Both the position numbers and the translations under genes were made by a program. 64,000 nucleotides of DNA from Haloarcula mannanilytica. Lineage in GTDB: Archaea; Halobacteriota; Halobacteria; Halobacteriales; Haloarculaceae. Of the stretch, positions 1-64,000 are shown one piece after another (within the stretch, counting starts at the first letter, position 1; each line of letters opens with the position of its first letter). The DNA lies in contig NZ_BIXZ01000006.1 of NCBI RefSeq assembly GCF_005406125.1, positions 124,001 through 188,000 on the forward strand. Direction: 5' to 3'. The notes under the pieces are model-generated. The model searched no databases. It worked only from the letters and a program-made list of their open reading frames with translations, and had not been told where the DNA came from.

Positions 1-95
1 TCACAACCGGCGAAGAGCGAGTTCTTTCGACTGAGCAGGACTACGACACTGTCGGCCTCGACCGCACATCGTTGGATCCTGCACCCTCAGAGTGA
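1..95 (+). CDS. C-terminal fragment, probable TnpB-type protein
   Basis: An open frame enters from the left edge and ends at a TGA at 93-95, giving about 30 residues that finish in DPAPSE. The peptide alone is not diagnostic. The call rests on what follows: a nested hairpin begins 14 bases after the stop, the arrangement seen at the right end of haloarchaeal IS200/IS605 (IS1341-type) elements, where the guide-like RNA overlaps the 3' end of tnpB. The rest of the gene lies outside the window, so I cannot say whether it is intact. It could instead be the tail of any acidic haloarchaeal protein. Confidence 0.45.
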   Translation, partial: TTGEERVLSTEQDYDTVGLDRTSLDPAPSE

Positions 96-108
96 AGATG
101 GTGAACTA

Positions 109-184
109 CCTCGGGGTCAAGTGGTTCGAGACGCGAAGCGTCTCGTCATCACGGGAGATCTTTGCTCTCCCGAACGACCCGAGG
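109..184 (+). mobile_element. IS200/IS605-type right end with multibranched fold
   Basis: An outer stem pairs CCTCGGG (109-115) with CCCGAGG (178-184), followed inward by GTTCG (124-128) with CGAAC (171-175). Inside sit two perfect hairpins: GAGACGC/GCGTCTC (128-134 and 138-144, loop GAA) and CGGGAGA/TCTCCCG (152-158 and 166-172). A further inverted repeat, CGATTGAAC/GTTCAACCG with one mismatch, lies at 210-232. A multibranched fold just after a stop codon is what TnpB-associated right-end (omega) RNAs look like. No left end or TnpA gene is visible because the element runs off the window. Confidence 0.55.
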
Positions 185-293
185 CACTCAGCCTGCTCCG
201 CCTGTAGACCGATTGAACGGCTTGTTCAACCGACACTGCTTGAAACCAATAGCCTGTGACGAGTTGTTTGACACCCTGTCTCCATCTGCTACC

Positions 294-896
294 TTACTCC
301 GAGATGTCCGGATACGACTGGCGACCGCCCTGTGACTTTCTGGCGACCAGCTGGGCGGTGGCTGCGGTCGTTCCATCCCTCGTTGTGGTCCGCTCGTCGT
401 AGTGTAACACTGTTAGCCCGAGTCCGGCCCTGAGCAGTTCGTTCGAGGTGAATCGGTACCGGTCGCCGGAGGGGCCGCCGTCCACCTCGTCAGTCGTTCG
501 GAGGTGGTGCTGGACGAACAGACAGCCGCCGTCGGCCAGCGCTTCGATGATGTCGGGCAGGCGGTCCACGGCGCGATAGAAGCTAATCGTAATAACGTCG
601 TACGCCGACGAGGGGTACGCGAACGATTCGAGGTCCGCCTGAATCCAGTCGATGTCGTCTTCGACGCCCGCTTCCCGCGCATTTTTCCGAGCGATGCGAA
701 GTCCCTCGCGCGACTGGTCGACCGCGTCGACGCGGTACCCGGCCGCTGCGACCGGGAGCGCGTTCCGACCGGTCCCGGTCGCAATATCGAGTGCCCGGCC
801 CGCCGGGAAGGTCGGCAGGTATCGCTCTAGCACCGGATGTGGGTCCGGGTGTTGTGGGTACGTGCCCGTTCGGTAGCGCTCGTCCCAGGTCGTCAT
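294..896 (-). CDS. Class I SAM-dependent methyltransferase (TehB-like)
   Basis: A 200-residue protein with a SAM-binding motif I around residues 36-43 (LDIATGTG) and an acidic motif II at VDAVDQS (56-62), followed by a DVITISFY strand. This is the Rossmann-type core of small class I methyltransferases related to the TehB/tellurite-resistance and thiopurine groups. The substrate cannot be read from the sequence. The start was set at the ATG that begins TTWDERY; the frame stays open 40 codons further upstream, but that extension is rich in Arg, Gln and Pro and unlike a haloarchaeal protein. It is divergent from the next gene. Confidence 0.8.
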   Translation of the reverse strand: MTTWDERYRTGTYPQHPDPHPVLERYLPTFPAGRALDIATGTGRNALPVAAAGYRVDAVDQSREGLRIARKNAREAGVEDDIDWIQADLESFAYPSSAYDVITISFYRAVDRLPDIIEALADGGCLFVQHHLRTTDEVDGGPSGDRYRFTSNELLRAGLGLTVLHYDERTTTRDGTTAATAQLVARKSQGGRQSYPDISE

Positions 897-1021
897 GGCT
901 TGGCTAATTGCCGGCCGGGGCAAGAACCCTGTGCCGACAGCCCTGCCTTGACCTGCTCGCATTGCCGACTCCCCGGTGGCGGGCGGAGAGGGTTGAAGAG
1001 AGTTGGACCGCAACACAGCGT

Positions 1022-1405
1022 ATGGACGTGTTCGTGTACGGGACGCTCACCGAGCACACCACGGCGAAAGCGGTGCTCGACGAATACGAGTACCGCTGTT
1101 CGGCGGAACTCGTGGGACTGCATCGGATTGACGGCCGGTATCCGACGCTCGGCCCCGGCGGGACGACTGCGGGTCGGATACTGGAAACGCCGGACATCGA
1201 GTCGCTCGACGAATACGAGGGCGTCGACCGTGGCCTGTACTATCGACAGTCGATTCCACGGGCGGACGCGAGTGACACGGTCGCCTGCTACATCGGTGAC
1301 CCTGATGCGGTAAACGCACCCACCGATTGGCCCGGCGATGGCTCGTTCCAGCGACGAGTCGAGCGCTTCTGTTCGCAGAACGATGTCGTCGTTCGGACGA
1401 CGTAG
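1022..1405 (+). CDS. Gamma-glutamylcyclotransferase-like (GGCT/AIG2) protein
   Basis: A 127-residue protein opening with the family signature MDVFVYGTL, whose YGTL loop binds the substrate's gamma-glutamyl end in this fold. A DEYEG segment at 63-67 carries the acidic residue expected at the active site. The length matches single-domain GGCT-like proteins. Enzymes of this family release 5-oxoproline from gamma-glutamyl amines or peptides. Haloarchaea use gamma-glutamylcysteine as their main thiol, so a role in thiol turnover is possible but inferred. The start was placed at MDVFVYG because the longer frame adds 38 residues unlike the family. Confidence 0.8.
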   Translation: MDVFVYGTLTEHTTAKAVLDEYEYRCSAELVGLHRIDGRYPTLGPGGTTAGRILETPDIESLDEYEGVDRGLYYRQSIPRADASDTVACYIGDPDAVNAPTDWPGDGSFQRRVERFCSQNDVVVRTT

Positions 1406-1545
1406 TGGGGTGTTAGGTGGTGCCTGCTCGCAGTTTTGCAAATCGGCTCCTGTAGCAACGGACTCGGAGTTGCTGCCCGTTTCCGAACGCGCCGATCTCA
1501 ACTGACTTATCCGTGCATTTGCGTACTGCACACGAACGACTTGCT

Positions 1546-2391
1546 ATGGCTCGTCAAAACGGTGTGACCAGGCGGCGGGTACTGATCGGTCTTGGTAGCG
1601 GTCTCGCCCTGCTCGGTGGCGGTGGGCTCTACGTATACTGGTCCTTACAGGGTGATTCCGGTGGGTACACTGCGCCGGAGTCACAGCCGGTCGTCACCAC
1701 GCGGGGACGCCTCGACACAGCCGAAGGGCCGGCCTTCGAGACCGAGGGGGCGTGGTCGTTCGACGACGCGTCGGAAGTGTTCCTGTTCGTCCACGGTTTC
1801 AGTACCGACACCGAGACGGCACGCGACAACGCCTATACGGCCCAGGTGGCGCTCGAAGGGACACGGCCCGCGCCGGTTATCGCGTACAGTTGGGACTCCA
1901 CCGTCGAGTGGGAGCAGGCGAAAGCCAACGCCGAGGAAAACAGTACCCACCTCGCCCAGTGGCTGCTCGAGTGGGCCGAAACCGACGGGCGGCCCGTCCA
2001 TCTGCTCGCCCACTCGCTGGGCGCGCGGGTGACCGGCGAGACGCTTCGGGTGCTTGCCCAACGGGGGGCGACAGACGCGCTCGCTTCGGTGTCGCTGCTC
2101 GGTGGCGCCATCCCCTACGATAGCGTAACCGAGGACGGCCGATACGGCGACGCTATCGGGGCTGTTGACGCACCAGTGTCGAATTTCTACAGCCACAACG
2201 ATAAGGTGCTCTCATGGATATACAGAGCGTCGGACCGGACTCACGCCGTCGGTCACGGCGGCACTCGGGATTCGGGGCCACTGCCCGACGGCTACAGAGA
2301 CGTGGATGTCACTGACCTCGTCGCCGATCACTACTCGTACTTCGAACCGGACGAGGGCTGTCTGCCGCGAGTCGTTGCCGAAATCGAGTAG
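1546..2391 (+). CDS. Tat-exported alpha/beta hydrolase
   Basis: A 281-residue protein with a twin-arginine region (TRRRVLIGLGSG, from residue 8) and a hydrophobic stretch to about residue 33, so it is probably exported and membrane-anchored. The mature part has the FVHGF oxyanion strand (81-85) and a nucleophile elbow AHSLG with Ser157, both typical of alpha/beta hydrolases, close to the DUF900/DUF726 kind. Candidate acid and His residues lie near the C-terminus (DHYSYF). The substrate is unknown; an ester or lipid is plausible. The start chosen is the ATG beginning MARQNG, 11 codons inside the longest frame, which places the Tat motif normally. Confidence 0.75.
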   Translation: MARQNGVTRRRVLIGLGSGLALLGGGGLYVYWSLQGDSGGYTAPESQPVVTTRGRLDTAEGPAFETEGAWSFDDASEVFLFVHGFSTDTETARDNAYTAQVALEGTRPAPVIAYSWDSTVEWEQAKANAEENSTHLAQWLLEWAETDGRPVHLLAHSLGARVTGETLRVLAQRGATDALASVSLLGGAIPYDSVTEDGRYGDAIGAVDAPVSNFYSHNDKVLSWIYRASDRTHAVGHGGTRDSGPLPDGYRDVDVTDLVADHYSYFEPDEGCLPRVVAEIE

Positions 2392-2651
2392 CCCATCGAG
2401 GAGCAACGCAGCGTTCAAATCCTCGACCCGTACCAGCCTTGGACTGGGAGGTCGCGTTCGGTGACGACGCCGATGCAAAGCGCGAGCCTGTCAGAAACAT
2501 CGCTATCGAGACCCGGGCAGAACTGGCCGATTGACACCCCCTGTCCTGGGGTCTCCGACGTGTCGATACTGTGTTCGGTAATTGTCGTTATCCGGTGGCA
2601 GAAGGTATGAGTTATCCGTCTGGAGTGTCGCCACCAGCATAGCGAGCACAA

Positions 2652-4049
2652 ATGTCTGGTAAATACGACCTGGTCATCGTCGGTGGTGGTATCAGCGGGG
2701 CGTCGCTCCTGTACACAACTGCGAAATTCACGGATATCGACTCTATCGCGCTGATCGAGAAGGAGTCTGAGATCGCCGCGATCAACTCACATCACACGAA
2801 CAACTCCCAGACGCTGCACTTCGGGGATATCGAGACCAACTACACCCTGGAGAAAGCCGAAGAAGTGAAAGAGGGCGCAGAGCTGCTTGCGGGCTATCTT
2901 GAGAACCACGACCCTGACCGCGAGATGCACGCCAAGCGAAGCAAGATGGTGCTCGGGGTCGGCGACGAGGAAGTCAACCAGCTCGAACAGCGCTACGAGG
3001 ACGAGGGCTTTGGCGACCTCTTCCCGAAGCTCCGTCCCATCGAGCGTGAGGAAATCGGCGAAATCGAGCCGAAGGTCGTCGAAGGCCGCGACCCCGAGAA
3101 GGACATGCTGGCGCTCCAGACGCCGGACGGCTACGTCGTCGACTACGGCGAGACGACGAAATCCTTCGTCGAGCAGGCCGCTGAGGAGGCGAACGTCGAT
3201 GTCTTCACCGGGACGGAAGTGACGGATATCACCCCGACGCTGGACGGCTACACGATGGAAACCGACGACGGGCGCTTCGACTGTGACGCCGCCGTGGTCG
3301 CGGCCGGCTCACACAGCCTCCAGATGGCGAAGGAACTCGGCTACGGCCAGGACAAGGTGTTGCTCCCCGTCGCCGGGAGCTTCTTCCTCGCCGACGACCT
3401 CCTGAACGGAAAGGTGTACACGCTCCAGATGAAGAAGCTGCCATTCGCCGCGGTCCACGGCGACGCGGACGTACACGACCCCAGCATCACGCGGTTCGGA
3501 CCGACCGCGAAACTCGTTCCGACGCTGGAACGCGGTCGAATCTCGACTGTCGGGGACTTCCTCGACGTGTTCGGACTCAACGCCGCAGCGTTTCTGAGCT
3601 ACGCCAACATTCTCTCGGACCGGATTCTCCTCCCGTACGTCCTGCGGAACCTCCTGTATGACCTGCCGAACATCGGCCCGAAGCAGTTCCTCCCACACGT
3701 CCAGAAAGTCGTTCCGAGCGCCGAACTCGACGACATCGAACGCGCCAAGGGGTACGGCGGTGTCCGGCCACAGATCGTCGACACGAAGCAGAAATCCCTC
3801 GACATGGGTGAGGCCAAAATCGTCGGCGAGGACATCATCTTCAACATCACGCCGTCGCCGGGTGCGTCGACCTGTCTCAAGAACGCGATGCGGGATACGC
3901 GGACCCTCCTTGAGTTCCTCGACGGCGAGTACGAGTTCGACGAGGAGGCGTTCCGCGCCGCGACAATCGACAACTTCCCTCGCGAGGAGGCGTCGGCTGC
4001 CCCTGTCGAATCCGAATCCCCGGGCGAAGTGCCAGCCGCAGACGACTAA
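2652..4049 (+). CDS. FAD-dependent malate:quinone oxidoreductase-like protein
   Basis: A 465-residue flavoprotein whose N-terminus has the dinucleotide-binding motif VIVGGGISGA (residues 8-17), followed by an SHHTNNSQTLH stretch and a TNYT segment resembling the Mqo active-site region. A C-terminal GASTCLKNA segment matches the flavin-contacting end of the fold. Mqo oxidises malate to oxaloacetate and passes electrons to membrane quinone, bypassing NAD-linked malate dehydrogenase. The C-terminal 25 residues are an acidic low-complexity tail. The gene stands alone. A related 2-hydroxyacid oxidoreductase with another substrate cannot be excluded. Confidence 0.72.
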   Translation: MSGKYDLVIVGGGISGASLLYTTAKFTDIDSIALIEKESEIAAINSHHTNNSQTLHFGDIETNYTLEKAEEVKEGAELLAGYLENHDPDREMHAKRSKMVLGVGDEEVNQLEQRYEDEGFGDLFPKLRPIEREEIGEIEPKVVEGRDPEKDMLALQTPDGYVVDYGETTKSFVEQAAEEANVDVFTGTEVTDITPTLDGYTMETDDGRFDCDAAVVAAGSHSLQMAKELGYGQDKVLLPVAGSFFLADDLLNGKVYTLQMKKLPFAAVHGDADVHDPSITRFGPTAKLVPTLERGRISTVGDFLDVFGLNAAAFLSYANILSDRILLPYVLRNLLYDLPNIGPKQFLPHVQKVVPSAELDDIERAKGYGGVRPQIVDTKQKSLDMGEAKIVGEDIIFNITPSPGASTCLKNAMRDTRTLLEFLDGEYEFDEEAFRAATIDNFPREEASAAPVESESPGEVPAADD

Positions 4050-4097
4050 CTTCCGCACCAGCCCCGCTACACCGCAAGCGTTGCTGATACCACCAGA

Positions 4098-4736
4098 CTA
4101 CGATTCGGGAGCGAACAGATACGAATGGCGGATGTCGCTGTCGTACATGAGCGACCCGGCGGGTGTTCTGAGTAACGTGACGACCAGATAGAGGTCACCG
4201 GCCGCGCCAGCGGTGTTGAACAGCAGGGCGACGAAGGCTGCGAACGCGAGCAGCGGGACCGGTGCGAACAACAGGGGAAGCAACAACGCGTCGAGCACAA
4301 CGAGCGGCGCGATACCGACGATAATGTTGTGATTCCGCTCCTGAAACTGATGAAACGTCGCCGCGTAGAACGCGCCGAGTTGCGGGGCCACGCCGTAGGA
4401 AACGCGGTATCCGAACCATCGGTAGACGAGTCCGTGTACGAGTTCATGCAGGATAGTCACGGCGACGATAGCCCCGACGCAGGCGACTGCGACCAGCCCG
4501 GACCCGAGTGTGAACGTGATGCTTGTGGCGGTTTCCTCGACGGAAAACACGGCATCGAGCGCGGTTCCCTGAGCATACCAAAGCAGTCCGCCGAACACCA
4601 CCGCAGCGACCGGCAGTAGCACGGCCACAAGACCGAGTAGTACCAGCAGCGAGTAACGGAACGGTTGGGGCGACTGATAGCCCGCCGGCGTTGCCGGACG
4701 CAACGTGTCGGCTGGGTCATGAGCGCTTGTTGGCAT
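4098..4736 (-). CDS. Membrane zinc metalloprotease, DUF3267-like
   Basis: A 212-residue integral membrane protein with about five hydrophobic segments and a zincin motif HELVH (97-101) at the edge of a membrane helix, followed by GLVYRWFGYR. This is the layout of DUF3267/M50-like membrane proteases; a downstream helix contains NTAGAAGDLYL, which may hold the third metal ligand. Proteins of this group are putative intramembrane or membrane-proximal peptidases of unknown substrate. The start is set at the second ATG (MPTSAHD), which gives a polar N-terminus. It converges on the Mqo-like gene, with a 48-bp gap. Confidence 0.7.
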   Translation of the reverse strand: MPTSAHDPADTLRPATPAGYQSPQPFRYSLLVLLGLVAVLLPVAAVVFGGLLWYAQGTALDAVFSVEETATSITFTLGSGLVAVACVGAIVAVTILHELVHGLVYRWFGYRVSYGVAPQLGAFYAATFHQFQERNHNIIVGIAPLVVLDALLLPLLFAPVPLLAFAAFVALLFNTAGAAGDLYLVVTLLRTPAGSLMYDSDIRHSYLFAPES

Positions 4737-4860
4737 ATCTGCGCTTCGGATACACAACTGAAAAAGCAGGCGGCCATCCCCTGTTCATGGCCTGTACTAG
4801 TTACTAACGGCCAGCGCCGATGGATTTGATACTTGGTGGCGTGCATACGTTCGGTCTCAT

Positions 4861-4893
4861 ACGCCTATATAGAACTCATATAAAACGCCTATA
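4861..4893 (+). promoter_or_regulatory. Direct repeat flanking the ppk-operon TATA region
   Basis: The 9-mer ACGCCTATA occurs at 4861-4869 and again at 4885-4893, 24 bases apart, on either side of an A/T-rich CATATAAAA. The start codon of the phosphatase gene is about 40 bases downstream. The spacing of roughly two helical turns suggests a regulator site around the TATA box. Phosphate control would suit the polyphosphate operon but is inferred, not shown. Confidence 0.4.
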
Positions 4894-4930
4894 CCAGAAT
4901 CGCCGACCTGTGAGTAACGGCTCCTCATAG

Positions 4931-5641
4931 ATGGTCTCATCACCGACGTTTCATCCGGATCTCGGTGCATCACACAGACGAATCCAGAGCCACGACTGGG
5001 CGGAAATATACGTTGTCGGCGATGTCCACGGCTGTCGTCCGGCACTCGAACGGCTACTGGACCGTCTGGACCCAACTGCTGACGACCTCGTCGTCTTTGT
5101 CGGTGACCTTGTCCGCAAAGGTCCTGACAGCGCCGGTGTCGTCGATATCGTCCGACAGAACCCGAACTTCATCACGGTTCGGGGCAACAACGAACAGAAA
5201 CTCATCGACGGTCGGAAATCGATCCCTGCACTGACCGAAGACGACCTCTCGTGGATCGCGTCGCTTCCGGTGGCGATATCGTGGGACGACTCGCTGGTCG
5301 TCCACGGCGGGGTAGACCACAGAAAGCCACTCGCGGAACACGACCTGACCGAACTGCTGAACATGCGCTCGCTCGTCCCCGACGGGAGCTACGACCGTCC
5401 GTACTGGTTCGAAACGCGCCGTGATGCCCCGCGTATCTTCTTCGGCCACACGGTGCTTTCGGAACCGTTTGAGACGCCTACTGCGGTCGGTCTCGACACC
5501 GGCTGCGTGTACGGCGGACAGCTAACGGCGTATCAGTGCTCGACGGGCGAGTTCATCACGGTCGACCCGGAGACGACCCACGAAGCTCGGTCCTCAGATA
5601 GCATCGTCGACCCGGAACGCGCACCGCCCACGTCATCCTGA
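4931..5641 (+). CDS. Calcineurin-like metallophosphoesterase
   Basis: A 236-residue enzyme with the full metal-binding set of the PPP/ApaH-like superfamily: GDVHG (30-34), GDLVRKGPDS (58-67), GNNE (85-88), HGG (125-127) and FGHT (171-174). Members hydrolyse phosphoproteins, diadenosine polyphosphates (ApaH type) or inorganic polyphosphate. It is followed after 3 bases by the polyphosphate kinase gene, so the two are surely co-transcribed. The context points to polyphosphate or dinucleoside polyphosphate as substrate, but this is inference. The acidic C-terminal tail is not part of the catalytic core. Confidence 0.85.
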   Translation: MVSSPTFHPDLGASHRRIQSHDWAEIYVVGDVHGCRPALERLLDRLDPTADDLVVFVGDLVRKGPDSAGVVDIVRQNPNFITVRGNNEQKLIDGRKSIPALTEDDLSWIASLPVAISWDDSLVVHGGVDHRKPLAEHDLTELLNMRSLVPDGSYDRPYWFETRRDAPRIFFGHTVLSEPFETPTAVGLDTGCVYGGQLTAYQCSTGEFITVDPETTHEARSSDSIVDPERAPPTSS

Positions 5642-5644
5642 TCG

Positions 5645-8179
5645 ATGGAGCACCCTACGGAACCGGACATCCCCGCGTACGAGCCGGCGGATGTCGACCT
5701 GACCGACCCGTCGCTGTATCTCAACCGCGAACTAAGTGCGTTGGCCTTCCAGCGGCGCGTGCTCCACGAGGCCCTTGACGAACGGAACCCGCTGCTGGAA
5801 CGGGTTCGATTTCTCTCTATCGTCACCCGCAATCTCGATGAGTTCACGATGAAGCGCATCGGTGGCCTCAAACAGCAGATCGAGGCCGACGTGACCGAGA
5901 CGGCCCCCGACGGTCGAACCCCGGAAGAGCAGCTGGCGGAAGTCCACGAGACCCTCCGACCGATGTTAGCGACGCAGGCGCGTTGCTACCGCGATGCGAT
6001 TCGGCCCGTTCTCGCCGAGGAGGGGATCGAGATTCTCGATTACGACACTGTTTCGACAGCCGAACAGTCCGAACTGCGGACGTATTTCGAGGAGTCGGTA
6101 CTCCCAACGCTCACGCCGCTGTCGTTCGATCCGGCACATCCGTTCCCGTTTATCTCCAATCGGTCGCTGTCACTCGCTGTGCTGACTCGCCATCCCAATG
6201 CCGAGGAGCCGACATTCACTCGCGTCAAGATCCCCCCGAACAGGCCTCGCCTGGTCCAAATCGGGGATGATACCCGATACGTGCTGCTTGAGGAGGTCAT
6301 CCGGGCGAACCTCGATCTACTGCTCCCCAACGTCGAAATCGTCGATACAGCCCTGTTTCGCCTGACCCGCAACGCGGAGGTTCGACGGAACCAGGAAATC
6401 GCCGAAGACCTCATCGACATGGTCGAGGACGTACTCGAACAGCGACGCTTCGCATCGGTCGTCAGAATGGAAATCTCCGCTGATGCCGACCCCCGCATCC
6501 GCTCGACGCTTGCGACACAGCTCGGTCTCGACGAACGCGAGATATACGATCTCGCGGGACCGCTTGACTACCGGGACTTCGGGGAGTTGACCGACCTCGA
6601 CCGGCCGGATCTCTCGCTGGACGAGTGGACGCCACAGCCACATCCCAGACTCAATGGCCACCGACAACAATCGTTCAGCACCCCGGAGACGGCTGATCCC
6701 AGCGTCTTCCGGCGGATCCAGGACGGCGATATTCTGCTCCACCACCCGTATCACGACTTCACAGACACGGTCCAGCGCTTCCTCTCGGCAGCGGCCGAAG
6801 ACCCCGATGTGCTGGCGGTGAAAGCGGCTATCTACCGGACGGCCAGTGACTCCCAGATCATCGAGTCGCTCATCACCGCCGCGGAAAACGGGAAGCAGGT
6901 CGCGGTGATGGTCGAACTGAAGGCCCGCTTCGACGAGCAAAACAACCTCGAATGGGTCCACAAACTGGAGGAAAACGGGATCCACGTCGCCTACGGAACG
7001 GTGGGACTGAAGACCCACACGAAGACGGCGCTGGTCGTCCGGGAGGAAGACGACGGCGTCGAACTGTACTCTCACATCGGAACGGGGAACTACCACTCAG
7101 AGACGGCGAAAGGATACGTCGACCTCGGATTGCTGACTGCCGACCGTGACATCGGCCGCGATCTGACGAAGGTGTTCAATTTCTTCACCGGACCGTCGCT
7201 TGATGAGGAGTTCCGCGAACTTCTCATCGCACCCGTGACGATGCGCCGGGAGTTCACCCGGTGCATCCGCCGGGAAGCCCAGCACGCACAGGCCGGCCGT
7301 CCCGCCCGCATCGTCGCGAAAATGAACGGGCTCGAAGACCCCGCTATCGTCGCCGAACTGTACCGTGCATCGATGGCGGGCGTCGACATCGACCTCATCG
7401 TCCGGGATATCTGTCGTCTCCGACCCGGACTGGAGGGCATCAGCGAGAACGTCTCCGTGTACTCGCTGGTCGGTCGCTTCCTGGAACACTCCCGCATCTT
7501 CTACTTCGAGAACGGGGCACGGGCCGACTCCACTGATGATGACGACTGGGGCGACCCCGAGTACTACATCGGCAGCGCCGACTGGATGACGCGCAACCTC
7601 GATTACCGGGTCGAAGCAGTCACACCCGTTACCAGCCCTGCAATCCAGCGACAATTGCGGTTCAATCTCGAACTCGTCCTCTCGGATAACCGCAAGCTCT
7701 GGGAGATGGACAGCGACGGCGAGTACCAACAGCGGTACCCGGATGACGGCGAACGCGTGATCAGCGCACAGGATATCCTGATGCGGGAGACGCTGAAAGC
7801 CAGTCGCTCGGACGAGCTAGCGGCAGGCATCCCCGGTGACTACCCCCTCACCAGTGACCTCTGTATTGCGGGTGACCGTCCGCGGAACCCAGCGGAGCAA
7901 GCGGCGGAACAGGATTCGGAAGCTGAGCACTCACCGACCACTGAAGCACGGGGTGAGCAGACGGTTTCTGAAGTCGATATCACCCACGGCGAGACATCCG
8001 AACTCACCGACGGCGGAGGGGAGACCGGCATCCTCTCGACATACAGCGACCGGTGGTACGTGCCGGACAGCACCGTCTATGACTACGCCGTTCGGACGCC
8101 CGACGGTGAACGGCGCTACCGCAAAACCAAAGCCGGCGCTACCGACCTCCTCGAACGCCTGTACGCCGATTCGGAATAG
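5645..8179 (+). CDS. ppk1: Polyphosphate kinase (PPK1)
   Basis: An 844-residue PPK1, which reversibly makes polyphosphate from ATP. The N-terminal domain starts LYLNRELSALAFQRRV; the two phospholipase-D-like catalytic domains carry His477 in HIGTGNYH, matching the autophosphorylated histidine, and His615 in FLEHSRIFYF, the second essential histidine. Bacterial PPK1 is usually about 690-740 residues. Here roughly 135 extra residues follow the core: an acidic, low-complexity linker and then a compact end (DRWYVPDSTVYDYAV to LERLYADSE) that may be a separate small domain. Translational coupling to the upstream phosphoesterase is likely from the 3-base gap. Confidence 0.95.
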   Translation: MEHPTEPDIPAYEPADVDLTDPSLYLNRELSALAFQRRVLHEALDERNPLLERVRFLSIVTRNLDEFTMKRIGGLKQQIEADVTETAPDGRTPEEQLAEVHETLRPMLATQARCYRDAIRPVLAEEGIEILDYDTVSTAEQSELRTYFEESVLPTLTPLSFDPAHPFPFISNRSLSLAVLTRHPNAEEPTFTRVKIPPNRPRLVQIGDDTRYVLLEEVIRANLDLLLPNVEIVDTALFRLTRNAEVRRNQEIAEDLIDMVEDVLEQRRFASVVRMEISADADPRIRSTLATQLGLDEREIYDLAGPLDYRDFGELTDLDRPDLSLDEWTPQPHPRLNGHRQQSFSTPETADPSVFRRIQDGDILLHHPYHDFTDTVQRFLSAAAEDPDVLAVKAAIYRTASDSQIIESLITAAENGKQVAVMVELKARFDEQNNLEWVHKLEENGIHVAYGTVGLKTHTKTALVVREEDDGVELYSHIGTGNYHSETAKGYVDLGLLTADRDIGRDLTKVFNFFTGPSLDEEFRELLIAPVTMRREFTRCIRREAQHAQAGRPARIVAKMNGLEDPAIVAELYRASMAGVDIDLIVRDICRLRPGLEGISENVSVYSLVGRFLEHSRIFYFENGARADSTDDDDWGDPEYYIGSADWMTRNLDYRVEAVTPVTSPAIQRQLRFNLELVLSDNRKLWEMDSDGEYQQRYPDDGERVISAQDILMRETLKASRSDELAAGIPGDYPLTSDLCIAGDRPRNPAEQAAEQDSEAEHSPTTEARGEQTVSEVDITHGETSELTDGGGETGILSTYSDRWYVPDSTVYDYAVRTPDGERRYRKTKAGATDLLERLYADSE

Positions 8180-8308
8180 CTGCACAACTCAGGGCGTTCT
8201 GCCCTACTGTTCCGGGTGCCCCCTCGAATTGGGAACTGTTCGCACAAAACCGGTTTTCATCCTTCACGAGAACTATGTTTCCAGCCGACAGAATATTTCC
8301 CTGTACCC

Positions 8309-8980
8309 ATGGACTTAGACGAATTCGTTCGCTCTAACGCCCCAGCAGACAGCGGTGATGGCTTCCAGAAGGAGAACAACCGGCTCTTGGATATCTCGCT
8401 CGACGGCACGGTGATGGTCAAAGCCGGGTCGATGGTCGCCTACACCGGCGAGGTCACGTTCACCGGCAAGTCCTCAGCGGAAGGCGGCATTACCGGCTTC
8501 GTCAAGGAGGCCGTAAGCGGCGAAGGGACGCCGGTCATGGAGGCTGAAGGGAGCGGCCACCTCTACGTGGCCGAGAACGGTAAGAAGGTACAGGTGCTGG
8601 GCCTCGATGACGGGGAGTCGATATCGGTAAACGGGACCGACGTGCTCGCGTTCGAATCCAGCGTCGACTACGAAATCAACACCGTCGGCAGCCTCTCGGG
8701 TATGGCCGCCGGCGGCCTGACGAACGTCTATCTCACCGGCCCCGGCGAGATCGCGCTGACGACCCACGGTGATCCGCTGGTGATGACCCCGCCCGTCTTC
8801 ACTGACCCGGACGCGACCGTTGCCTGGAGTTCGAACCTCTCGCCCGATATCGAGATGAACAAGACCTTCGAGATCGGCCAGACCTCCGGCGAGTCGATCC
8901 AGATGGAGTTCACCGGCGACGACGGATTTGTTGTGATACAACCGAACGAAGAAGGCTCGGTCACCCAGAGTCAGGGCTAG
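8309..8980 (+). CDS. AIM24 family protein
   Basis: A 223-residue protein, nearly all beta strands with regular glycines, matching the AIM24/DUF124 fold: MVKAGSMVAYTGEV near residue 35, then FTGKSS, a central HLYVAENGKKV and a GPGEIAL segment. Yeast AIM24 is a mitochondrial protein; prokaryotic members are of unknown function. No signal peptide or membrane helix is visible. The start is the ATG at MDLDEFVRS, since the longer frame runs 31 codons into the preceding intergenic region. Its TAG stop overlaps the stop of the opposing methyltransferase gene by four bases (CTAG). Confidence 0.85.
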   Translation: MDLDEFVRSNAPADSGDGFQKENNRLLDISLDGTVMVKAGSMVAYTGEVTFTGKSSAEGGITGFVKEAVSGEGTPVMEAEGSGHLYVAENGKKVQVLGLDDGESISVNGTDVLAFESSVDYEINTVGSLSGMAAGGLTNVYLTGPGEIALTTHGDPLVMTPPVFTDPDATVAWSSNLSPDIEMNKTFEIGQTSGESIQMEFTGDDGFVVIQPNEEGSVTQSQG

Positions 8981-9660
8981 TCGCGACCGAGTTTTTGGGT
9001 CGGTGGGACGGATCGCTTCCGGAGCCTTCCCCGGACAAACGGACGGACCGGCGTGATTCCGAGATTGAAACGCTCGATTTCGACGACATCGAACGACCGG
9101 TCGGTGACAAGCCGCGAGCCTGTTTGTCGGGTGAGGTGGCATCCGCCGGCGACCCGTTCCCAGAGCGGTGCGAGCAACGACTGTACACGAGCCCGCCAGC
9201 CGTCGTCGATAACGTGTTCCAGAAACCGGAGTTCACCGCCGGGCTTGAGTACCCGCGCGACCTCAGCCATCGCCGACTCGACATCCGGGATCGTACAGAA
9301 CACCATCGAGGCGATGACGACATCGAACGCGGCGTCGTCGTACGGGAGCGCTTCGGCCGGTGCCGCTTCGATACGAATCGGCAGTGACTGGCGTTCCGCT
9401 TTTTCAGTTGCCTGTTTCCGCATATGCCGGTCGGGCTCTATGGCGTGAAACTCCGTCGACGAATCCGCGACCCGTTTGAAATACGGCACCATCGCGCCGG
9501 TCCCAGCGCCGAGATCCAGAACCGTTCCGTCCAGATCTGCAACCAAGTAGTCTCGATGTGGCCGCAGGAGCGTCCGCTCAAGGAGCGCTGTTGCGGGATC
9601 GTAGATGGCTGCAAAGAGCGGTGACGACGGCTCCGGCTCAGCGTTCGGTTCCGAGGGCAT
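8977..9660 (-). CDS. SAM-dependent methyltransferase (UbiE/METTL7-like)
   Basis: A 227-residue class I methyltransferase. Motif I is VLDLGAGTG (47-55), with AIEPDRHM as the acidic strand-2 motif and ARVLKPGGELRFLEHV as motif III. The GAGTGAM start and the LKPGG...FLEHV segment place it near the UbiE/COQ5 and METTL7-type lipid or quinone methyltransferases. The true substrate is not readable. The acidic N-terminus (EPNAEPEPSS) is typical of a haloarchaeal soluble protein. It converges on the AIM24 gene with shared stop codons, so both transcripts must end within each other's coding DNA. Confidence 0.85.
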   Translation of the reverse strand: MPSEPNAEPEPSSPLFAAIYDPATALLERTLLRPHRDYLVADLDGTVLDLGAGTGAMVPYFKRVADSSTEFHAIEPDRHMRKQATEKAERQSLPIRIEAAPAEALPYDDAAFDVVIASMVFCTIPDVESAMAEVARVLKPGGELRFLEHVIDDGWRARVQSLLAPLWERVAGGCHLTRQTGSRLVTDRSFDVVEIERFNLGITPVRPFVRGRLRKRSVPPTQKLGRD

Positions 9661-9835
9661 AGTTGTGGAAACGGCGTGGGAACTGAAAGCCTTGGACCCC
9701 TCGAAGCGTCCCGCTGTATCTGCTCAGTTCGAGACTGGGAGTGCCTTCTTGGCGTCGATGTCTGACCTCGTTTGCCGAGTGCGTCTCCCTTCAGTATGGA
9801 GTCCGGGCGCTATCCGGGGTCGACACCCAGCACTA

Positions 9836-11305
9836 TCAGTCCCCGTCCGCCGGCATCTCGACCCCCGTATCGTCGAGGTCGACCTGGGATTCGGTGAGGT
9901 CGCTGTCTCGCCACGTCCCTCGCCGATACCATCCGTAGGCGATGATCGCACCCGCGACGTTCGAGACCGCGAACGATAGCCAGACGCCGGATTCACCCAG
10001 CGGGCCAGCGGCGAACCACGCGATTGGGAAGCGGATGACCCCGAGCATTACCACGGAGATTGCCGCGGCGGTGAGCGTCTTCCCGGCACCGCGGAAGCTT
10101 CCGGTGTAAGCCCGCATGATGCCGATAAAGCCAAAGGACAGCGCGACGTAGCGCAGGAACTGGGTCGTGATTTCGACGACCTCAGGGTCGGTCGTGAACA
10201 GGTCGGCAATGGGGGCGGCGGTGAACCAGACGAGGACGCCCGCTACGGAGAGCACGCCGAACAGTACCTTGGCCGCGAGGCCGGCCGCCTTCGCTGCCCG
10301 GTCCGGCTTGTCAGCACCCATGTTCTGGCCGGTCATCGTCTCGACGCCGCGGGCGACTGCGATAGCTGGCAGGAAGACCACAGAGAACACACGCGTCCCG
10401 ATACCGTAGGCGGCGACGACCGTGTCCGGAAACATCGCCACGATGACCAACAACAGGTTCATCGACAGCGCGCGACCCGTTCCCTCGATGGATGCTGGCA
10501 GGCCGATGCGGACGAGACGGCGGAGATACGCGAAATCAGGGGCCATATCGCGGAGGTGAATCTGGACGCCGCGGGTCCCACGAAACATGATCGCCAGCCC
10601 GACGACCAGCGCCAGCGCCCGCGAGAACACGGTCGCGATGGCGGCCCCTTCGATCCCGAGTTCGGGGAACGAGATCGTCCCGACCAGCGGCGCGTTCTCG
10701 ACCACCGTCCAGCCGAATATCAGGAACGGGTCGATGATGATGTTGAGGACGACCGAGCCGAACATGACGAGCATCGGCGTTATCGTGTCGCCGTAGCCCC
10801 GCATGAGTGCGACGAAGACGAAGAAGCCGAACATGAACAGCAGGCCGAGCGAAATGACCTCCATGTAACTGGTCGCCATCGGGAGTACGTCTTCGGACGC
10901 CCCCATCAGGCTGAGGAACGTATCGACGCCGAGATAGCCTGCGATCCCGAGGACGAACGAGACGATCACAGCGAAAGTGACCGTCTGTGAGGCGGCGTAC
11001 TCGGCTTCGCGCTCCTCGCCCGCGCCGGTGAACTGGGCGACGAGCACGCTACCGGCGACGGATATTCCCATCCCCAGCGAGATGAGCAGGAACACCATCG
11101 GGAAGGCGAAGCTAATCGCTGCCAAGGCGTCCGTGCTGTACTGACCGAGCCAGAACGTGTCCGCGAGGTTGTACGCAGTTTGAAAGAGGTTCGTGATGAC
11201 GATCGGCATCGAGAGGAAAAACAGCGGCTTGGCGATGCCACCCGACGTGAGATCGAACTCCTCGGGGCCTTTGAACAGGGCATCGACACGACTTCGCAGT
11301 CCCAT
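9836..11305 (-). CDS. MATE family multidrug efflux transporter
   Basis: A 489-residue membrane protein with about 12 hydrophobic helices in two homologous halves, each with MATE features: PIVITNLFQTAYNLADTFWLGQ near residue 34 and a second copy around IGLPASIEGTGRALSMNLLL. MATE proteins export cationic drugs or metabolites using a Na+ or H+ gradient. Its ATG overlaps the TGA of the upstream TetR gene by one base (TGATG), so regulator and pump form one operon, a classic autoregulated efflux layout. The ligand is unknown. Confidence 0.92.
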   Translation of the reverse strand: MGLRSRVDALFKGPEEFDLTSGGIAKPLFFLSMPIVITNLFQTAYNLADTFWLGQYSTDALAAISFAFPMVFLLISLGMGISVAGSVLVAQFTGAGEEREAEYAASQTVTFAVIVSFVLGIAGYLGVDTFLSLMGASEDVLPMATSYMEVISLGLLFMFGFFVFVALMRGYGDTITPMLVMFGSVVLNIIIDPFLIFGWTVVENAPLVGTISFPELGIEGAAIATVFSRALALVVGLAIMFRGTRGVQIHLRDMAPDFAYLRRLVRIGLPASIEGTGRALSMNLLLVIVAMFPDTVVAAYGIGTRVFSVVFLPAIAVARGVETMTGQNMGADKPDRAAKAAGLAAKVLFGVLSVAGVLVWFTAAPIADLFTTDPEVVEITTQFLRYVALSFGFIGIMRAYTGSFRGAGKTLTAAAISVVMLGVIRFPIAWFAAGPLGESGVWLSFAVSNVAGAIIAYGWYRRGTWRDSDLTESQVDLDDTGVEMPADGD

Positions 11306-11904
11306 CAGTGGGTCGCCTCCGATGGCGCGTCTGCCAAGAGATGGGTCTCGGCGTACCGCGTTATCGTCTCGTTGAACCGGGCCGTTGACCGATCAGTGAC
11401 GACGTGCCGGGTATGGGCCCCAGTAATGGCCGTCACGAGGAACTCCGCAGCGACGGCTGGATCGACAGCGTCGTCGAACTCACCGGTTTCGACGCCGCTC
11501 GCGATGATCTCTCGGATCCGCTCGAAGAGCACGGTATCGAACTCGGCGAGTCGGGCCTGGAAACCGTCGTTGTACGGTGCCTGTGCCTTTACTTCGAGCA
11601 TTGCCGTTCTGAACTTCTGGCCGGGGGTCGCTCTCTCGTCAGTGAGGACCGTATCAAACAGCGCTTCGAGTTCCTCCCGGGGTGTGTTGCCTCCAACCGA
11701 CGATAGCTCCGCAGTGAATTGCTCGTACAAGAAATCGAGAAACTCCGCGAAGAGGTTCTCTTTGCTGTCGTAGTAGTAATGAATGGACGCTTTACTCCGG
11801 TCTGACTCCGCAGCGATGTCTTTGAGCGTGAGCGAGGCGTATCCGTGCTGGCAGAGGGCGCGGTACGTCGCCTCGAGAATTTCGGTGGCTGTGTCGTCAT
11901 CCAT
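11305..11904 (-). CDS. TetR/AcrR family regulator of the MATE operon
   Basis: A 199-residue TetR-type repressor. The N-terminal helix-turn-helix is clear: ATYRALCQHGYASLTLKDIA then SKASIHYYYDSKENLF; the C-terminal domain is the ligand-binding helical part. The start is set at MDDDTATEIL, because the 52 codons upstream in frame cover the promoter and an operator-like palindrome. It is probably autoregulatory and controls the MATE gene, which starts on its stop codon. It resembles the divergent TetR gene next door (shared YRAL..HGYA, HYYYD.K), so the two look like paralogues. Confidence 0.88.
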   Translation of the reverse strand: MDDDTATEILEATYRALCQHGYASLTLKDIAAESDRSKASIHYYYDSKENLFAEFLDFLYEQFTAELSSVGGNTPREELEALFDTVLTDERATPGQKFRTAMLEVKAQAPYNDGFQARLAEFDTVLFERIREIIASGVETGEFDDAVDPAVAAEFLVTAITGAHTRHVVTDRSTARFNETITRYAETHLLADAPSEATH

Positions 11905-11923
11905 GGCGGCTGTGACTGAACTT

Positions 11924-11937
11924 ACTAACCGATTAGT
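11924..11937. promoter_or_regulatory. Candidate TetR operator palindrome
   Basis: ACTAA-CCGA-TTAGT is a perfect 5+5 inverted repeat with a 4-base centre, ending 20 bases upstream of the TetR start codon, where an archaeal repressor would block the initiation complex. I found no equal copy in front of the divergent TetR gene. The link to this regulator is positional. Confidence 0.55.
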
Positions 11938-12082
11938 CAAAAACACTTTGAATCCAAATAGAGGTAGTATATTCGGTATAGGCGGACTATCGGGCATGAT
12001 ACAGGCTAATCGTATAGTACACTTCTCGGGGACAGTCCGCAGGTCACAACGGTTATCCAATCATGGGAGCAATCAGTAGGCA

Positions 12083-12673
12083 ATGGCTGGACCATCGGAT
12101 CGGACCTTCTCGGCGGAGACCGAGGAGATCATGGAGGCGACGTATCGGGCGCTCCGTGAGCACGGCTACGCTGACCTCACGATCAAACGGATCGCGTCGG
12201 AGTACGGTAAATCGACGGCCGCGGTCCACTACTACTACGATACGAAGGATGACCTCCTCGCCGCCTTCCTCGATTACCTCCTGGAACAGTTCGTCGATTC
12301 GATACACGATGTTGAGACGACGAACCCGGAGGAACGGCTTGCGCTCTTGCTCGATGAACTCCTCGTCAAACCACAGGAGAACCCCGATCTCTCGGTCGCA
12401 ATGCTAGAGATGCGGAGTCAGGCACCGTACAAGGAGACGTTTAGTGAGCGATTTCGAGAGAACGACGAGTACATCCGGTACATGCTCAAGGCCGTCATCA
12501 ACCACGGGATCGACGAGGACGTGTTCAACGATGTCGACGCCGACCACGTGACCCGGTCGCTGCTGACTATCATCGACGGCGCCCGGACCCGAGCCGTGAT
12601 GTTAGACGATACTGCCGAACTCGAAACCGCCCGACGGACCGCGAGTGAATACGCTGACGCGATGTTACGATAG
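12083..12673 (+). CDS. TetR/AcrR family regulator, divergent paralogue
   Basis: A 196-residue TetR-family protein with the DNA-binding segment ATYRALREHGYADLTIKRIA and STAAVHYYYDTKDDLL, very like the regulator of the MATE operon on the other side of the 178-bp gap. The ligand-binding domain keeps the same MLEMRSQAPYKETF pattern (MLEVKAQAPYNDGF in the neighbour), so a duplication is likely. No structural gene follows it in the same direction before the opposing DUF2249 gene. It may cross-regulate the efflux operon. Confidence 0.88.
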   Translation: MAGPSDRTFSAETEEIMEATYRALREHGYADLTIKRIASEYGKSTAAVHYYYDTKDDLLAAFLDYLLEQFVDSIHDVETTNPEERLALLLDELLVKPQENPDLSVAMLEMRSQAPYKETFSERFRENDEYIRYMLKAVINHGIDEDVFNDVDADHVTRSLLTIIDGARTRAVMLDDTAELETARRTASEYADAMLR

Positions 12674-12840
12674 CCCCTGTCGCGATACCGTCGTTCAGTC
12701 GGTTTGGGGCTGTTTCGAAGGTGCCCGTCGCTGCACCTGACCGCGCTATCGCCCGTACCACCCCGTGCCATGATCGGATACCGTAGCTGTTCTCGCGGTT
12801 GTCCCACTCTGCTCATGCAACCGAGTTCCGGCGCTCATCC

Positions 12841-13902
12841 TCAGAACGGGACCTCGGTCTCTTCGTCGGGTGTCCCGCCGGCGGGTGGCTCGGCTTTGCC
12901 GATTAGCACTCTGAACTCGCCGGGGTCCTTCTGGCGGTAGGTCCAGCGGAACTCCGGTCCCGCTTCGGCGTCGAACTGGTGGTACAGCGGCTTGGGGTCG
13001 TGGTCGTTGACCAGAACGAACCCGGTCCCGGTGTCAAGGTCGGCGTACGCCTGGAAGATTTCCTCGTGTCGCTGGGCCGGCGGGAGGTCCCGAACATCGA
13101 GTTCCTCGGTGACCTCCATCGACTCGTCGTCGGAGGGGGCCGCCGTCGCGTCGTCGTCAGCGGCCGACGCCTCGGATTCCGATGTACTGTCCGTTTTCGT
13201 GATCTGGACGCGACAGCGGCCGGGCTCCGATTCGACGACCTCCCAGGTGAACGCGTCGCCGTACTGCTGTCTGAACTCCCGCTGTAGCGGTCGCGGCTCG
13301 TGTGGCGCGATGAGTTCCATCGTCCCGCCCTCGGATATCATGCCGTACCGGTGATGGATCGTCGGATGGCGCTCCTGTTTGGGGATTTCACGGACATCGT
13401 ACCGGGTAACAACGTCCTCGTCGGTGGCCTCGGAATCGCCTGTCTTGACGATTTCGACCCGCCATTCGCCGTCGCCTTTGCTCGCGTAGTCCCACTCGAT
13501 CACGTCCCCGTGCATCGATTTGAGCTCGTGGTACAGCGGCTTGGGGTCGTGGTCGTTGACCAGAACGAACCCCTCGCCCATCGCCAGGTCGTCGAAGATG
13601 CCCAGCAACGCCTCATGTCGGCGTTGTGGCTTCAGGTCACGGACATCAATCGTGCCGAGCGAGTCGTCCGCGAGCGGCTCGCCGACAGTCACCCGAAGCT
13701 CCCGCGGCTCCGCGTCAGGATGGGCGTACTCCCACTCCAGCGATCGGTCGTGTTCGAGCTGGTAGCGAACCAACTGTGGGTCGATGTCCCTGTCGGCGAC
13801 AACGTCGAACGTGTCGCCCGCCTCGGCGTCTGCTAGCACATCGAACAGTTGGTCACGGTATTCCTCGTCCGGCCGGTCCTGCAACTGAATTTCCGTTGGC
13901 AT
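12841..13902 (-). CDS. Four-repeat DUF2249 domain protein
   Basis: A 353-residue protein built of four tandem DUF2249-type units at about residues 3-74, 84-154, 167-237 and 267-337. Units 2 and 4 share the segment FVLVNDHDPKPLYH; units 1 and 3 have diverged there (VVADRDIDPQLVRYQ, LIAPHEPRPLQREF). An acidic linker (240-265) separates units 3 and 4. DUF2249 proteins are small and often sit near denitrification or redox genes; function is unknown, and the conserved His-Asp-Pro-Lys-Pro-Leu-Tyr-His may bind a metal or cofactor. Four units in one chain is more than usual. Confidence 0.82.
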   Translation of the reverse strand: MPTEIQLQDRPDEEYRDQLFDVLADAEAGDTFDVVADRDIDPQLVRYQLEHDRSLEWEYAHPDAEPRELRVTVGEPLADDSLGTIDVRDLKPQRRHEALLGIFDDLAMGEGFVLVNDHDPKPLYHELKSMHGDVIEWDYASKGDGEWRVEIVKTGDSEATDEDVVTRYDVREIPKQERHPTIHHRYGMISEGGTMELIAPHEPRPLQREFRQQYGDAFTWEVVESEPGRCRVQITKTDSTSESEASAADDDATAAPSDDESMEVTEELDVRDLPPAQRHEEIFQAYADLDTGTGFVLVNDHDPKPLYHQFDAEAGPEFRWTYRQKDPGEFRVLIGKAEPPAGGTPDEETEVPF

Positions 13903-13977
13903 CTCTATAGTGAATGATACTCAAGCGGACTGATGTCACCTGTGCCGAAGGGGTTCGGTACCACCCCCTATGTCTGC

Positions 13978-14445
13978 TCAGGACATGCACCGTTCGCCGT
14001 CGCCGCCTGACTCCGGGCACAGTCCCAGGCACGCCGAATCGACGCGGTTCCGGAGCCGAAAGAGGCCGTTTTTCGGGAGGACAAAGCCGATGTCGAAGGC
14101 AGTCTCGTCGTCGAGCGTCGTGTCTAGCTCCGAATCGAAGAACGTGGACACGACGCAGAACCGCCACCCGACCTCCGATGCGAGCGTGGCTCCCCGATCC
14201 GTGAGCCGGACTCCCTGATACTTCTCGTAATCGACCAGGCCCCGTTCGTCGAGTTTCCCCACCATCTCCGTGACGCTGGCCGGCGTCACCGCCAGGAACT
14301 CCTGTAGCTCACCGGTCGTTACCCGGTCCGTGCTGGGTCCCGAAAGGACGGAAATTGCGAAGAGATAGCGCCCTGCGCTCCGCTCGATGTCGGAAACTGA
14401 CGGCGCAAGCGACGAACCGGACCCCGTTTGCAGTTCTGAGGACAT
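13978..14445 (-). CDS. DtxR/MntR-type metal-dependent regulator
   Basis: A 155-residue protein with an N-terminal winged helix (RYLFAISVLSG, then TTGELQEFLAVTPASVTEMVGKLDERGLVDYEKYQGVRL in two pieces) and a short dimerisation part containing SELDTTLDDETAF and FDIGFVLP, as in DtxR/MntR repressors. The C-terminus has CLGLC and a final Cys (GERC), possibly extra metal ligands. It lacks the SH3-like third domain, like MntR/SirR forms. The start is at MSSELQ. A palindrome lies between it and the divergent CopD-like gene. It probably senses Fe(II) or Mn(II), or copper given its neighbour. Confidence 0.75.
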   Translation of the reverse strand: MSSELQTGSGSSLAPSVSDIERSAGRYLFAISVLSGPSTDRVTTGELQEFLAVTPASVTEMVGKLDERGLVDYEKYQGVRLTDRGATLASEVGWRFCVVSTFFDSELDTTLDDETAFDIGFVLPKNGLFRLRNRVDSACLGLCPESGGDGERCMS

Positions 14446-14546
14446 ATCGCATGGTTTCTCATCTACAGCGGAAAGTGTGGCTCCGAACCCCTTCGGACCG
14501 TCCCGGATATGGTGTCGACCGAACATCTCCGGCCCCAGGATTTTGA

Positions 14547-14560
14547 TTAGGTGTGCCTAA
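14547..14560. promoter_or_regulatory. DtxR-type operator palindrome
   Basis: TTAGG-TGTG-CCTAA is a perfect inverted repeat, 13 bases before the CopD-like start codon and about 100 bases from the divergent DtxR-like start. TTAGG...CCTAA half-sites are the classic DtxR/IdeR-type recognition pattern, so the adjacent regulator is the natural candidate to bind here. Confidence 0.65.
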
Positions 14561-14573
14561 AACACGGGTATCC

Positions 14574-15449
14574 ATGGGTATGGGAGAACGCGAAAACAGC
14601 GGGGTCTCGGTCCTCGGCCGGACCATTCGGATACAGGGACTGAAGCCGCGGGCCGTCCTGGGCCTGCTGCTCGGTGCGTCCCTGGCTGGGATCTGGATCG
14701 CGAACACGGCAAATCCGGTTCTGGTCAGGGTGCTTTCTTGGCTGACCCTCGTTACGGTCGGCGTTCTGGTTGGTGGGCTCTACTGGCGGCTCGTTCTCTT
14801 CGACCGGTCCGGCTTTACCGCCGAGGACGCGTATCGAACGGTCAGGCACCGGTGGCAGCGGATCGAAACCATCGCCGTTTTGGGGGTCGTCCTCTCCGGG
14901 AGTGTTTACCTGGGTTTCGGCCCGGGCGATGGACCGTTTGGACCCGGTCACGTGGCGCTCGGTATCGGTGTCATCGCTGTGCTGGTTCTCTGGGTCGGCC
15001 TCCGGTGGCTTGCCCACGCACTGTCGACTCGCTGGACGGTGGCAGCTCGGTCAACACTTCTCCTTGCCGCCCTCGCTTCGCTCGCCGGGTTTGCGTGGCT
15101 CGAAACCGGGACGAGGCTCCTTGATTGGGTGGTCCGCCTCGCTCACGTCGGTGCGGTTTCGCTCTGGCTCGGGGGCGCGATCTGGCACAATTTCGTCGTT
15201 TTGCCGTCAGTTCGGTCCAGTCCCGAAGCGGGGAAAGCGATGAAACCACAGGCGCGCGCGTTCCGTCGCCACCTGCCCGTCGTCATCCCAGTCGTGTTCA
15301 TCACCGGTGTCTACCAGACTGCCGGTCTTATCGGGTGGTCTGCTCCTGCGCTGCTCAGTTCTCCAATCGGGCATCTCATCGGGTTCAAGCTGTTCGTACT
15401 GACCGTGTTGTCCGGGTTTGTTGCCGCCGCTTTCAAACGAAATGGGTAG
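14574..15449 (+). CDS. CopD-like integral membrane protein
   Basis: A 291-residue protein with about eight membrane helices. The second half resembles the CopD domain: a helix with LLDWVVRLAHVGAVSLWLGGAIW, where the His near the membrane is typical, then a basic loop (KPQARAFRRHLPVV), then ITGVYQTAGLIGW and a last helix. CopD proteins are inner-membrane copper-handling proteins; some distant members do other jobs. The start was set at the ATG of MGMGEREN; an earlier in-frame GTG lies inside the operator palindrome and is unlikely. Control by the divergent DtxR-like protein is suggested by the palindrome. Confidence 0.72.
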   Translation: MGMGERENSGVSVLGRTIRIQGLKPRAVLGLLLGASLAGIWIANTANPVLVRVLSWLTLVTVGVLVGGLYWRLVLFDRSGFTAEDAYRTVRHRWQRIETIAVLGVVLSGSVYLGFGPGDGPFGPGHVALGIGVIAVLVLWVGLRWLAHALSTRWTVAARSTLLLAALASLAGFAWLETGTRLLDWVVRLAHVGAVSLWLGGAIWHNFVVLPSVRSSPEAGKAMKPQARAFRRHLPVVIPVVFITGVYQTAGLIGWSAPALLSSPIGHLIGFKLFVLTVLSGFVAAAFKRNG

Positions 15450-15507
15450 GCGAGTGGTGGTATCACTCTCCGGATAGCCCAGCTATAGCTGGTCGGGACG
15501 GACAGTT

Positions 15508-15714
15508 TCACGCTGGCCCGGAGAGCCGCGTCCGCTGGTCCGGAATGTGTATCACCTGCCCGACGGGGCCGTGCTGGTCGTCAACAGTACTGGCCGCTGA
15601 GCCAGACAGGAGTATGCACACCTGCCGGCCCAGACCCCCCACGAACTGCTTGCCGTAGAGAGCGAACGCGGCCGCCTCCTCAGAAAGGAGTTCACGACTT
15701 ATTTCGAGATCCAT
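15508..15714 (-). CDS. Small hypothetical protein (68 aa)
   Basis: An ATG-started frame of 68 residues beginning MDLEISRELLSEEAAAF, with mixed acidic and polar composition that fits a haloarchaeal protein at the start but less so at the end. It lies 26 bases downstream of the small membrane protein gene on the same strand, so the two may be an operon. I do not recognise it. The frame stays open upstream, but that part is rich in Arg and looks non-coding. Confidence 0.35.
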   Translation of the reverse strand: MDLEISRELLSEEAAAFALYGKQFVGGLGRQVCILLSGSAASTVDDQHGPVGQVIHIPDQRTRLSGPA

Positions 15715-15740
15715 CACCCGTAGGTCGATACACTCTCGGG

Positions 15741-15920
15741 TCAGGAGGTCCGCTGGCCGATGACGGTCCAGAGCATGCTCTGTATCGACTTCCCCAGGAA
15801 GTACCCGATAAGCCCCCAGAGAACGCCGGCTTCGACGCCCTGAAACGCAGCTCCGACACCTCCACAGAGGATACCGAGGACAATCCCGGGATAGGTTTCC
15901 ACGGGCGAAAGCACTTCCAT
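15741..15920 (-). CDS. Small two-helix membrane protein (59 aa)
   Basis: A short gene of 59 residues starting MEVLSPVETYPGIVLGILCGG. It has two hydrophobic, glycine-rich segments (about residues 12-36 and 38-54) joined by a short turn with FQGVEAG, and ends LWTVIGQRTS. The glycine zipper-like spacing suggests helix packing in the membrane. No family is recognised. Codon use follows the high G+C pattern of the window, which supports real coding. Confidence 0.5.
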   Translation of the reverse strand: MEVLSPVETYPGIVLGILCGGVGAAFQGVEAGVLWGLIGYFLGKSIQSMLWTVIGQRTS

Positions 15921-16404
15921 ACGCTCCCTCGGCCGTTCGTGGGAATGAGTATTCGTCCGAACCTGTTCGCGTACGCCTGTCTCTCTCTCTCACCGAGAAG
16001 CTATCCTCGACGTACGATTTCAGGACGACCGCGTTGTTGTGCTCTCTGCCTTTCGCCGCGTCCAGCAGTGTTAACGTCCCTGAGGACGCGATTTCGACAA
16101 CCGTTTCATCCGGTCCGGGGCGTCGTCCAGTTCCGACCGGTACCGCTCTCTGAACTAATCCTCCCGTTCGGTGTCGTGGTTGTACCACTGTCGGAGTTTG
16201 TCCGACGGCACGACCGATTTACACCACTCGTCATCGGCGTACCGGCGGAGTGGACTCCAATGTCAGATCTTTCCCACCGGGAATCGAAGCGCTGTCCACC
16301 GCCTCTTTCCGGACCTGACCACGGACGTATTAATACCCAGCAACCGGTGTTTTTCACCACATTTCGGCCCCTTTTCCCCGTTCTACCATTTGGTAAAAAC
16401 ACAG
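15921..16404. other. Intergenic region without a convincing gene
   Basis: Frames across this stretch on both strands are rich in Arg, Ser and Pro and do not look translated. A TATA-like TATTAATACC at 16329-16338 could serve the aldehyde dehydrogenase gene. Nothing else could be assigned. Confidence 0.4.
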
Positions 16405-17895
16405 ATGTCGAACGACCTGTCGATAGACGCCGACTGGAGTAAACAGTACATCAACGGCGACTGGGTGTCCGCAGACGGCAGTCAAACCATCCCCGTCGAG
16501 GACCCCTCAACGCGCGAAGTCGTCGCCGCAGTCCCCGCCGCGACCGAGAGCGACGTAGACGCCGCCTACGAGGCCGCGAGCGAGGCACAGGACGAATGGG
16601 GAGCGGTCCCGCCAGCCCAGCGCGCGGCGGTCATCCAGCAGTTCCTGCAAGCGCTACACGACCACGATGATGCAGTCGCCGACCTGCTGGCCCACGAAGT
16701 CGGCGGCTCCGCAATCATGGGCGAAACGTCAATCCAGATTGCCGCCGACCACGCGGGCGAGGCGGCGACGCTCCCCCGCCGGATGAAAGGCGAACACGCC
16801 GAGTCGAACATTCCGGGCAAAGAAAACGCCGTCGAGCGCGGGCCCAAGGGGGTCGTGACGGTCATCTCCCCGTGGAACTTCCCGCTGAACCTGAGCGCGC
16901 GGGCGGTCCTCCCTGCTATCGCCGCCGGGAACAGCGTCGTGCTCAAACCCTCGACGAACTCCCCGATTACGGGGGGACTGCTGTTCGCGAAGCTCTTCGA
17001 GCAGACTGACCTGCCATCGGGCGTGCTGAACGTCGTGACCGGCCGCGGCTCTGAGATCGGCGACCGTGTCGCTAGCCACCCCGAGAGCGACGTGGTCTCC
17101 TTCACTGGCTCGACGGCGGTCGGACAGCACGTCGCTGGCCTCGCGGGGGAGAATCTCGCCGTGCCCGCGATGGAACTCGGCGGGAACAACCCGTTCGTCG
17201 TCACGAGCGATGCCGATGTCGACCGCGCGGTCGACGCGGCCACGTTCGGCTCGTTCGTCCACCAGGGCCAGGTCTGTATCTCCATCAATCGGCATATCGT
17301 CCACGAGGACATCTACGACGAGTACGTCCAGAAGCTGACCGAACGCGCCGGGTCGCTCACGATCGGCAGCGCCCACGACCCCCAGACCGAAGTCGGTCCC
17401 ATCATCGACGAGTCCCAGCGGGACGAGATGCTCGATTACGTCCACCAAACTATCGACGCCGGGGCCACGCTCGAAACTGGTGGCGAGACGGCGGCCATCG
17501 ACGGCGTCGAGGACTCGCTCGTTGTGAAGCCGACGGTGCTCTCGGGCGTGACCAACGACATGGCGGCCGCCGCCAACGAGCACTTCGGCCCGATTGCGCC
17601 GGTCATCCCGTTCACGGATGTAGACGAAGCCGTCGAAATCGCCAATGACACCGAGTACGGGCTCTCCGGGGCTGTCCACGCCGGTGATCTCTCGGTCGCG
17701 AAAGACATCGCCGCCCGGATGGAGACCGGAAACGTCCACATCAACGACCAGCCGATCAACGACGAGGCTCACGTGCCGTTCAGCGGCATCGGGGCCTCTG
17801 GTGTGGGCGAGTACAACAGCGACGCCTTCCTCCGCGAGATCACCGAGACGAAGTGGATCTCTGTCCAGCACGAACCCCGCGACTACCCGCTCTGA
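16405..17895 (+). CDS. NAD(P)-dependent aldehyde dehydrogenase
   Basis: A 496-residue ALDH-superfamily enzyme that oxidises an aldehyde to an acid. Catalytic and structural marks are all present: ISPWNFP with Asn158, Lys181 in LKPSTNSP, the coenzyme loop FTGST (233-237), general base Glu257 in MELGGNNP, and catalytic Cys291 in QGQVCISINR. It resembles the benzaldehyde/vanillin dehydrogenase branch in the GNNPF and CISINRH signatures, but the substrate is uncertain. The frame is open 78 codons upstream; the ATG at MSNDLSID is chosen as it begins the acidic, family-like sequence. Confidence 0.92.
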   Translation: MSNDLSIDADWSKQYINGDWVSADGSQTIPVEDPSTREVVAAVPAATESDVDAAYEAASEAQDEWGAVPPAQRAAVIQQFLQALHDHDDAVADLLAHEVGGSAIMGETSIQIAADHAGEAATLPRRMKGEHAESNIPGKENAVERGPKGVVTVISPWNFPLNLSARAVLPAIAAGNSVVLKPSTNSPITGGLLFAKLFEQTDLPSGVLNVVTGRGSEIGDRVASHPESDVVSFTGSTAVGQHVAGLAGENLAVPAMELGGNNPFVVTSDADVDRAVDAATFGSFVHQGQVCISINRHIVHEDIYDEYVQKLTERAGSLTIGSAHDPQTEVGPIIDESQRDEMLDYVHQTIDAGATLETGGETAAIDGVEDSLVVKPTVLSGVTNDMAAAANEHFGPIAPVIPFTDVDEAVEIANDTEYGLSGAVHAGDLSVAKDIAARMETGNVHINDQPINDEAHVPFSGIGASGVGEYNSDAFLREITETKWISVQHEPRDYPL

Positions 17896-17958
17896 TCGCT
17901 TTCAACTGGTAACGCCAGCAGCAGAGCGGATTCCGCCACGTAATCGGGACAGCGGATT

Positions 17959-18351
17959 TTAGGCGAGTCCGCCGGACCGGCGATACTGGAAATCGCCAAA
18001 GCCCAGCAACGGGAAAAAGAGGATTCCCAGGAACGCGAGGCCCAATCCGAAGCCGATGCCTCGCCCGAAGGCTCTGGCGACGCCAGCGTGAATCTTGTAC
18101 CACGCGTAAATGTTCAGAATTGGGACGAGCAGTAGCACCAACCACCACCACGGGTTCTCACCGATCTTGAGCATGATGTAGAGGTCGTATATCGGAATGA
18201 TCGCCTTCCAGCCCGCGTAATCGGCCTTCTCGAACACCATCCACATCCCGGCGATCTGGATAACGGCAAGTAACAGTTGGAACAGGACGAGTACGACGCT
18301 ACCGGCATCGCTGCTCTGGAGGGGGACAGCTAACACCTCAAGCGGGACCAT
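17959..18351 (-). CDS. DUF5684-like membrane protein
   Basis: A 130-residue protein with about three membrane helices. The stretch FEKADYAGWKAIIPIYDLYIMLKI, split by the helices, followed by a run of tryptophans (NPWWWLV), is the mark of the DUF5684 family, a small membrane domain found in bacteria and archaea, sometimes fused to signal peptidase-like parts. The function is unknown. The start was placed at MVPLEVLAV, since the 16 residues before it are poor in acidic residues. It converges on the aldehyde dehydrogenase gene. Confidence 0.7.
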   Translation of the reverse strand: MVPLEVLAVPLQSSDAGSVVLVLFQLLLAVIQIAGMWMVFEKADYAGWKAIIPIYDLYIMLKIGENPWWWLVLLLVPILNIYAWYKIHAGVARAFGRGIGFGLGLAFLGILFFPLLGFGDFQYRRSGGLA

Positions 18352-18430
18352 ATCGGCACTGATTCCCGGGACATCAAAAAAATGACGAATACGCACCACG
18401 ATGCTGGTGCTGCCGATTGCTTGTTCTCAG

Positions 18431-18505
18431 ACTGTCGGCTGTAACTATTTCAAGATCTTCGCCACCCGGGGTGGCGAAATCCTTCACAGACTTCCAGCCG
18501 ACAGT
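18431..18505 (+). repeat. 75-bp palindromic repeat, copy 1
   Basis: Terminal inverted repeats ACTGTCGGCTG / CAGCCGACAGT (11 bp, perfect) enclose 53 bases that contain a perfect inner hairpin TTCGCCACC-CGG-GGTGGCGAA (18458-18478). The copy at 39473-39547 has the same length and only two base differences by hand comparison. No coding frame fits. It resembles a MITE or a small structured RNA element. Confidence 0.85.
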
Positions 18506-18644
18506 ATCAACTGTTCAACGGCTGATCACCGTTGGACACAGCCTGGTCGCTATTTTGGACGACTGAACGGAACGAGTTGTACGCTCGAAGCGATCGGTGA
18601 ACTCATCGAGTCGCTGGGACACGGAATCCGAATCGATATGCCAG

Positions 18645-18923
18645 CTACAGGTCGACAGCGTCACGGCTTGATGCATCGAGTTCCGAGGGTGGGTGGACAG
18701 TCAAGTGGTCCCGAACCGACTCGATGAGTACCGCCGGCAACCGAATGCAGCCGTCGGAGTCCTGCTCGACGTTGAATATCTCCGGCCGGTCGCTGTCGAC
18801 GACGACCGTCTCGAGTTCACCCGTCGCCGTGTCGAGGGTTATGTTGCTCAATGTGCCGATCTCTCGGCCATCGGTGCTCGTTACTTGGATGTTGGAGAGT
18901 TCGTATGCGAGGACCGTTCGCAT
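18645..18923 (-). CDS. PRC-barrel domain protein (CdpB-like)
   Basis: A 92-residue protein beginning MRTVLAYELSNIQVTSTDG and continuing GTLSNITLDTATGELETVVVD, the signature of the short archaeal PRC-barrel proteins. In Haloferax, proteins of this type (CdpA with CdpB1/B2) belong to the cell division machinery; others link to RNA or photosystem functions in bacteria. The C-terminal 20 residues are a loose acidic tail. Assignment to division is inference from family only. The start is at MRTVLAY, nine codons inside the longest frame. Confidence 0.75.
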   Translation of the reverse strand: MRTVLAYELSNIQVTSTDGREIGTLSNITLDTATGELETVVVDSDRPEIFNVEQDSDGCIRLPAVLIESVRDHLTVHPPSELDASSRDAVDL

Positions 18924-19364
18924 ACTAGTCATATATTTCAAAACTAGCATAAAAATACTGCCCCGCTTTCAGTTCAACGCATCCCGTTTCACTGACTGTC
19001 TGAACCCCTGACTCCTGACTCTGCAGGACTATGGGTATACCGCCCTTTGAACGACGCCAGCAAAACCACACGTGGGACAGGACTGCTATCGACTCTGTCG
19101 AGACAGCTTTGTGATGGTTCTGCAGAAGCAGATACGTGGCGGTAAAATCGGTATGCATCCCTCGACACCCCCTCTTGGCGGCCCACCTCAGGCTGATTGG
19201 CAGCCACCGTTCAACGTGGTTTTAAGCTACCGCAGGCGGTTTTTCACTCCCACTGGAACTGCAAGTCGTATGCCAGCGAATTGCCCTCCACCTGCGATAC
19301 GGTACTGTTGGCAGCTACAGGTACAGATACGACCACGTCGGCCCACATCTCGGGAGGTGATATC
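18924..19364. other. Intergenic region, leader of the surface-protein gene
   Basis: No convincing gene was found in this stretch on either strand. Near its end lies an unusually good ribosome binding site, GGAGGTGA at 19353-19360, four bases before the ATG of the surface protein. Many genes here lack such a site, so this mRNA probably has a real leader. Confidence 0.5.
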
Positions 19365-20720
19365 ATGAGCCTCCGCTCGGTGGCGCTGACCGCCGTACTC
19401 ATCGCCGCGATGACGACGGGTCCGGGGCTGGCCGTTGGGGACCAACAGGCCACGCTCTCGGAGGAAAGCTTCCCGCTGTACTCCGAAGAACAGCAGGTAG
19501 TCACCGGAGAGACGACGCTTGACCCCGGGACCGAGATGACTGTTAGAATTGTGTCGGAAGACGCGTCCTCTCCCTTCCTTTACCAAAGACAGGTCAGCGT
19601 GCAACCGAATGGGACATTCGTCGCCCAGTTCGACCTGACCAAGGTGTCAGCGAACACGTCCTACGAACTGTCTGCGCATGTCGACGGGGACACGCTGTTT
19701 GAACGGACCGGCACCGTCGCGCAGTGTGACGGCGATTGCACTGATCCGGTGCCGGATATCCATACGCCGACAGAGACTGACGACAGCGAAAACGTCGTCA
19801 CCGTCTCACAGGGCGAGACCGCCGAGATCCCCGTTTCGATGACCGAGGGGGAGAGTAAAACACTCTCGATCGGCAGCGAGGCGGTCAATTACCAGATCAA
19901 CGCAACAGTCAGCGACGACGACGGTGACGGAGCGGTGTTAGTCCTCTTCGATACAGCTGCCGCCGGTACGGATCCGGAAACTCTCCGCGTCGCGGATGAC
20001 GGTGACTCGCTGACCGTGACCGCGCCAGAACCGGATCTCCCGTCGACGCTTGACCCTGCCCCGTACACCTACCGCGTGTTCGACGGCCAGACGACCGACA
20101 GTACGCCGACGGTCGGGACACTCGTCATCGAGCCCAACGGAACAGCGGGCGAGCAGTTCGAGGTCGAGGAGTCCGCCGAATTCGGGTTCGAGAAGTCAAT
20201 AACCCGGGTGAAACAGGGAGACACCGGTCGGATCCCCGTCGTCCTCACGACCGCTGACGCGGCGACGGTGTCTATCGGAAGCCCAGCGTCCAACTACGAG
20301 ATCAACGCGACCGTCCGAGACGGGAACGGTGACGACCGCGTTGTCCTTCTGTTCGACACTACAGCGGCTGGACACGACGAGCCCACGCTCGAAACTGCGG
20401 CGGATGCAGATGCCGTTGCGGTCGAATCCGGGTCGGAGGTCGCCCTCGATTCGCCACTGGCCGCGGGCAACTACGACCTGTCGCTGTTCCGCGGGACCGA
20501 CGCGGCCGACCAGCCCGACGACATCGGAACGCTCGTCGTCACCGACGGCAACACCACCGCGGACGCGTCCGCTGACAGCGTCGATTCGGTCAGCGGCGAA
20601 ACGCCGGTCCCGCGTCAGTCACAGACTGGCGGCTTCGGAGTCGGTACCGGCGCACTCGCTGTCGGCGGGATACTCGCCCTCGCTGGTGTGGGGATCTGCC
20701 TGCGATCCATCATGACCTGA
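19365..20720 (+). CDS. Secreted cell-surface protein with two beta-domain repeats
   Basis: A 451-residue exported protein: Sec signal (SVALTAVLIAAMTTGPGLAVG), a jelly-roll-like N-terminal part, two homologous domains starting at VVTVSQGETAEIPV and SITRVKQGDTGRIPV, each with the hallmark IGS...NY.INATV.D..GD, then a Thr/Ser-rich linker and a C-terminal membrane helix (FGVGTGALAVGGILALAGVGICL). This matches haloarchaeal BGTF/DUF7827-type surface proteins. Several N-X-S/T sites could be glycosylated. The start is fixed by the strong Shine-Dalgarno; the longer frame upstream is not signal-like. Its TGA stop overlaps the first base of a hairpin element. Confidence 0.82.
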   Translation: MSLRSVALTAVLIAAMTTGPGLAVGDQQATLSEESFPLYSEEQQVVTGETTLDPGTEMTVRIVSEDASSPFLYQRQVSVQPNGTFVAQFDLTKVSANTSYELSAHVDGDTLFERTGTVAQCDGDCTDPVPDIHTPTETDDSENVVTVSQGETAEIPVSMTEGESKTLSIGSEAVNYQINATVSDDDGDGAVLVLFDTAAAGTDPETLRVADDGDSLTVTAPEPDLPSTLDPAPYTYRVFDGQTTDSTPTVGTLVIEPNGTAGEQFEVEESAEFGFEKSITRVKQGDTGRIPVVLTTADAATVSIGSPASNYEINATVRDGNGDDRVVLLFDTTAAGHDEPTLETAADADAVAVESGSEVALDSPLAAGNYDLSLFRGTDAADQPDDIGTLVVTDGNTTADASADSVDSVSGETPVPRQSQTGGFGVGTGALAVGGILALAGVGICLRSIMT

Positions 20721-20801
20721 TAGTGATTCCTGTAGCGATTTACCGGTACGCGCCGACCCCCAGGGCGGCGCTATCCGGAAATAATCTACAAGAATCACTA
20801 T
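20720..20801 (+). repeat. 82-bp hairpin element, copy 1 (3' of surface-protein gene)
   Basis: ATAGTGATTC at the left is matched by GAATCACTAT at the right. Inward pairings are TGTAG/CTACA, CCGG/CCGG and GCGCCG/CGGCGC around a loop of about ten bases. The first A is the last base of the gene's TGA. A second copy, reversed, lies at 28160-28241 and also starts on the A of a TGA stop; 67 of 82 bases agree with no gap (hand count). Confidence 0.85.
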
Positions 20802-20900
20802 GAGACCGCATCGTTCGGTCAGTCGAATTATTTTCCATACCCTCGTATTCGATGCTCGCCATTTTCGGCGTCGGAGTCTCCCGCCGGCGTTCGGTGAGCC

Positions 20901-21512
20901 TCACTGCCGGGTCAAGAAGGCGGCTCCCCCGAGAATCGCGAGACAGAGACAGAAAAACAGCAGGCCCGGCTCGACGATTTCGAAAACAAACCTGGCGAGC
21001 GCGTCGGTCCCGTGGATCGGGCCCGCGTTCGGACTCGCCGGTGCCAGGACTCCATTCCCCGATGTCGAGTCCGCCAGTCGCTCTGCCCCCCACTGGACGA
21101 ACAGGCTGGCAACGCCGATCAGCCCGATGCCGGTGACCACATCGGTTATCGACTGCTGGACGCGCGGTTCCAGGTCACGGTCGCCGACCAGCACGATGGG
21201 ATCGCTTGCGGGACCGTACACCGTCATCTCGTTGCCTTTCGACGAATAGACCGTTTCCACCGGCTCGATGAGTTCCGCGTCTTCGAGATTCGAGACATGG
21301 TAGTGGACGTTCTGGACCGACGTGTCACACCGGTCCGCGATCTCGGAGGGCGTTCCGGGTTCGTCATACAGCGTGCGAAACAGCGACCGACTGGTGTCCG
21401 ACGCGAGCGCGTCGAGCACGTCGTCGGTCTCGTTCTCCGCGACGCCGAGCACCCGCGGTGATTCGTCGGCGGTCCCGGTTCGCTCCTGTATGTTTTCGAT
21501 GAGACTCGACAT
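20901..21512 (-). CDS. ArsR-like winged-helix protein with membrane helices
   Basis: A 203-residue protein with an N-terminal winged helix (DVLDALASDTSRSLFRTLYDEP, then PSEIADRCDTSVQNVHYHVSNLEDAELIEPV in two parts), followed by two hydrophobic segments (TDVVTGIGLIGVASLFVQW and EIVEPGLLFFCLCLAILGG). A DNA-binding domain tied to the membrane is frequent in haloarchaea and suggests a one-component sensor. The start was set at MSSLIENIQ. It lies 65 bases after, and on the same strand as, the subtilase gene, so the regulator could control that protease. Confidence 0.8.
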   Translation of the reverse strand: MSSLIENIQERTGTADESPRVLGVAENETDDVLDALASDTSRSLFRTLYDEPGTPSEIADRCDTSVQNVHYHVSNLEDAELIEPVETVYSSKGNEMTVYGPASDPIVLVGDRDLEPRVQQSITDVVTGIGLIGVASLFVQWGAERLADSTSGNGVLAPASPNAGPIHGTDALARFVFEIVEPGLLFFCLCLAILGGAAFLTRQ

Positions 21513-21576
21513 AGCGTCACTGTCGAATGTATGATAGGCCACTCTTCAAAGTTCTGTGGCTGGGTTAAAGCGAGAT

Positions 21577-22914
21577 TTAACCGTCAGAGCGGTTCCGTGC
21601 CGTTCGGACCGCACGGACCGGCTCTACCGTCCCGTGTCCGGTCCCGTTGTCCAGTCCCGGTGGTCCCACGTCGCTAGCGGTCCGTTCGAGCAATCGCTCG
21701 GTCTCCCGGGGCGACAGCGACCCGTTTGCCTCCAGCAGCAACGCCGCGGTGCCACCAACGTAGGGGACTGCGGCCGACGAGCCGACGAAGCCGTCGGGTG
21801 TGGCAGCGGCGAACTCCCTGTTCGGAGCCACAACGTCCACACCGGTCTGCCCGTCGACTGTCGGACCGCGCGAACTGAACGGTTCGAGCTGGTCGACGCG
21901 GCTGTTGTACGCCCCGACGGTGATGGTTTCGCGTGCCGTTCCCGGTGCGACGATGCTACTTCGGGTCGTTGTGTGTTGGAGATCATGGGTCGGTGACACG
22001 AGCCGTAGCCGCGTATCAGTCGGTGCGGCTGGCCCCCGGACCACGAGGTAGTAATCGCCGGGCCTCACATTTGCGACGATACGCTCGTTTGGCACATCGT
22101 CGCCGCGATACGGCTGTGAGCGGGCCACAAGGCGGGAAACCGTGCCGTTCGTTCGATACAGTTCCACCGTGTACTCCTCGTCTGCGTGGGCTCGCTCCCA
22201 GGAGAGCCAGACCGTGATTTCGGTCCCGCCCCGAACGTAATTCCGCCGGCTCTCGTTCGTAAACGAGACTGTTCGGTTCTCGACGGCATCGGCGGTGTAA
22301 CGGCCGGTCCAATGCGATTGCGCACTGTTGCCGGCCGGTGCGACGAACACCGAGCCGGCGTCCGTCGCGCGGGTCGCGCTCCGAGCGACCGGCCCGGTGC
22401 CATCGCCGGGTTGCCCGTAAAACGAAACCGGGGCGACGATCACGTCGACACCCGTCCGGACGAGCCACTCCACGGCCCGTCGATAACTGTCGACGCTGTC
22501 GATCCGGGCGAGGTACAGGTCGGCGTCCGGTGCGGTCCGTGTCACGACGGCCGCCGTCGCGGTCCCGTGTGTCTCGCTGTTGTCGTGGGCACTCCCACCG
22601 CCGAACTCCCGAGTTTCTGCGACCTGGCCTGTAATCGCCGGCGCGTCAGTGTCGAACCCTGTCGGATCGACGACGCCGACTGAGACGTTCGATCCGGTGA
22701 TGCCGGCAGCGTGGAGCCGAGCGAACTGGTCGGTTGTGCCGGCTCCCATCGACGGCGAATCGCTGTCGGTCGCATCCGGACGGGGCGAGGCCGGAGCTGT
22801 CACAGCGATCATCGCAATGCTACTGGTGAGCAATACGACAGCCACCACGGCGAACAGTCCGACGGTGCGATTACGCACTGTCGACCACCTGCCGCGAACC
22901 TGCGCTCGTCTCAC
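21577..22914 (-). CDS. Secreted S8 (subtilisin-like) serine protease
   Basis: A 445-residue protein with an N-terminal signal or anchor (about residues 17-40) and a subtilase domain. The catalytic triad is visible: Asp83 in VGVVDPTGF, His116 in ETHGTATA and Ser380 in GSSAAVP, with the oxyanion Asn196 in APAGNS. A beta-rich insertion of about 100 residues (PPC/P-domain-like, EITVWLSWE to YYLVVRG) sits between Asn and Ser. There is no long propeptide, and only a short linker follows the anchor, so it may be cell-bound. It lies upstream of the ArsR-like gene on the same strand. Confidence 0.85.
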   Translation of the reverse strand: MRRAQVRGRWSTVRNRTVGLFAVVAVVLLTSSIAMIAVTAPASPRPDATDSDSPSMGAGTTDQFARLHAAGITGSNVSVGVVDPTGFDTDAPAITGQVAETREFGGGSAHDNSETHGTATAAVVTRTAPDADLYLARIDSVDSYRRAVEWLVRTGVDVIVAPVSFYGQPGDGTGPVARSATRATDAGSVFVAPAGNSAQSHWTGRYTADAVENRTVSFTNESRRNYVRGGTEITVWLSWERAHADEEYTVELYRTNGTVSRLVARSQPYRGDDVPNERIVANVRPGDYYLVVRGPAAPTDTRLRLVSPTHDLQHTTTRSSIVAPGTARETITVGAYNSRVDQLEPFSSRGPTVDGQTGVDVVAPNREFAAATPDGFVGSSAAVPYVGGTAALLLEANGSLSPRETERLLERTASDVGPPGLDNGTGHGTVEPVRAVRTARNRSDG

Positions 22915-23388
22915 GGACCGACCGCGTGTTGCCGATCATCGCCCGTACAGTGCCTATCATATCGCTACCAGTGAAAACCAATGTATTTCCGGCAAAGCGT
23001 CAGTGGCTCTTGTTCAAACATCTTCTATCTGCTCCTATCGATTCAGCGGAGGGTCGTCTGCGATGACAGTCTTCAGGGGGTTGCGTAGTCGGCAACGGGA
23101 AGGAGGAGGGCTGTACCCGTTGCGGACAGCCAGGTACGACTGATTCCGAGTGGCGAAAGGTGTGGCGCTCGGGGAGGGCTGTGGCAGCCGGGGACCATCT
23201 CAGGTGGTCACCGGCGTTTGACGCAAGGGATGGGACCGTAGTAAAGCTACCAGAGACTAAAAACTAGTTTTAAACATAGTGGGGGCCGACCGTCCTGACT
23301 CGCTCTCATATCTCGTTTACTGTCGCTGTATTCGGATCGGACTGCCAGATGGAAGATAATTTCACACCGGCTATCGGAGTTCGACTGG
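22915..23388. other. Intergenic region with a G+C-rich hairpin
   Basis: No gene was found. A hairpin GCCGG-GG-ACCA ... TGGT-CA-CCGGC (about 23182-23209) stands in a G+C-rich part, and an A+T-rich TAGTTTTAAACAT further right could be a promoter element of the CPBP protease gene. The hairpin may belong to a leader or small RNA, but nothing else supports that. Confidence 0.35.
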
Positions 23389-24240
23389 ATGGTACGCCCT
23401 GACACTGGCCTGCCGAGATTCGAAGGCGGGCCGTCGGTTCCCGTTGTATCGTACCTTCTGGTGATCGTCATCCTCGCCGGACTGGTGGCTATCTCTCCAG
23501 GGGCATCGCCACCGCCCGTCTTGGGAATGGCCTGGGGCGTTCTTCTCATCGTACTCACGTGTAGTGCGGTCAAGATCGAAAACGTCGCACCACGGTCTTT
23601 CCTCCCACCGATTCGTACAATAGTTCCCGTGCTGGGGGCTGTCGCCGCGTTCTGGGGGCTGTACAATCTTGTCGCGGTCGGCCTCGCACTGGGCGGTGTC
23701 TCCGGCTTCGGAACTGGGCTCTCCAGAACTGCTTTCCATCCGGTGTTATATCTCGCGGCGCTTCTCAGTTCGCTCCTGTTCACTGCTATCCCGGAAGAAC
23801 TCTTCTTTCGCGCCTACCTGCAGCAGAAGTTCACGGCACTGGCCGGCGGGACCACACGGCGCGCAGTGCTGTCTGGCGTCGGACTCGTCTCGGTCCTGTT
23901 CGCCCTCTTTCACCTCCCGCGGTGGTTTCTTGCATCAGGGCATGGCATTGGTTCGGCACTCGCAACCAGACTCTTCGCGCTAACGCTCATGGGGCTCGCC
24001 TATGGAGTGGTGTACGCCCTGACGGGCAACCTCTGGCTCGTCGCCCTGGTCCATGCATCGATGAACCAGCCGCCGTTGATTGTCTCAGTGAGCATCCCCT
24101 CCGAACTACATCTTGTAGTCGGTATGATCGAGTACGCTGTCATGGTTTCGGTAGTCTACGTGACTGTCCGTGTCACGGACTCTGATGGGACGCCGATTGT
24201 CTGGACCCAGCGGGATGCATCGGTCTCCGCTGGGGACTGA
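23389..24240 (+). CDS. CPBP family intramembrane protease (Rce1/CAAX-like)
   Basis: A 283-residue membrane protein with about eight helices and the three active-site motifs of CPBP proteases: EELFFR (136-141, Glu-Glu then Arg), FALFHLP with His175, and HASMN with His222 and Asn226. Eukaryotic Rce1 cleaves prenylated CAAX proteins; prokaryotic members are linked to bacteriocin immunity or unknown tasks. The target is not known. No partner gene is adjacent; the next gene, a dehydrogenase, follows after about 180 bases with its own promoter region. Confidence 0.88.
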   Translation: MVRPDTGLPRFEGGPSVPVVSYLLVIVILAGLVAISPGASPPPVLGMAWGVLLIVLTCSAVKIENVAPRSFLPPIRTIVPVLGAVAAFWGLYNLVAVGLALGGVSGFGTGLSRTAFHPVLYLAALLSSLLFTAIPEELFFRAYLQQKFTALAGGTTRRAVLSGVGLVSVLFALFHLPRWFLASGHGIGSALATRLFALTLMGLAYGVVYALTGNLWLVALVHASMNQPPLIVSVSIPSELHLVVGMIEYAVMVSVVYVTVRVTDSDGTPIVWTQRDASVSAGD

Positions 24241-24418
24241 GGCGCAACTCTCTCTCGGTCGTTTACGGAGTCTGGGCTAGCCTGTGGTCACCCACCTCGT
24301 CATCTGACACCGGGAAATCCGGAACCTCCTGGCGACAGTGATCGACCACCAATAAATCATGATAATTGACTAGTTATAAGTGACAGCTATCCTAGCATGC
24401 ATATGGTTGTGTTAACCA

Positions 24419-25582
24419 ATGTCAATGAATGCTGTAGTGTATAAGGGTCCCAAGGAAGTGGCCGTCGAAGAGGTAGACGAACCGGAGATAGAGCACCCGA
24501 ACGACGTACTGATCGACATCACGACGACGTGTATCTGCGGGTCCGACCTCCACATGTACGAGGGGCGGACAGCGGCGGAACCCGGCATCGTGTTCGGCCA
24601 CGAGAACATGGGTATCGTCACCGAGGTCGGCGACGCCGTCTCCTCGCTGGAAGAGGGTGACCGCGTCGTCGCCCCGTTCAACGTCGCCTGTGGCTTCTGT
24701 GAGAACTGTGAGAACGGGTACACGGGCTTCTGTACGAACGTCAACCCCGGCTTCGCCGGCGGGGCCTACGGCTACGTCGCAATGGGGCCGTATAAGGGTG
24801 GACAGGCCGAGAAGCTTCGAATCCCCTACGCGGACTTCAACGCGCTCAAACTCCCGGAGGGCGACGAACACGAGGACGCGTTCTCGATGCTCGCGGACAT
24901 TTTCCCGACAGGCTGGCACGGGACAGAACTCGCCAACCTCGAAGCGGGCGACTCCGTTGCCATCTACGGGGCCGGTCCGGTCGGGCTGATGGCCGCCTAC
25001 AGCGCCAAAATCAAGGGTGCGGCGGAAATCTACACCGTTGACCGCGTTCCGAGTCGCCTCGAACTGGCCGAGGAACACTGCGACGCGACACCTATCAACT
25101 TCGAAGACGGCGACCCGGTCGAGCAGATCAAAGAGCAACACGGCGGCGGTGTCGACAAGGGCGTCGACGCCGTCGGCTACCAGGCTATCGACCCGGACAA
25201 GCAGGGCGACGACGCGTACGACCCGGCGCGGGAGAACCCGGCCGTGGTCATCAACAATCTCATCCGGACGGTGAAACCGACCGGCGAGCTCGGGATTCCC
25301 GGACTATACGTTCCCGAGGACCCGGGAGCACCCGACGACATGGCCGCACAGGGCCGTCTCGGCATCGACTTCGGGCTGCTCTTCGAGAAGGGGCAGGCGC
25401 TTGGCACCGGCCAGTGTAACGTCAAGTCCTACAACCGGGAACTCCGCGACCTGATTATCGAAGGCCGCGCCGACCCCAGTTGGGTGGTCTCCCACCGCGT
25501 CGACCTCGAAAAGGCCCCCGAGATGTACGAAGCCTTCGACAACCGCGAAGAAGGCGTCACCAAGGTGCTGCTGGAGCCCTGA
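24419..25582 (+). CDS. Zinc-dependent dehydrogenase, formaldehyde dehydrogenase-like
   Basis: A 387-residue medium-chain dehydrogenase. Catalytic zinc ligands include Cys40 in CICGSD and the HE pair at 61-62; the structural zinc cysteines are at 91, 94, 97 and 105 (CGFCENC...C). The coenzyme site is YGAGPVGL (183-190), with Asp208 in TVDR favouring NAD. The long segment after the Rossmann part (QAIDPDKQGDDAYDP to PGAPDDMAAQG) is characteristic of glutathione-independent formaldehyde dehydrogenases. It oxidises formaldehyde or a related aldehyde or alcohol. A T-tract terminator follows the stop codon. Confidence 0.88.
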   Translation: MSMNAVVYKGPKEVAVEEVDEPEIEHPNDVLIDITTTCICGSDLHMYEGRTAAEPGIVFGHENMGIVTEVGDAVSSLEEGDRVVAPFNVACGFCENCENGYTGFCTNVNPGFAGGAYGYVAMGPYKGGQAEKLRIPYADFNALKLPEGDEHEDAFSMLADIFPTGWHGTELANLEAGDSVAIYGAGPVGLMAAYSAKIKGAAEIYTVDRVPSRLELAEEHCDATPINFEDGDPVEQIKEQHGGGVDKGVDAVGYQAIDPDKQGDDAYDPARENPAVVINNLIRTVKPTGELGIPGLYVPEDPGAPDDMAAQGRLGIDFGLLFEKGQALGTGQCNVKSYNRELRDLIIEGRADPSWVVSHRVDLEKAPEMYEAFDNREEGVTKVLLEP

Positions 25583-25600
25583 ATCCGGCTCTACCGATAA

Positions 25601-25606
25601 TTTTTT
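25601..25606 (+). terminator. T-tract terminator after the dehydrogenase gene
   Basis: Six consecutive T residues 18 bases beyond the stop codon. Archaeal RNA polymerase ends readily at such T-runs without a hairpin. Confidence 0.5.
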
Positions 25607-25613
25607 GCGATAG

Positions 25614-25638
25614 CTATACGGCCTCCTGCCGAGTATAG
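25614..25638. promoter_or_regulatory. Palindrome just before the 53-aa gene
   Basis: CTATACGGC (25614-25622) and GCC(GA)GTATAG (25628-25638) form a near-perfect inverted repeat ending seven bases before the ATG of the small CxxC protein. It fits an operator at the transcription start of a leaderless gene. The binding protein is unknown. Confidence 0.4.
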
Positions 25639-25644
25639 ACAGCT

Positions 25645-25806
25645 ATGTGTCAGTACTGTAGCTATCGCTTCCACGACGGCTGGACGCAACTCCTCTCGTA
25701 CGACGATGTCTATCAGACTGCGGTGGGTGCCGAGTCCGAGTCGACGTACGGCTTCCACGAGTCGTGGGACGAACTCCGCGACGAGGTCGGCTACGGCGCG
25801 ACCTGA
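25645..25806 (+). CDS. Small CxxC protein (53 aa)
   Basis: A short gene encoding 53 residues, beginning MCQYCSYRFHDGW, with a CQYC pair near the N-terminus and an acidic C-terminal half (GFHESWDELRDEVG). Composition and third-position G+C fit the surrounding genes. The single CxxC could bind zinc as part of a dimer. It converges on the COG0523 metal-chaperone GTPase, with only 16 bases between stops. No family is recognised. Confidence 0.55.
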   Translation: MCQYCSYRFHDGWTQLLSYDDVYQTAVGAESESTYGFHESWDELRDEVGYGAT

Positions 25807-25822
25807 TCGTGACTGCTGTCGG

Positions 25823-26950
25823 TCACCGTTCCCGCGGAAACGGATCGCTGTCGAACGACTGTACCTGCTCGTCGTCCGTCACCAGACAGTCGTCGAGTTC
25901 GGCGACGATGGCGTCCTCGTCCATCTCCTGTCCGATGAAGACGAGCCGGGTAGACGGCTCGTCGTCACCCCACTCGCCAATGGGTCCGGCCTGTACTGCT
26001 GGGCCGGCCTGACTCACGCCGAGCACTGTCTCGGGCCTGCTGGCGACCCACGCAAAGCCCTTCGCGCGGACGATTGCGCCGTCCCAGTCGTCGAGCCAGT
26101 CGTCGAACCGACCGGGATGAAACGGCGTGTCGCGCCGGTATATGAATGACTCCACGCCATGGGCCGCAGCAGCCGAGGTCTCGCCGTCGTGGTCGTGGCT
26201 ATCGTGGCCGCCTTCGGCATCTGATTCGGCTAACGCCTGCTTCCAGCCCTGCTGTCGTCTGGCGGCCTCGAAATCGAACCGGCCGGTTCCGAGTATCTCG
26301 CCGGGGTCGATTTCGCTGTAAGTCGTTCGATGGATGGTCGCACGCGGCTGGAGTTCTCTGACCGCGGCTTCGACGGCGTCGAGTGCATCGTCGGGAACCA
26401 TATCACACTTGTTCAGGAGGAGGACATCGCAGAACTCGATCTGGTCAACCAGTACCTCGGTGAGCGGCCGCTCTGGATCGGGCGCAGCGTCCGGAAGGGA
26501 CTCCTCGGGGTCGAACGCTTTCCAGAACCCGTAGGCGTCGACGACCGAGACTGTCGTATCCAGATGCAATCCATCGGGCGGATCACCTCCTTCTGGTCCG
26601 ACTGTCAGCGTTCGCGCGATTGGAATCGGTTCGCTGATTCCGGAGGCTTCGACGACGAGATAATCGAACGACCGCTCCTCGGCGAGTCGTGTCACCTCGG
26701 TGATGAGGTCGTCCTGCAGCCGACAGCAGATACACCCGTTCGAGAGGTCAACAACTCCTTTCTCACCGGAATCCGCCTCGTCAGCAATGAGTTCGGCATC
26801 GACGTTTATTTCCCCCATATCGTTGACGACGACGGCGATTCGCCTCTCTCCCGGGTCGCTCAATAGCCTGTTGACCAGTGTCGTCTTCCCCGCACCCAGC
26901 GGTCCGCTGATAACTGTCATCGGAATCGAATCCGTGCTAGAGGTAGCCAT
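25823..26950 (-). CDS. COG0523 (CobW-like) GTPase, metal chaperone
   Basis: A 375-residue G3E GTPase. It has a P-loop GPLGAGKT (16-23), NDMGEINVDAEL, the metal-binding CICC motif (73-76) typical of COG0523, the NKCD base-recognition motif (180-183), a His/Asp-rich loop GGHDSHDHDGE (247-257) and a C-terminal CobW domain. These proteins deliver a metal, commonly Zn(II) or Co, to client enzymes using GTP. The start is set at MATSST; the preceding in-frame ATG would sit in the promoter. A 10-base palindrome lies just upstream, a possible site for a metal-responsive repressor. A creatininase-family metalloenzyme is divergent. Confidence 0.88.
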   Translation of the reverse strand: MATSSTDSIPMTVISGPLGAGKTTLVNRLLSDPGERRIAVVVNDMGEINVDAELIADEADSGEKGVVDLSNGCICCRLQDDLITEVTRLAEERSFDYLVVEASGISEPIPIARTLTVGPEGGDPPDGLHLDTTVSVVDAYGFWKAFDPEESLPDAAPDPERPLTEVLVDQIEFCDVLLLNKCDMVPDDALDAVEAAVRELQPRATIHRTTYSEIDPGEILGTGRFDFEAARRQQGWKQALAESDAEGGHDSHDHDGETSAAAAHGVESFIYRRDTPFHPGRFDDWLDDWDGAIVRAKGFAWVASRPETVLGVSQAGPAVQAGPIGEWGDDEPSTRLVFIGQEMDEDAIVAELDDCLVTDDEQVQSFDSDPFPRER

Positions 26951-26959
26951 ACTATCAAA

Positions 26960-26969
26960 ACACATGTGT
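26960..26969. promoter_or_regulatory. Short palindrome upstream of the COG0523 GTPase
   Basis: ACACATGTGT is a perfect 10-base palindrome ending nine bases from the GTPase start codon. The position suits a repressor site. It is short, so chance is a real alternative. Confidence 0.3.
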
Positions 26970-27076
26970 CAGTTTGTATTAAATCCGTGTTTGACGGTCG
27001 CCACGCAAACGGACGGTTTAACTGTAATATCCGCTGAGAGACTGGGCTTTATCCCGCCCCGTACAGAGATGCGACC

Positions 27077-27817
27077 ATGGATCTACAGACCGAAACATGG
27101 ACCGATATGGCGGACGCCGAGACGGATTTGGCACTCCTTCCTGTCGGGAGTACGGAGCAACATGGGCCACACGCTCCGCTCGGAACGGACACCCTCGATG
27201 CCGAGGTGGTTGCCGAAAGCGGCGCAGAACGGTACGACGATCCGGTCGTTGTCGCACCGGCGGTCCCCGTCGGAGTGGCCGAGGAGCATCGAGCGTTCAC
27301 CGGGACGCTGTGGACCTCAGAGTCGACGTTCCGGTCCTACGTCCGGGATATCGTCCGGAGTCTCGCCAGCCATGGGTGGGATCACGTGGTGCTGGTCAAC
27401 GGTCACGGCGGCAACATCGACGCGCTGCAAGAGGTAGCCGGTACGATAACCCGACACGACGACGCCTTCACCGTCCCGTTTACGTGGTTCAACGCGGTCG
27501 GCGACCACGGTTCTGATATGGGACACGGTGGGCCACTGGAAACGTCGCTGCTCCAGCACACGAATCCCGGGACAGTCCACGAGGACCGACTGGAGAAGGC
27601 CGCAGACGGCGGCAGCGACGGCTGGGGGGAGTGGCAAAGCGGCGTCAATCTCGCTTTCGATTCGGATGAGTTCACGGAAAACGGCGTCGTCGGCGACCCG
27701 CGTGAAGGGAGCGCCGAACGCGGAGAGAAACTGCTTGAACTGGCGACGGAATCGCTTGTGGACTTACTCGATGCTATTGAAGACCGCCCGACTGGGCCAC
27801 GTATAGAAGACGACTGA
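27077..27817 (+). CDS. Creatininase family amidohydrolase
   Basis: A 246-residue enzyme of the creatininase fold. Metal-site motifs are all visible: STEQHGPH (25-32) with Glu27 and His29, Asp38 in LGTDTL, NGHGGN (108-113) and Glu155 in GHGGPLET. Family members include creatininase, the mycofactocin peptidase MftE and archaeal ArfB, which deformylates an intermediate of flavin and F420 biosynthesis. In a haloarchaeon an ArfB-like role is a fair guess, but I cannot separate the subfamilies by eye. It is divergent from the COG0523 metal chaperone, which might supply its metal. Confidence 0.82.
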   Translation: MDLQTETWTDMADAETDLALLPVGSTEQHGPHAPLGTDTLDAEVVAESGAERYDDPVVVAPAVPVGVAEEHRAFTGTLWTSESTFRSYVRDIVRSLASHGWDHVVLVNGHGGNIDALQEVAGTITRHDDAFTVPFTWFNAVGDHGSDMGHGGPLETSLLQHTNPGTVHEDRLEKAADGGSDGWGEWQSGVNLAFDSDEFTENGVVGDPREGSAERGEKLLELATESLVDLLDAIEDRPTGPRIEDD

Positions 27818-27834
27818 CGGTAAATTGCTGTATC

Positions 27835-27850
27835 TGCTAATACATTAGCA
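27835..27850 (+). terminator. Hairpin 3' of the creatininase-family gene
   Basis: TGCTAA-TACA-TTAGCA is a perfect 6-bp stem with a 4-base loop, 17 bases after the stop codon and followed by an A/T-rich tract. It may help end or protect the transcript. Confidence 0.35.
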
Positions 27851-28159
27851 AATTCTACTGTTTGAACCAGCCACTCTGATAAAAACTGCAGCTTACCACT
27901 CAAATTCGTAATATAGAGTTATAATTGGGAATATATTGTCCTAAATGCAGTATATTTCACAATACTTCAGATAGTTTGGCCCCAGCCATGCAGATCAGTC
28001 GTCGCCTGCATCTTACTTGCGGATCTGTGCCCCGTCGGCGTTCGGGGATCCGAAGGACTGTTTCGTCTGTCTCCGGCCGGCTGTAGTGCCGTGCCGGCGC
28101 AGGGCACGAAACCTCTCGTCCGTTCTGTCACTTACAATAACAACTGTACCAGTATTACG
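27851..28159. other. Intergenic region with a possible structured RNA
   Basis: An A+T-rich left half gives way to a G+C-rich core. GGAT (28021-28024) and CCCCG (28030-28034) pair with CGGGG (28043-28047) and ATCC (28048-28051), and GTGCC...GGGCAC forms another stem near 28088-28110. No reading frame looks translated. The stretch lies between two converging genes, where a small RNA could have its own promoter in the A+T-rich part. Confidence 0.3.
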
Positions 28160-28241
28160 ACCGTAATTATTGTCGATTATTTCCGGATAACGCCGCCTAC
28201 GGGGTTGGCGCATACCGGTACATCGCTACAATAATCCGTAT
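28160..28241 (-). repeat. 82-bp hairpin element, copy 2 (3' of symporter gene)
   Basis: This is the reverse-oriented partner of the element at 20720-20801, the same length and 67 of 82 bases identical by hand alignment. Read on the minus strand it begins on the final A of the symporter's TGA. Its arms pair as ATTATTGT (28166-28173) with ACAATAAT (28228-28235), around CCGG/CCGG and CGCC/GGCG. One stem position is C-G in copy 1 and A-T here. Confidence 0.8.
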
Positions 28242-29542
28242 CAGTCGTCTCCGGGAATACCGTCACTGACTCCGGGAGTGTTCCGCGACCAGACACCACC
28301 GTTGAGATCGAGTCCATCGTTCCATTTCCCGACGACGGTCGAGACGGCGAGGTCCCCGGTGACGTTGTTCATCGTGGCGATCCGCCCGAGGATGGGATCG
28401 ACGCCGGCGACGAAGCCAACGACTTCCAGCGGGAGCCCCACCTGCGTGAGAATCACAGTGAGCATGACGATTCCGGCCCCCGGAACACCAGCGGTCCCGA
28501 TGCTGATGAGGACGGCCACAATCAGGACGAAGACCTGTTCGGTGAACACGAGCGGCTGTCCGACGACGTTTGCGGCGAACATTACCGTGATCGCCTGCCG
28601 GATAGCAGCCCCGTCCATGTTCGCCGTTGCACCGACCGGGAGCGTGAATGAATACACCCGCTCGGCGATTTGCAGATCCTCGTCCGCGTTACGCATCGTG
28701 ACTGGGAGGGTCCCGCTCGATGAGCGAGTTGCGAACGCGGTCACCATCGCATCCTTCGCACCGCTGAGGAACGCGATCGGCGACACGTCGACGACCACTC
28801 CCATCAAGAGAATGAGATAGGTAACGACGATGTGAATCCCAATTGCGACAGTGACCGCCAGTACGAGCTCACCCAGCGACGAGAACAGTCCGATGCCCTC
28901 GGTCCCGATTCCCGAGGCCATCAGCGCGAACACGCCGAGCACACCGAATTCGAGGACACCTCGAACGATGACGAACATCGCCTCAGCGCCGACTTCGAAG
29001 GCCCCAAACACCGAATCGACGGTATCAGCCAGCGCTTCCTGCTGGGAGCGGACGTAAGTGAGCGCTATTCCGAACACGATGACGAAAAAGACCGTCGCCA
29101 GCAGGTTCCCCTCTGCCAGCGCCGCGACGGGATTGTTCGGGACGATCCCGAGCACTACCTCCAGTAACGACGGCGGAGCCTGCGATTGCGCTTCACCGCC
29201 GCCGAATTCGAGCCCGCGGCCCGGCTGGAGCACGTTCGCAACTGCCAGGCCGATAATCCCCGCGATGGTGGTCGTCAGGGCGTACAGACCGACTGTAGCG
29301 CCACCGATCTTTCCGAGCTTCGCCGGGGAGAGCTGTCGAATCCCGGTAAGCAGCGTGAAGACGATGATCGGGATGACTAGCATGTTGAGCAGGCGAAGGA
29401 AGAGATCGCCCACCGGTCTGACCACGGCCATCCGGTCTCCGAACGCAATCCCCGCACCTGCTCCCAGGAGGAAGGCGACGAAGATGCGCCAGATCAGCGG
29501 AACGGATCGATACCGATGCCACAGCTTGCGTACGAGGTTCAT
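28241..29542 (-). CDS. Dicarboxylate/amino acid:cation symporter (DAACS)
   Basis: A 433-residue transporter of the GltP/DctA family. It has eight or so helices, the conserved serine-rich re-entrant segment (FATRSSSGTLPVTM), the NMDGAAI motif in the substrate and sodium site, and a second loop with GVPGAGIVML. It imports C4-dicarboxylates or glutamate/aspartate with Na+ or H+. The start at MNLVRKLWHR gives a typical basic cytoplasmic end. The stop codon touches the 82-bp hairpin element. Confidence 0.93.
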   Translation of the reverse strand: MNLVRKLWHRYRSVPLIWRIFVAFLLGAGAGIAFGDRMAVVRPVGDLFLRLLNMLVIPIIVFTLLTGIRQLSPAKLGKIGGATVGLYALTTTIAGIIGLAVANVLQPGRGLEFGGGEAQSQAPPSLLEVVLGIVPNNPVAALAEGNLLATVFFVIVFGIALTYVRSQQEALADTVDSVFGAFEVGAEAMFVIVRGVLEFGVLGVFALMASGIGTEGIGLFSSLGELVLAVTVAIGIHIVVTYLILLMGVVVDVSPIAFLSGAKDAMVTAFATRSSSGTLPVTMRNADEDLQIAERVYSFTLPVGATANMDGAAIRQAITVMFAANVVGQPLVFTEQVFVLIVAVLISIGTAGVPGAGIVMLTVILTQVGLPLEVVGFVAGVDPILGRIATMNNVTGDLAVSTVVGKWNDGLDLNGGVWSRNTPGVSDGIPGDD

Positions 29543-29630
29543 ATTACACGGTAACGGGTGAGTTCGTTTAAACCCGCTAACCCCGCCAGTATGTGCAAGC
29601 GGCTACGATAGTCTCGTCGATTAGAAAGTT

Positions 29631-29820
29631 CTATTTGACATCGATCTCGTTGCCAAGTAGATCGTGATATCGCTTATTTCCTGAAGAAGTAACGAGATAC
29701 ACGCTGGAATTCGATTGCTTTCAGAAGTCCGAACTCGTCGTCACTCCGTCTTACCAGTGATTGTTGCCGGATCAGCCTGACTGATACTTCGGTCTTGTCC
29801 CCGCTCTGGCCGTAGACAGT
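29631..29820 (-). pseudogene. Frameshifted winged-helix regulator remnant
   Basis: On the minus strand one frame reads TVYGQSGDKTEVSVRLIRQQ and on to LLKAIEFQR, then stops making sense; a one-base frame change near 29702 continues as VYLVTSSGNKRYHDLLGNE and ends IDVK-stop. Joined, the pieces look like the end of a winged-helix regulator (the final strand-turn V-T-S-x-G-x-x-Y-H-D is typical). No start codon or N-terminal domain is found upstream, so this would be a 5'-truncated, frameshifted relic. The family is not identified. Confidence 0.4.
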
Positions 29821-30030
29821 GTTGGCTCTCTATCCACCGTCGCTTAAATAACAATAGTACCAACATTAGTCAAACAGGAACTTTCTGGGACAGTGAACAT
29901 TTGAGACGGATTCAGTACGAGACAGCAGAAGCTCACTCGAACGTAGTTTAAGGCAGTTCCCTCGTTGCTGTGATTGCTTTCAGCCACAGAATCCCGTCGG
30001 GGAGTTGCTGTCCGCGAAACGGTTGACAGA
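29821..30030. other. Intergenic region, no gene seen
   Basis: Between the regulator relic and the 436-aa lipoprotein gene I see no believable frame. The 29543-29630 stretch on the other side holds the symporter promoter region. Confidence 0.4.
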
Positions 30031-31341
30031 TTACTCATATCGTAGCACCGAAACGGTTTGGTCCGCTGCAACTGGTGCTGCACGGGCGAGTGCTGTCGCA
30101 TGCCAGTATCCCGCGATGCTGCTGTCGAGATGTGCGGCCGGAATCTCCCCCCGGTGATGCGTTAGCTCGCGGTCAGCGGCCATTACTTGGTAGCTGGCGT
30201 CGACAAGAACTGTCCGGACAAGTTCCGGATGCGAACTCGATTCGAGCGTCCCGGTGAGTACATCGTAGGCAGTCCGTCGGATGTTGCAAACCGATTTTGC
30301 ATCCACCGGGCGAGTGAGCTCCCCTGCTTCTCGGCGCTTTTGGATGTGCTCCAGCGCTTGGAACCGGGCGAGTCGGTTGTGCGCATCGATAACGGCATTC
30401 GCCGGCCCGATGGCGTCCGAAATTCGGCTGACTCCACTCTCGGCGTCCCGGCGAATGTCCGCAGAAACAATCCGCTCTGGCGTCCGGTCGTCGGCAGTCG
30501 GTTCCGGCGGCAGCTTTGCCTGCCTGTCGCGGACATCCGCGAGTAACGTCTCCGCGGCGTCGGTCAGCTCTGGTGTGACCATCCCGGCATCGGCTGGAAG
30601 CGATGCTGTGAACTGCGTTTGCATATGCCGGGCGTCACTGAGATACGCCTGTGCGGACTCGGCCGTCTCGCCCCATTCGGCGACTGACAGCAACGCCGAA
30701 TCTTCGCTGGGCGTGATCTCCGTCTTACCGGCCCGCTCCAGTCTTGCCTCGATGCGGGCGTGGACCAGTGCCGCCCGAACCGGGTCCGTACCGAGGTATT
30801 CGTGGTCCTGCCGTGCTGACCGGGCAGCCGACACCGTCCGGGCGTATTCTGTTCGAAGTTTCGCGGCGGCAAGCCCGCGGTCGGCGACGCCCCATCCCGC
30901 AGCGGCATACCGGGCGCGTTCGCGTGCCCGTCGTAGCGACCGGAGCGCCACCAGTCCGGTTCGGGCCGTCCGCGCACTGTCGAGGCCGTCGGAGGCATCG
31001 CTGGCGGCGTCCGTCAAGCGCTGGCGAATGTGACCGTTCGGAATCTCATCGGCCCCCAGGGTCGTCGGAAGCGTCGCCAGCAGCGAGCGAACCCGCTCGC
31101 GCACGGTATCGAAGTGCTCCGCCGCGATTTCAACCGGAACTGTCGGGGGGACCGGGGGTTCTCGTTCGTCGTCACGCTGGATGTCGGGCAGGTCATAGCT
31201 ATCGATGGTTGGCGTATCCGAACCACCCAAACTGTTCAGACTGCTACAGCCGGCGATGGCACCGGCTCCCGCTACCGCGAGCACGCCACGTCGGGTCAGC
31301 CGAACGGCTCTGCCGTCGGTTTCGGACGGCTTGTCCGTCAT
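30031..31341 (-). CDS. Tat lipoprotein, helical, unknown function (436 aa)
   Basis: The N-terminus has a twin-arginine signal with lipobox: LTRRGVLAVAGAGAIAGCSS, cysteine 32 being the likely lipid site. The mature protein is almost wholly alpha-helical, rich in Ala, Arg and acidic residues (for example RERVRSLLATL, ARSARQDHEYLG, ALEHIQKRREAGEL), like a bundle of long helices on the outer face of the membrane. No known domain was recognised. The start codon overlaps the stop of the preceding lipoprotein gene by four bases (ATGA), so the two are translated together and may work together. Confidence 0.75.
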   Translation of the reverse strand: MTDKPSETDGRAVRLTRRGVLAVAGAGAIAGCSSLNSLGGSDTPTIDSYDLPDIQRDDEREPPVPPTVPVEIAAEHFDTVRERVRSLLATLPTTLGADEIPNGHIRQRLTDAASDASDGLDSARTARTGLVALRSLRRARERARYAAAGWGVADRGLAAAKLRTEYARTVSAARSARQDHEYLGTDPVRAALVHARIEARLERAGKTEITPSEDSALLSVAEWGETAESAQAYLSDARHMQTQFTASLPADAGMVTPELTDAAETLLADVRDRQAKLPPEPTADDRTPERIVSADIRRDAESGVSRISDAIGPANAVIDAHNRLARFQALEHIQKRREAGELTRPVDAKSVCNIRRTAYDVLTGTLESSSHPELVRTVLVDASYQVMAADRELTHHRGEIPAAHLDSSIAGYWHATALARAAPVAADQTVSVLRYE

Positions 31342-32024
31342 GCCTGCTCACCGCCTGTCTCTGTCTCCGTCTGTTGCTCCCTGGCTGAAGCCGACATGCT
31401 CCCACCTTCGCTGTCAGCGCTGACTCGCCGCCCCTCACAGGCGCTCCCACCAATGGAGGAGGAGTAACTGGAGATGTCATCAGCGTTGATCGGTTCGGGA
31501 ATACGGATGAACCAGACGGCGTACAATTCGTTTCCGGCCGTGCAGGGATCGGTGTAGGGACGGGTCACCCGGCCGTAATCGGTCGAGATATTGTCCGTCA
31601 TCCAGCTGATCTGACAGAGCGTTAGCCGAAAACACTCCTCGACCAGCACACTCTGGAGGTAGACGGTCTCGGTTTCGAAATCGGTCGCATCCAGGAACGA
31701 GTCGATCGGCGACCGATCCACGTCGTCGGCGACGGTAATCCGAGCAGCTTTCGACGCCGAATCGATGACTTCCGACTCCAGGCGAGGCGAGTTGCGATCT
31801 TCGGTCGGACGGCTGCCGTCCATCCAGACAGGCAGGCGGTCGGTGTCAACGCGTGTGACGACCGCCGCCGGATCGGTTTCCGTGCCAGTCTCCGGGGGGC
31901 TATCGTCTGCGGACGCGGTACCCGTCGACTCGGAGGTACTTTCGAACATCCCGCTGCAGCCGGCTACCGTGGTGGCTAGTCCGCACGCGCCAGAGAGGAG
32001 GGCACGTCGTGTGGAGGGAACCAT
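31338..32024 (-). CDS. Tat lipoprotein, unknown function (228 aa)
   Basis: A 228-residue protein with the signal STRRALLSGACGLATTVAGCSG, cut short here at its lipobox cysteine. A Ser/Thr/acidic linker follows, then a compact mixed fold with four further cysteines (EECFRLTLCQ, DPCTAGNE, SACEGRR), possibly two disulphides, and a polar acidic tail. I do not recognise the domain. The start is at MVPSTRRA; the longer frame adds 13 residues unlike a Tat signal. It is the first gene of a two-gene operon with the 436-aa lipoprotein. Confidence 0.75.
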   Translation of the reverse strand: MVPSTRRALLSGACGLATTVAGCSGMFESTSESTGTASADDSPPETGTETDPAAVVTRVDTDRLPVWMDGSRPTEDRNSPRLESEVIDSASKAARITVADDVDRSPIDSFLDATDFETETVYLQSVLVEECFRLTLCQISWMTDNISTDYGRVTRPYTDPCTAGNELYAVWFIRIPEPINADDISSYSSSIGGSACEGRRVSADSEGGSMSASAREQQTETETGGEQA

Positions 32025-32321
32025 CGTGTCCCTTCGGGCTTCTATTGTCAGGTATAAAATCATCGCGGTCGGTATGCGCGCTTTTGAGCGTCCAGACAGC
32101 TCACGAGTGGAATACTATTGTCGAATCACCCCGACCGATATTGTGACTGATGGATTGTAAATACAAACGCAGGCTGCACATTGGGTTGTTTGCTCACTCA
32201 AAAGTCAAGCTTTGGATAGTAGCGGCCCTGAATCCAGTAACTAATCCAACCGCTGAATGTGTGTCGGAACCGCCGATACCGCAACACAACGGCTAAACCG
32301 TCCCGCCCCGTGCTGGGGATA

Positions 32322-32918
32322 ATGGGGTCCGAGCAGTCGAAAGTCGCACAGTTGATCGACGCGTACGGACTGGAGTCGATGGGGACAGACCTGGAGCAGG
32401 CCTGGCTCGGGGAAAACCAGGAGCGACAGAGTCTCCGTGATCTCGCCGACCGGTTCAATCGAGCACTCCTCGTCGCAGCGATCCGCGACGCGGGGATGGA
32501 CGTGATCGACGGCGAACCGGCGAACTTCTATCGGCTCTTGACGGCCGAGGACGTGAGCGCGGGCAAACGAATCGAAGCTCGAAACCGCCTCGAACGAGCC
32601 GGTATCGATGTCGGCAAGCTCGAACAGGAGTTCGTCACGTACCAGGCGATACGCTACTACCTGACTGAGATTCGTGGTGTGCGCTACGAGTCCGAACCCG
32701 ACACCGAACAGGTCGAGCGGGAACGAGGCACTATCGACCGACTGCGCAGTCGCGTCGAGACGGTCGTCCGAGATACGGTCGACCGACTGGACTCCGGTGA
32801 CAAACTCACGGTCGGCGAGTACCGCGTGTTCGTGAGCATCGATATTCGCTGTCAGGACTGTGGGACCCGCTATAGTATCAGCGATCTCCTCAACCGCGGC
32901 GGCTGCAATTGCCAGTAA
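32322..32918 (+). CDS. rdfA: Rod-determining factor RdfA
   Basis: A 198-residue protein matching RdfA: SKVAQLIDAYGLE near the N-terminus, SLRDLADRFNRALLVAAIRDAGMD and NFYRLLTAEDVSAGKR in the middle, and a C-terminal zinc-ribbon-like end CQDCGTRYSISDLLNRGGCNC in two pieces (CxxC and CxC). In Haloferax volcanii RdfA is needed for rod-shaped cells and lies beside an SMC-like gene, as here. The start is at MGSEQSKV; an upstream extension of 21 residues is rich in Arg. RdfA and the SMC-related gene are convergent with about 50 bases between stops. Confidence 0.88.
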   Translation: MGSEQSKVAQLIDAYGLESMGTDLEQAWLGENQERQSLRDLADRFNRALLVAAIRDAGMDVIDGEPANFYRLLTAEDVSAGKRIEARNRLERAGIDVGKLEQEFVTYQAIRYYLTEIRGVRYESEPDTEQVERERGTIDRLRSRVETVVRDTVDRLDSGDKLTVGEYRVFVSIDIRCQDCGTRYSISDLLNRGGCNCQ

Positions 32919-32968
32919 GCGAGAGGGTGTCTCTGACACTGAGAGGGCCAAGAACAGACACTGATCGG

Positions 32969-34927
32969 TCAGATGTCGGATATCTGGTTGTACGTGTCCG
33001 GAAGCGCCTGTGCGTCCTCGGGGAGCAACGCGACGACGAGATAGGTGGGGTACTCGGCGAAGTACTCGATGAGCGAGGCGATTCGCTCCGAGTCGATCGC
33101 TTCGAGTGAGTCAAGCAGCATGAACGGGACTTCCTCGTACACGTCGTGGACCAGATAGCCGGCGAGGGCAAACACCAGTCCAGTCACTTCGCGTTCGCTC
33201 TCGCTCAGATGGTCGACCGTGTCCTCGTAGACGGTTCCCCCCTCGGTGCTCCTGACGACGTGGAGGGTGAATGTCGACGCTGCGATCCCCTCGTCGTCAG
33301 CACGGACCGGATCACCGGGCGTGTCGGTCCGCTCGATCCAGATCCGTTCGATGTTGCCATAGCCGAGAATATCGAGGAGGTCGTTCATCTTCTCGTTGAA
33401 CTGGTCGGTCGCCTCGGCTTCGAGCCGGTCGATGCGCGACCGAAGCTCTATCAGCTCGTCGACCACCTCCTCCCGCTGAGAAGCCAGTTCGTCGTCGCGG
33501 CGGATCTCGGACTCGATATCGGTGATCTCCTCGGTTATTTCGTCTCGCTCCGATTCGAGCCGGTCCAGTTGCAGTTCTAGCTCGTTCGCTTCGGTATGGA
33601 GGTCGAGCACTTCGTCGAACTCCGCAGTCCGAAGTTCAGACACCCGGTCTTCCAGCTCTTCGACCCGGGTGGAGAGGTTGTCCCGTCGCTCACGAAGGTC
33701 GTTGACAGCCGACTGTCGGCGTTCGATCTCGGCGTCGACTTCGTCGATTGTCTCCGTGAGTTCCTGCTTTCGCGTGACCGTCTCCTGAATCTCCGCTTGT
33801 TGGTCTGTCAACTCCGTGAGTTCGTCCTCGATGTCGTCGATCTCCGAAACCGTCTCCCGGAGGTGGTCGCGCATGCTCTGGAGTGTCGATTCGATGCGCT
33901 CCGACTTTACCCGTGAGCCACAGGTCCAACAGGTGGTTTTGGAGCCCTGATAGAGCTGGTCGGTGATGTCGCCTACGCTTTCGGGTTTTGCGTCGACAGC
34001 CTCGGTTATTTCCCGGTGTTCACCGGACAAAAGTTCCTCGTTGAAGCGGATAACGTTTTCGAGCCGCGTCGTGTATTCGGTGCGTTCCCGCTTTCGCTTG
34101 CGGAGGCGCTCGATATCTGATTCGAGTGTTTTGAGTCGTTCGCTGGGCGATTCCGGGAGACCAGCCCGTTCGACTGCGAGGCTCCCGCGCTCGTCACGTA
34201 GCGCTGTGATGCTTTCCTGTTCCGACTGGATGTCGTTGCGGACGCGTTTGAGCTCGGCCCGAGTCGCCTGGAGTTCGTCGAGGGCGGTTTCAAGCTCATC
34301 CCTGTTTGTTTGTGTCGCCTCAATATCGACGTTCCGGTCGTCGATCCGCTGTTCGACCGCCTGCAGGTCGGCTCGTATTTCAGTTATCTCCTCGCGGAGG
34401 TCCGCCCGCTGGCGTTCGAGGTCAGGGAGTTCCTGCTTGAGCGACGCGATGCGGTCGAGTTCCGCGTCGATCTCCTGTTTGCGCTGTTCGGCCGTCCGTA
34501 TCTGGCGGTGGATAGACGCCACATCGACCGGTCGCATGATTAGCTCCCGGAGGTCGTCACCAAGTTCGACGGCCCGCCGGGCCTCGTTGTCTTCGAGCAG
34601 GAACGCGAACAGGTCCGCAACTGACGGGTCAGCGAGGAGAGCGGGACCCGACCCGACGACACCGTCACCCGTCCTAGTCATCGTTCGCGTGTACGTTTCT
34701 CCGGCCAGTGAGAGTTCGACCCGGCCTTGGTCGGCATCGCCCTTGACACTCGCCCACTCACTCCCGTGTGCTGCCATCACTGCCTGGAGAAACGATGTCC
34801 GATTGGTCGCGTTTCGGCCCCGAAGCACAGTCACCCCTGGCGGGATCTCGACCGCCGTCTCGTCGATCCCCCCGATCTTCTCGACGGTGAACGTGGCCGT
34901 CTCCCCGGGTACCGATAGAGAGCCCAT
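32969..34927 (-). CDS. Archaea-specific SMC-related protein (Sph type)
   Basis: A 652-residue SMC/Rad50-like protein. The N-terminal nucleotide loop reads GRNATNRTS (37-45), with Arg where a standard Walker A has Lys. Two long coiled coils flank a zinc-hook-like CWTC (333-336) in SKTTCWTCGSRV. The C-terminal head has the signature LSESEREVTGLVFALAGYL and a Walker B-like FMLLDSLEAID, with Ser where SMC proteins have Glu. These changes seem to be family traits, but ATPase activity may be weak. It pairs with RdfA. The start was placed at MGSLSVPGE; in-frame ATGs exist 9 and 29 codons earlier. Confidence 0.88.
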   Translation of the reverse strand: MGSLSVPGETATFTVEKIGGIDETAVEIPPGVTVLRGRNATNRTSFLQAVMAAHGSEWASVKGDADQGRVELSLAGETYTRTMTRTGDGVVGSGPALLADPSVADLFAFLLEDNEARRAVELGDDLRELIMRPVDVASIHRQIRTAEQRKQEIDAELDRIASLKQELPDLERQRADLREEITEIRADLQAVEQRIDDRNVDIEATQTNRDELETALDELQATRAELKRVRNDIQSEQESITALRDERGSLAVERAGLPESPSERLKTLESDIERLRKRKRERTEYTTRLENVIRFNEELLSGEHREITEAVDAKPESVGDITDQLYQGSKTTCWTCGSRVKSERIESTLQSMRDHLRETVSEIDDIEDELTELTDQQAEIQETVTRKQELTETIDEVDAEIERRQSAVNDLRERRDNLSTRVEELEDRVSELRTAEFDEVLDLHTEANELELQLDRLESERDEITEEITDIESEIRRDDELASQREEVVDELIELRSRIDRLEAEATDQFNEKMNDLLDILGYGNIERIWIERTDTPGDPVRADDEGIAASTFTLHVVRSTEGGTVYEDTVDHLSESEREVTGLVFALAGYLVHDVYEEVPFMLLDSLEAIDSERIASLIEYFAEYPTYLVVALLPEDAQALPDTYNQISDI

Positions 34928-35130
34928 AAGCGGATATGAGCGAGTCACACGCATAAATACTGTGGCGCGCGCGGCGCTGCCCAACCGGAGCTTCACGACT
35001 GTAGTCAGCCCCAACTAACACACCTATGTCTGTTATTCCACGCCAAGTGCGGAGCTAGTTCCGTGCAAAAACAATCGGCCAAATCCATATATCGCTCAAT
35101 ATCGGTAAATAACATGCTCAAACGTGTATC

Positions 35131-35140
35131 TTTATATAAA
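35131..35140 (+). promoter_or_regulatory. TATA element of the fructose PTS operon
   Basis: TTTATATAAA lies 32-41 bases before the ptfC start codon, the distance expected for a nearly leaderless haloarchaeal transcript. Confidence 0.6.
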
Positions 35141-35171
35141 CCCATGAGCGTAGCTGACACTGTCGTTGACC

Positions 35172-36311
35172 ATGGCAGATCAAAACCGAGCAGAGAGCAT
35201 GCTTCGCTCTCACGTGACCTCCGTCAAGGAGGACCTGATGACTGGCGTATCGTTCATGATCCCCTTCGTGACCATCGGCGGCATCTTCCTCGCCGTCGCG
35301 TACGCAGTGGGGGACACACAGACAGTGTTCGACAACACCGGGTCGGCAGGCTGGTTCCTCGCTCAGGTCGGCAGTGCCGGGCTGACGATTATGGTTCCGA
35401 TCCTGGGCGGATACATCGCGTACGCCATCGCCGACCGTCCGGGGCTCGCGCCGGGGTTCCTGCTGTCGTACATCTTGCAGCAGGGCAATGTCGTCGCTGA
35501 AGCGGCGACGGTGATCGGTATGTCCGGCGGTGAGGCTGGCGCTGGCTATCTCGGCGCAATCGTGGCTGGGCTGCTTGCGGGGTACGTCGCGCGCTTCTTC
35601 AAGGGTCTCGACGTGCCGGAGTTCATCCAGCCGATGATGCCGGTGTTGCTCATCCCCGTCGCGACGATGGCCGTCCTGACGCCCATCATGCTGTTCGTGC
35701 TGGGCGTCCCCGTCGCACTCGCTAACGAGGGCCTGACTTCCTTCCTGCAGTCGATGCAGGGCGGTCAGGCTATCGTTGTCGGCCTCATCCTCGGCGGGAT
35801 GATGGCCTTCGACATGGGCGGTCCGGTCAACAAGGTCGCCTACGTGTTCGCGACCGGGCTGATCACGGAGGAGATCTACGCGCCCATGGCCGCGGTGATG
35901 ATCGGCGGCATGATTCCGCCGATCGGCCTCGCGCTCTCGAACTTCATCGCCCCCCACAAGTACGCGGCAGAGATGTACGAGAACGGGAAAAGCGGTATCG
36001 TGCTCGGCCTGTCGTTCATCACAGAGGGCGCGATTCCGTACGCAGCCGCGGACCCGCTGCGGGTCATCCCAGCTATCGTGGCCGGCAGCGCCGTCGGCGG
36101 TGCGACCTCGATGGCGCTTGGCGTCACGATGCCCGCCCCCCACGGTGGCATCTTCGTGGTCCCGCTGTCGAACCAGCCGCTTGGATTCCTGGGCAGCATC
36201 CTGCTTGGCTCGCTCGTGACTGCGGTCATCGCGACGGTTATCAAGCCGGACTTCGAAGACCGCGTCGACGCTGGCGCTGAGACGAGCAGTACACAGCCGA
36301 CGGACGACTAA
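35172..36311 (+). CDS. ptfC: Fructose PTS permease, subunit IIC
   Basis: A 379-residue membrane protein with about nine helices. It matches fructose-family IIC: MTGVSFMIPFVTIGGI near the start, GGMMAFDMGGPVNKVAY in the substrate-binding region and ITEGAIPYAAADP, where Glu is the sugar-contacting residue. It moves fructose across the membrane while IIB passes phosphate to it. It opens the five-gene operon IIC-IIA-HPr-EI-IIB. A TTG two codons upstream is in frame, but the ATG is the likely start. Haloferax uses the same gene set for fructose uptake. Confidence 0.95.
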   Translation: MADQNRAESMLRSHVTSVKEDLMTGVSFMIPFVTIGGIFLAVAYAVGDTQTVFDNTGSAGWFLAQVGSAGLTIMVPILGGYIAYAIADRPGLAPGFLLSYILQQGNVVAEAATVIGMSGGEAGAGYLGAIVAGLLAGYVARFFKGLDVPEFIQPMMPVLLIPVATMAVLTPIMLFVLGVPVALANEGLTSFLQSMQGGQAIVVGLILGGMMAFDMGGPVNKVAYVFATGLITEEIYAPMAAVMIGGMIPPIGLALSNFIAPHKYAAEMYENGKSGIVLGLSFITEGAIPYAAADPLRVIPAIVAGSAVGGATSMALGVTMPAPHGGIFVVPLSNQPLGFLGSILLGSLVTAVIATVIKPDFEDRVDAGAETSSTQPTDD

Positions 36312-36322
36312 CCACAGTTACA

Positions 36323-36799
36323 ATGACAGACGCAATCTCAGAGGACGACATCGACGAACTGATTCCGGCGAACCACATCTCGCTGTCCGAGCCGCCTGCC
36401 GAGAAGGAAGCGTGTATCGAGTACCTGCTCGATCTGCTGGTCAAGGGCGACAGGGTCGAGGACCGAGAGAAAGCACTCGAAGCGCTGCTTGAGCGTGAAT
36501 CGGAAACCACGACCGGCGTCGGCATGGGAATCGGCATTCCTCATGCGAAGACTGACGCTGTGAGCCGCCCGTCGCTTGCGTTCGTGCGCTCCGAGGAAGG
36601 TGTCGACTTCGGCTCGATGGACGGCGAGCCCGCGACGCTCATCTTCATGATTCTCGTCCCGGAAGCCGGCGGCGAGGAGCATCTCAACATCCTCAGTTCC
36701 CTCTCGCGGGCTCTGATGCACGACGATGTCCGGGATCGGCTTCACCAGGCGGAGGACGAATCGACCGTTCAGGACGCGCTCCGGGAGGCCATCGCATGA
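36323..36799 (+). CDS. ptfA: Fructose PTS subunit IIA
   Basis: A 158-residue PTS EIIA type 2 domain. The phospho-accepting histidine is His74 in MGIGIPHAKT, preceded by the REKALEALLERES helix; FGSMDGEPATLIFMILVP is the matching beta strand. It takes phosphate from HPr and gives it to IIB. It starts 11 bases after ptfC and its TGA overlaps the ATG of ptsH by four bases, so the subunits are translationally coupled. Confidence 0.95.
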   Translation: MTDAISEDDIDELIPANHISLSEPPAEKEACIEYLLDLLVKGDRVEDREKALEALLERESETTTGVGMGIGIPHAKTDAVSRPSLAFVRSEEGVDFGSMDGEPATLIFMILVPEAGGEEHLNILSSLSRALMHDDVRDRLHQAEDESTVQDALREAIA

Positions 36800-37083
36800 C
36801 GGTCGAACGCACTGTGACGATTGTCCCGGAAGCGGGTCTGCACGCCCGCCCTGCGTCGGCGTTCGTCCAGGCCGTCAACGACCACGACGCCGAGGTGTCG
36901 GCCGGGCATCCGGACGGCGATCTCGTCCAGGCGGCGAGTATGATCGCCGTCACCAGCCTCGGTGTCGGACAGGGCGACGACATCAAGCTGGTCGCCGACG
37001 GCCCGGACGCCGAGGCCGTCCTCGACGAACTAGAGCGAATACTAACAACCCCGGAGGAGGAACTAGACACTGACGATGGCTGA
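36796..37083 (+). CDS. ptsH: PTS phosphocarrier protein HPr
   Basis: A 95-residue HPr with the active-site signature GLHARPAS, His16 being phosphorylated by EI, and a second conserved helix starting AASMIAVTSLG, where Ser48 sits at the position phosphorylated by HPr kinase in Firmicutes. No HPr kinase gene is in view, so regulation there is doubtful. The acidic surface (TTPEEELDTDDG at the end) is haloadapted. It overlaps ptfA by four bases and ptsI by eight. Confidence 0.95.
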   Translation: MTVERTVTIVPEAGLHARPASAFVQAVNDHDAEVSAGHPDGDLVQAASMIAVTSLGVGQGDDIKLVADGPDAEAVLDELERILTTPEEELDTDDG

Positions 37084-38761
37084 ACGCACGCTCCACGGCA
37101 CCGGCGCGACGCCGCGGTCAGGTGTCGGTTCGGTCGTCTGGTACGGACGGGACATCGCGCTCCCGGATCCGGACAACGTGGACATCGATCCCGAGACGGA
37201 AATCGAGCAGTTCGCCGACGCCGTCGACACCGCCCGCGCCGAACTCGAGTCCGAGCGCGAGGCGACCGCCGAACGTGTCGGGGAAGACGAAGCCGCGGTG
37301 TTCGACGCACACATCCAGTTTCTTGAAGACCCGACTATCGAGGACGCCGTCGAGACGATGATCGATGAGGGGCTGCCCGCGCCGAACGCCGTCGACGCCG
37401 CCTTCGGCGAACACATCGAGCAGTTCGAGGGGATGGACGGCCGAATGGCTGAACGCGCAGACGACCTCCGTGACGTGCGTGACCGCCTCCTCCGTCTGCT
37501 GACCGACGGCGAGCGGGTCGACCTCGGCGACCTTCCCGAGGGCAGTGTCGTCCTCGCCGAGCGCCTGACCCCCAGCGACACGGCACAACTCGACCCGGAA
37601 CGTGTCGCCGGGTTCGCCACGGTCACCGGTGGCCGGACTTCCCACGCGGCGATTTTCGCCCGCTCGTTGGCCCTGCCGGCCGTTGTCGGCGTCGGCGACG
37701 CGCTCGAATCTGTTGAGGGCGGTACAGAGGTCGTGGTCGATGGCGACAACGGAACCCTGCTGGTCGGCCCCGACGAGGCCGAGCGGGCGGCCGCAGCGAG
37801 CGACTCGGGAACAGCCATCGTCGACGAATCCGTCGAGACCACGGATGGACGACACGTCGAGGTGGCGGCGAACATCGGTCAGCCGGCGGAACTGGAACCC
37901 GCAGCGGAGCGGGGAGCCGACGGTGTCGGTCTCTACCGGACGGAGTTCCTCTTTCTCGACCGTGAAACACCACCCTCGGAAGACGAGCAGTACGAGGCTG
38001 TCCGGGAGGCACTCGACACGTTCCCCGACGGGCGCGTCGTCGTCCGGACGCTGGATATCGGTGGCGACAAGCGCATCCCGTACCTCGATCTACCCGAGGA
38101 AGAAAACCCCTTCCTCGGGGAGCGAGGGATCCGGCGCTCGCTCGACCCCGATTCGGACCTGTTTGCCACCCAGCTCCGTGCGCTCCTGCGCGCTGGGGCG
38201 GATGGGGCCGGGGACCTCGCCATCATGTTCCCGCTGGTCGCCACCGTCGAGGAGCTCGACGCCGCACTCGATGCGCTGGATGCAGCGGTAGCCGACCTCG
38301 AAAGCCGCGAGGCCGAGGCCGCAGATCCCGAAGTCGGCGTGATGATAGAGACGCCAAGCGCTGCGTTCATGGCCGACGAGCTCGCCGCACGCGTTGACTT
38401 TCTCTCCATTGGGACGAACGACCTCACGCAGTACGTCATGGCCGCCGACCGCGAGAACGAGCGCGTCGGCGACCTGCACGACCCTACGCATCCGGGGGTC
38501 CTCCGCGCGATACACCGGACGGTCACGGCGGCACACGCTGAAGACGCCTGGGTCGGAATGTGTGGCGAGATGGCCGGCAACCCCGACCTGACGGAGTTGC
38601 TGGTCGGCCTCGGCCTGGACGAGCTCAGCATGAGCGCCGTGACGATTCCGGAAGTCAAGACGGCCATCACCGAAACCGAGTACAGTTCCGCGAGCGAGCG
38701 CGGGGACCGCGCCCGACTCGCCGCAACGCGCAGCGAAGTACACACGTCATTAGAACCATGA
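37076..38761 (+). CDS. ptsI: PTS enzyme I (PEP-protein phosphotransferase)
   Basis: A 561-residue EI. The N-terminal swivel domain carries the phosphohistidine His190 in GGRTSHAAIFARS; the PEP-binding barrel follows, with GVGLYRTEFLF, RTLDIGGDK, GERGIRRSL and the active-site Cys496 in VGMCGEMAGN. It transfers phosphate from phosphoenolpyruvate to HPr. Length is normal (about 570). The last 20 residues (RARLAATRSEVHTSLEP) are a loose tail. Its TGA overlaps the ATG of ptfB. Confidence 0.96.
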   Translation: MAERTLHGTGATPRSGVGSVVWYGRDIALPDPDNVDIDPETEIEQFADAVDTARAELESEREATAERVGEDEAAVFDAHIQFLEDPTIEDAVETMIDEGLPAPNAVDAAFGEHIEQFEGMDGRMAERADDLRDVRDRLLRLLTDGERVDLGDLPEGSVVLAERLTPSDTAQLDPERVAGFATVTGGRTSHAAIFARSLALPAVVGVGDALESVEGGTEVVVDGDNGTLLVGPDEAERAAAASDSGTAIVDESVETTDGRHVEVAANIGQPAELEPAAERGADGVGLYRTEFLFLDRETPPSEDEQYEAVREALDTFPDGRVVVRTLDIGGDKRIPYLDLPEEENPFLGERGIRRSLDPDSDLFATQLRALLRAGADGAGDLAIMFPLVATVEELDAALDALDAAVADLESREAEAADPEVGVMIETPSAAFMADELAARVDFLSIGTNDLTQYVMAADRENERVGDLHDPTHPGVLRAIHRTVTAAHAEDAWVGMCGEMAGNPDLTELLVGLGLDELSMSAVTIPEVKTAITETEYSSASERGDRARLAATRSEVHTSLEP

Positions 38762-39192
38762 AACTCGTCGCAGTCACCTCCTGCCCGACTGGGATCGCAC
38801 ACAGTCAGATGGCAGCCGAGAACCTCGAACAGACAGCCGAAGAACTAGGCCACGACATCAAAGTGGAAGTCCAGGGCGCGATGGGCGCGGAGAACGAACT
38901 CACCGAAGCGGACATCAAATCAGCTGACGCCGCCATCATCGCTTCGGACACGTCGGTCAGCCAGGATCGGTTCACCGATATTCCGCTGATCAAAGGCACC
39001 GTCAAAGACGCCGTGAACGACGCCGAAGGGATGATCGAAGATGCCCTTGAGGCCGCCGATGGCGACGTGTCGGACACCGAGGATGCATCCGGTGGGAGCG
39101 ATTCCACCGGTACCGGGTCTGACCAGCAACGTCGCCGCGGCGGCGACCGATCGAAGAGCCTCGTCGCCCGGCTCAAGCGCCTGTTCAGTTGA
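38758..39192 (+). CDS. ptfB: Fructose PTS subunit IIB with basic C-terminal tail
   Basis: A 144-residue protein. Residues 1-103 are a normal fructose IIB domain with the phosphocysteine Cys9 in AVTSCPTGIAHS. About 40 residues follow that are not part of the domain: an acidic Ser/Gly linker, then a strikingly basic end (RRRGGDRSKSLVARLKRLFS), which could form an amphipathic helix with Leu, Val, Leu and Phe on one face. In an acidic haloarchaeal proteome this is unusual and suggests docking to membrane lipid or to IIC. It is the last gene of the operon. Confidence 0.94.
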   Translation: MKLVAVTSCPTGIAHSQMAAENLEQTAEELGHDIKVEVQGAMGAENELTEADIKSADAAIIASDTSVSQDRFTDIPLIKGTVKDAVNDAEGMIEDALEAADGDVSDTEDASGGSDSTGTGSDQQRRRGGDRSKSLVARLKRLFS

Positions 39193-39472
39193 GACAGACG
39201 ATTCTCTGTTAGGGCAGCAAAAGGGCGATCTAATTGCTATCCGCTGTGTTATCAGGCGTCTGTTCCCCGATCGAACCAACCTCATACGTCAGATCACCGT
39301 GGATCATCCCGATATTGCTCACGACCTGTCCGACTGTACTGATACTCGATTTCGATACGGTGGAGTCGAGATAATGTGTGGGAAGCAGTATACATCTCAT
39401 AATCCGCATCGGGACCCTCTGATCTTGTAGTCCTGAATGGACTCGTTACCATGCCGGTATTGTTTTTCTAAT

Positions 39473-39547
39473 ACTGTCGGCTGTAACTATTTCAAGATCT
39501 TCGCCACCCGGGGTGGCGATAGCCTTCACAGACTTCCAGCCGACAGT
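39473..39547 (+). repeat. 75-bp palindromic repeat, copy 2
   Basis: Same 11-bp terminal inverted repeats (ACTGTCGGCTG / CAGCCGACAGT) and inner hairpin (TCGCCACC-CGG-GGTGGCGA) as the copy at 18431-18505, with two base differences after the hairpin. One extra T and A outside extend the inverted repeat here by one base pair. Confidence 0.85.
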
Positions 39548-39561
39548 ATAAGTAGTCCAGA

Positions 39562-39738
39562 ATGGACTCGGCGAACGGATATTCGACCAACAGGGTTGGG
39601 CGAGTACCACACGGTGTCCGATTTGCAGACACAGTCGATCAACTCGACCCCTTCATGGCCCTACAGTTCGTCAAACCCACCGACATCTTCCAACTTCGCT
39701 GGAAATCGCTACATTACAACCGACGACGGTGTCGGTAA
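39562..39738 (+). CDS. Doubtful small frame (58 aa)
   Basis: An ATG-started frame with a protein-like middle (VRFADTVDQLDPFMALQFVKPTD) but a basic, Arg-rich end. Its start lies within the second copy of a 19-base direct repeat. It may be a remnant of a longer gene. I do not recognise it. Confidence 0.25.
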   Translation: MDSANGYSTNRVGRVPHGVRFADTVDQLDPFMALQFVKPTDIFQLRWKSLHYNRRRCR

Positions 39739-39832
39739 CCTGTCCATTATTGCCTTGATCGTATTGGCCTGACATTCCGCGTGTGTATGTGCCCGGTATC
39801 GCGGCCTGGGCCGGTAACAGCCTGCTGTAGTT

Positions 39833-41050
39833 TCAGTTACTGCTAGAACGATCGGCCAGCATACTCATAAAGAAGGATCCGAATATCGTTTGAATTCCCA
39901 TGATGATCCCAGTCGAGGCGAGCAATGTCGCCATAGCGCTTGGTAGTGCTGGTTCACCAGCGATGAGCCACTGAATGAAGACACCGACGAGGTATATCAT
40001 CCCAATTCCGGTTATGACAACGCCAATTGAGGCGGCAGTCTCTAGCTGGAACCGATCTCTCACAGTCCCGATAAGTGCGCTTTTGGGTTCTCTTATCGGG
40101 TCTGCGGCAATTGCGCTGAACAGTGCTAAGGTCCAAATCTGATAGCCTACAATCGACAACAGTGATCCACCGACCATTGTTTGAAGCCCAAAATTCACGC
40201 CACCCGCTGTGATCCCACTGAGTGAGAGAGCCATAACAATCACACCGAGTGAGACCAGTGCCACAGCCGGATACGAAAACAGATAATCCGGTGCATTCAC
40301 TAGCATAAACCGAACGTGTCGCCAGCCGTCCCTGAAGCTATTTAACGTCTCCTCACCTTCCCGCTCGTGATAGATTATCGGAACTTCTGTAATCGTGAGA
40401 TCGTTCGCTCCAGCCTTCATTACCATCTCACTTGCAAACTCCATTCCGGTTGTGGTTAACTCTAAAGTCTCTAACGCATCCTTTGTAAATACCCGGAAAC
40501 CACTATGAGCATCGCTCACACCAGCGCCATAGAACGTGTTCAGGAACCGCGTCAGTAATGGATTCCCGACGTACTGGTGTAGTTTGGGCATCGAACCGTC
40601 CCTGATTTCCCCGTCTAATCGACTGCCCATACAGATGTCAGCATCACCGTTCTGGACAGGGGTAAGTAACCGCGGAAGCTGCTCAAAATCGTATGTCGTA
40701 TCCGCATCACCCATCGCAATGTACTCGCCACGGGCCTGATTGAATGCATAGCGATACGCGTAGCCGTATCCCTCTCGATCAGGTGTAACTACGATTGCTC
40801 CACGTTCACGAGCTAATTCCGGCGTCGAGTCTGTCGAACTGTCGCTTATAATGATCTCCGTCGGAATGCAAAGCTCGTCAATAGCTGTTTTGATCCGGTC
40901 GATACATTCTACAATCCCTTCTTCTTCGTTGAGCGTTGGCATCACAACGCTTAGAACCGGCTCAACATCTTTGTCCGGTGTGACAAGGAACTCGTCCTGT
41001 GTCACTGAGGAAGAGTCCTGTTGCTTTGCTTGATCTCTTTTAATCGTCAT
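39833..41050 (-). CDS. Family 2 glycosyltransferase, dolichol-phosphate type (AglJ-like)
   Basis: A 405-residue enzyme. The GT-A domain shows PTLNEEEGI (38-46), SDSSTDST (69-76), the metal-binding GDAD (114-117) and DAHSGFRVF, as in dolichol-phosphate sugar synthases. About four membrane helices follow (VALVSLGVIVMALSLSG and later ones). Haloferax AglJ, which charges dolichol phosphate with the first sugar of the N-glycan, has a similar build, so a start-of-glycan role is likely but not proven. It is the last gene of a five-gene operon with overlapping or near-touching genes. The start is set at MTIKRDQ. Confidence 0.85.
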   Translation of the reverse strand: MTIKRDQAKQQDSSSVTQDEFLVTPDKDVEPVLSVVMPTLNEEEGIVECIDRIKTAIDELCIPTEIIISDSSTDSTPELARERGAIVVTPDREGYGYAYRYAFNQARGEYIAMGDADTTYDFEQLPRLLTPVQNGDADICMGSRLDGEIRDGSMPKLHQYVGNPLLTRFLNTFYGAGVSDAHSGFRVFTKDALETLELTTTGMEFASEMVMKAGANDLTITEVPIIYHEREGEETLNSFRDGWRHVRFMLVNAPDYLFSYPAVALVSLGVIVMALSLSGITAGGVNFGLQTMVGGSLLSIVGYQIWTLALFSAIAADPIREPKSALIGTVRDRFQLETAASIGVVITGIGMIYLVGVFIQWLIAGEPALPSAMATLLASTGIIMGIQTIFGSFFMSMLADRSSSN

Positions 41051-41054
41051 CGAT

Positions 41055-42407
41055 CTATCGATACCCGAGGTCTTCGAGTCTGGCTTCCACGTCGTGATCC
41101 AGTTGTGGTTCGCCGATTGATTCTGCACTCGACCCGATACGGTTGATCCGCTGTTCCGCAATCCACTTGATGTCGGCAATCGATTCTTCTTCAGTCTGTG
41201 TCAGAGACGACACCTCACGATTCGACTGTATCTCGGTGACACGCGTCTCATCACGGAGCTGGTCTATCTCGTAGAGCCAGTCCTGTGAACGAACGCCCAC
41301 AATCGGATCCCCACGGACTTCGTGTTCGGCAATTACGTGTTCCCGAGGTTCTGACGCGAGTGACTGCCCTTCGTACTCACTGGGTACTGCTACTCCGGTC
41401 GCTTCGTGGAACAGTGGCGGGAGATCAAGGAGACTCACTAGTTCGCTCGACGCGCTTTCGGTTGCGGCGGGGCCGTTCACGACTACGAGCGGGACCTGCA
41501 CCAGTTCGTCGTACATCCGCTCCGGCTTTCCGTACTTCCCGTATTCACCGAACAACTCGCCGTGGTCGGACGTGAGTACCACGAGCGTGTTCTCGAACTT
41601 CCCAGCAGATTTGAGTGTCTGGACAAGCCGGTCAATCTGGCTGTCGACGTAGACGATAGCCGCTCTGTACAGCGCACGCATCTCCTCAATTTGTTCATCC
41701 GTGAGAGTTGTGGAGTCGTCAAGCAACATCGAGTACAGATCTGAGACCGTTTCCACGTCGATGTGCTCTACGCCGAACCGTTCCCTGTATTCCGCCGGCG
41801 GGTAACAGGGATGGTGAACGTCCATATAGTGAGCCCAACAAAAGAACGGACTGTCTGCGTCTTCGAGCCAGGCAACGGCATCATCCGTTATAACGTCGGC
41901 ACCGACGTATGGTCGCGCTTTCCCACTGACACGCCGGTACGCAGATTTCAGTAATCCGGTCAGATTGATCGCGTCGTCGATCCGCTCGAGTTTCGGGTTG
42001 TTTATTTCGATACCGCGGGGGAATATCTTCGTTGCGACCCCCATCATCGGGTTCTGGTAATCTTTGAACTCGTCGAACCCGACATCGTAATTAAAATGTG
42101 TCGACAGGAAGGGGTTACTGTGGAACCCGGCCGTTGTGAACCCGCGCTCACGGAGCTCCATTGCGACACGTGGCCTATCGTCGGTCAGTGGACCGAGTCC
42201 GTCATACGACAACGGCAGTGTCCCGGACAACATCCCCGGAAACGACGGCGTCGTCCCCGGGCCAGTTGCGAACGCCTGGTCGAAACTCACTCCAGCCCGT
42301 TCCAGTTTCGGACCCGAAGTGAGTGACGGCTGCATCTGTTTCCAAGTGTCGTAGCGGAGCGAGTCGTACGTGATGAGGAGGACGTTATCGACGGTGTCTG
42401 CTGTCAT
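41055..42407 (-). CDS. Alkaline phosphatase-superfamily hydrolase, sulfatase-like
   Basis: A 450-residue protein of the sulfatase/phosphatase fold: metal Asp15 in ITYDSLRYD, a nucleophile region TGPGTTPSFPGMLSG, and VLTSDHGELFGEYG with the metal-binding Asp and His. True sulfatases need C/S-x-P-x-R. Here the motif reads T-T-P-S-F (52-56), so Thr replaces the Cys or Ser and Phe the Arg. That suggests a phosphotransferase-like enzyme using Thr, as in LtaS or EptA, rather than a sulfatase. It lacks membrane helices. It ends LEDLGYR, like the paralogue at 46-47 kb. Its ATG overlaps the upstream stop by one base. Confidence 0.82.
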   Translation of the reverse strand: MTADTVDNVLLITYDSLRYDTWKQMQPSLTSGPKLERAGVSFDQAFATGPGTTPSFPGMLSGTLPLSYDGLGPLTDDRPRVAMELRERGFTTAGFHSNPFLSTHFNYDVGFDEFKDYQNPMMGVATKIFPRGIEINNPKLERIDDAINLTGLLKSAYRRVSGKARPYVGADVITDDAVAWLEDADSPFFCWAHYMDVHHPCYPPAEYRERFGVEHIDVETVSDLYSMLLDDSTTLTDEQIEEMRALYRAAIVYVDSQIDRLVQTLKSAGKFENTLVVLTSDHGELFGEYGKYGKPERMYDELVQVPLVVVNGPAATESASSELVSLLDLPPLFHEATGVAVPSEYEGQSLASEPREHVIAEHEVRGDPIVGVRSQDWLYEIDQLRDETRVTEIQSNREVSSLTQTEEESIADIKWIAEQRINRIGSSAESIGEPQLDHDVEARLEDLGYR

Positions 42408-43672
42408 TAGTTGGCCTCCATCTGGATTTGTTCCGTCCCCGAGAGCATCTGATAGTATTCGTCGATAGCGATGTCTTTGACAAAATTCGCCTCGAAAGCC
42501 TGTCTGGCGTTTTGCCCCTGTTTCTCAACGAGGTCGGGGTTCTGTTGCCAGCGTTCGAGAGCGGTTGCAGCGTCCTCTACGGCCCCCTGTTTGACGTTGA
42601 CGCCCGCGTCGAACCGCTCGATGAGTTGTGCCTCGTCGTCGTTCGGCTGGGAAATCACGAACACTGGCTGCCCGGCAGCCATCGCTGTGTAGAGCTTGCT
42701 TGATACGACGATCCCTTCGAACCCTTCTTTCACCGCTACAACCGAAACGTCGGCGGCAGTGAGGCTGTAAGGCAGGTCTTCCCAAGGCTGATACGGGAGG
42801 AAACGGACAGTATCGCCCCGGACGCCCAGTTCTTCCGCGAGATCGATTATTCGTTCTTTGTTATCTCCTTCACCGATGATGAGGAACTGAATATCAGCGT
42901 CGTCAAGTTCTGCAGCTGCTTTGACCAGCGTCTCCAGGTCGTGGAACGTCGCGATATTGCCTGAATAGAGGACCGTGAACGTATCCTCTAACCCGTGTTC
43001 TTTACTGAACCAGTTGTCTGACTTCGCCATTGGAGTGATAAACTCCTCGTCTTCCCAGTTGTGTATGATTTTGACCTTGTCAGTGTCGAACGATTGACCC
43101 CCTTTCGCACTGATACGCGATTTCATCACCGGACCGAGCGCAACGACGTGCTTTGCGTCTTGGAACGCTTTCCGATCGAACATTTCCCATAGCTGATGGA
43201 CGACACCACTTTTTTGCAGATAGCCCAGCTCAACCGGCTCGTCCGGATACAAGTCGTAGGCGATATAGGTGTACTCCCAGCCTCTAACGGTGCAGACGAA
43301 CCACATCGCGGCGGACATGAACGGCGGACAAGTGACGAAAATCAGTTCTCGCTCACGGTCGACTCGTTCAAAGAGTAACAGGGCCGTCATCCAGGTGGTA
43401 AACAGCGCCCAGTTCATGAGTCGACGCACTATCGACGACTGCCGGACCTGCGGGGCTCTGATACGACGGACCGGGACGCCTTCGTGCGTCGAATGGGTCG
43501 GCTGTCGTTCGTTCGCTCCGCTGTGGTAGTTCGGCTGACCGGTGTACACCGACAGATCCAGACCGCGTTCGTGGAGGCCCACGGCAAGGTCTGTCATCAG
43601 TTGGCCAGTCGACGCGGTGTCCGGATGAAAGTACTCAGTGACCAGCAGGTACTCTTTGTGATCCCCAGACAT
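42407..43672 (-). CDS. Family 4 glycosyltransferase (WbuB-like)
   Basis: A 421-residue GT-B enzyme. It begins LLVTEYFHPDTASTGQLMTDLAVGL, followed by VYTGQPNYH, as in WbuB-type N-acetylfucosaminyltransferases, and has the donor-site region IIHNWEDEEF, LYSGNIATFHDLETLV and GIVVSSKLYTAMAAGQPV, with the conserved acidic donor contact likely Glu in KEGFEGIV. A hydrophobic segment near residue 85-130 may tie it to the membrane. It transfers a sugar from a nucleotide donor; the sugar is not known. Start and stop overlap neighbours by one base on each side, showing tight coupling. Confidence 0.88.
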   Translation of the reverse strand: MSGDHKEYLLVTEYFHPDTASTGQLMTDLAVGLHERGLDLSVYTGQPNYHSGANERQPTHSTHEGVPVRRIRAPQVRQSSIVRRLMNWALFTTWMTALLLFERVDRERELIFVTCPPFMSAAMWFVCTVRGWEYTYIAYDLYPDEPVELGYLQKSGVVHQLWEMFDRKAFQDAKHVVALGPVMKSRISAKGGQSFDTDKVKIIHNWEDEEFITPMAKSDNWFSKEHGLEDTFTVLYSGNIATFHDLETLVKAAAELDDADIQFLIIGEGDNKERIIDLAEELGVRGDTVRFLPYQPWEDLPYSLTAADVSVVAVKEGFEGIVVSSKLYTAMAAGQPVFVISQPNDDEAQLIERFDAGVNVKQGAVEDAATALERWQQNPDLVEKQGQNARQAFEANFVKDIAIDEYYQMLSGTEQIQMEAN

Positions 43673-44691
43673 TATCTCTCGTGAAGGAGAGTCTCTAGGT
43701 TTTCCCGTACGTATTCCCGGTCTCGATTCGTTGTGTACCAGTCGAGAGTGTTCTTTAGTCCCGCTTCGAGCGTATACTCGGGCTCCCAGTCGAGGAGAGT
43801 TTCAGCACGCGTCGTGTCCGCAGCTCGGTGACGAACGCCGACGGGCTTGTCCGTCATGTACTCTCTTTCACTTGGTTCCCAGTCAAGGTGGGTGAAGATT
43901 GCATCAACGACCTCGTTGATCGAGACGTAGCGACTGATACCCGCATTGACCGGCGTCGCATCTGTAATGTTCTCGGCGGCTAGACGGAGTGCCCGCGTGA
44001 TGTCTTTCACGTACGTGAAATTACGTGTCTGTTCCCCGTCCCCCCAAATTCGGAACGGGTCTTGTCTGGCGTACGCTTTCGCCATGAGCGCGACTATCGC
44101 GTGTGTCTCGTTTTCGCGCGGGCCATACGCGGTGAATATTCGCACGATACTCGCATCAATATCGTACTGTTCGTGATATGCCTGTAAAGAACGTTCACCC
44201 ATGAGCTTGGCCCATCCATACACCTCGTCGGCGTACGCACCACCCCGTTCATCGAAACTCACCATGTCTTCCTGCAATCGCTTACGGTTCTGCTGGATAT
44301 CGGTGGGGTACGTGCATGCGCTGGAGGCAAATGTTATTCGCTCAACGCCGTTCTCCGCTGCGGACCCGTAGACAATATTGTCAAGGGCCATATTGGTCGC
44401 GCAGTTGGCCGGATAGTTCGAGATGTACCCTCGGCCACCGTGATCTGCAGCGAGATGGAATACAGTATCGATGTCCTGTGTGGCCCTATCGGTGAATTCC
44501 GCGTTTTTCAGGTTTCCTTCGACCACTTCAATCTGGTCTCTGACTGCGTCGAGATTCTCCCTTTCGCCACTCGAAAAGTCGTCTGCCACGCGCACGGTCG
44601 CCCCCGCCTTGACGAGGTCTTCGACCAAATGGCTCCCGATAAACGACGCACCGCCAGTGACCAGTACGCGTTCCTTACTCCAATCGATCAT
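43672..44691 (-). CDS. NAD-dependent sugar epimerase/dehydratase (GME-like)
   Basis: A 339-residue extended SDR enzyme. NAD motif VTGGASFIGSHL (11-22), catalytic Ser in FASSACTYP (121-129) and Tyr158/Lys162 in YGWAKLMGE. It is most like GDP-mannose 3,5-epimerase and UDP-hexose epimerases by its ASSACTYP and HGGRGYI elements. It prepares an activated sugar for the glycosyltransferases of the same operon. Its start overlaps the upstream epimerase stop by four bases (ATGA); the longer frame, 20 codons upstream, lies within that gene. Confidence 0.88.
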   Translation of the reverse strand: MIDWSKERVLVTGGASFIGSHLVEDLVKAGATVRVADDFSSGERENLDAVRDQIEVVEGNLKNAEFTDRATQDIDTVFHLAADHGGRGYISNYPANCATNMALDNIVYGSAAENGVERITFASSACTYPTDIQQNRKRLQEDMVSFDERGGAYADEVYGWAKLMGERSLQAYHEQYDIDASIVRIFTAYGPRENETHAIVALMAKAYARQDPFRIWGDGEQTRNFTYVKDITRALRLAAENITDATPVNAGISRYVSINEVVDAIFTHLDWEPSEREYMTDKPVGVRHRAADTTRAETLLDWEPEYTLEAGLKNTLDWYTTNRDREYVRENLETLLHER

Positions 44692-45707
44692 AGCTTGCCT
44701 CGGTTTGTCGCGATCTCCGGCTGGCGGGCTCCCAGTTCCACTTCTGCCCATCTGTATACCCGTTGCAGTCCATCTTCGAGTTGTACCGTGGGCTCCCAGC
44801 CGAGTTCTGATTCCATTTTTGTCATATCGCAGGCGTATTTGTCGGTCCCTGTCGGTTTCGAGCGGTCGTACTCCAGCGAGAGGTCCTTCCCGCTGATCTC
44901 GATAATCATTTCCGCGAGCTCTTTGATGGTCACAACTTCAGTAGAGTTCCCGAGATTAATCGGTTCCCCGTCGGCCTTTTTTGTAAACGTTTCAAGCATC
45001 CCGTCAACCAGATCAGTTACGTAAATGAATCCTCGCTGCTGTGAGCCGTCTCCGAAGAGCTCGATCTTATCGCCATCTGAGGCTTCGATAACTTTTCGGC
45101 AGAGTGACGGTATCACGTGACTGCTTTCGGGATCCAAGCTCTCTCGGGGACCATAGCAATTGAATATCCTAACACTGCTGGTCGCGATATCTGTATCAGT
45201 TTGGTATGCTTCACAGGCAATCTCCCCCAGTAGTTTTGCCCACCCATAGGTGCTATGTGGATCCGCGGGAATCGCCTGATCCTCGGAGAATAGATTCAGG
45301 TCGTCGTGCTGTTGCCTGTACACACAGGCACTTGAGGCAAACAGAAACCGATCAACATCGTTGATTCGTGCCGCCTCAAGCATAAACTGGTTCATCAGAA
45401 CACTGGGCGTAAGCCCCCCTACGTTCTCATTCTTGATGTAGTGGATGCCACCCACGCTCGCGGCCAGGTGGAACACGTAGTCGATCCCCTCCGTTGCTTC
45501 GATACATCCTTTTTGAGTCGTTAGATCGACGGGGAGTACTTCGATGCTATCACGAACTGACTCTAGCTTCGATAGATCTCCGCGTGAAAAATTATCAGCG
45601 ACCCGGACATCGGCACCAAGCGAAACCAATCGTTCGGTGAGGAAGGATCCGATAAACCCGGCTCCACCCGTCACGAGGATGTTACCATCTGATAGGTTGA
45701 CACACAT
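44688..45707 (-). CDS. NAD-dependent sugar epimerase/dehydratase
   Basis: A 339-residue extended SDR enzyme, first gene of the minus-strand operon. NAD motif VTGGAGFIGSFL (12-23), catalytic Ser in FASSACVY and Tyr154/Lys158 in YGWAKLLGE, with HLAASVGGIHYI as the substrate loop. It resembles the next gene in both length and key segments (ASSAC.Y, YGWAKL.GE), so the pair may have arisen by duplication. It probably acts on a UDP- or GDP-sugar. About 425 bases of A+T-rich DNA upstream must contain the operon promoter. Confidence 0.88.
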   Translation of the reverse strand: MCVNLSDGNILVTGGAGFIGSFLTERLVSLGADVRVADNFSRGDLSKLESVRDSIEVLPVDLTTQKGCIEATEGIDYVFHLAASVGGIHYIKNENVGGLTPSVLMNQFMLEAARINDVDRFLFASSACVYRQQHDDLNLFSEDQAIPADPHSTYGWAKLLGEIACEAYQTDTDIATSSVRIFNCYGPRESLDPESSHVIPSLCRKVIEASDGDKIELFGDGSQQRGFIYVTDLVDGMLETFTKKADGEPINLGNSTEVVTIKELAEMIIEISGKDLSLEYDRSKPTGTDKYACDMTKMESELGWEPTVQLEDGLQRVYRWAEVELGARQPEIATNRGKL

Positions 45708-46132
45708 GGCTTGAGTCAGTGGAAATTCTGTGAGTACATTGTTATGTGACGTTTACTACAACTATTGACCAGGCAAGATACTACTACAGTTGAATAGCGT
45801 TCAACTAACCCGATTTTTTAGAGCCAGAAATGACTACACTAATAGTACGTTGGCAAATAGATCTGCGTACTTATTTAAAAATAACAATACTGGGCATTAT
45901 AATTCGTCTTTAGCTGCTTCCACCACATGGTTCTATTCTTTCCATAGAGCGATCAATCTACCACTAAGCTACAACGGTCTGCTCGTGGATCTGAGTTAGC
46001 CACGTTCAATCTGGGCACAACGGGTGCATCGACAAGATGCGTCGCGTCTCGACCGTATCCCGTTAACTCCTGTTTTCTGGTGGTACTGAGGTGTACCATT
46101 AGTGTCGGCTGATGTGGATTCACTCCGAAAAA
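45708..46132. other. A+T-rich intergenic region, operon promoter
   Basis: Markedly A+T-rich compared with genes on either side. It should hold the promoter of the five-gene operon running left. Short open frames are Asn- and Ser-rich and do not look real. Confidence 0.45.
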
Positions 46133-47101
46133 TCAGCGGTACCCAAGCATTTCGAGTTGCTCTTCGACTTGCTGTTCAAGGTTATCGTCGACAGTATCCG
46201 GTTCCAGACGAATCGTGTACTCGTTGCGACCCTGACCGGATGTTTCAACCCATGGAACTCTCCGAAGCGGTGGGATGGGTAGCATCGGGTGTGCGTAAAC
46301 ACCGAACTCGCCAAACGCTTCTCCGTGGTCGGAGGTAATAACAATCTTCTCTGCGTCGATGTCTTCGATCAACGTTTCGACGCTCTCTAATCCGAACGCA
46401 AGTTCCTCCAAATAGCTATCCCAAACTCGTTCTCTGGCGGTCCCGTTTTTTAATGCACTCCACGGGTCTTCTTCTATCTCGTTCAGTGGTCGGTTTTCCG
46501 CGAGGGCTCGTGCACCGTAGGGGATGTGCGGTGGGAGATAGTGTACGATCATCTGATCGGCAGCTGTCTCCCGCCAGGTCGCTATCGCACGGTCTGTCAC
46601 GGCATACGGCATTACGGTACCGCTGAACGGATTCGTTGGACCGTATCGCCACACTTCGTCGAATTCGCAAAAATCGCTCGGTTCAACAGTATCCCAGCGA
46701 GTAAGCCGTTCCAAGAACTCGGGCCAGTTCGGTTCAGCCTCGTGACCTAGCCCCCATCTGCTTGTCGGATTAGCAGTTACCAGTGCCGTTTTCCTGATCT
46801 GGTCGATGTTCTCGTTGGTAAACGTGTGCGGAACCCACTCACGCGTTGCACTCCCCCGGGACCAAATCGACGTTCCGGAGTCAAGAAACGAATACTCCGA
46901 GGCGATCTGATCCATTGCGTCAGCTCTGCATGTATCTAAAATAACGAGAACGTCCCACTCTCGGTCGAATATATCAACACCGTGGGGGATCCACGACGAT
47001 GAGACTTTCAACAACGCGTCCGCTAGCTGTGTTACCTGTGACCCCCCTGGAATACGATTGCGAACGGCATTCTGAACGAATCGGGAGCTAGGCATTACCA
47101 C
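46133..47101 (-). CDS. Alkaline phosphatase-superfamily hydrolase, sulfatase-like (short)
   Basis: A 322-residue protein with the same fold marks as the 450-aa enzyme of the operon to its left: metal Asp56 in VLVILDTCRADAMD, a nucleophile region WSRGSATREWVPHTF where Ser84 or Thr86 would act, and IVITSDHGEAFGEFGVYAHP with the second metal site. It ends LEMLGYR, like that paralogue (LEDLGYR). There is no C-x-P-x-R sulfatase signature, so a phosphodiesterase or phosphotransferase role is as likely. Acting on glycans or lipid-linked sugars would suit the setting. Confidence 0.78.
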   Translation of the reverse strand: MVMPSSRFVQNAVRNRIPGGSQVTQLADALLKVSSSWIPHGVDIFDREWDVLVILDTCRADAMDQIASEYSFLDSGTSIWSRGSATREWVPHTFTNENIDQIRKTALVTANPTSRWGLGHEAEPNWPEFLERLTRWDTVEPSDFCEFDEVWRYGPTNPFSGTVMPYAVTDRAIATWRETAADQMIVHYLPPHIPYGARALAENRPLNEIEEDPWSALKNGTARERVWDSYLEELAFGLESVETLIEDIDAEKIVITSDHGEAFGEFGVYAHPMLPIPPLRRVPWVETSGQGRNEYTIRLEPDTVDDNLEQQVEEQLEMLGYR

Positions 47102-47177
47102 TTCATTTATATTCTTTGTTCAAAATGTTTTTCACTAGATTGGTTGCCGCACCTCAGCCTTCTAAAACGAGTTGCGG

Positions 47178-48329
47178 TTATTCAAGCTGTTCCAGACGTT
47201 CGTTCAGTGTCTTGATATCCTCTTCAATACTGGCGAAGTTCTCGTTAAGCGGGATATGCCAATCTAGAGACCCCTGTGCTGGCAGGGTATAATTGCCGAG
47301 GTTCGTCGGTTGTGAACTGTCATCGGAGTTGGATCCGTCGTCAGTAGGTGTCTCAGTGCTGGTCTCGTTTTCACTCCCGATATCGACGAGAACCTCGTTC
47401 TGCCAGGCATTTCCGGAGTCGATCAGATTCGTCTCGCTTTCCGGCCAGAGACGGTGGCTACCGCCACCAGCCGATTCTGCGTTCCAGTACCCCTGGAACT
47501 CAACGTTATTGTTACGCATATAATCGAACATCCGGTGGATGAATTCGGGGTTATCCCCGCCGGATGGGTTGTAGTAGGCATCGTTTCCGACACCCCACTC
47601 ACGGAATCCCAGCGTCGTGTTCCTCGCTGTGGCGAAATCGTTCCACATGTCCAACAGTGGCTTGTGTTTGTTCTGCCAGATCTCGTCTCGGAGTTTTTCT
47701 AGTTCCGATTGGCTGATCGAAGACAGGTCATCGGGATATGTTTGTCCGGCATCGTAGAACGATGGCATCACGACTGGCGGCGATTCGCCGCTTGGCCAGT
47801 ACTCGGATTGAACCGGCCATGCTTCAGGTGCGACGCCGAGTCTGTTGCGTGCTGGCGCATAACAGAACGTGAAATTCGCTCCGTCGACAGACTGCATTTC
47901 CCGGACACATCGAGCGTAGCCGTCCCGGTAATTTTCGGGTTCATCCATCGCCGATTTCGACCCCCAGTCCAGATTGAACTCGTGGTTCGGCGCGATGAGT
48001 GAATCGCCCATCCCGAGATCGACCAGACTGCGAGCGAACTTCCGGTATTTTCCATCAAAGTCCCCGCGTGCGGGCGGGGCGTAATTACCGCGGTTTTCGC
48101 CTGCGAACTCGTATGCGATGATCATTTGACGGTCGGTCTGACCGAACGTCCGCTGGAGTGATTTGGCCTTCGTGTCCGTACCCGCACCGGGTTCCCACGT
48201 AATTCCGACGAAATCGTGGAACCCTTCAGTGAAGGTCGTCGTGATAAGATCGATCTTCTCGCCGTCCAACCACTCCTTTTCGAACTGCTTCACTCGGCTT
48301 TCGGAGAGAATGTATGCTCCGTGTTTCAT
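47178..48329 (-). CDS. GH26-like glycoside hydrolase, no signal peptide
   Basis: A 383-residue protein. The first 300 residues look like a (beta/alpha)8 glycosidase of the GH26 kind: a conserved His-Glu pair in APNHEFN (H116, E117) as acid/base and FREWGVG with Glu244 as nucleophile. After this comes a Thr/Ser/Asp-rich linker (about residues 318-342) and a C-terminal helix (FASIEEDIKTLNERLEQLE), likely a coiled coil. There is no signal sequence, and a stop codon three codons upstream rules out a longer form. That is odd for a glycan hydrolase; its Tat-exported relative lies at 52.7-53.8 kb. Confidence 0.68.
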   Translation of the reverse strand: MKHGAYILSESRVKQFEKEWLDGEKIDLITTTFTEGFHDFVGITWEPGAGTDTKAKSLQRTFGQTDRQMIIAYEFAGENRGNYAPPARGDFDGKYRKFARSLVDLGMGDSLIAPNHEFNLDWGSKSAMDEPENYRDGYARCVREMQSVDGANFTFCYAPARNRLGVAPEAWPVQSEYWPSGESPPVVMPSFYDAGQTYPDDLSSISQSELEKLRDEIWQNKHKPLLDMWNDFATARNTTLGFREWGVGNDAYYNPSGGDNPEFIHRMFDYMRNNNVEFQGYWNAESAGGGSHRLWPESETNLIDSGNAWQNEVLVDIGSENETSTETPTDDGSNSDDSSQPTNLGNYTLPAQGSLDWHIPLNENFASIEEDIKTLNERLEQLE

Positions 48330-48623
48330 CGCTTTTCACCCGTTCGCGTACGTTCGGAAACCGCTAGGTTTGTTGCTGGCGCGGATCGGTTTTTGGCATT
48401 TCTCTGCATGTACACAGTGCTCTATGATATCCTTAATTAAGCGTAGTTATACCTTACCGAGATTCTCATGCAAAGTGGAGCCTCGTTACAAACGGATGTG
48501 CTACATTTACTTACGATGTACCGTGTTAAATGAGAGTTTACTGACTCCATCTCCTTCGATAGGGCCACCCTACTGAGAGGTACGGCCTACTATCGTGGTC
48601 AAGTGAGTGCTACCCCTCTTTCG

Positions 48624-49610
48624 CTACTGGGATTCGATATCGACCCAAATATGAACTTCTCGATATGCGTTATCCGTAGACGGATACGACGGTGGTTGCT
48701 CGGTGTACAGAAGATACGTCAGTCGATGGTTTGGTCCAGCAGTAGGCGGGGTAACTGAGACGTTTAGCTCCGCAGTTTCGTTGTTTTCGACAGTCCGCTT
48801 AATTGTCTGTAGTTCGACCTCTTCGACAAGCGTTTCTGAACCGTCAACCGTTTCGAACTGTTGGAGAAGTATGACAACGGTGTAGTCAACTGACTCTCCC
48901 TCTTGATTATCAATCCCGAGGACAAAAGGCTCGGAACTATCACGAGTCATCGTGCTGGGGTAGTCTGTCGTCACGAATTCCCCATCTTCGTTCTCTGAGA
49001 GGAGATAAAACTCGGTAAGATTGGCTTCGTTGGTCCCGTTGAAGCCAGCGCCAACTGAGACAACAGCGATGATAACTGTAACTACGACTGCAAGATTGAT
49101 AACCAGCACGTGAGCCGGTTGCTCGGTAGAGAGTTTCGAACGGCTTCGGCGAATCATCGCCAAGAGCGGTGGGTAGAACCGATCTTCGGGCGGAACTGCG
49201 ATCCGACGGAACGCTGCAATTGGTAGACAGACAACTGTAAGAAGTGCGAGTGTACTGTATAGCCGTGCCGAAGTGATACCTATGGAGGTAAATCCGAGTG
49301 CAAGCCCCCCCAGAATCGAAAGTGAAACACTAACCCCGAACGAAAAAACGACGTATTCGAGTAGCGTCTCGCTCAGGTCCGTCGTCTGGTCCCCAGTCCC
49401 GCGTCGTCTGCCCCGAGGGAGCAGTGACACAGTGAAGACGTATCCTGGGACAAAGAGGAGAAAGCCCAGCGCGAGTGCTGGGCGTAGTAGAGTCTGGTTC
49501 AGCGGCTGAACCAACACGAACACTCCAGTCAGAGCGGTGAGAACGGTGATAACAACGAGGTCAGCGAGGACGACCGATAGCCGGTCTTCCTGTTCGGCTG
49601 ATTCTAACAT
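48624..49610 (-). CDS. DUF1616 family membrane protein
   Basis: A 328-residue protein with four N-terminal helices in two pairs (VVITVLTALTGVFVLVQPLN, LALGFLLFVPGYVFTVSLL, and others), a cytoplasmic loop with EDRFYPPLLAMIRRS, a fifth helix, then an outward beta domain with NETAELNVSVTPPTAGPNH and YLLYTEQPP. This layout is DUF1616, common in archaeal surface-glycan and secretion gene groups, function unknown. A hairpin CGATAG.../...CTATCG downstream (about 48557-48594) may be its terminator. Confidence 0.8.
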   Translation of the reverse strand: MLESAEQEDRLSVVLADLVVITVLTALTGVFVLVQPLNQTLLRPALALGFLLFVPGYVFTVSLLPRGRRRGTGDQTTDLSETLLEYVVFSFGVSVSLSILGGLALGFTSIGITSARLYSTLALLTVVCLPIAAFRRIAVPPEDRFYPPLLAMIRRSRSKLSTEQPAHVLVINLAVVVTVIIAVVSVGAGFNGTNEANLTEFYLLSENEDGEFVTTDYPSTMTRDSSEPFVLGIDNQEGESVDYTVVILLQQFETVDGSETLVEEVELQTIKRTVENNETAELNVSVTPPTAGPNHRLTYLLYTEQPPSYPSTDNAYREVHIWVDIESQ

Positions 49611-49933
49611 GCATTGTCATTTATTCTCCTGTTGAATAATAGTATACTCTCCGTTCGCACCCGCTGATTTATGGGTAACATTCTCTGTGGGACGCCACAT
49701 CTGTCTAGAGGGTGGCTTATGACTGGGAAACAGGACCTTTCTTAACACGCCGGGGAACATGTCGTTTCACATGCTTTTAGGCCATGTCCCCGGCAAGGTG
49801 ACCGTGGCAAACACCTACGCCGAAAAATGGGTCTATCTCGCCACTGATCGGCGGGATAGAACTCACGGAGGGGATCGGACACGCCCCGTACATATATATT
49901 GAAATCAATTACTTTCGAGTGGATTTGTAATAA
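49611..49933. other. Intergenic region with a strong hairpin and a 47-aa frame
   Basis: CCGGGGAACATG and CATGTCCCCGG pair across a loop of about 21 bases (49750-49793), with one bulged A. An ATG at 49759 opens a frame of 47 residues (SFHMLLGHVPGKVTVANTY, then a basic end) that stops at 49902 in the promoter of the flippase gene. The frame could be an IS relic; evidence is thin. TACATATATATTG near 49889 is a TATA candidate for the flippase. Confidence 0.35.
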
Positions 49934-51391
49934 ATGTACAACCTAGGTGATGTCTCCGAAACGGTCCAACAGTTTGTCCGAGACGTTGGCGCGTATTCGA
50001 TAGCAGGCATTGCCCCGGCCATTTTTAGCGTTATTGCACTAACGGTTTTCACACGTCTGTTTTCACCGTCGGCGTTCGGCCGCTACTCGATTGCGATCTC
50101 GGTTGGCGGAATTGGGAGTACACTCCTGTTCGGCTGGCTCAATAAATCGATAATCAGATTCGGTTCGAAAGTGGACGAGAGAGAACTGATTGGGACTGCT
50201 TTCGCTGTTGTCATCGGTATTAGTCTCTGTCTTGTCGCAGTCGCAGGCGGCGTGTATGCACTTATCGGTAACACGCTCGGTCCGTATCAACCGTTTTACG
50301 CCGCTGCTCTGGCGTTTCTCCTGATGCAAGGGGCATTCCAGCCAATAATCGCGCTGTTCAGGGCCACGCTGAACTCGAAGCTCGTGACGGTGTTTATGTG
50401 TATCAAGGCCGTTTCGATGCTTGCGTTTTCAGTTTTTATCGTTCTATTCGTGTATAATCACATTTCGGGCTGGATTTGGGGAAATGTGATCGCTATTGCC
50501 ATTAGTATTCTCACTGTCGCCGCGCTGTCGGATCTCCTTCGAACCGTCCCACAGATCAACCGCGACATGCTCGTCCGTATGGCGGGGTACGGACTACCGT
50601 TGATCGGGTGGATAATGGGTGACCCACTGTTGAACCAGGCAGATCGCTTTCTGATCGAGTTCCTTCGTGGGAGTGCTACGGTTGGCATCTATACCTCGAA
50701 CTATAGCCTGGCCGACCGTGGGTTACGACTGGCGATGATCCCGCTACTAGACGCGATTCAACCAATCGTAATTGATCGATGGAACGGAGACAACCAGGAA
50801 CGGATCGAAGAGCTGCTCAACCAGTTCACCAAGTACTTCCTCGTCCTCGCAGTTCCCGCACTGGTCCTCCTAGGCGCATTCAGCAGACCACTGAGTACAC
50901 TTTTGCTTGGAAAAGCATATCACGAAGGATACGTCGTCATCCCGATAGTTGGCGCTGGAGTATTCATGTGGTCGCTTGGAAACCTCGGGCAAATCGGCCT
51001 GGAAATCAGAGAACGAACGGCGCTGATGTCGCGTGGGCTCATCGCTGCAGTTGTGTTCAATATCCTCGTCAACATCCCACTGATCATGAGCTTCGGATAC
51101 GTGGGAGCAGCATTCGGAACACTGCTCAGCTATTCGGCGTACGCCGCGTTCGTCTTCTGGTACTCTCGGGATCGGATAGTTTGGCACCTACCAACGGAGA
51201 CCATCGGCAATGTCTTATTGGCTGGCACTGCTATGGCAGCGCTTCCGGCACTGCTGTACGTGTCTGATTGGTACACACACGGGCTGGTAGTAGTGGCAGG
51301 GGTCGTGTCGACCGTCGTTTACGTCGCTATTCTCTATGTGTCGGGAGAAATAACAGACGAGAATATCACACGGATTCGAGAATTGACCTAA
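49934..51391 (+). CDS. Oligosaccharide flippase (Wzx/MurJ-type), copy 1
   Basis: A 485-residue membrane protein with 12-14 helices of the MOP superfamily. Landmarks are ALTVFTRLFSPSAFGRYS near residue 36, LLNQADRFLIEFLRGSATVGIYTSNYSLADRGL in the centre, cut here by its loops, and LGKAYHEGYVVIPIVG. It moves lipid-linked sugars to the outer face for assembly of glycans. The gene at 59.2 kb is a close paralogue with the same landmarks. Its end overlaps the end of the opposing YdjM-like gene by 26 bases. Confidence 0.9.
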   Translation: MYNLGDVSETVQQFVRDVGAYSIAGIAPAIFSVIALTVFTRLFSPSAFGRYSIAISVGGIGSTLLFGWLNKSIIRFGSKVDERELIGTAFAVVIGISLCLVAVAGGVYALIGNTLGPYQPFYAAALAFLLMQGAFQPIIALFRATLNSKLVTVFMCIKAVSMLAFSVFIVLFVYNHISGWIWGNVIAIAISILTVAALSDLLRTVPQINRDMLVRMAGYGLPLIGWIMGDPLLNQADRFLIEFLRGSATVGIYTSNYSLADRGLRLAMIPLLDAIQPIVIDRWNGDNQERIEELLNQFTKYFLVLAVPALVLLGAFSRPLSTLLLGKAYHEGYVVIPIVGAGVFMWSLGNLGQIGLEIRERTALMSRGLIAAVVFNILVNIPLIMSFGYVGAAFGTLLSYSAYAAFVFWYSRDRIVWHLPTETIGNVLLAGTAMAALPALLYVSDWYTHGLVVVAGVVSTVVYVAILYVSGEITDENITRIRELT

Positions 51392-51974
51392 TACGCTCCA
51401 GGCCCGGTGCTCCATCGCGATACCATTTCAACCCAGCTACAACCGCCACGCAGACCTCTAAGATCCGTATCCAGAACCGGAGGTCCTCACCCTTCGGGAG
51501 TGTGCGAGCGGTCCATGCAGGCTTTTTTCGTATGACTGGCTCTACATACGCAATATTGGAAACCGCATTGACGATACCATCAGCAGGTAGGGTAACCGGC
51601 CACACGAGAAACGATATCTCGAGCAGATCCCGCGCAACTGTCCCCTGTAGAACGAACAGCGAGGCATCAGCGAAGGGTTGTACGGCCCAGCTTAGACCGA
51701 AAGCAATAACCGTCCTCCGAATTCCAGCATCGTTTCGACTGACAAACAGTAAACACAAAAAAGCCGGTAGCACAACTAGCATCGAGTGAGCAACGGTCCG
51801 ACCGCTAACGAACGGTTCCCCAAGCAGTACCAACGGCTTATCGATGAGATCTGCAAACTGGGAACCGATCAGGATGGCACCGAGTTCACGCTGGCCAGGT
51901 GCACGACGGAGGGCTCCGGTAGTGTACGCTGATACGGTGAGGTACCCAAGCGCGAGATGTGCGTGCGGGAGCAT
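51366..51974 (-). CDS. YdjM-like membrane-bound metal-dependent hydrolase
   Basis: A 202-residue protein starting MLPHAHLALGYL, with IGSQFADLIDKPL and GRTVAHSMLVVLPAFL: the His and Asp residues spaced through the first three helices are the metal site of the YdjM/LexA-regulated hydrolase family (PF04307). Substrate and role are unknown. The last part is a hydrophilic basic-acidic tail. Its 3' end overlaps that of the flippase gene by 26 bases on the other strand. Confidence 0.75.
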   Translation of the reverse strand: MLPHAHLALGYLTVSAYTTGALRRAPGQRELGAILIGSQFADLIDKPLVLLGEPFVSGRTVAHSMLVVLPAFLCLLFVSRNDAGIRRTVIAFGLSWAVQPFADASLFVLQGTVARDLLEISFLVWPVTLPADGIVNAVSNIAYVEPVIRKKPAWTARTLPKGEDLRFWIRILEVCVAVVAGLKWYRDGAPGLERIRSILESV

Positions 51975-52123
51975 TTCTCACTGATGGGAATTCGCCAGAG
52001 ATATCCATCAATGATGGGGATGGTGTCATGCTCATGCAACTGGCTGAGAATCGTATCGTGATACTTTAACCGAGCACACATGAGCCCGACTTATTATTAC
52101 ACTCTAGTAATTCACCTATCATA

Positions 52124-52666
52124 GTGGCACCCGACCCAGCGTATTGTTCGACTTGTGGGACCGAACTAGACGACCGGGAAATCGAGGGCCGGACGAGACG
52201 CTACTGTCACAATTGCGCGAAACCGATTTACAGAAATCCGAAGCCGTGTGCTGGCGTCCTCGTAGTTGACGAGCAGAAGCACGTATTGCTAGTCAAACGG
52301 ACACAGCCACCTGCGGCTGGTTCTTGGAGTCTCCCCGCAGGGTATCTAGAAGCCGATGAACCCCCGCAGGAAGCAGCGAGTCGAGAATTGCACGAGGAGA
52401 CCGGACTCTCCGTTTCGACGAGCGACATCACACTTCACGATACAAATTTCGTTCAACACCCTAGCGGTCAGCACATTCTTGTCGTAATCTATCTCACGAC
52501 ACGAGCATCGACGACAGGTTCGCCAACTCCCGGGTCCGATGCCGGCGCAGCACGGTTCTGGGATCTCGAAGAGATAATTTCGAGTGCTCAGCGGATCGAA
52601 CCGGGGTATGAAGGGATTTTCGAGGCGGCAGTACGCGTTACAAATACCACCACATCGGACCGCTGA
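52124..52666 (+). CDS. Nudix hydrolase with zinc ribbon (NudC-like)
   Basis: A 180-residue enzyme with an N-terminal zinc ribbon (Cys8, Cys11, Cys28, Cys31) and a perfect Nudix box G-x5-E-x7-RE-x2-EE-x-G from Gly73 to Gly94 (GYLEADE...RELHEETG). It hydrolyses a nucleoside diphosphate linked to another group, such as NADH, ADP-ribose or a nucleotide sugar. The start codon is GTG, which gives MAPDPAYCSTCG; no ATG precedes the zinc ribbon. In this setting removal of unwanted nucleotide sugars is possible. Confidence 0.9.
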   Translation: MAPDPAYCSTCGTELDDREIEGRTRRYCHNCAKPIYRNPKPCAGVLVVDEQKHVLLVKRTQPPAAGSWSLPAGYLEADEPPQEAASRELHEETGLSVSTSDITLHDTNFVQHPSGQHILVVIYLTTRASTTGSPTPGSDAGAARFWDLEEIISSAQRIEPGYEGIFEAAVRVTNTTTSDR

Positions 52667-52680
52667 AGTAACGCTTCCAG

Positions 52681-53820
52681 TCAGCTAAACCGCGATTTGA
52701 ACTCGCTAGAGGCGGTTGGATGGGGCGGATACTGTTCGGAGGCGTGGAGAGATGTCGGACCTACAAAATGGGGGCCGGCGGTGAAACTCCAGACGTTGTG
52801 CCACTTCACGATATCGCTGTTCTCTGCGATCCACTGTGCGAAATTTTCAATGAACAGGGGGTTATCACCTCCCCCAGCGTCGTTCCGGTTTCGAGCGACC
52901 ACTCCATATTCCGGGAATGCAAGTGGTTTCTCGTGTTGTCTCGCGAACTCTGCCCAATCGTTCAGCCCAAATTCCTGGCTAACGAGCCGGTTCCAGGTCC
53001 GCTTACGACGCTCACGGACACACGAGTCGCCACACTGGTCCGGGTAGTATAGTTCCCCTTTGTCGTAAACTGTCAATCCGATGATGTCTACCCACTGATC
53101 TCCTGGGTATGCAGTTGTTGGGTCCATGTGGACTCGTCCGATATGTGGGGCCCACATGTAGCTGAAATCCGCGTCGTCAACTGAATTTATCGCCGTAACT
53201 ACCTCTTTCCATGCCTTGATGAATAGTTCGGGCCTATCTACCGCCCCGTCTGAAGACCATCGCCCGTTCAGTTCGTGTCCGAGCCGTAACGTCGCATCTG
53301 ACATTCCGTTCCGAATCAAACTACGAGCAAATTGCTGATGTTGAGTCGTGTGTTCCCCCTCAGCTACGGCGGACAAAGTCGACTCCCCCGGAGGGAACAT
53401 TTTCGCTGTGACCGCTATCTCACGCTCTGATGCGATTGGCTCAATGGGGACTTCGAACGGCATATTGTCGATACGATACCTGTCCCAGCCGCTGTGTGGG
53501 ACGTTGAATGAGTAGTAATCAACAGTCCGTCCGAACCACTCCTCCCAGGGCTCTAACGCGGAGTCGTCGCCCAGATAGACCCCCACGCCAATGCCCGCCT
53601 CCTGTTCTGTCGTTTCCTCGGTTGTGGGACGCTCTGTAGAAGGATCCACCGAAGTATCAGCCCACGTGCTACAGCCAGCGAGCAAACTCAAACCCATTGC
53701 CGTGCTAGTAGAAAGTGTTTTGATAAAACCACGCCGACTCTTCTCTAATGTTTGTGGAGGGCCATGGTTCCCAGTCTCCGAGTCTTTTTCAGGAGGGATT
53801 TCTGACTCAGGCTTGTGCAT
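52681..53820 (-). CDS. GH26-like glycoside hydrolase, Tat lipoprotein
   Basis: A 379-residue protein with a long polar N-terminus, then a Tat signal (SRRGFIKTLSTSTAMGLSLLAGC, split here at its cleavage site), the lipobox Cys50, and an acidic Thr-rich spacer. The catalytic domain is GH26-like: a GHELNG pair with His182 and Glu183 (acid/base) and AFPEYGVV with Glu304 (nucleophile), followed by GGGDNP as in the relative at 47.2 kb. It would act on mannan-like or other beta-linked polysaccharide outside the cell. It converges on the Nudix gene and is divergent from the next glycosyltransferase. Confidence 0.78.
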   Translation of the reverse strand: MHKPESEIPPEKDSETGNHGPPQTLEKSRRGFIKTLSTSTAMGLSLLAGCSTWADTSVDPSTERPTTEETTEQEAGIGVGVYLGDDSALEPWEEWFGRTVDYYSFNVPHSGWDRYRIDNMPFEVPIEPIASEREIAVTAKMFPPGESTLSAVAEGEHTTQHQQFARSLIRNGMSDATLRLGHELNGRWSSDGAVDRPELFIKAWKEVVTAINSVDDADFSYMWAPHIGRVHMDPTTAYPGDQWVDIIGLTVYDKGELYYPDQCGDSCVRERRKRTWNRLVSQEFGLNDWAEFARQHEKPLAFPEYGVVARNRNDAGGGDNPLFIENFAQWIAENSDIVKWHNVWSFTAGPHFVGPTSLHASEQYPPHPTASSEFKSRFS

Positions 53821-53983
53821 TCACACCGTTTCTTATCCGAACAAATTTAGTTAGAAGCTCATTATTTATCCGAAATGTCGGTCTGATAATTACGGTCGGT
53901 AAGATTAGATCTGTGATACATCGTAGATCTGGAGTTTGGATACACCTTACTATAACACATATCTAGCATACTGCGGACGTAGG

Positions 53984-54955
53984 ATGAATGACGTTCCCAC
54001 GAGTTATTCACCGGCAGAGAACGCTTCGGGTGTTCGAAACGATACTGTATCGGGCACCGATACCGCCCCATCCGTGGCTATCGTAATTCTCACCTGGGAA
54101 AACTACGATGAGATCGTCGAATGTTTAAATTCGATACAATCGATTACGTATCCTAACTATCGCGTTATTATCGTCGACAACGGCTCGGAAGACGGTTCGA
54201 TAGAACGACTGCAATCGGAGTACGAATGGTGTGAGTTCGTCCTCAACGAGGAGAACGAAGGATTTGCCAGGGGAAACAACGCCGGAATTTCGTATGCTCT
54301 TGATAGCGGTGCGGACTACGTACTTCTCCTAAACGACGATACGATCGTATCGGAAGATTTCCTTGAGCCACTGGTTGATGCGATGGAAACGTACGATTCC
54401 GTGGCTGCTGTCGGCGGTGTCAACCTCTATGCCGATTCGGGGGAGATTCACAATGCAGGGTATACTTTCCATCCCTGGATTGCAGCGAAAGGGGAACTGT
54501 ATCGCGAGCCGAAATCGAGTGAACCGTACCCGGTTGATTACGTTCAATCCTGCCTTATTCTCTTGAATCCGGAGTTCCTTGATGAGATCGGTTTGTTGAA
54601 CGAAAGCTATTTTCTAGGGATGGAAGATGTGGATTTAGCGTGGAAGGCGAGAAAGAAAGGGTGGAAGGTTTTGACTGCTCCTGATTCGCGGATCCGGCAT
54701 CGTATTGGTGAAACCGCAACACGGTCACCATTCAGTTCGTATCACAAGATAAGAAATAAGTTGCAGTTCGGGGCTGAAAACCTCTCACTACCGTGTCGGA
54801 TCCCGCTATATCTGTCGCTCATAGCTGAGACACTGTATCTGTTTCTATGGTGGTCTGTAACCGGCGGGTTCAATAAAATACGAACGACAGTACTCGGTGC
54901 ATATGATCACTTCAGAGACGCCGAGTTCAGAGATTACGATAGACTCACGAACTGA
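53984..54955 (+). CDS. Family 2 glycosyltransferase (rhamnosyltransferase-like)
   Basis: A 323-residue GT-A enzyme: IVILTWENYDE (33-43), VDNGSEDGS (64-72), ENEGFARGNNAGI and the metal site LLNDDT (115-120), with FLGMEDVDLAWKARKKGW holding the acidic catalytic region. This is the WcaA/rhamnosyltransferase subtype. A single hydrophobic stretch near residue 280 (YLSLIAETLYLFLWW) may bind it to the membrane. The start is at MNDVPTSY; the frame is open 16 codons further, but those residues are unlike the family. Confidence 0.88.
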   Translation: MNDVPTSYSPAENASGVRNDTVSGTDTAPSVAIVILTWENYDEIVECLNSIQSITYPNYRVIIVDNGSEDGSIERLQSEYEWCEFVLNEENEGFARGNNAGISYALDSGADYVLLLNDDTIVSEDFLEPLVDAMETYDSVAAVGGVNLYADSGEIHNAGYTFHPWIAAKGELYREPKSSEPYPVDYVQSCLILLNPEFLDEIGLLNESYFLGMEDVDLAWKARKKGWKVLTAPDSRIRHRIGETATRSPFSSYHKIRNKLQFGAENLSLPCRIPLYLSLIAETLYLFLWWSVTGGFNKIRTTVLGAYDHFRDAEFRDYDRLTN

Positions 54956-55026
54956 CACTCCCGCCTGTTCGAAGAGTTGGGGTTTTACAAACGACGGACA
55001 GTAATTTGTCGGTTGGTGTATAGTGC

Positions 55027-55038
55027 AAATATTTAATT
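55027..55038 (+). promoter_or_regulatory. TATA candidate for the acyltransferase gene
   Basis: AAATATTTAATT lies 40-51 bases before the ATG, in an A+T-rich gap. It is a plausible haloarchaeal TATA element. Confidence 0.4.
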
Positions 55039-55077
55039 GGAAAACAACCGTATCAACAATCAGTATTGTGAGATAAT

Positions 55078-55659
55078 ATGAAACAGAGTCCGTTTAACCT
55101 ATTGGCCGAGAAGGGGCTGGTCACCTTTGCCGTCATCTGTAAATCGTATCTCGCTAGTGAACTATACAAACGGTATCTCAACAGCCGTCGCAACGTTTCA
55201 ATCGATAACTCAGCCGAAATCGACCTGGCAACTGACTTCGGAACGTCGGGCAATATCACCATCCGCGAAAACTGTCGGATCCGGAAATATACCGTCATCT
55301 CTCCGTCCGGAGGGGAAATCGAAATCGGAGCCAACTCCTTGGTCAACGCCTTTGGGTCCCTCCTTGGTCATGGGTCAATCCACATTGGTCAGGACGTATT
55401 AATCGGTCCACATACGACCATTGTCGCTGCGAATCACACGTTTAGCGATCAGACTGTCCCAATAGTTCAACAGGAGGTCACAAAGGAGGGTATTACCATT
55501 CACGACGACGTATGGATAGGCGCTAATTGCACGGTGTTAGATGGCGTTACTATCGGCGAGGGTGCTGTTGTCGCAGCCGGAAGTGTCGTCACTGAATCTG
55601 TGCCCGAATCTACCGTCGTTGCCGGCACTCCTGCGGAGCAGATCGATACACGAAACTAG
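55078..55659 (+). CDS. Hexapeptide-repeat (LbH) acyltransferase
   Basis: A 193-residue protein with left-handed beta-helix repeats, visible as (I/V)-G-x-x-x-x units: ITIRENCRI, IEIGANSLV, IHIGQDVLIGPHTTI, ITIHDDVWIGANCTV and VTIGEGAVVAAGSVV, ending AGTPAEQI. AANHTF carries the catalytic-type His. It fits a sugar O- or N-acetyltransferase such as WcaF/NodL. It would decorate the glycan made in this island. The N-terminal 45 residues are helical and basic, perhaps touching the membrane. Confidence 0.88.
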   Translation: MKQSPFNLLAEKGLVTFAVICKSYLASELYKRYLNSRRNVSIDNSAEIDLATDFGTSGNITIRENCRIRKYTVISPSGGEIEIGANSLVNAFGSLLGHGSIHIGQDVLIGPHTTIVAANHTFSDQTVPIVQQEVTKEGITIHDDVWIGANCTVLDGVTIGEGAVVAAGSVVTESVPESTVVAGTPAEQIDTRN

Positions 55660-55707
55660 TTCAATCAGCATTCATTCGGCGGTTTAGACGGCCTATACTA
55701 AGACAGT

Positions 55708-55721
55708 AATATATAAATACT
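55708..55721 (+). promoter_or_regulatory. TATA element of the 658-aa membrane protein gene
   Basis: TAATATATAAATAC lies 31-44 bases before the ATG, as expected for a leaderless haloarchaeal transcript. Confidence 0.5.
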
Positions 55722-55751
55722 CATCATCGGAGACTTTGAGTTGTAAAATTG

Positions 55752-57728
55752 ATGTCAACTGCTACGTGGCAAGACGTGACGCGCCTGCTTCTTCCGACAT
55801 CTCTAATTATCGCATTATTTGCCTCCCTTGTGGCGTTTCAGATCCTGGGCCCAGTGGCCGGTGTCAAAAGCGGGTACGTGTTCCTAGGCTTGCTATTTGC
55901 AATCGTAATCTATCGGTACTCACAAACAGAGGGAGAGGAAGTAGGCCACAGTAGCTATACAGTACAGAGCTCGGAGTTAGGAAAAGTCGTTTTCGGCGGC
56001 GTACTGCTCGCTATAGCAGCGGTGGCACAGGCAGACGCATTGCTCCCGTTTGGAGCGCCGACCATGCGGACTGTGAGCCTTCTTGTCGTTCTGCCCATCG
56101 GGTACATATTACTCGCAGTACAAATCCGACAGCGAGCACCAACAGGGTGGCTCATCAGCCAGCTCGTCGCGTTATTTGCACTCGATCCACTAACGAAATA
56201 CCAATCAACTAACTTTTATTTCGGGCGGGGCGACATTCCAAAACACGTTTACTACACTGATCTCATCACGTCAAGTGGAACGTGGCGGTCGCTTCCGGAA
56301 ACCACGATGTATCAGTACTTCCCGGGACACCAAACACTTCTCGGAGCAGTGAGCTTTCTTACCGGGTTCTCGTCGTACGATTCACTCGTTATCACCGGGA
56401 TACTCACGTATCTCGTCGTCATTTGCGCCGCGTATTTACTTGCCCGCCTCTTTTTTCCGGATCGAATACTCTCAATCTGTATCCTGTTCGGTGTTACAGT
56501 ACTTGGCCCAATCCATCGATACAGCGTCTACTTTTACCCACAAGCGGTCGCAGTTGCGCTAGGGCTGATCGTTATTCTGGGTGCCTATCGATACAGTACG
56601 TTCGAACCGACGAGCTATCTCGTGCACACGGTACTTACCATACCCATCGTCGTTGCGCTTTGGTTCACTCATCATTTCACTGTTGTCCTGTTTGCTCCGA
56701 TACTGGCCGGACTGCTCACGGTTCCTATTCTCGCTAACCGCGGTTTCGGATTCGAAGGTGTCATCCGCCCCCAACTACTGCCAATCGTTGCGTGGGTCGG
56801 CGGCAGTGTGGCGTACTGGTTAGTCGGCAGTGTGTTTATCAGTACGCTGATTTCTGCCCTGACCAGAGTAGTCAGTTTCATGCAAGTGACTGGCGACGCG
56901 AGCGGCGGTGATCCAGTTCAAACGCTTGGACGTTCGCTCCCTGAACCATCCATTACTGAGGCCGTAATTAGTCTATTCAGCGTTAGTGGGATCTACAATG
57001 TCTTTCTCGTCTGTTTGCTCTCTCTCGGGGTGTTGGTGCTCTTTCGAAACCACAACTTGTACCGCCGCGCCGCTGGAATCGTCACTGTCGGCGTGCTCGG
57101 ATCAATTTTCATGATCAGAATACCGCTTGAGATACACGGGATCCAGCGGATACAACTCCCACTTAGCCTCTTTGTCGCGTTTATCATTGGATCGAGCCTT
57201 TATTGGCTCGTCTCTAACCCGAATACGTCTCTCAAGCGAATCGCTCCGGGGCTTCTCGTGGTCGCGGTACTGGCGACTGCCGGCCCTGCTGTGGCAGCTG
57301 ATGATCTTTACGGCCTCCACTCGGGGCCAGATCTCTGGGAGAAACAATCACTGCCCGAAACCCAAAAAGAATTCAGTGCCGCTGAAATGGAGAGTTTCCA
57401 GCAATCAGCGACGTATCTCAAAGAGCAAGAGACCTCCGTCGCTACCGACTGGAATTCGGCTATCGGTCTCAGTAGATACGGTGCAGGCTCTGGTTCGTTC
57501 GTCGTAGCGGATGATCGCATCAGAACAGAGCAAGATCTGCTCCTGTACCGACAGCGGTGGACGACCCACAGTGTGCGGTACGTTCCATCGCGGATTGATT
57601 TCAGGACGCTCCTCGTTTCGGATGACTGGATGAGAGGGTCTGTCCGTAGTGAAAACAAGGTGTACACGACCGGTGAAATAGGAATGCTCGCAGACAGGGA
57701 GAACGCTACGTATCTTGATCGCCAGTAA
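55752..57728 (+). CDS. Large multi-helix membrane protein, possible GT-C enzyme
   Basis: A 658-residue protein with about 12-14 membrane helices and a C-terminal outside domain of some 150 residues (from DDLYGLHSG). The first outer loop has NFYFGRGDIPKHVYYTDL and then a loop with YQYFPGHQTLLGAV, which resembles the position of the acidic catalytic loop in GT-C glycosyltransferases and O-antigen or oligosaccharide polymerases. No standard signature is complete, so this is tentative. The start is the ATG after a TTG in the same frame. Its end overlaps the opposing glycosyltransferase by 23 bases. Confidence 0.7.
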   Translation: MSTATWQDVTRLLLPTSLIIALFASLVAFQILGPVAGVKSGYVFLGLLFAIVIYRYSQTEGEEVGHSSYTVQSSELGKVVFGGVLLAIAAVAQADALLPFGAPTMRTVSLLVVLPIGYILLAVQIRQRAPTGWLISQLVALFALDPLTKYQSTNFYFGRGDIPKHVYYTDLITSSGTWRSLPETTMYQYFPGHQTLLGAVSFLTGFSSYDSLVITGILTYLVVICAAYLLARLFFPDRILSICILFGVTVLGPIHRYSVYFYPQAVAVALGLIVILGAYRYSTFEPTSYLVHTVLTIPIVVALWFTHHFTVVLFAPILAGLLTVPILANRGFGFEGVIRPQLLPIVAWVGGSVAYWLVGSVFISTLISALTRVVSFMQVTGDASGGDPVQTLGRSLPEPSITEAVISLFSVSGIYNVFLVCLLSLGVLVLFRNHNLYRRAAGIVTVGVLGSIFMIRIPLEIHGIQRIQLPLSLFVAFIIGSSLYWLVSNPNTSLKRIAPGLLVVAVLATAGPAVAADDLYGLHSGPDLWEKQSLPETQKEFSAAEMESFQQSATYLKEQETSVATDWNSAIGLSRYGAGSGSFVVADDRIRTEQDLLLYRQRWTTHSVRYVPSRIDFRTLLVSDDWMRGSVRSENKVYTTGEIGMLADRENATYLDRQ

Positions 57729-58884
57729 TCAATTCGAATACTCTGTCGTATTGATCCATTAGCGAGTCCCAGGAGTGATTTGACGCGATCTCTGGCCCTG
57801 CAGCCGCGAGTCGGTGACGGAGTTCGTTCGAAGAGCGAAGCTGTTCGATGCCGCGAACAAATCCGTGAGCGTCCTCATAGATAAGCACATCTTTGCCGTC
57901 TTCAACAGTGAGTCCCTGGGCACCCACAGGAGTCGTAATTGTGGGTAATCCGGCCGCCAGATAATCTAACATCTTTAATTTAGTCCCGGAACCACTGAAC
58001 AGCGGACATAGTGCGATGTCCGCTAACTGCAAGGCACCAGGGAGTTCATCAACATAGCCGGGTGTATATACATTGCTTGCCGATGTTGAAGGGGGATTCC
58101 GTCCGATGAGGAGAAAGGTTACGTCGTCGAATTCGGGGGCAATCTCTTCGCTAATTACCGTTGCCGCGCGTCTGTTCGGTGCATAGTCGTATGAGCCGAG
58201 GAACACACACGTGAACACATTCTCGTCTATACCACACTCTCGTGCCGCTTGTGCCGGATTGCCCCCATCGCGTATCCACTGGAAGTCACACCCGTTCGGG
58301 ATGACGAATGTTTCGGTTCCGGGTGTCTCCTCGAACCGGGCTTGATCGTCTTTGGATTGGAACACCGTTATGTCGGCTGCACTAATCGCTTGCTTTTCAA
58401 AGGAGTAGAAGTTCTCTACTGTTCGGCGTCGAAGGAGATCGGGAACACCTCTCTCCTGAAGGTAGCCGTCCAGTATCGTGTGTTCGGCGTTGTGCTTGTT
58501 CAGGAGCATCACTGCATCGTGTTCCGCCGAGAGTTGCACTGCTGCATCCGTTACTTGCGGGAACTCACAGACGATAACGTCGAATGAGATTCCCAACGAA
58601 TTAACTGTCCTGACAAGACTCCGAGTGAGCAGTTTTCGAAGCGGGTGTCGCTCGCTAAATAAAAACAGTCCAGTCCAAAGTTCGTTCCAGATTGGTTGCC
58701 GGGTGAACAGTGGACTGGTCAGATCGATCCATTCGATATCATTCGATGGCTGTTCACTGCTGGGCGGTGCAGCTACCCATAAATCACCAAACTCAGTCAT
58801 TTTCTGGGCAGTGTTCCATAGACGCACTTCGGCTCCGTTCTGTGGCGGGTACATTGCTGTCCGAGTGAGCTGTAAAATATTCAT
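57706..58884 (-). CDS. Family 4 (GT-B) glycosyltransferase
   Basis: A 392-residue enzyme with a typical GT-B double fold. PPQNGAEVRLWNTAQKM near the start is the acceptor-side loop, NKHNAEHTIL follows, and the donor side has FLGSYDYAPNRRA, LLIGRNPP and SGSGTKLKMLDYLAAGLPTITT, matching the E-x7-E region of retaining transferases in modified form (the first Glu is replaced by Ser in LFSGSGTK). Similar to glycosyltransferases of bacterial exopolysaccharide loci. It is encoded alone on this strand. Confidence 0.85.
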   Translation of the reverse strand: MNILQLTRTAMYPPQNGAEVRLWNTAQKMTEFGDLWVAAPPSSEQPSNDIEWIDLTSPLFTRQPIWNELWTGLFLFSERHPLRKLLTRSLVRTVNSLGISFDVIVCEFPQVTDAAVQLSAEHDAVMLLNKHNAEHTILDGYLQERGVPDLLRRRTVENFYSFEKQAISAADITVFQSKDDQARFEETPGTETFVIPNGCDFQWIRDGGNPAQAARECGIDENVFTCVFLGSYDYAPNRRAATVISEEIAPEFDDVTFLLIGRNPPSTSASNVYTPGYVDELPGALQLADIALCPLFSGSGTKLKMLDYLAAGLPTITTPVGAQGLTVEDGKDVLIYEDAHGFVRGIEQLRSSNELRHRLAAAGPEIASNHSWDSLMDQYDRVFELITGDQDT

Positions 58885-59174
58885 TTGTCAAGAAGGGCGT
58901 TCGATAATTCTCAAGCGTATTATCCAAATATCAGGTATCACACCTGTTAGTTATGCTGTCTTAATTTCTCGGATATCTCTTGGGCTGTGATCTCTATCGC
59001 ATTACTGAGAGTAGTGACCGCATTATTCTACCATTTTCGGCTCATATATTTAAATGAGAGTCGAGAATAGCAAAGAGAAAGACGACATGTGCTGCACGGA
59101 TGTCGATCCGACGAGGGCATTAATATTGGACGAATGAATGACTGGCATGTGTAACATGATTACGCTGTAATATA

Positions 59175-60638
59175 ATGGCTAAGTCAGTTGATGCGTTCAG
59201 TGACCGAATCCGACAGTTCGTCCACGATCTGAGCTTTTACTCTATTGCACATCTCGTCCCTGCGCTACTCTCTCTTGGTGCGCTGATGTTATTTACTCGA
59301 GTGTTTTCTCCGGAGATGTTCGGCCGATATTCGCTCGCGTTAGCGGTTGCGGGAATCACCAGTACCCTTCTGTACGGTTGGCTTGACTACTCGGTTCTTC
59401 GGTATGCACCGCAGCTAGACGAAGAAATTGTTCTGAGAAATATCTACTCGCTGTATGTTGGAATCTCTGTGTTGTTGTTATTTCTCGCAACGGTCGGTTA
59501 CCTGTTAGGGGGTTACTGGCTCGGACCGTATACGATATTTTTCTTCCCTGCGCTGGCGCTGGCTATCGCTCGGGGCGGAATACAAGTATTACTGGCTTTC
59601 TTTCGTTCTGTCTTAAATTCCCCAAAAGTCACCCTGTTTCGGGTGATGCGGGCCGTGATTTCCGTGACGGTTTCGGTTGTCTTAGCACTCATCGTGCTAG
59701 AACATATTGTCGGCTGGATCTTGGGTGCGACTATCGGCATTGTTGTGACCTGTGTGTATATTTTTGTGTCTTCGGAGACTGTTCGGGGAGTTCCATTATT
59801 CGACCGAGAGATGATCAACCGGCTCTTCCGATACGGGGTCCCGATGGTCGGATTTATTATCGGGGATGCGTTTCTCGTTCAAGCTGATCGAGTGTTGCTC
59901 GAACTCTTGGGAAGTAGTATCGCGGTCGGTATCTACTCCGCGAACTACATGCTGGTCGACCGGGGTCTCCGACTGGCGTATACGCCCATTATCCAGGCGA
60001 TTACGCCGATAATTATCGATTCCTGGGACGAGGGGAACGAACAAGAAATCGGGACGATGATACACAACTTTTCCAGGTATTTCATTCTCTTGGGCATCCC
60101 TGCGCTGGTTCTCGTTGCTGTCCTCAGTAAAACAGTGAGCACGCTGCTGGTCGGTGAAGAGTTTACGAGCGGATTCGTGATCATCCCTGTCGTCGCCATT
60201 GGACTGTTTTTCTGGTCACTCGCGAATCTTATACAGGTCATCTTCGAAATCAAGGAGGAAACTGCCATGCTGTCGTATGGTATTGTTGGTGTTATCGCGG
60301 TGAATCTCGTACTTAATGTCCCGCTGATAACGACGCTGGGCTATTTTGGTGCCGCCGTGGCTACAACCGTCAGCTACACGCTGTACCTGCTGTTCGTCAT
60401 GAGACTGTCATCTCGGTATCTTTCGTGGGAGTTTCCCGTTGTTTGTCTTCGAAACGCAGTCGTTGGGGCGATACTGATGTTGCTCCCGACTGTGATACTC
60501 TACGTGTTCGACAGCTACACGCTGGTCAGCTCACTCAGTACTGCGGCCATCGGCACATTGTTCTACCTCGTGAGTATCTATCTGCTTGATGAGATCGGAC
60601 AGGCTGAAATTGAGCAGATTCGGCAGTTTCTGGAGTGA
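59175..60638 (+). CDS. Oligosaccharide flippase (Wzx/MurJ-type), copy 2
   Basis: A 487-residue MOP-superfamily protein with 12-14 helices, a paralogue of the one at 49.9 kb. Both share the FTRVFSPEMFGRYSLA / FTRLFSPSAFGRYSIA loop, QADRVLLELLGSS / QADRFLIEFLRGS and GVYxAGx-like central helices with ANYMLVDRGLRLAY / SNYSLADRGLRLAM. Two flippases in one island suggest two separate lipid-linked glycans. The 290-bp upstream gap is A+T-rich with ATATATTTAAATG near 59045. Confidence 0.9.
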   Translation: MAKSVDAFSDRIRQFVHDLSFYSIAHLVPALLSLGALMLFTRVFSPEMFGRYSLALAVAGITSTLLYGWLDYSVLRYAPQLDEEIVLRNIYSLYVGISVLLLFLATVGYLLGGYWLGPYTIFFFPALALAIARGGIQVLLAFFRSVLNSPKVTLFRVMRAVISVTVSVVLALIVLEHIVGWILGATIGIVVTCVYIFVSSETVRGVPLFDREMINRLFRYGVPMVGFIIGDAFLVQADRVLLELLGSSIAVGIYSANYMLVDRGLRLAYTPIIQAITPIIIDSWDEGNEQEIGTMIHNFSRYFILLGIPALVLVAVLSKTVSTLLVGEEFTSGFVIIPVVAIGLFFWSLANLIQVIFEIKEETAMLSYGIVGVIAVNLVLNVPLITTLGYFGAAVATTVSYTLYLLFVMRLSSRYLSWEFPVVCLRNAVVGAILMLLPTVILYVFDSYTLVSSLSTAAIGTLFYLVSIYLLDEIGQAEIEQIRQFLE

Positions 60639-60744
60639 CATGGAAGACGATGCCCTAGCGCTATCGGAACAGTTCACATCGAGTAAACGACCGCATTACT
60701 TGCGGATCAGAGCTTCGCTTAACTAGTAGGATAGTTGTTATTAA

Positions 60745-62022
60745 ATGACTTTGCGTCAATCTACGGATATGCCCGAGATAACGGTTATCGGTGCGGGTGT
60801 CGCGGGTTGTTCACTGAGCTATCTCCTTGATCAGGAGGGGTTCGATGTCACCATCGTAGAAAAAGACGCTGTTGGTGGTCTGCTCCGAGAGATTGAGTTC
60901 GAGACAGGGTACCATTGTGATTCCGCTCCGCATCTGTTGTTCTTCGACGAAGAGGAAGAGGCGATTGTCGGGGACCTCTTCTCAGAATTCACGCAGTTAG
61001 AGCCACACGAGTTCTATGCTGCGACGTATCCACGTGGGAAACTCTCCGATCCCCACCACTACCCAGTGAGTAAACAAAACATCGACAAATGGGACGATGC
61101 AGACGCCATTCGTGAGGAATTAGCTGAAGCACCCGGAAAAACTGATGCCGAGTATTTCGAGGAGTATATGAAAAATCAGGTCGGGGAGACATTGTATAAT
61201 AGATATAACAAAGATTACACCGAGAAGCACTGGGGTATCGACCCCAAACGTATCACGGGTGACTGGTTCGATTTCAAGATCAGTTTCCCGGATGAGGAAC
61301 AGGAGTTCTTCGGTGATGGAGCGTACTATCCCGACGACAAATACACCGATATCCTCCAGTCGATGATCGCTGACTGTGATGTCGTTTTCGATGGGGTCAC
61401 TGGGTTGGAGACCGACGGTGATCGGATCTCCGCTATCGAAACGGAGAGTGGCGACCGGATCAACAGCGATCTTTTTGTCAGTACGATTGACCCGAGTATT
61501 CTGGTCGATACGTCGGAGTCACTCAACTATCGAAGTATGGTAATACTCGGAGCGCATATCGAGGCTTCCGAACGACTGTTTCCCGACCACGTCGACTGGG
61601 GGTATTTCCCGAACCATTACGACTTTACCCGTATCACGGACTACAAATTCATCCCACAATCGACACCTGATGGAGAATACATTCTCACGACGGAATTCCC
61701 CAGTTTCATTGGGGATGAAGTCTGGTCCAATTCCGAAGAGTGGTACAGTGAGTACCTGATGGATTTCCTTGACGAGCAGGGAATTAATGCGACGTTACTC
61801 GATGCGGAGGTCAGGCGTGCACCGCGAGCGTATCCCCTCCCGGTGACGGAAGAAATCGATACGTTCGAACGAATCAATGACCGGCTTAGCGCATACGAGA
61901 ATATGTTCAATCTCGGACGAGTGAGCACCTACGAGTATATCTGGATCAAGGACATCGTTCAGCAGGCTTACGAAACTCGGGACGATATCCTGGAATACGT
62001 TCAACAGTCTACAGCCGACTAA
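60745..62022 (+). CDS. UDP-galactopyranose mutase-like flavoprotein
   Basis: A 425-residue FAD enzyme. It has the dinucleotide motif VIGAGVAGCSLSYLL and VEKDAVGGL, a substrate-side HYPVSKQNIDKW and YNRYNKDYTEKHWGIDP, where the Y-T-x-K-x-W-G element is diagnostic for UDP-galactopyranose mutase and relatives. Such enzymes convert UDP-galactopyranose to the furanose used in some archaeal and bacterial surface glycans. A protoporphyrinogen oxidase-like amine oxidase is the alternative, but the glycan setting argues for the mutase. The ATG at MTLRQST is used; MPEITV eight codons later also works. Confidence 0.78.
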   Translation: MTLRQSTDMPEITVIGAGVAGCSLSYLLDQEGFDVTIVEKDAVGGLLREIEFETGYHCDSAPHLLFFDEEEEAIVGDLFSEFTQLEPHEFYAATYPRGKLSDPHHYPVSKQNIDKWDDADAIREELAEAPGKTDAEYFEEYMKNQVGETLYNRYNKDYTEKHWGIDPKRITGDWFDFKISFPDEEQEFFGDGAYYPDDKYTDILQSMIADCDVVFDGVTGLETDGDRISAIETESGDRINSDLFVSTIDPSILVDTSESLNYRSMVILGAHIEASERLFPDHVDWGYFPNHYDFTRITDYKFIPQSTPDGEYILTTEFPSFIGDEVWSNSEEWYSEYLMDFLDEQGINATLLDAEVRRAPRAYPLPVTEEIDTFERINDRLSAYENMFNLGRVSTYEYIWIKDIVQQAYETRDDILEYVQQSTAD

Positions 62023-62272
62023 AATCCGCCACACTGTCTCTCCGTCACAACGAAGATGAAATACGATGAAACAGCCACATGGACTCAAATTTCCTCAAAT
62101 ACCACGATGAGCGCAACAATATCCTCTATTCCTGATGTTTTATACAGCAAATAATTCCAGGTTCGGTTCTTTGTGTTTTGTATAAAGAATATGCGGCCTA
62201 ACGGTAATCGATATGTGATAATTCAATTATAATTAAACGTGTTACCTTACTGATTACCTTGTAGTCCCAAAC
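62023..62272. other. A+T-rich intergenic region
   Basis: Contains no believable frame. ATTCAATTATAATTAAA near 62221-62236 is a TATA-like tract for the downstream epimerase gene. Confidence 0.35.
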
Positions 62273-63301
62273 ATGACTGAGATGGACTCCGAAACGACCG
62301 AAAAAATATTTGTCACGGGCATAGCTGGCTTCCTTGGAAGCCACCTCGCTGATGAATTCCTTGAACAGGGGTACGAGGTCGCTGGGAACGATAACTTCGT
62401 GGGTGGATACGAAACCAATATTCCAGCGGAAGCTGAGTTCCATGAGGTCGACTGCAAAGACGTTTCAGGAATGAAGTCCGCGATGGAAGACGCCGATATC
62501 GTCTATCACACTGCAGCACTGGCATACGAGGGGTTGAGTGTTTTCGCTCCGAGTCGCATCAATCAGAGTATCTATCAGGCAACAACCGCGACGCTCGCTG
62601 CTGCTGCAGATGTCGGCATCGACCGGTTCGTCTACTGTTCCAGTATGTCCCGGTACGGGGAAAACGAAATGCCGTTTACCGAAGACATGGAGCCGCAACC
62701 ACAGGATCCGTATGCCGTGAGCAAGGTGGCCGCAGAGGAGATGGTGGAATTGATGGCTGATATCTACGGATTCGAGTACGTTATCGCCGTCCCACACAAC
62801 ATCATTGGGCCCCGACAGCGATACGACGATCCGTTCCGAAACGTCGCTGCGATTTTCATAAACCGGATGCTCCAGGGCAAACAACCGATCATCTACGGAG
62901 ATGGCGAACAGAAACGCTGCTTCACCTTCATTCAGGACGACGTTCGCCCGCTCCAGAAACTCGCTCATTACGACAACGTTACTGGTGAAGTCATCAATAT
63001 TGGTCCTGACGACGAGTTCATCACTATCAACCATCTCGCTGAAACGATTGCCGATATTCTCGATTTCGATCTCGATCCGATCTACAAACCGGATCGCCCA
63101 CAGGAAGTAAAACTGGCGAACTGCTCGGCGGATAAGGCCCGGCGTATGATCGATTACGAGGCTCAGTACACGCTTCGTGATGGCTTGCAAGAGATGGCGG
63201 ATTGGATCGAAGAGCGCGGCGCAAAGGAATTCGAGTACCACCTTGAATGTGAAATCGTCAACGATCAGACCCCTGATACATGGACGAACGAACTCATCTG
63301 A
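62273..63301 (+). CDS. NAD-dependent sugar-nucleotide epimerase/dehydratase
   Basis: A 342-residue extended SDR enzyme. NAD motif VTGIAGFLGSHL (14-25), catalytic Ser in YCSSMSRYG (121-129), and Tyr147/Lys151 in DPYAVSKVAAEE. It resembles UDP-glucose 4-epimerase or UDP-glucuronate-type enzymes (PHNIIGPRQRYDD, GDGEQKRCFTFIQD). It differs from the two epimerases at 43.7-45.7 kb in the YAVSK motif and so probably handles another sugar. It follows the mutase-like gene by about 250 bases. Confidence 0.88.
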   Translation: MTEMDSETTEKIFVTGIAGFLGSHLADEFLEQGYEVAGNDNFVGGYETNIPAEAEFHEVDCKDVSGMKSAMEDADIVYHTAALAYEGLSVFAPSRINQSIYQATTATLAAAADVGIDRFVYCSSMSRYGENEMPFTEDMEPQPQDPYAVSKVAAEEMVELMADIYGFEYVIAVPHNIIGPRQRYDDPFRNVAAIFINRMLQGKQPIIYGDGEQKRCFTFIQDDVRPLQKLAHYDNVTGEVINIGPDDEFITINHLAETIADILDFDLDPIYKPDRPQEVKLANCSADKARRMIDYEAQYTLRDGLQEMADWIEERGAKEFEYHLECEIVNDQTPDTWTNELI

Positions 63302-63555
63302 CTGGGCACTCTCTCCAACAGTCCGGACAGTAAGATCTACTCAAGGATTGTTTATACCTGGGTGAATTCTCACTGTATCAAGAGACTACCCCAGAAGACG
63401 GATCTGATCATCTCTCGATTGGACGGTCGAAAAGAACCATCTTACAGGGTCGTTGACTCATCCATCTCAGCGTTCATCCCCTTTTTGATGTGGTAATCGT
63501 TCTATGATTCCCTCGGGCCTGAAGTTTATTAGAACTGCTCGAAAATGTCGTCGTA

Positions 63556-64000
63556 ATGTCAGACGAGGCCGCACACGGTACGTCTGAGCGAACCCCCGTT
63601 TCTCAGTGGGTGTTGGGTCTGCCAGCCGCTGGCGCTGCTATTCTCACGGTCGCTGCTTTGGAAGCGTTCAGCCCGGCGTGGGTACTGAAAGGACCAGTAC
63701 TTCTCTGGCCACTACCCGCAATTGCCGTAATTGCGGCCGTGTTCAGCGGTCCTGTGGCAGTGGTTGGGACGGTCGTCGGCTACGTCGGTTACCAATTATA
63801 TCACGCCAGCGTTGCTCTCTGGCCGACCGTCGGTTATCTTGTCTTCGGGTTCGCACTGTGTGTGTTCTTGGAAACGTCTGGTCCCAGGCTGCCTGCTCGA
63901 TCGACGGCTGTTGTCTCGGCCAGATGGCTTAGCCGTTTCGTCGTCGTTGTCGCCGTTGCTTCGCTCTACTTGGGTGTCGTGACTGCGTGGGGATACGAAC
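63556..64000 (+). CDS. Membrane protein, N-terminal part (runs off edge)
   Basis: An ATG-started frame of 148 residues that is open to the window end. After a polar start (SDEAAHGTSERTP) come at least four hydrophobic segments (VLGLPAAGAAILTVAALEAF, LWPLPAIAVIAAVF, VGYLVFGFALCVFLE, FVVVVAVASLYLGVVTAWG). This looks like an N-terminal membrane sensor domain, such as the front of a histidine kinase or similar receptor, but the rest is missing and I cannot assign a family. A TATA-like TTTATTAG sits about 25-32 bases upstream. Confidence 0.65.
   Translation, partial: MSDEAAHGTSERTPVSQWVLGLPAAGAAILTVAALEAFSPAWVLKGPVLLWPLPAIAVIAAVFSGPVAVVGTVVGYVGYQLYHASVALWPTVGYLVFGFALCVFLETSGPRLPARSTAVVSARWLSRFVVVVAVASLYLGVVTAWGYE

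Follow-up and report, generated by a model that had tools for sequence, protein, structure and literature searches.

A probable exchangeable surface-polysaccharide locus on a Haloarcula megaplasmid

We identified a cassette of glycan-related genes in a 64,000-nucleotide stretch of the Haloarcula mannanilytica genome (the window; contig NZ_BIXZ01000006.1, positions 124,001 to 188,000). The stretch probably represents an allele of a surface-polysaccharide locus that can be exchanged, carried by a Haloarcula megaplasmid resembling pHH400. The cassette extends from 39193 to ~69154 in window numbering (C6:163193-193154), with 39193..64000 inside the window. Fixed genes for sugar catabolism frame a cassette of 24-30 kb whose content varies between strains and species. 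We read the locus as a replacement flexible genomic island for a polysaccharide that would be extracellular or at the surface; this polymer, its placement at the surface and every catalytic step are predictions.

The left anchor is a fructose PTS operon (35166..39192, +). It encodes IIC (35166-36311), IIA (36323-36799), HPr (within 36726-37073), PtsI (37076-38761) and IIB (38758-39192, with a PTS_IIB Pfam match), all on the + strand. In 21 other Haloarcula genomes, full-length PtsI shows 77-93% identity; 10 loci that were fetched keep the order IIC, IIA, PtsI (nine of them with a matched HPr ORF), and the operon's gene names are also present in pHH400 and pNG700. On the right, the anchor is formed by genes for glycerate-kinase-like, DUF362 and LUD proteins. 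The flanking sequences correspond to megaplasmids of the pHH400/pNG700 type, and the locus looks to be sited on a large plasmid. Aligned with the site in ATCC 33800, the window loses homology at the IIB stop codon (39192); homology returns ~5.2 kb beyond the window end, 46 bp ahead of the glycerate-kinase-like gene. Among 11 aligned alleles, window included, the first left match to ATCC 33800 breaks off precisely at the IIB stop codon in seven and continues past it in four (G007, G025, G030 and G036; G0xx labels denote Haloarcula genomes compared, and L0xx labels other relatives). On the right, homology sets in 27-137 bp ahead of the glycerate-kinase-like gene in all but one (10/11, the exception being G025). 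The 1.6-kb gap of ATCC 33800 has no match in the window or in H. hispanica, and has matches in the nine A-group alleles. In eight other genomes the protein anchors (at least 60%) are separated by ~25-27 kb.

Of 21 genomes whose full-length PtsI reaches at least 77%, downstream sequence was read in 20 (G032 was left out). G021, with only 1 kb, was not counted, nor were G022 and G035, which have PtsI fragments only. A glycan cluster occupies the site in 11 of 19 other readable Haloarcula genomes, and the cassette is absent from it in the other eight. ORFs matching the HMMs of the shared gene kit number 6-9 in the former and 0-2 in the latter; these counts are partly circular, as the seed sequences of the HMMs came from the window and, in the case of a 600-aa membrane protein, from the same alleles. 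For G014 and G025, in which the glycerate-kinase ORF was uncalled, they were made within a fixed 25-kb limit (G014 has a 408-bp DNA match to the start of the glycerate-kinase-like gene). In the next 12 kb beyond the cassette, kit ORFs make up one of 101 ORFs in the 11 cassette genomes. Genes for a GT-C-type membrane protein, DUF1616, GT2/GT4 enzymes and a sulfatase/phosphatase-fold protein are present in all ten complete cassettes, window included and the partial G025 and G037 excluded; DUF1616 was found in 11 of 12 cassette genomes and is absent from partial G025.

Three allele groups besides that of the window were recognized. The alleles between the same anchors are A1, A2, B and C, groups that we assigned from cassette comparisons, and a scar allele. 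A glycanase or lyase is encoded in one representative each of A1, A2 and B, and in C. The 25 ORFs of the window cassette have no match of at least 60% in seven of eight other cassettes, and one (GH88) in the eighth. Presence and absence also occur within a species: pNG700 carries a ~25-kb cassette and pHsi388 a 1.6-kb gap (the scar), between flanks with identities of 99.2% (41 kb) and 98.4% (43.5 kb). The accessible text of PMC12189638 gives an ANI of 97.8-98.3% for the two strains, which are thus of the same species. Two possible indications of exchange gave no clear signal. In one strain pair, SNPs reach 2.7% in the first right kb, a mild rise, with higher peaks of up to 7% further out and no rise on the left. 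The tree of flank proteins is too weakly resolved for this purpose. It needs only five allele changes (minimum four), so the alleles mostly follow descent, and frequent exchange is not evident.

Replacement flexible genomic islands include O-chain, EPS and flagellar glycosylation clusters (Lopez-Perez et al., 2014, PMC4033161, in the part available). As there, the Haloarcula site holds differing, surface-related clusters of similar assigned function (by the partly circular counts) at one position, and, as far as the window and 20 of its proteins were scanned, we identified no integrase, tRNA or other clear mobile hallmark of illegitimate recombination at its borders. The Haloarcula locus differs from those islands, as far as they are described in that part, in lying on an archaeal megaplasmid, in its frame of PTS and glycerate-kinase-like genes, and in boundary substitution peaks that are not clearly seen. 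Another variable surface island of haloarchaea, the cell-wall island GI1 of Haloquadratum walsbyi, has been likened to capsular switching; from the sections of the source at hand, it carries surface-layer, surface-glycoprotein and envelope genes (PMC4535781), whereas the Haloarcula cassette centres on polysaccharide assembly and cleavage.

The initial annotation, which placed an A+T-richer surface-glycan island at 39833-63301, was right that the stretch is compositionally distinct; the edges are sharper and wider than it proposed (39193 to ~69154). Island G+C is ~52%, compared with ~61% in the surroundings. In 1-kb windows, G+C is 0.55-0.68 up to 39 kb and 0.48-0.56 over the rest of the stretch; past its end it is 0.53-0.64 (2-kb windows). 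Mean G+C of ORFs is 0.531 in the island (n = 21) and 0.617 in the rest of the 125.5-kb stretch (n = 88; Mann-Whitney p = 7e-11). The 25-kb window of lowest G+C starts at 39001 (0.520), and 100 windows without island overlap range from 0.598 to 0.625. The longer A+T-rich gaps reported earlier are real, although the difference is modest: intergenic gaps average 183 bp with G+C of 0.434 in the island, and 140 bp with 0.531 in the left 39 kb. A check for uniform composition and conserved synteny found the interior not conserved and the flanks conserved, which favours the island reading. The low-G+C part runs from 39193 to ~64440. We did not take composition alone as the island limit because the GMC oxidoreductase and a 293-aa membrane-protein family, with host-like G+C, lie near UGM-like and GT-C genes in relatives (G030 and G035).

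The sharp composition step could also indicate a single foreign island, recently acquired by additive insertion of a mobile element and not an allele of a shared locus. An 87-nt palindromic MITE-like repeat (39463..39549; second copy at 18421-18507, diverged copies elsewhere in the genome) near the left border and an IS5-like element inside the pNG700 allele would fit this explanation, which we nonetheless regard as very unlikely. Relatives hold other glycan cassettes at the same site, several with comparably low G+C, and the alleles have borders in common. Low G+C is not a feature of every allele (A1 is 0.526 in G030 and 0.642 in G010). No tRNA was found in the window, an Rfam search of it gave no match at gathering scores, and no integrase or transposase Pfam match was obtained among 20 window proteins scanned. 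The island had been said to begin right after a repeat copy. The repeat exists, within the left border gap rather than at the border itself, and none was found at the border in the downstream stretches searched in other genomes; it is not common to other alleles, and a role for it as the cause of insertion is unsupported.

The glycan gene types named in the initial annotation were all found in the exchangeable cassette by Pfam scans (two GT2, two GT4, three SDR, UGM-like, acyltransferase and two flippases), in gene calls that are greedy longest ORFs and uncurated. The first gene encodes a GT2 with hydrophobic segments (39833..41179, −; 55% to L054) that resembles AglJ and dolichyl-phosphate-hexose transferases below the cut-offs of those models, and its true start is probably internal. 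It is followed by genes with relatives in Halolamina L067: a sulfatase-family hydrolase (41055..42407, −; PF00884 E 1e-41; 55%), a GT4 glycosyltransferase (42407..43672, −; 67%) and two SDR epimerases/dehydratases (43672..44751, −, 82%; 44688..45707, −, 77%). Two phosphatase-fold proteins had been proposed. The hydrolase is a clear case, and a sulfatase/alkaline-phosphatase-fold-like protein (46133..47101, −) is a weak one (sub-threshold Sulfatase match, E 0.18), backed by a 36%-identical relative that scores PF00884 at 2.1e-8; homologues are present in other cassette alleles. Both GH26-like proteins were upheld. The one at 52681..53820 (−), with an N-terminal RR motif and lipobox by eye, matches PF02156 (E 3e-9, over cut-off) and mannanases in the PDB (E 0.02). 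The other (47178..48329, −; 50% to the L054 copy), without an evident signal peptide by eye, has no Pfam match; it aligns with the first and keeps both Glu positions, which we take to be the catalytic residues of GH26 and which are conserved in an alignment of six proteins. Searching the PDB by sequence with 47178-48329 or 46133-47101 was uninformative.

Membrane proteins of the DUF1616 (48624..49610, −; PF07760 E 1e-74) and YdjM (51366..51974, −; Pfam scan) families were identified, as was a NUDIX hydrolase (52124..52666, +; 59% to Halolamina L067). A second GT2 glycosyltransferase (53936..54955, +; 49% to L054), a hexapeptide-repeat acyltransferase (55078..55659, +; 60% to L054) and the GT-C-type membrane protein (55752..57728, +) precede a second GT4 (57706..58884, −; Pfam scan). 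The right end carries a UDP-galactopyranose-mutase-like (UGM-like) flavoprotein (60745..62022, +), an adjoining SDR epimerase/dehydratase (62273..63301, +; homologues of 82-87% in G028, G030 and G023) and the 293-aa protein with eight hydrophobic segments (63556..64000 in the window, +, ending at 64437). Gluconate_2-dh3-like, GMC oxidoreductase and GH88 genes follow outside the window.

The nearest relatives of these genes (matches below 55% query coverage dropped) show that the allele is a mosaic of three blocks, each with different nearest relatives. Genes like those of L054 span 39833-57728 and surround the Halolamina-like genes. This arrangement bears on the two flippases, flippase 1 (MOP/Wzx-like; 49934..51391, +) and flippase 2 (59175..60638, +), which had been taken as a hint of two glycans. 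Two pathways side by side, one per flippase, might make one glycan that is sulfated or epimerised (left) and another that contains a furanose (right), an arrangement that we consider unlikely. The two proteins, both over the Pfam cut-off for the MOP family, are only 41% identical, there are two GT2 and two GT4 genes, and UGM-like and SDR genes lie together at the right end. The pair is also unusual for one cluster, as 17 other contexts comprise nine with one flippase, eight with none and zero with two; none was recognised in alleles A1 and A2. In contrast, relatives with the same gene types combine mixed gene sets with one flippase. Halogeometricum limi L054 has one together with two GH26, GT2, acyltransferase and GT-C genes, and G028 has a single one with a UGM-like gene, SDR, DUF1616, GT-C protein and two GH26 genes. 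Both window flippases fall in one clade (100/100) with these single-copy relatives. The division into left and right halves is not supported, since the G028 relative of flippase 1 (55%; 42% to flippase 2) is grouped with a UGM-like gene and the nearest-relative blocks interleave across the divide. The cassette also has a single GT-C protein.

A furanose is uncertain because the UGM-like enzyme lacks one of two expected Arg. The gene is present as proposed (PF03275 E 1e-12 and NAD_binding_8, both over cut-off; PDB UGM E 6e-13), with homologues of 68-81% in four Haloarcula genomes. The protein scores 64 against an NCBIfam UGM cut-off of 304. It keeps Arg at the position of R305 of Deinococcus UGM but not at R198, where all five homologues aligned have F or K; we take both to be conserved active-site Arg. 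Among the best 20 of 106 matches in a plasmid search with this protein, bacterial UGMs were below 25% identity.

In the polysaccharide locus that we favour, SDRs, together with the UGM-like enzyme, would produce nucleotide sugars, GT2/GT4 enzymes would build an oligosaccharide on a dolichol-type carrier, and a flippase would turn the carrier-linked product outward. Outside the cell, the GT-C protein may extend, join or polymerise it. Sulfatase/phosphatase-fold and acyltransferase proteins could decorate or trim the polymer, and the allele's own glycanase (GH26 in the window, heparinase-II/III-like or beta-helix enzymes elsewhere) would cut it for release or turnover. More tentatively, and with the odds somewhat against it, Haloarcula megaplasmids may carry an archaeal counterpart of bacterial K/O-antigen loci, a serotype-like switch with fixed anchors. 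Each allele would then bring its own D-x3-H GT-C transferase, as the missing polymerase or ligase for surface polysaccharides in haloarchaea, and a matched glycanase, and replacement or loss within a species would alter the surface that viruses meet.

Locus types of this kind are known (cf. bacterial capsule and O-antigen loci), and the one adjacent to the Haloarcula PTS operon seems undescribed: the literature searched, with few subscription papers covered, yielded neither a description nor deletion experiments. In H. hispanica, deletion of HAH_1662 or HAH_1667 abolished acidic EPS (PMC5467301, PMC9943897, as excerpted). The acidic-EPS cluster HAH_1661-1667, considered here together with AepG, likewise pairs glycosyltransferases with a protein for polysaccharide biosynthesis and one resembling an arylsulfatase; going by its gene numbers and content as given in those excerpts, we take it to be a different locus. 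Archaeal exopolysaccharide pathways are poorly mapped, and the available text of the AepG paper calls that of H. hispanica unknown (PMC9943897). The fixed borders of the PTS-adjacent site, its natural variants and its near-empty conspecific allele offer a ready-made strain comparison, and a test of whether archaea, like bacteria, vary their surface sugars by replacing cassettes.

As expected of a Wzx/Wzy-type locus, a Wzx-like flippase is present (two in the window); no polymerase family was matched in the window proteins scanned. The GT-C protein matched no Pfam family, STT3 (PF02516) included, up to E 5. It carries a D-x3-H-V motif, and comparison with the 600-aa membrane protein of other alleles gave 97.3% in hhalign, the D-x3-H motif included (at most 5.9% in four control pairings). 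Its structural model, of moderate quality (mean pLDDT 62), ranks PglB/ArnT and STT3/AglB chains top in fold comparison (best Z 12.3, rmsd 5.7 over 391 residues). The protein shares its model fold and an early-loop acidic residue with the GT-C superfamily (STT3/AglB, AftA, ALG12, ArnT), from which it differs in lacking a sequence family match and the WWDYG motif and in having D-x3-H-V.

This modelled fold, nearest to oligosaccharyltransferase chains, raises the prospect of a protein-glycosylation locus in which the GT-C protein transfers the kit oligosaccharide to S-layer or secreted proteins independently of AglB. An AglB-independent N-glycan, dependent on Agl15, is reported for Haloferax volcanii, its transferase being unidentified according to the part of PMC8241124 available. 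We find such a locus improbable here. The Pfam scan gave no STT3 match for the GT-C protein, and glycanases would better suit a polymer. A WWDYG-type motif marks STT3/AglB oligosaccharyltransferases and is absent in all 19 GT-C members aligned (from 19 of 21 loci, window included; L031 and L032 were left out). An AglB N-glycosylation cluster was likewise rejected, the two STT3 matches of the genome being both on contig C1 and not on the island contig. The locus makes the D-x3-H GT-C family a candidate for the extracellular transferase or polymerase step that is missing. Across the class, 39 of 391 genomes sampled have this family, from 19 of 86 genera (E 1e-10 or better).

The window derives from a 4.2-Mb Haloarcula genome of 33 contigs and spans positions 124001–188000 of contig C6 (229.5 kb). 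This contig is probably part of a pHH400/pNG700-type megaplasmid, because the left flank of the window matches these plasmids of H. hispanica and H. marismortui, respectively, at 83–85% DNA identity over 6.7 kb. At 39 kb the G+C content drops from ~0.62 to 0.52, returning to ~0.61 just past the right end of the window; the mean is 0.531 in the 21 island ORFs versus 0.617 in the 88 ORFs outside. Thus, the A+T-richer, compositionally distinct surface-glycan island proposed in the initial annotation is supported, and the gene families listed for it are present. We infer the glycan product and each catalytic step of the locus.

A palindromic, MITE-like repeat with terminal inverted repeats occurs at 18421–18507 and 39463–39549, with further matches (75–82%) on contigs C1, C5 and C7. 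Two copies of an 82-nt inverted repeat (20717–20798 and 28163–28244, 83% complementary) are 7.4 kb apart. Based on pHH400/pNG700 homology, an RdfA-like (rod-determining factor) gene and an archaea-specific SMC-related gene, at 32241–35014, are next to the fructose PTS operon.

We mapped the borders of the exchangeable cassette by aligning the nearly empty site of H. marismortui ATCC 33800 against 11 alleles. On the left, homology reaches the PTS IIB stop codon (39192). On the right, it restarts 27–137 bp (46 bp in the window genome) upstream of a DUF4147/MOFRL glycerate-kinase-like gene (L006:7201–8535, or 69201–70535 in window numbering), and no right-side match was found for G025. The cassette thus delimited measures 30 kb in the window genome. 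Past the window end it continues with the remainder of the gene for a membrane protein of 293 aa, together with genes for Gluconate_2-dh3-like (scoring slightly below the family cut-off) and GMC oxidoreductase proteins, an ORF of 122 aa and a GH88 gene. The first three (L006 1556–4912; 63556–66912 in window numbering), which recur close to UGM-like and GT-C genes in the Haloarcula genomes G030 and G035, are possibly an exported sugar-oxidising unit.

Full-length PtsI (at least 77% identity) was identified in 21 other Haloarcula genomes, and sequence downstream was fetched for 20, with sufficient length in 19. Counting ORFs of a shared kit (GT-C-type membrane protein, DUF1616, glycosyltransferases, sulfatase/phosphatase-fold protein), 11 of these 19 have 6–9 at the site and eight have 0–2. 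We recognized allele groups A1 (G007, G009, G010, G014, G030, G033), A2 (G019, carrying pNG700; G036; and G025, with a partial cassette), B (H. hispanica and strain CBA1115) and C (the window); G037, whose stretch stops at a contig edge, was left ungrouped. At 60% identity or more, 47–71% of A1 ORFs have matches in the two A2 cassettes compared (50–56% in the reverse direction), group B matches any other group in at most 1 of 18 ORFs, and C has 1 of 25 ORFs in common with others, namely with B. At 40% or more, 26–43% of A-group ORFs have a B match. For glycan cleavage, B and A1 (as tested in G007) encode heparinase II/III-like enzymes, and the pNG700, pHH400 and CBA1115 records annotate alginate-lyase-family and beta-helix or GH28/GH55-related proteins; allele C encodes two GH26-type proteins. 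One of these (47178–48329) and its two closest homologues have no evident signal peptide and have in common a C-terminal tail bearing the motif D/E-W-H-I/V-P-L-N-E-N-F-A.

The A1 cluster is common to six genomes, whose GT-C proteins are 81–97% identical to that of G007. In their site stretches (L069–L076, L079–L080, L086–L087) its G+C content ranges from 0.526 (G030) to 0.642 (G010), and GC3 from 0.58 to 0.83. Thus, recent foreign origin cannot simply be read from low G+C.

The locus fits the concept of replacement flexible genomic islands (PMC4033161). Different genes occupy the same place, the borders lack mobile hallmarks, with no tRNA in the window and no integrase or transposase Pfam hit among the 20 proteins scanned, and function is alike across versions, for which the kit counts are partly circular. 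It also resembles H. walsbyi GI1 (PMC4535781).

Presence and near-absence both occur within H. marismortui, to which ATCC 33800 is assigned (PMC12189638). The IIB-to-DUF4147 distance is 1.6 kb in its plasmid pHsi388 versus ~25 kb in pNG700, between collinear flanks (41 kb at 99.2% and 43.5 kb at 98.4%). As to the peak of flank substitutions expected beside a replacement island, SNPs in this strain pair are mildly raised at the right border (2.7% in its first kb), reach higher values (up to 7%) farther out, and do not increase on the left. Pieces of the deletion scar (L119 33510–35135) match A-group cassette ends, and none matches B or C alleles; the first piece matches at 66–79%, highest in G030 and G007. 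The pNG700 match is 69%, without the right-end pieces present in G007, G030, G033 and G036. The scar pieces therefore suggest that the lost allele was A-group-like (A1 or A2), and not obviously that of the conspecific pNG700.

No Pfam or NCBIfam family match was found for the 659-aa membrane protein (55752–57728). With its AlphaFold model (19-row alignment; moderate mean pLDDT of 62), Foldseek ranked PglB and ArnT top (E 0.003–0.06). STT3, AglB, AftA, ALG12, PglB and ArnT chains led when the Foldseek list was realigned with VIA-align 2 (Z 12.3 to ~8, attainable by helical proteins without kinship). A D-x3-H-V motif occurs in all 19 aligned rows, and WWDYG in none. We call the protein GT-C-type, a model-based assignment. 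A 600-aa membrane protein encoded by groups A1, A2 and B (10 rows) aligned to it at 97.3% probability, versus 0.1–5.9% for control alignments with flippases and DUF1616.

The UGM-like protein (60745–62022) is a putative UDP-galactopyranose mutase relative, as UGMs are its top PDB matches (E 6e-13). It retains Arg at the R305 position of the Deinococcus enzyme; at the R198 position all five homologues have F, with an adjacent K.

The two flippases (49934–51391 and 59175–60638) had been taken as a hint of separate left and right glycans, the latter possibly furanose-containing. This was not borne out. Both form one clade (support 100/100) with those of G028 and Halogeometricum limi, and flippase 1 groups with the G028 protein at 92/99. 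Among 17 related contexts, nine have one flippase, eight have none and none has two, within stretches of 7–40 kb, so that second copies farther out could be missed. The single clade points to the second copy as an ancient paralogue within one specialised flippase type; mosaic assembly would account for it more simply than a second furanose pathway. The whole genome has five PF01943 hits. Two further flippase genes (C6:27661–28443; C8:1597–2424, the latter in ~42% G+C DNA) may lie in additional glycan islands.

Nearest relatives were compared across these contexts (16 loci with a GT-C gene or a GT-C match, plus one UGM locus, from G023). A Halolamina plasmid is nearest for the sulfatase, GT4, two SDRs and NUDIX proteins (55–82%), and H. 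limi for the first GT2, both GH26 proteins, both flippases, the second GT2, acyltransferase and GT-C protein (34–60%). Haloarcula genomes G023, G030 and G035 are nearest for the UGM-like protein, last SDR and GMC oxidoreductase (67–81%). Outside the 17 contexts, a further relative of the cassette is sited away from the PTS genes in G028, at host-like G+C (0.60–0.68). Its identities to the window are 81% (UGM), 87% (SDR), 55% (acyltransferase), 50% (GT2), 55% (flippase, to flippase 1), 45% (GT-C), and 49% and 42% (GH26). A second GT-C relative, ~60 kb from the first (G028:C6:144371–146140; L033, L037), perhaps marks a second glycan cluster in that genome.
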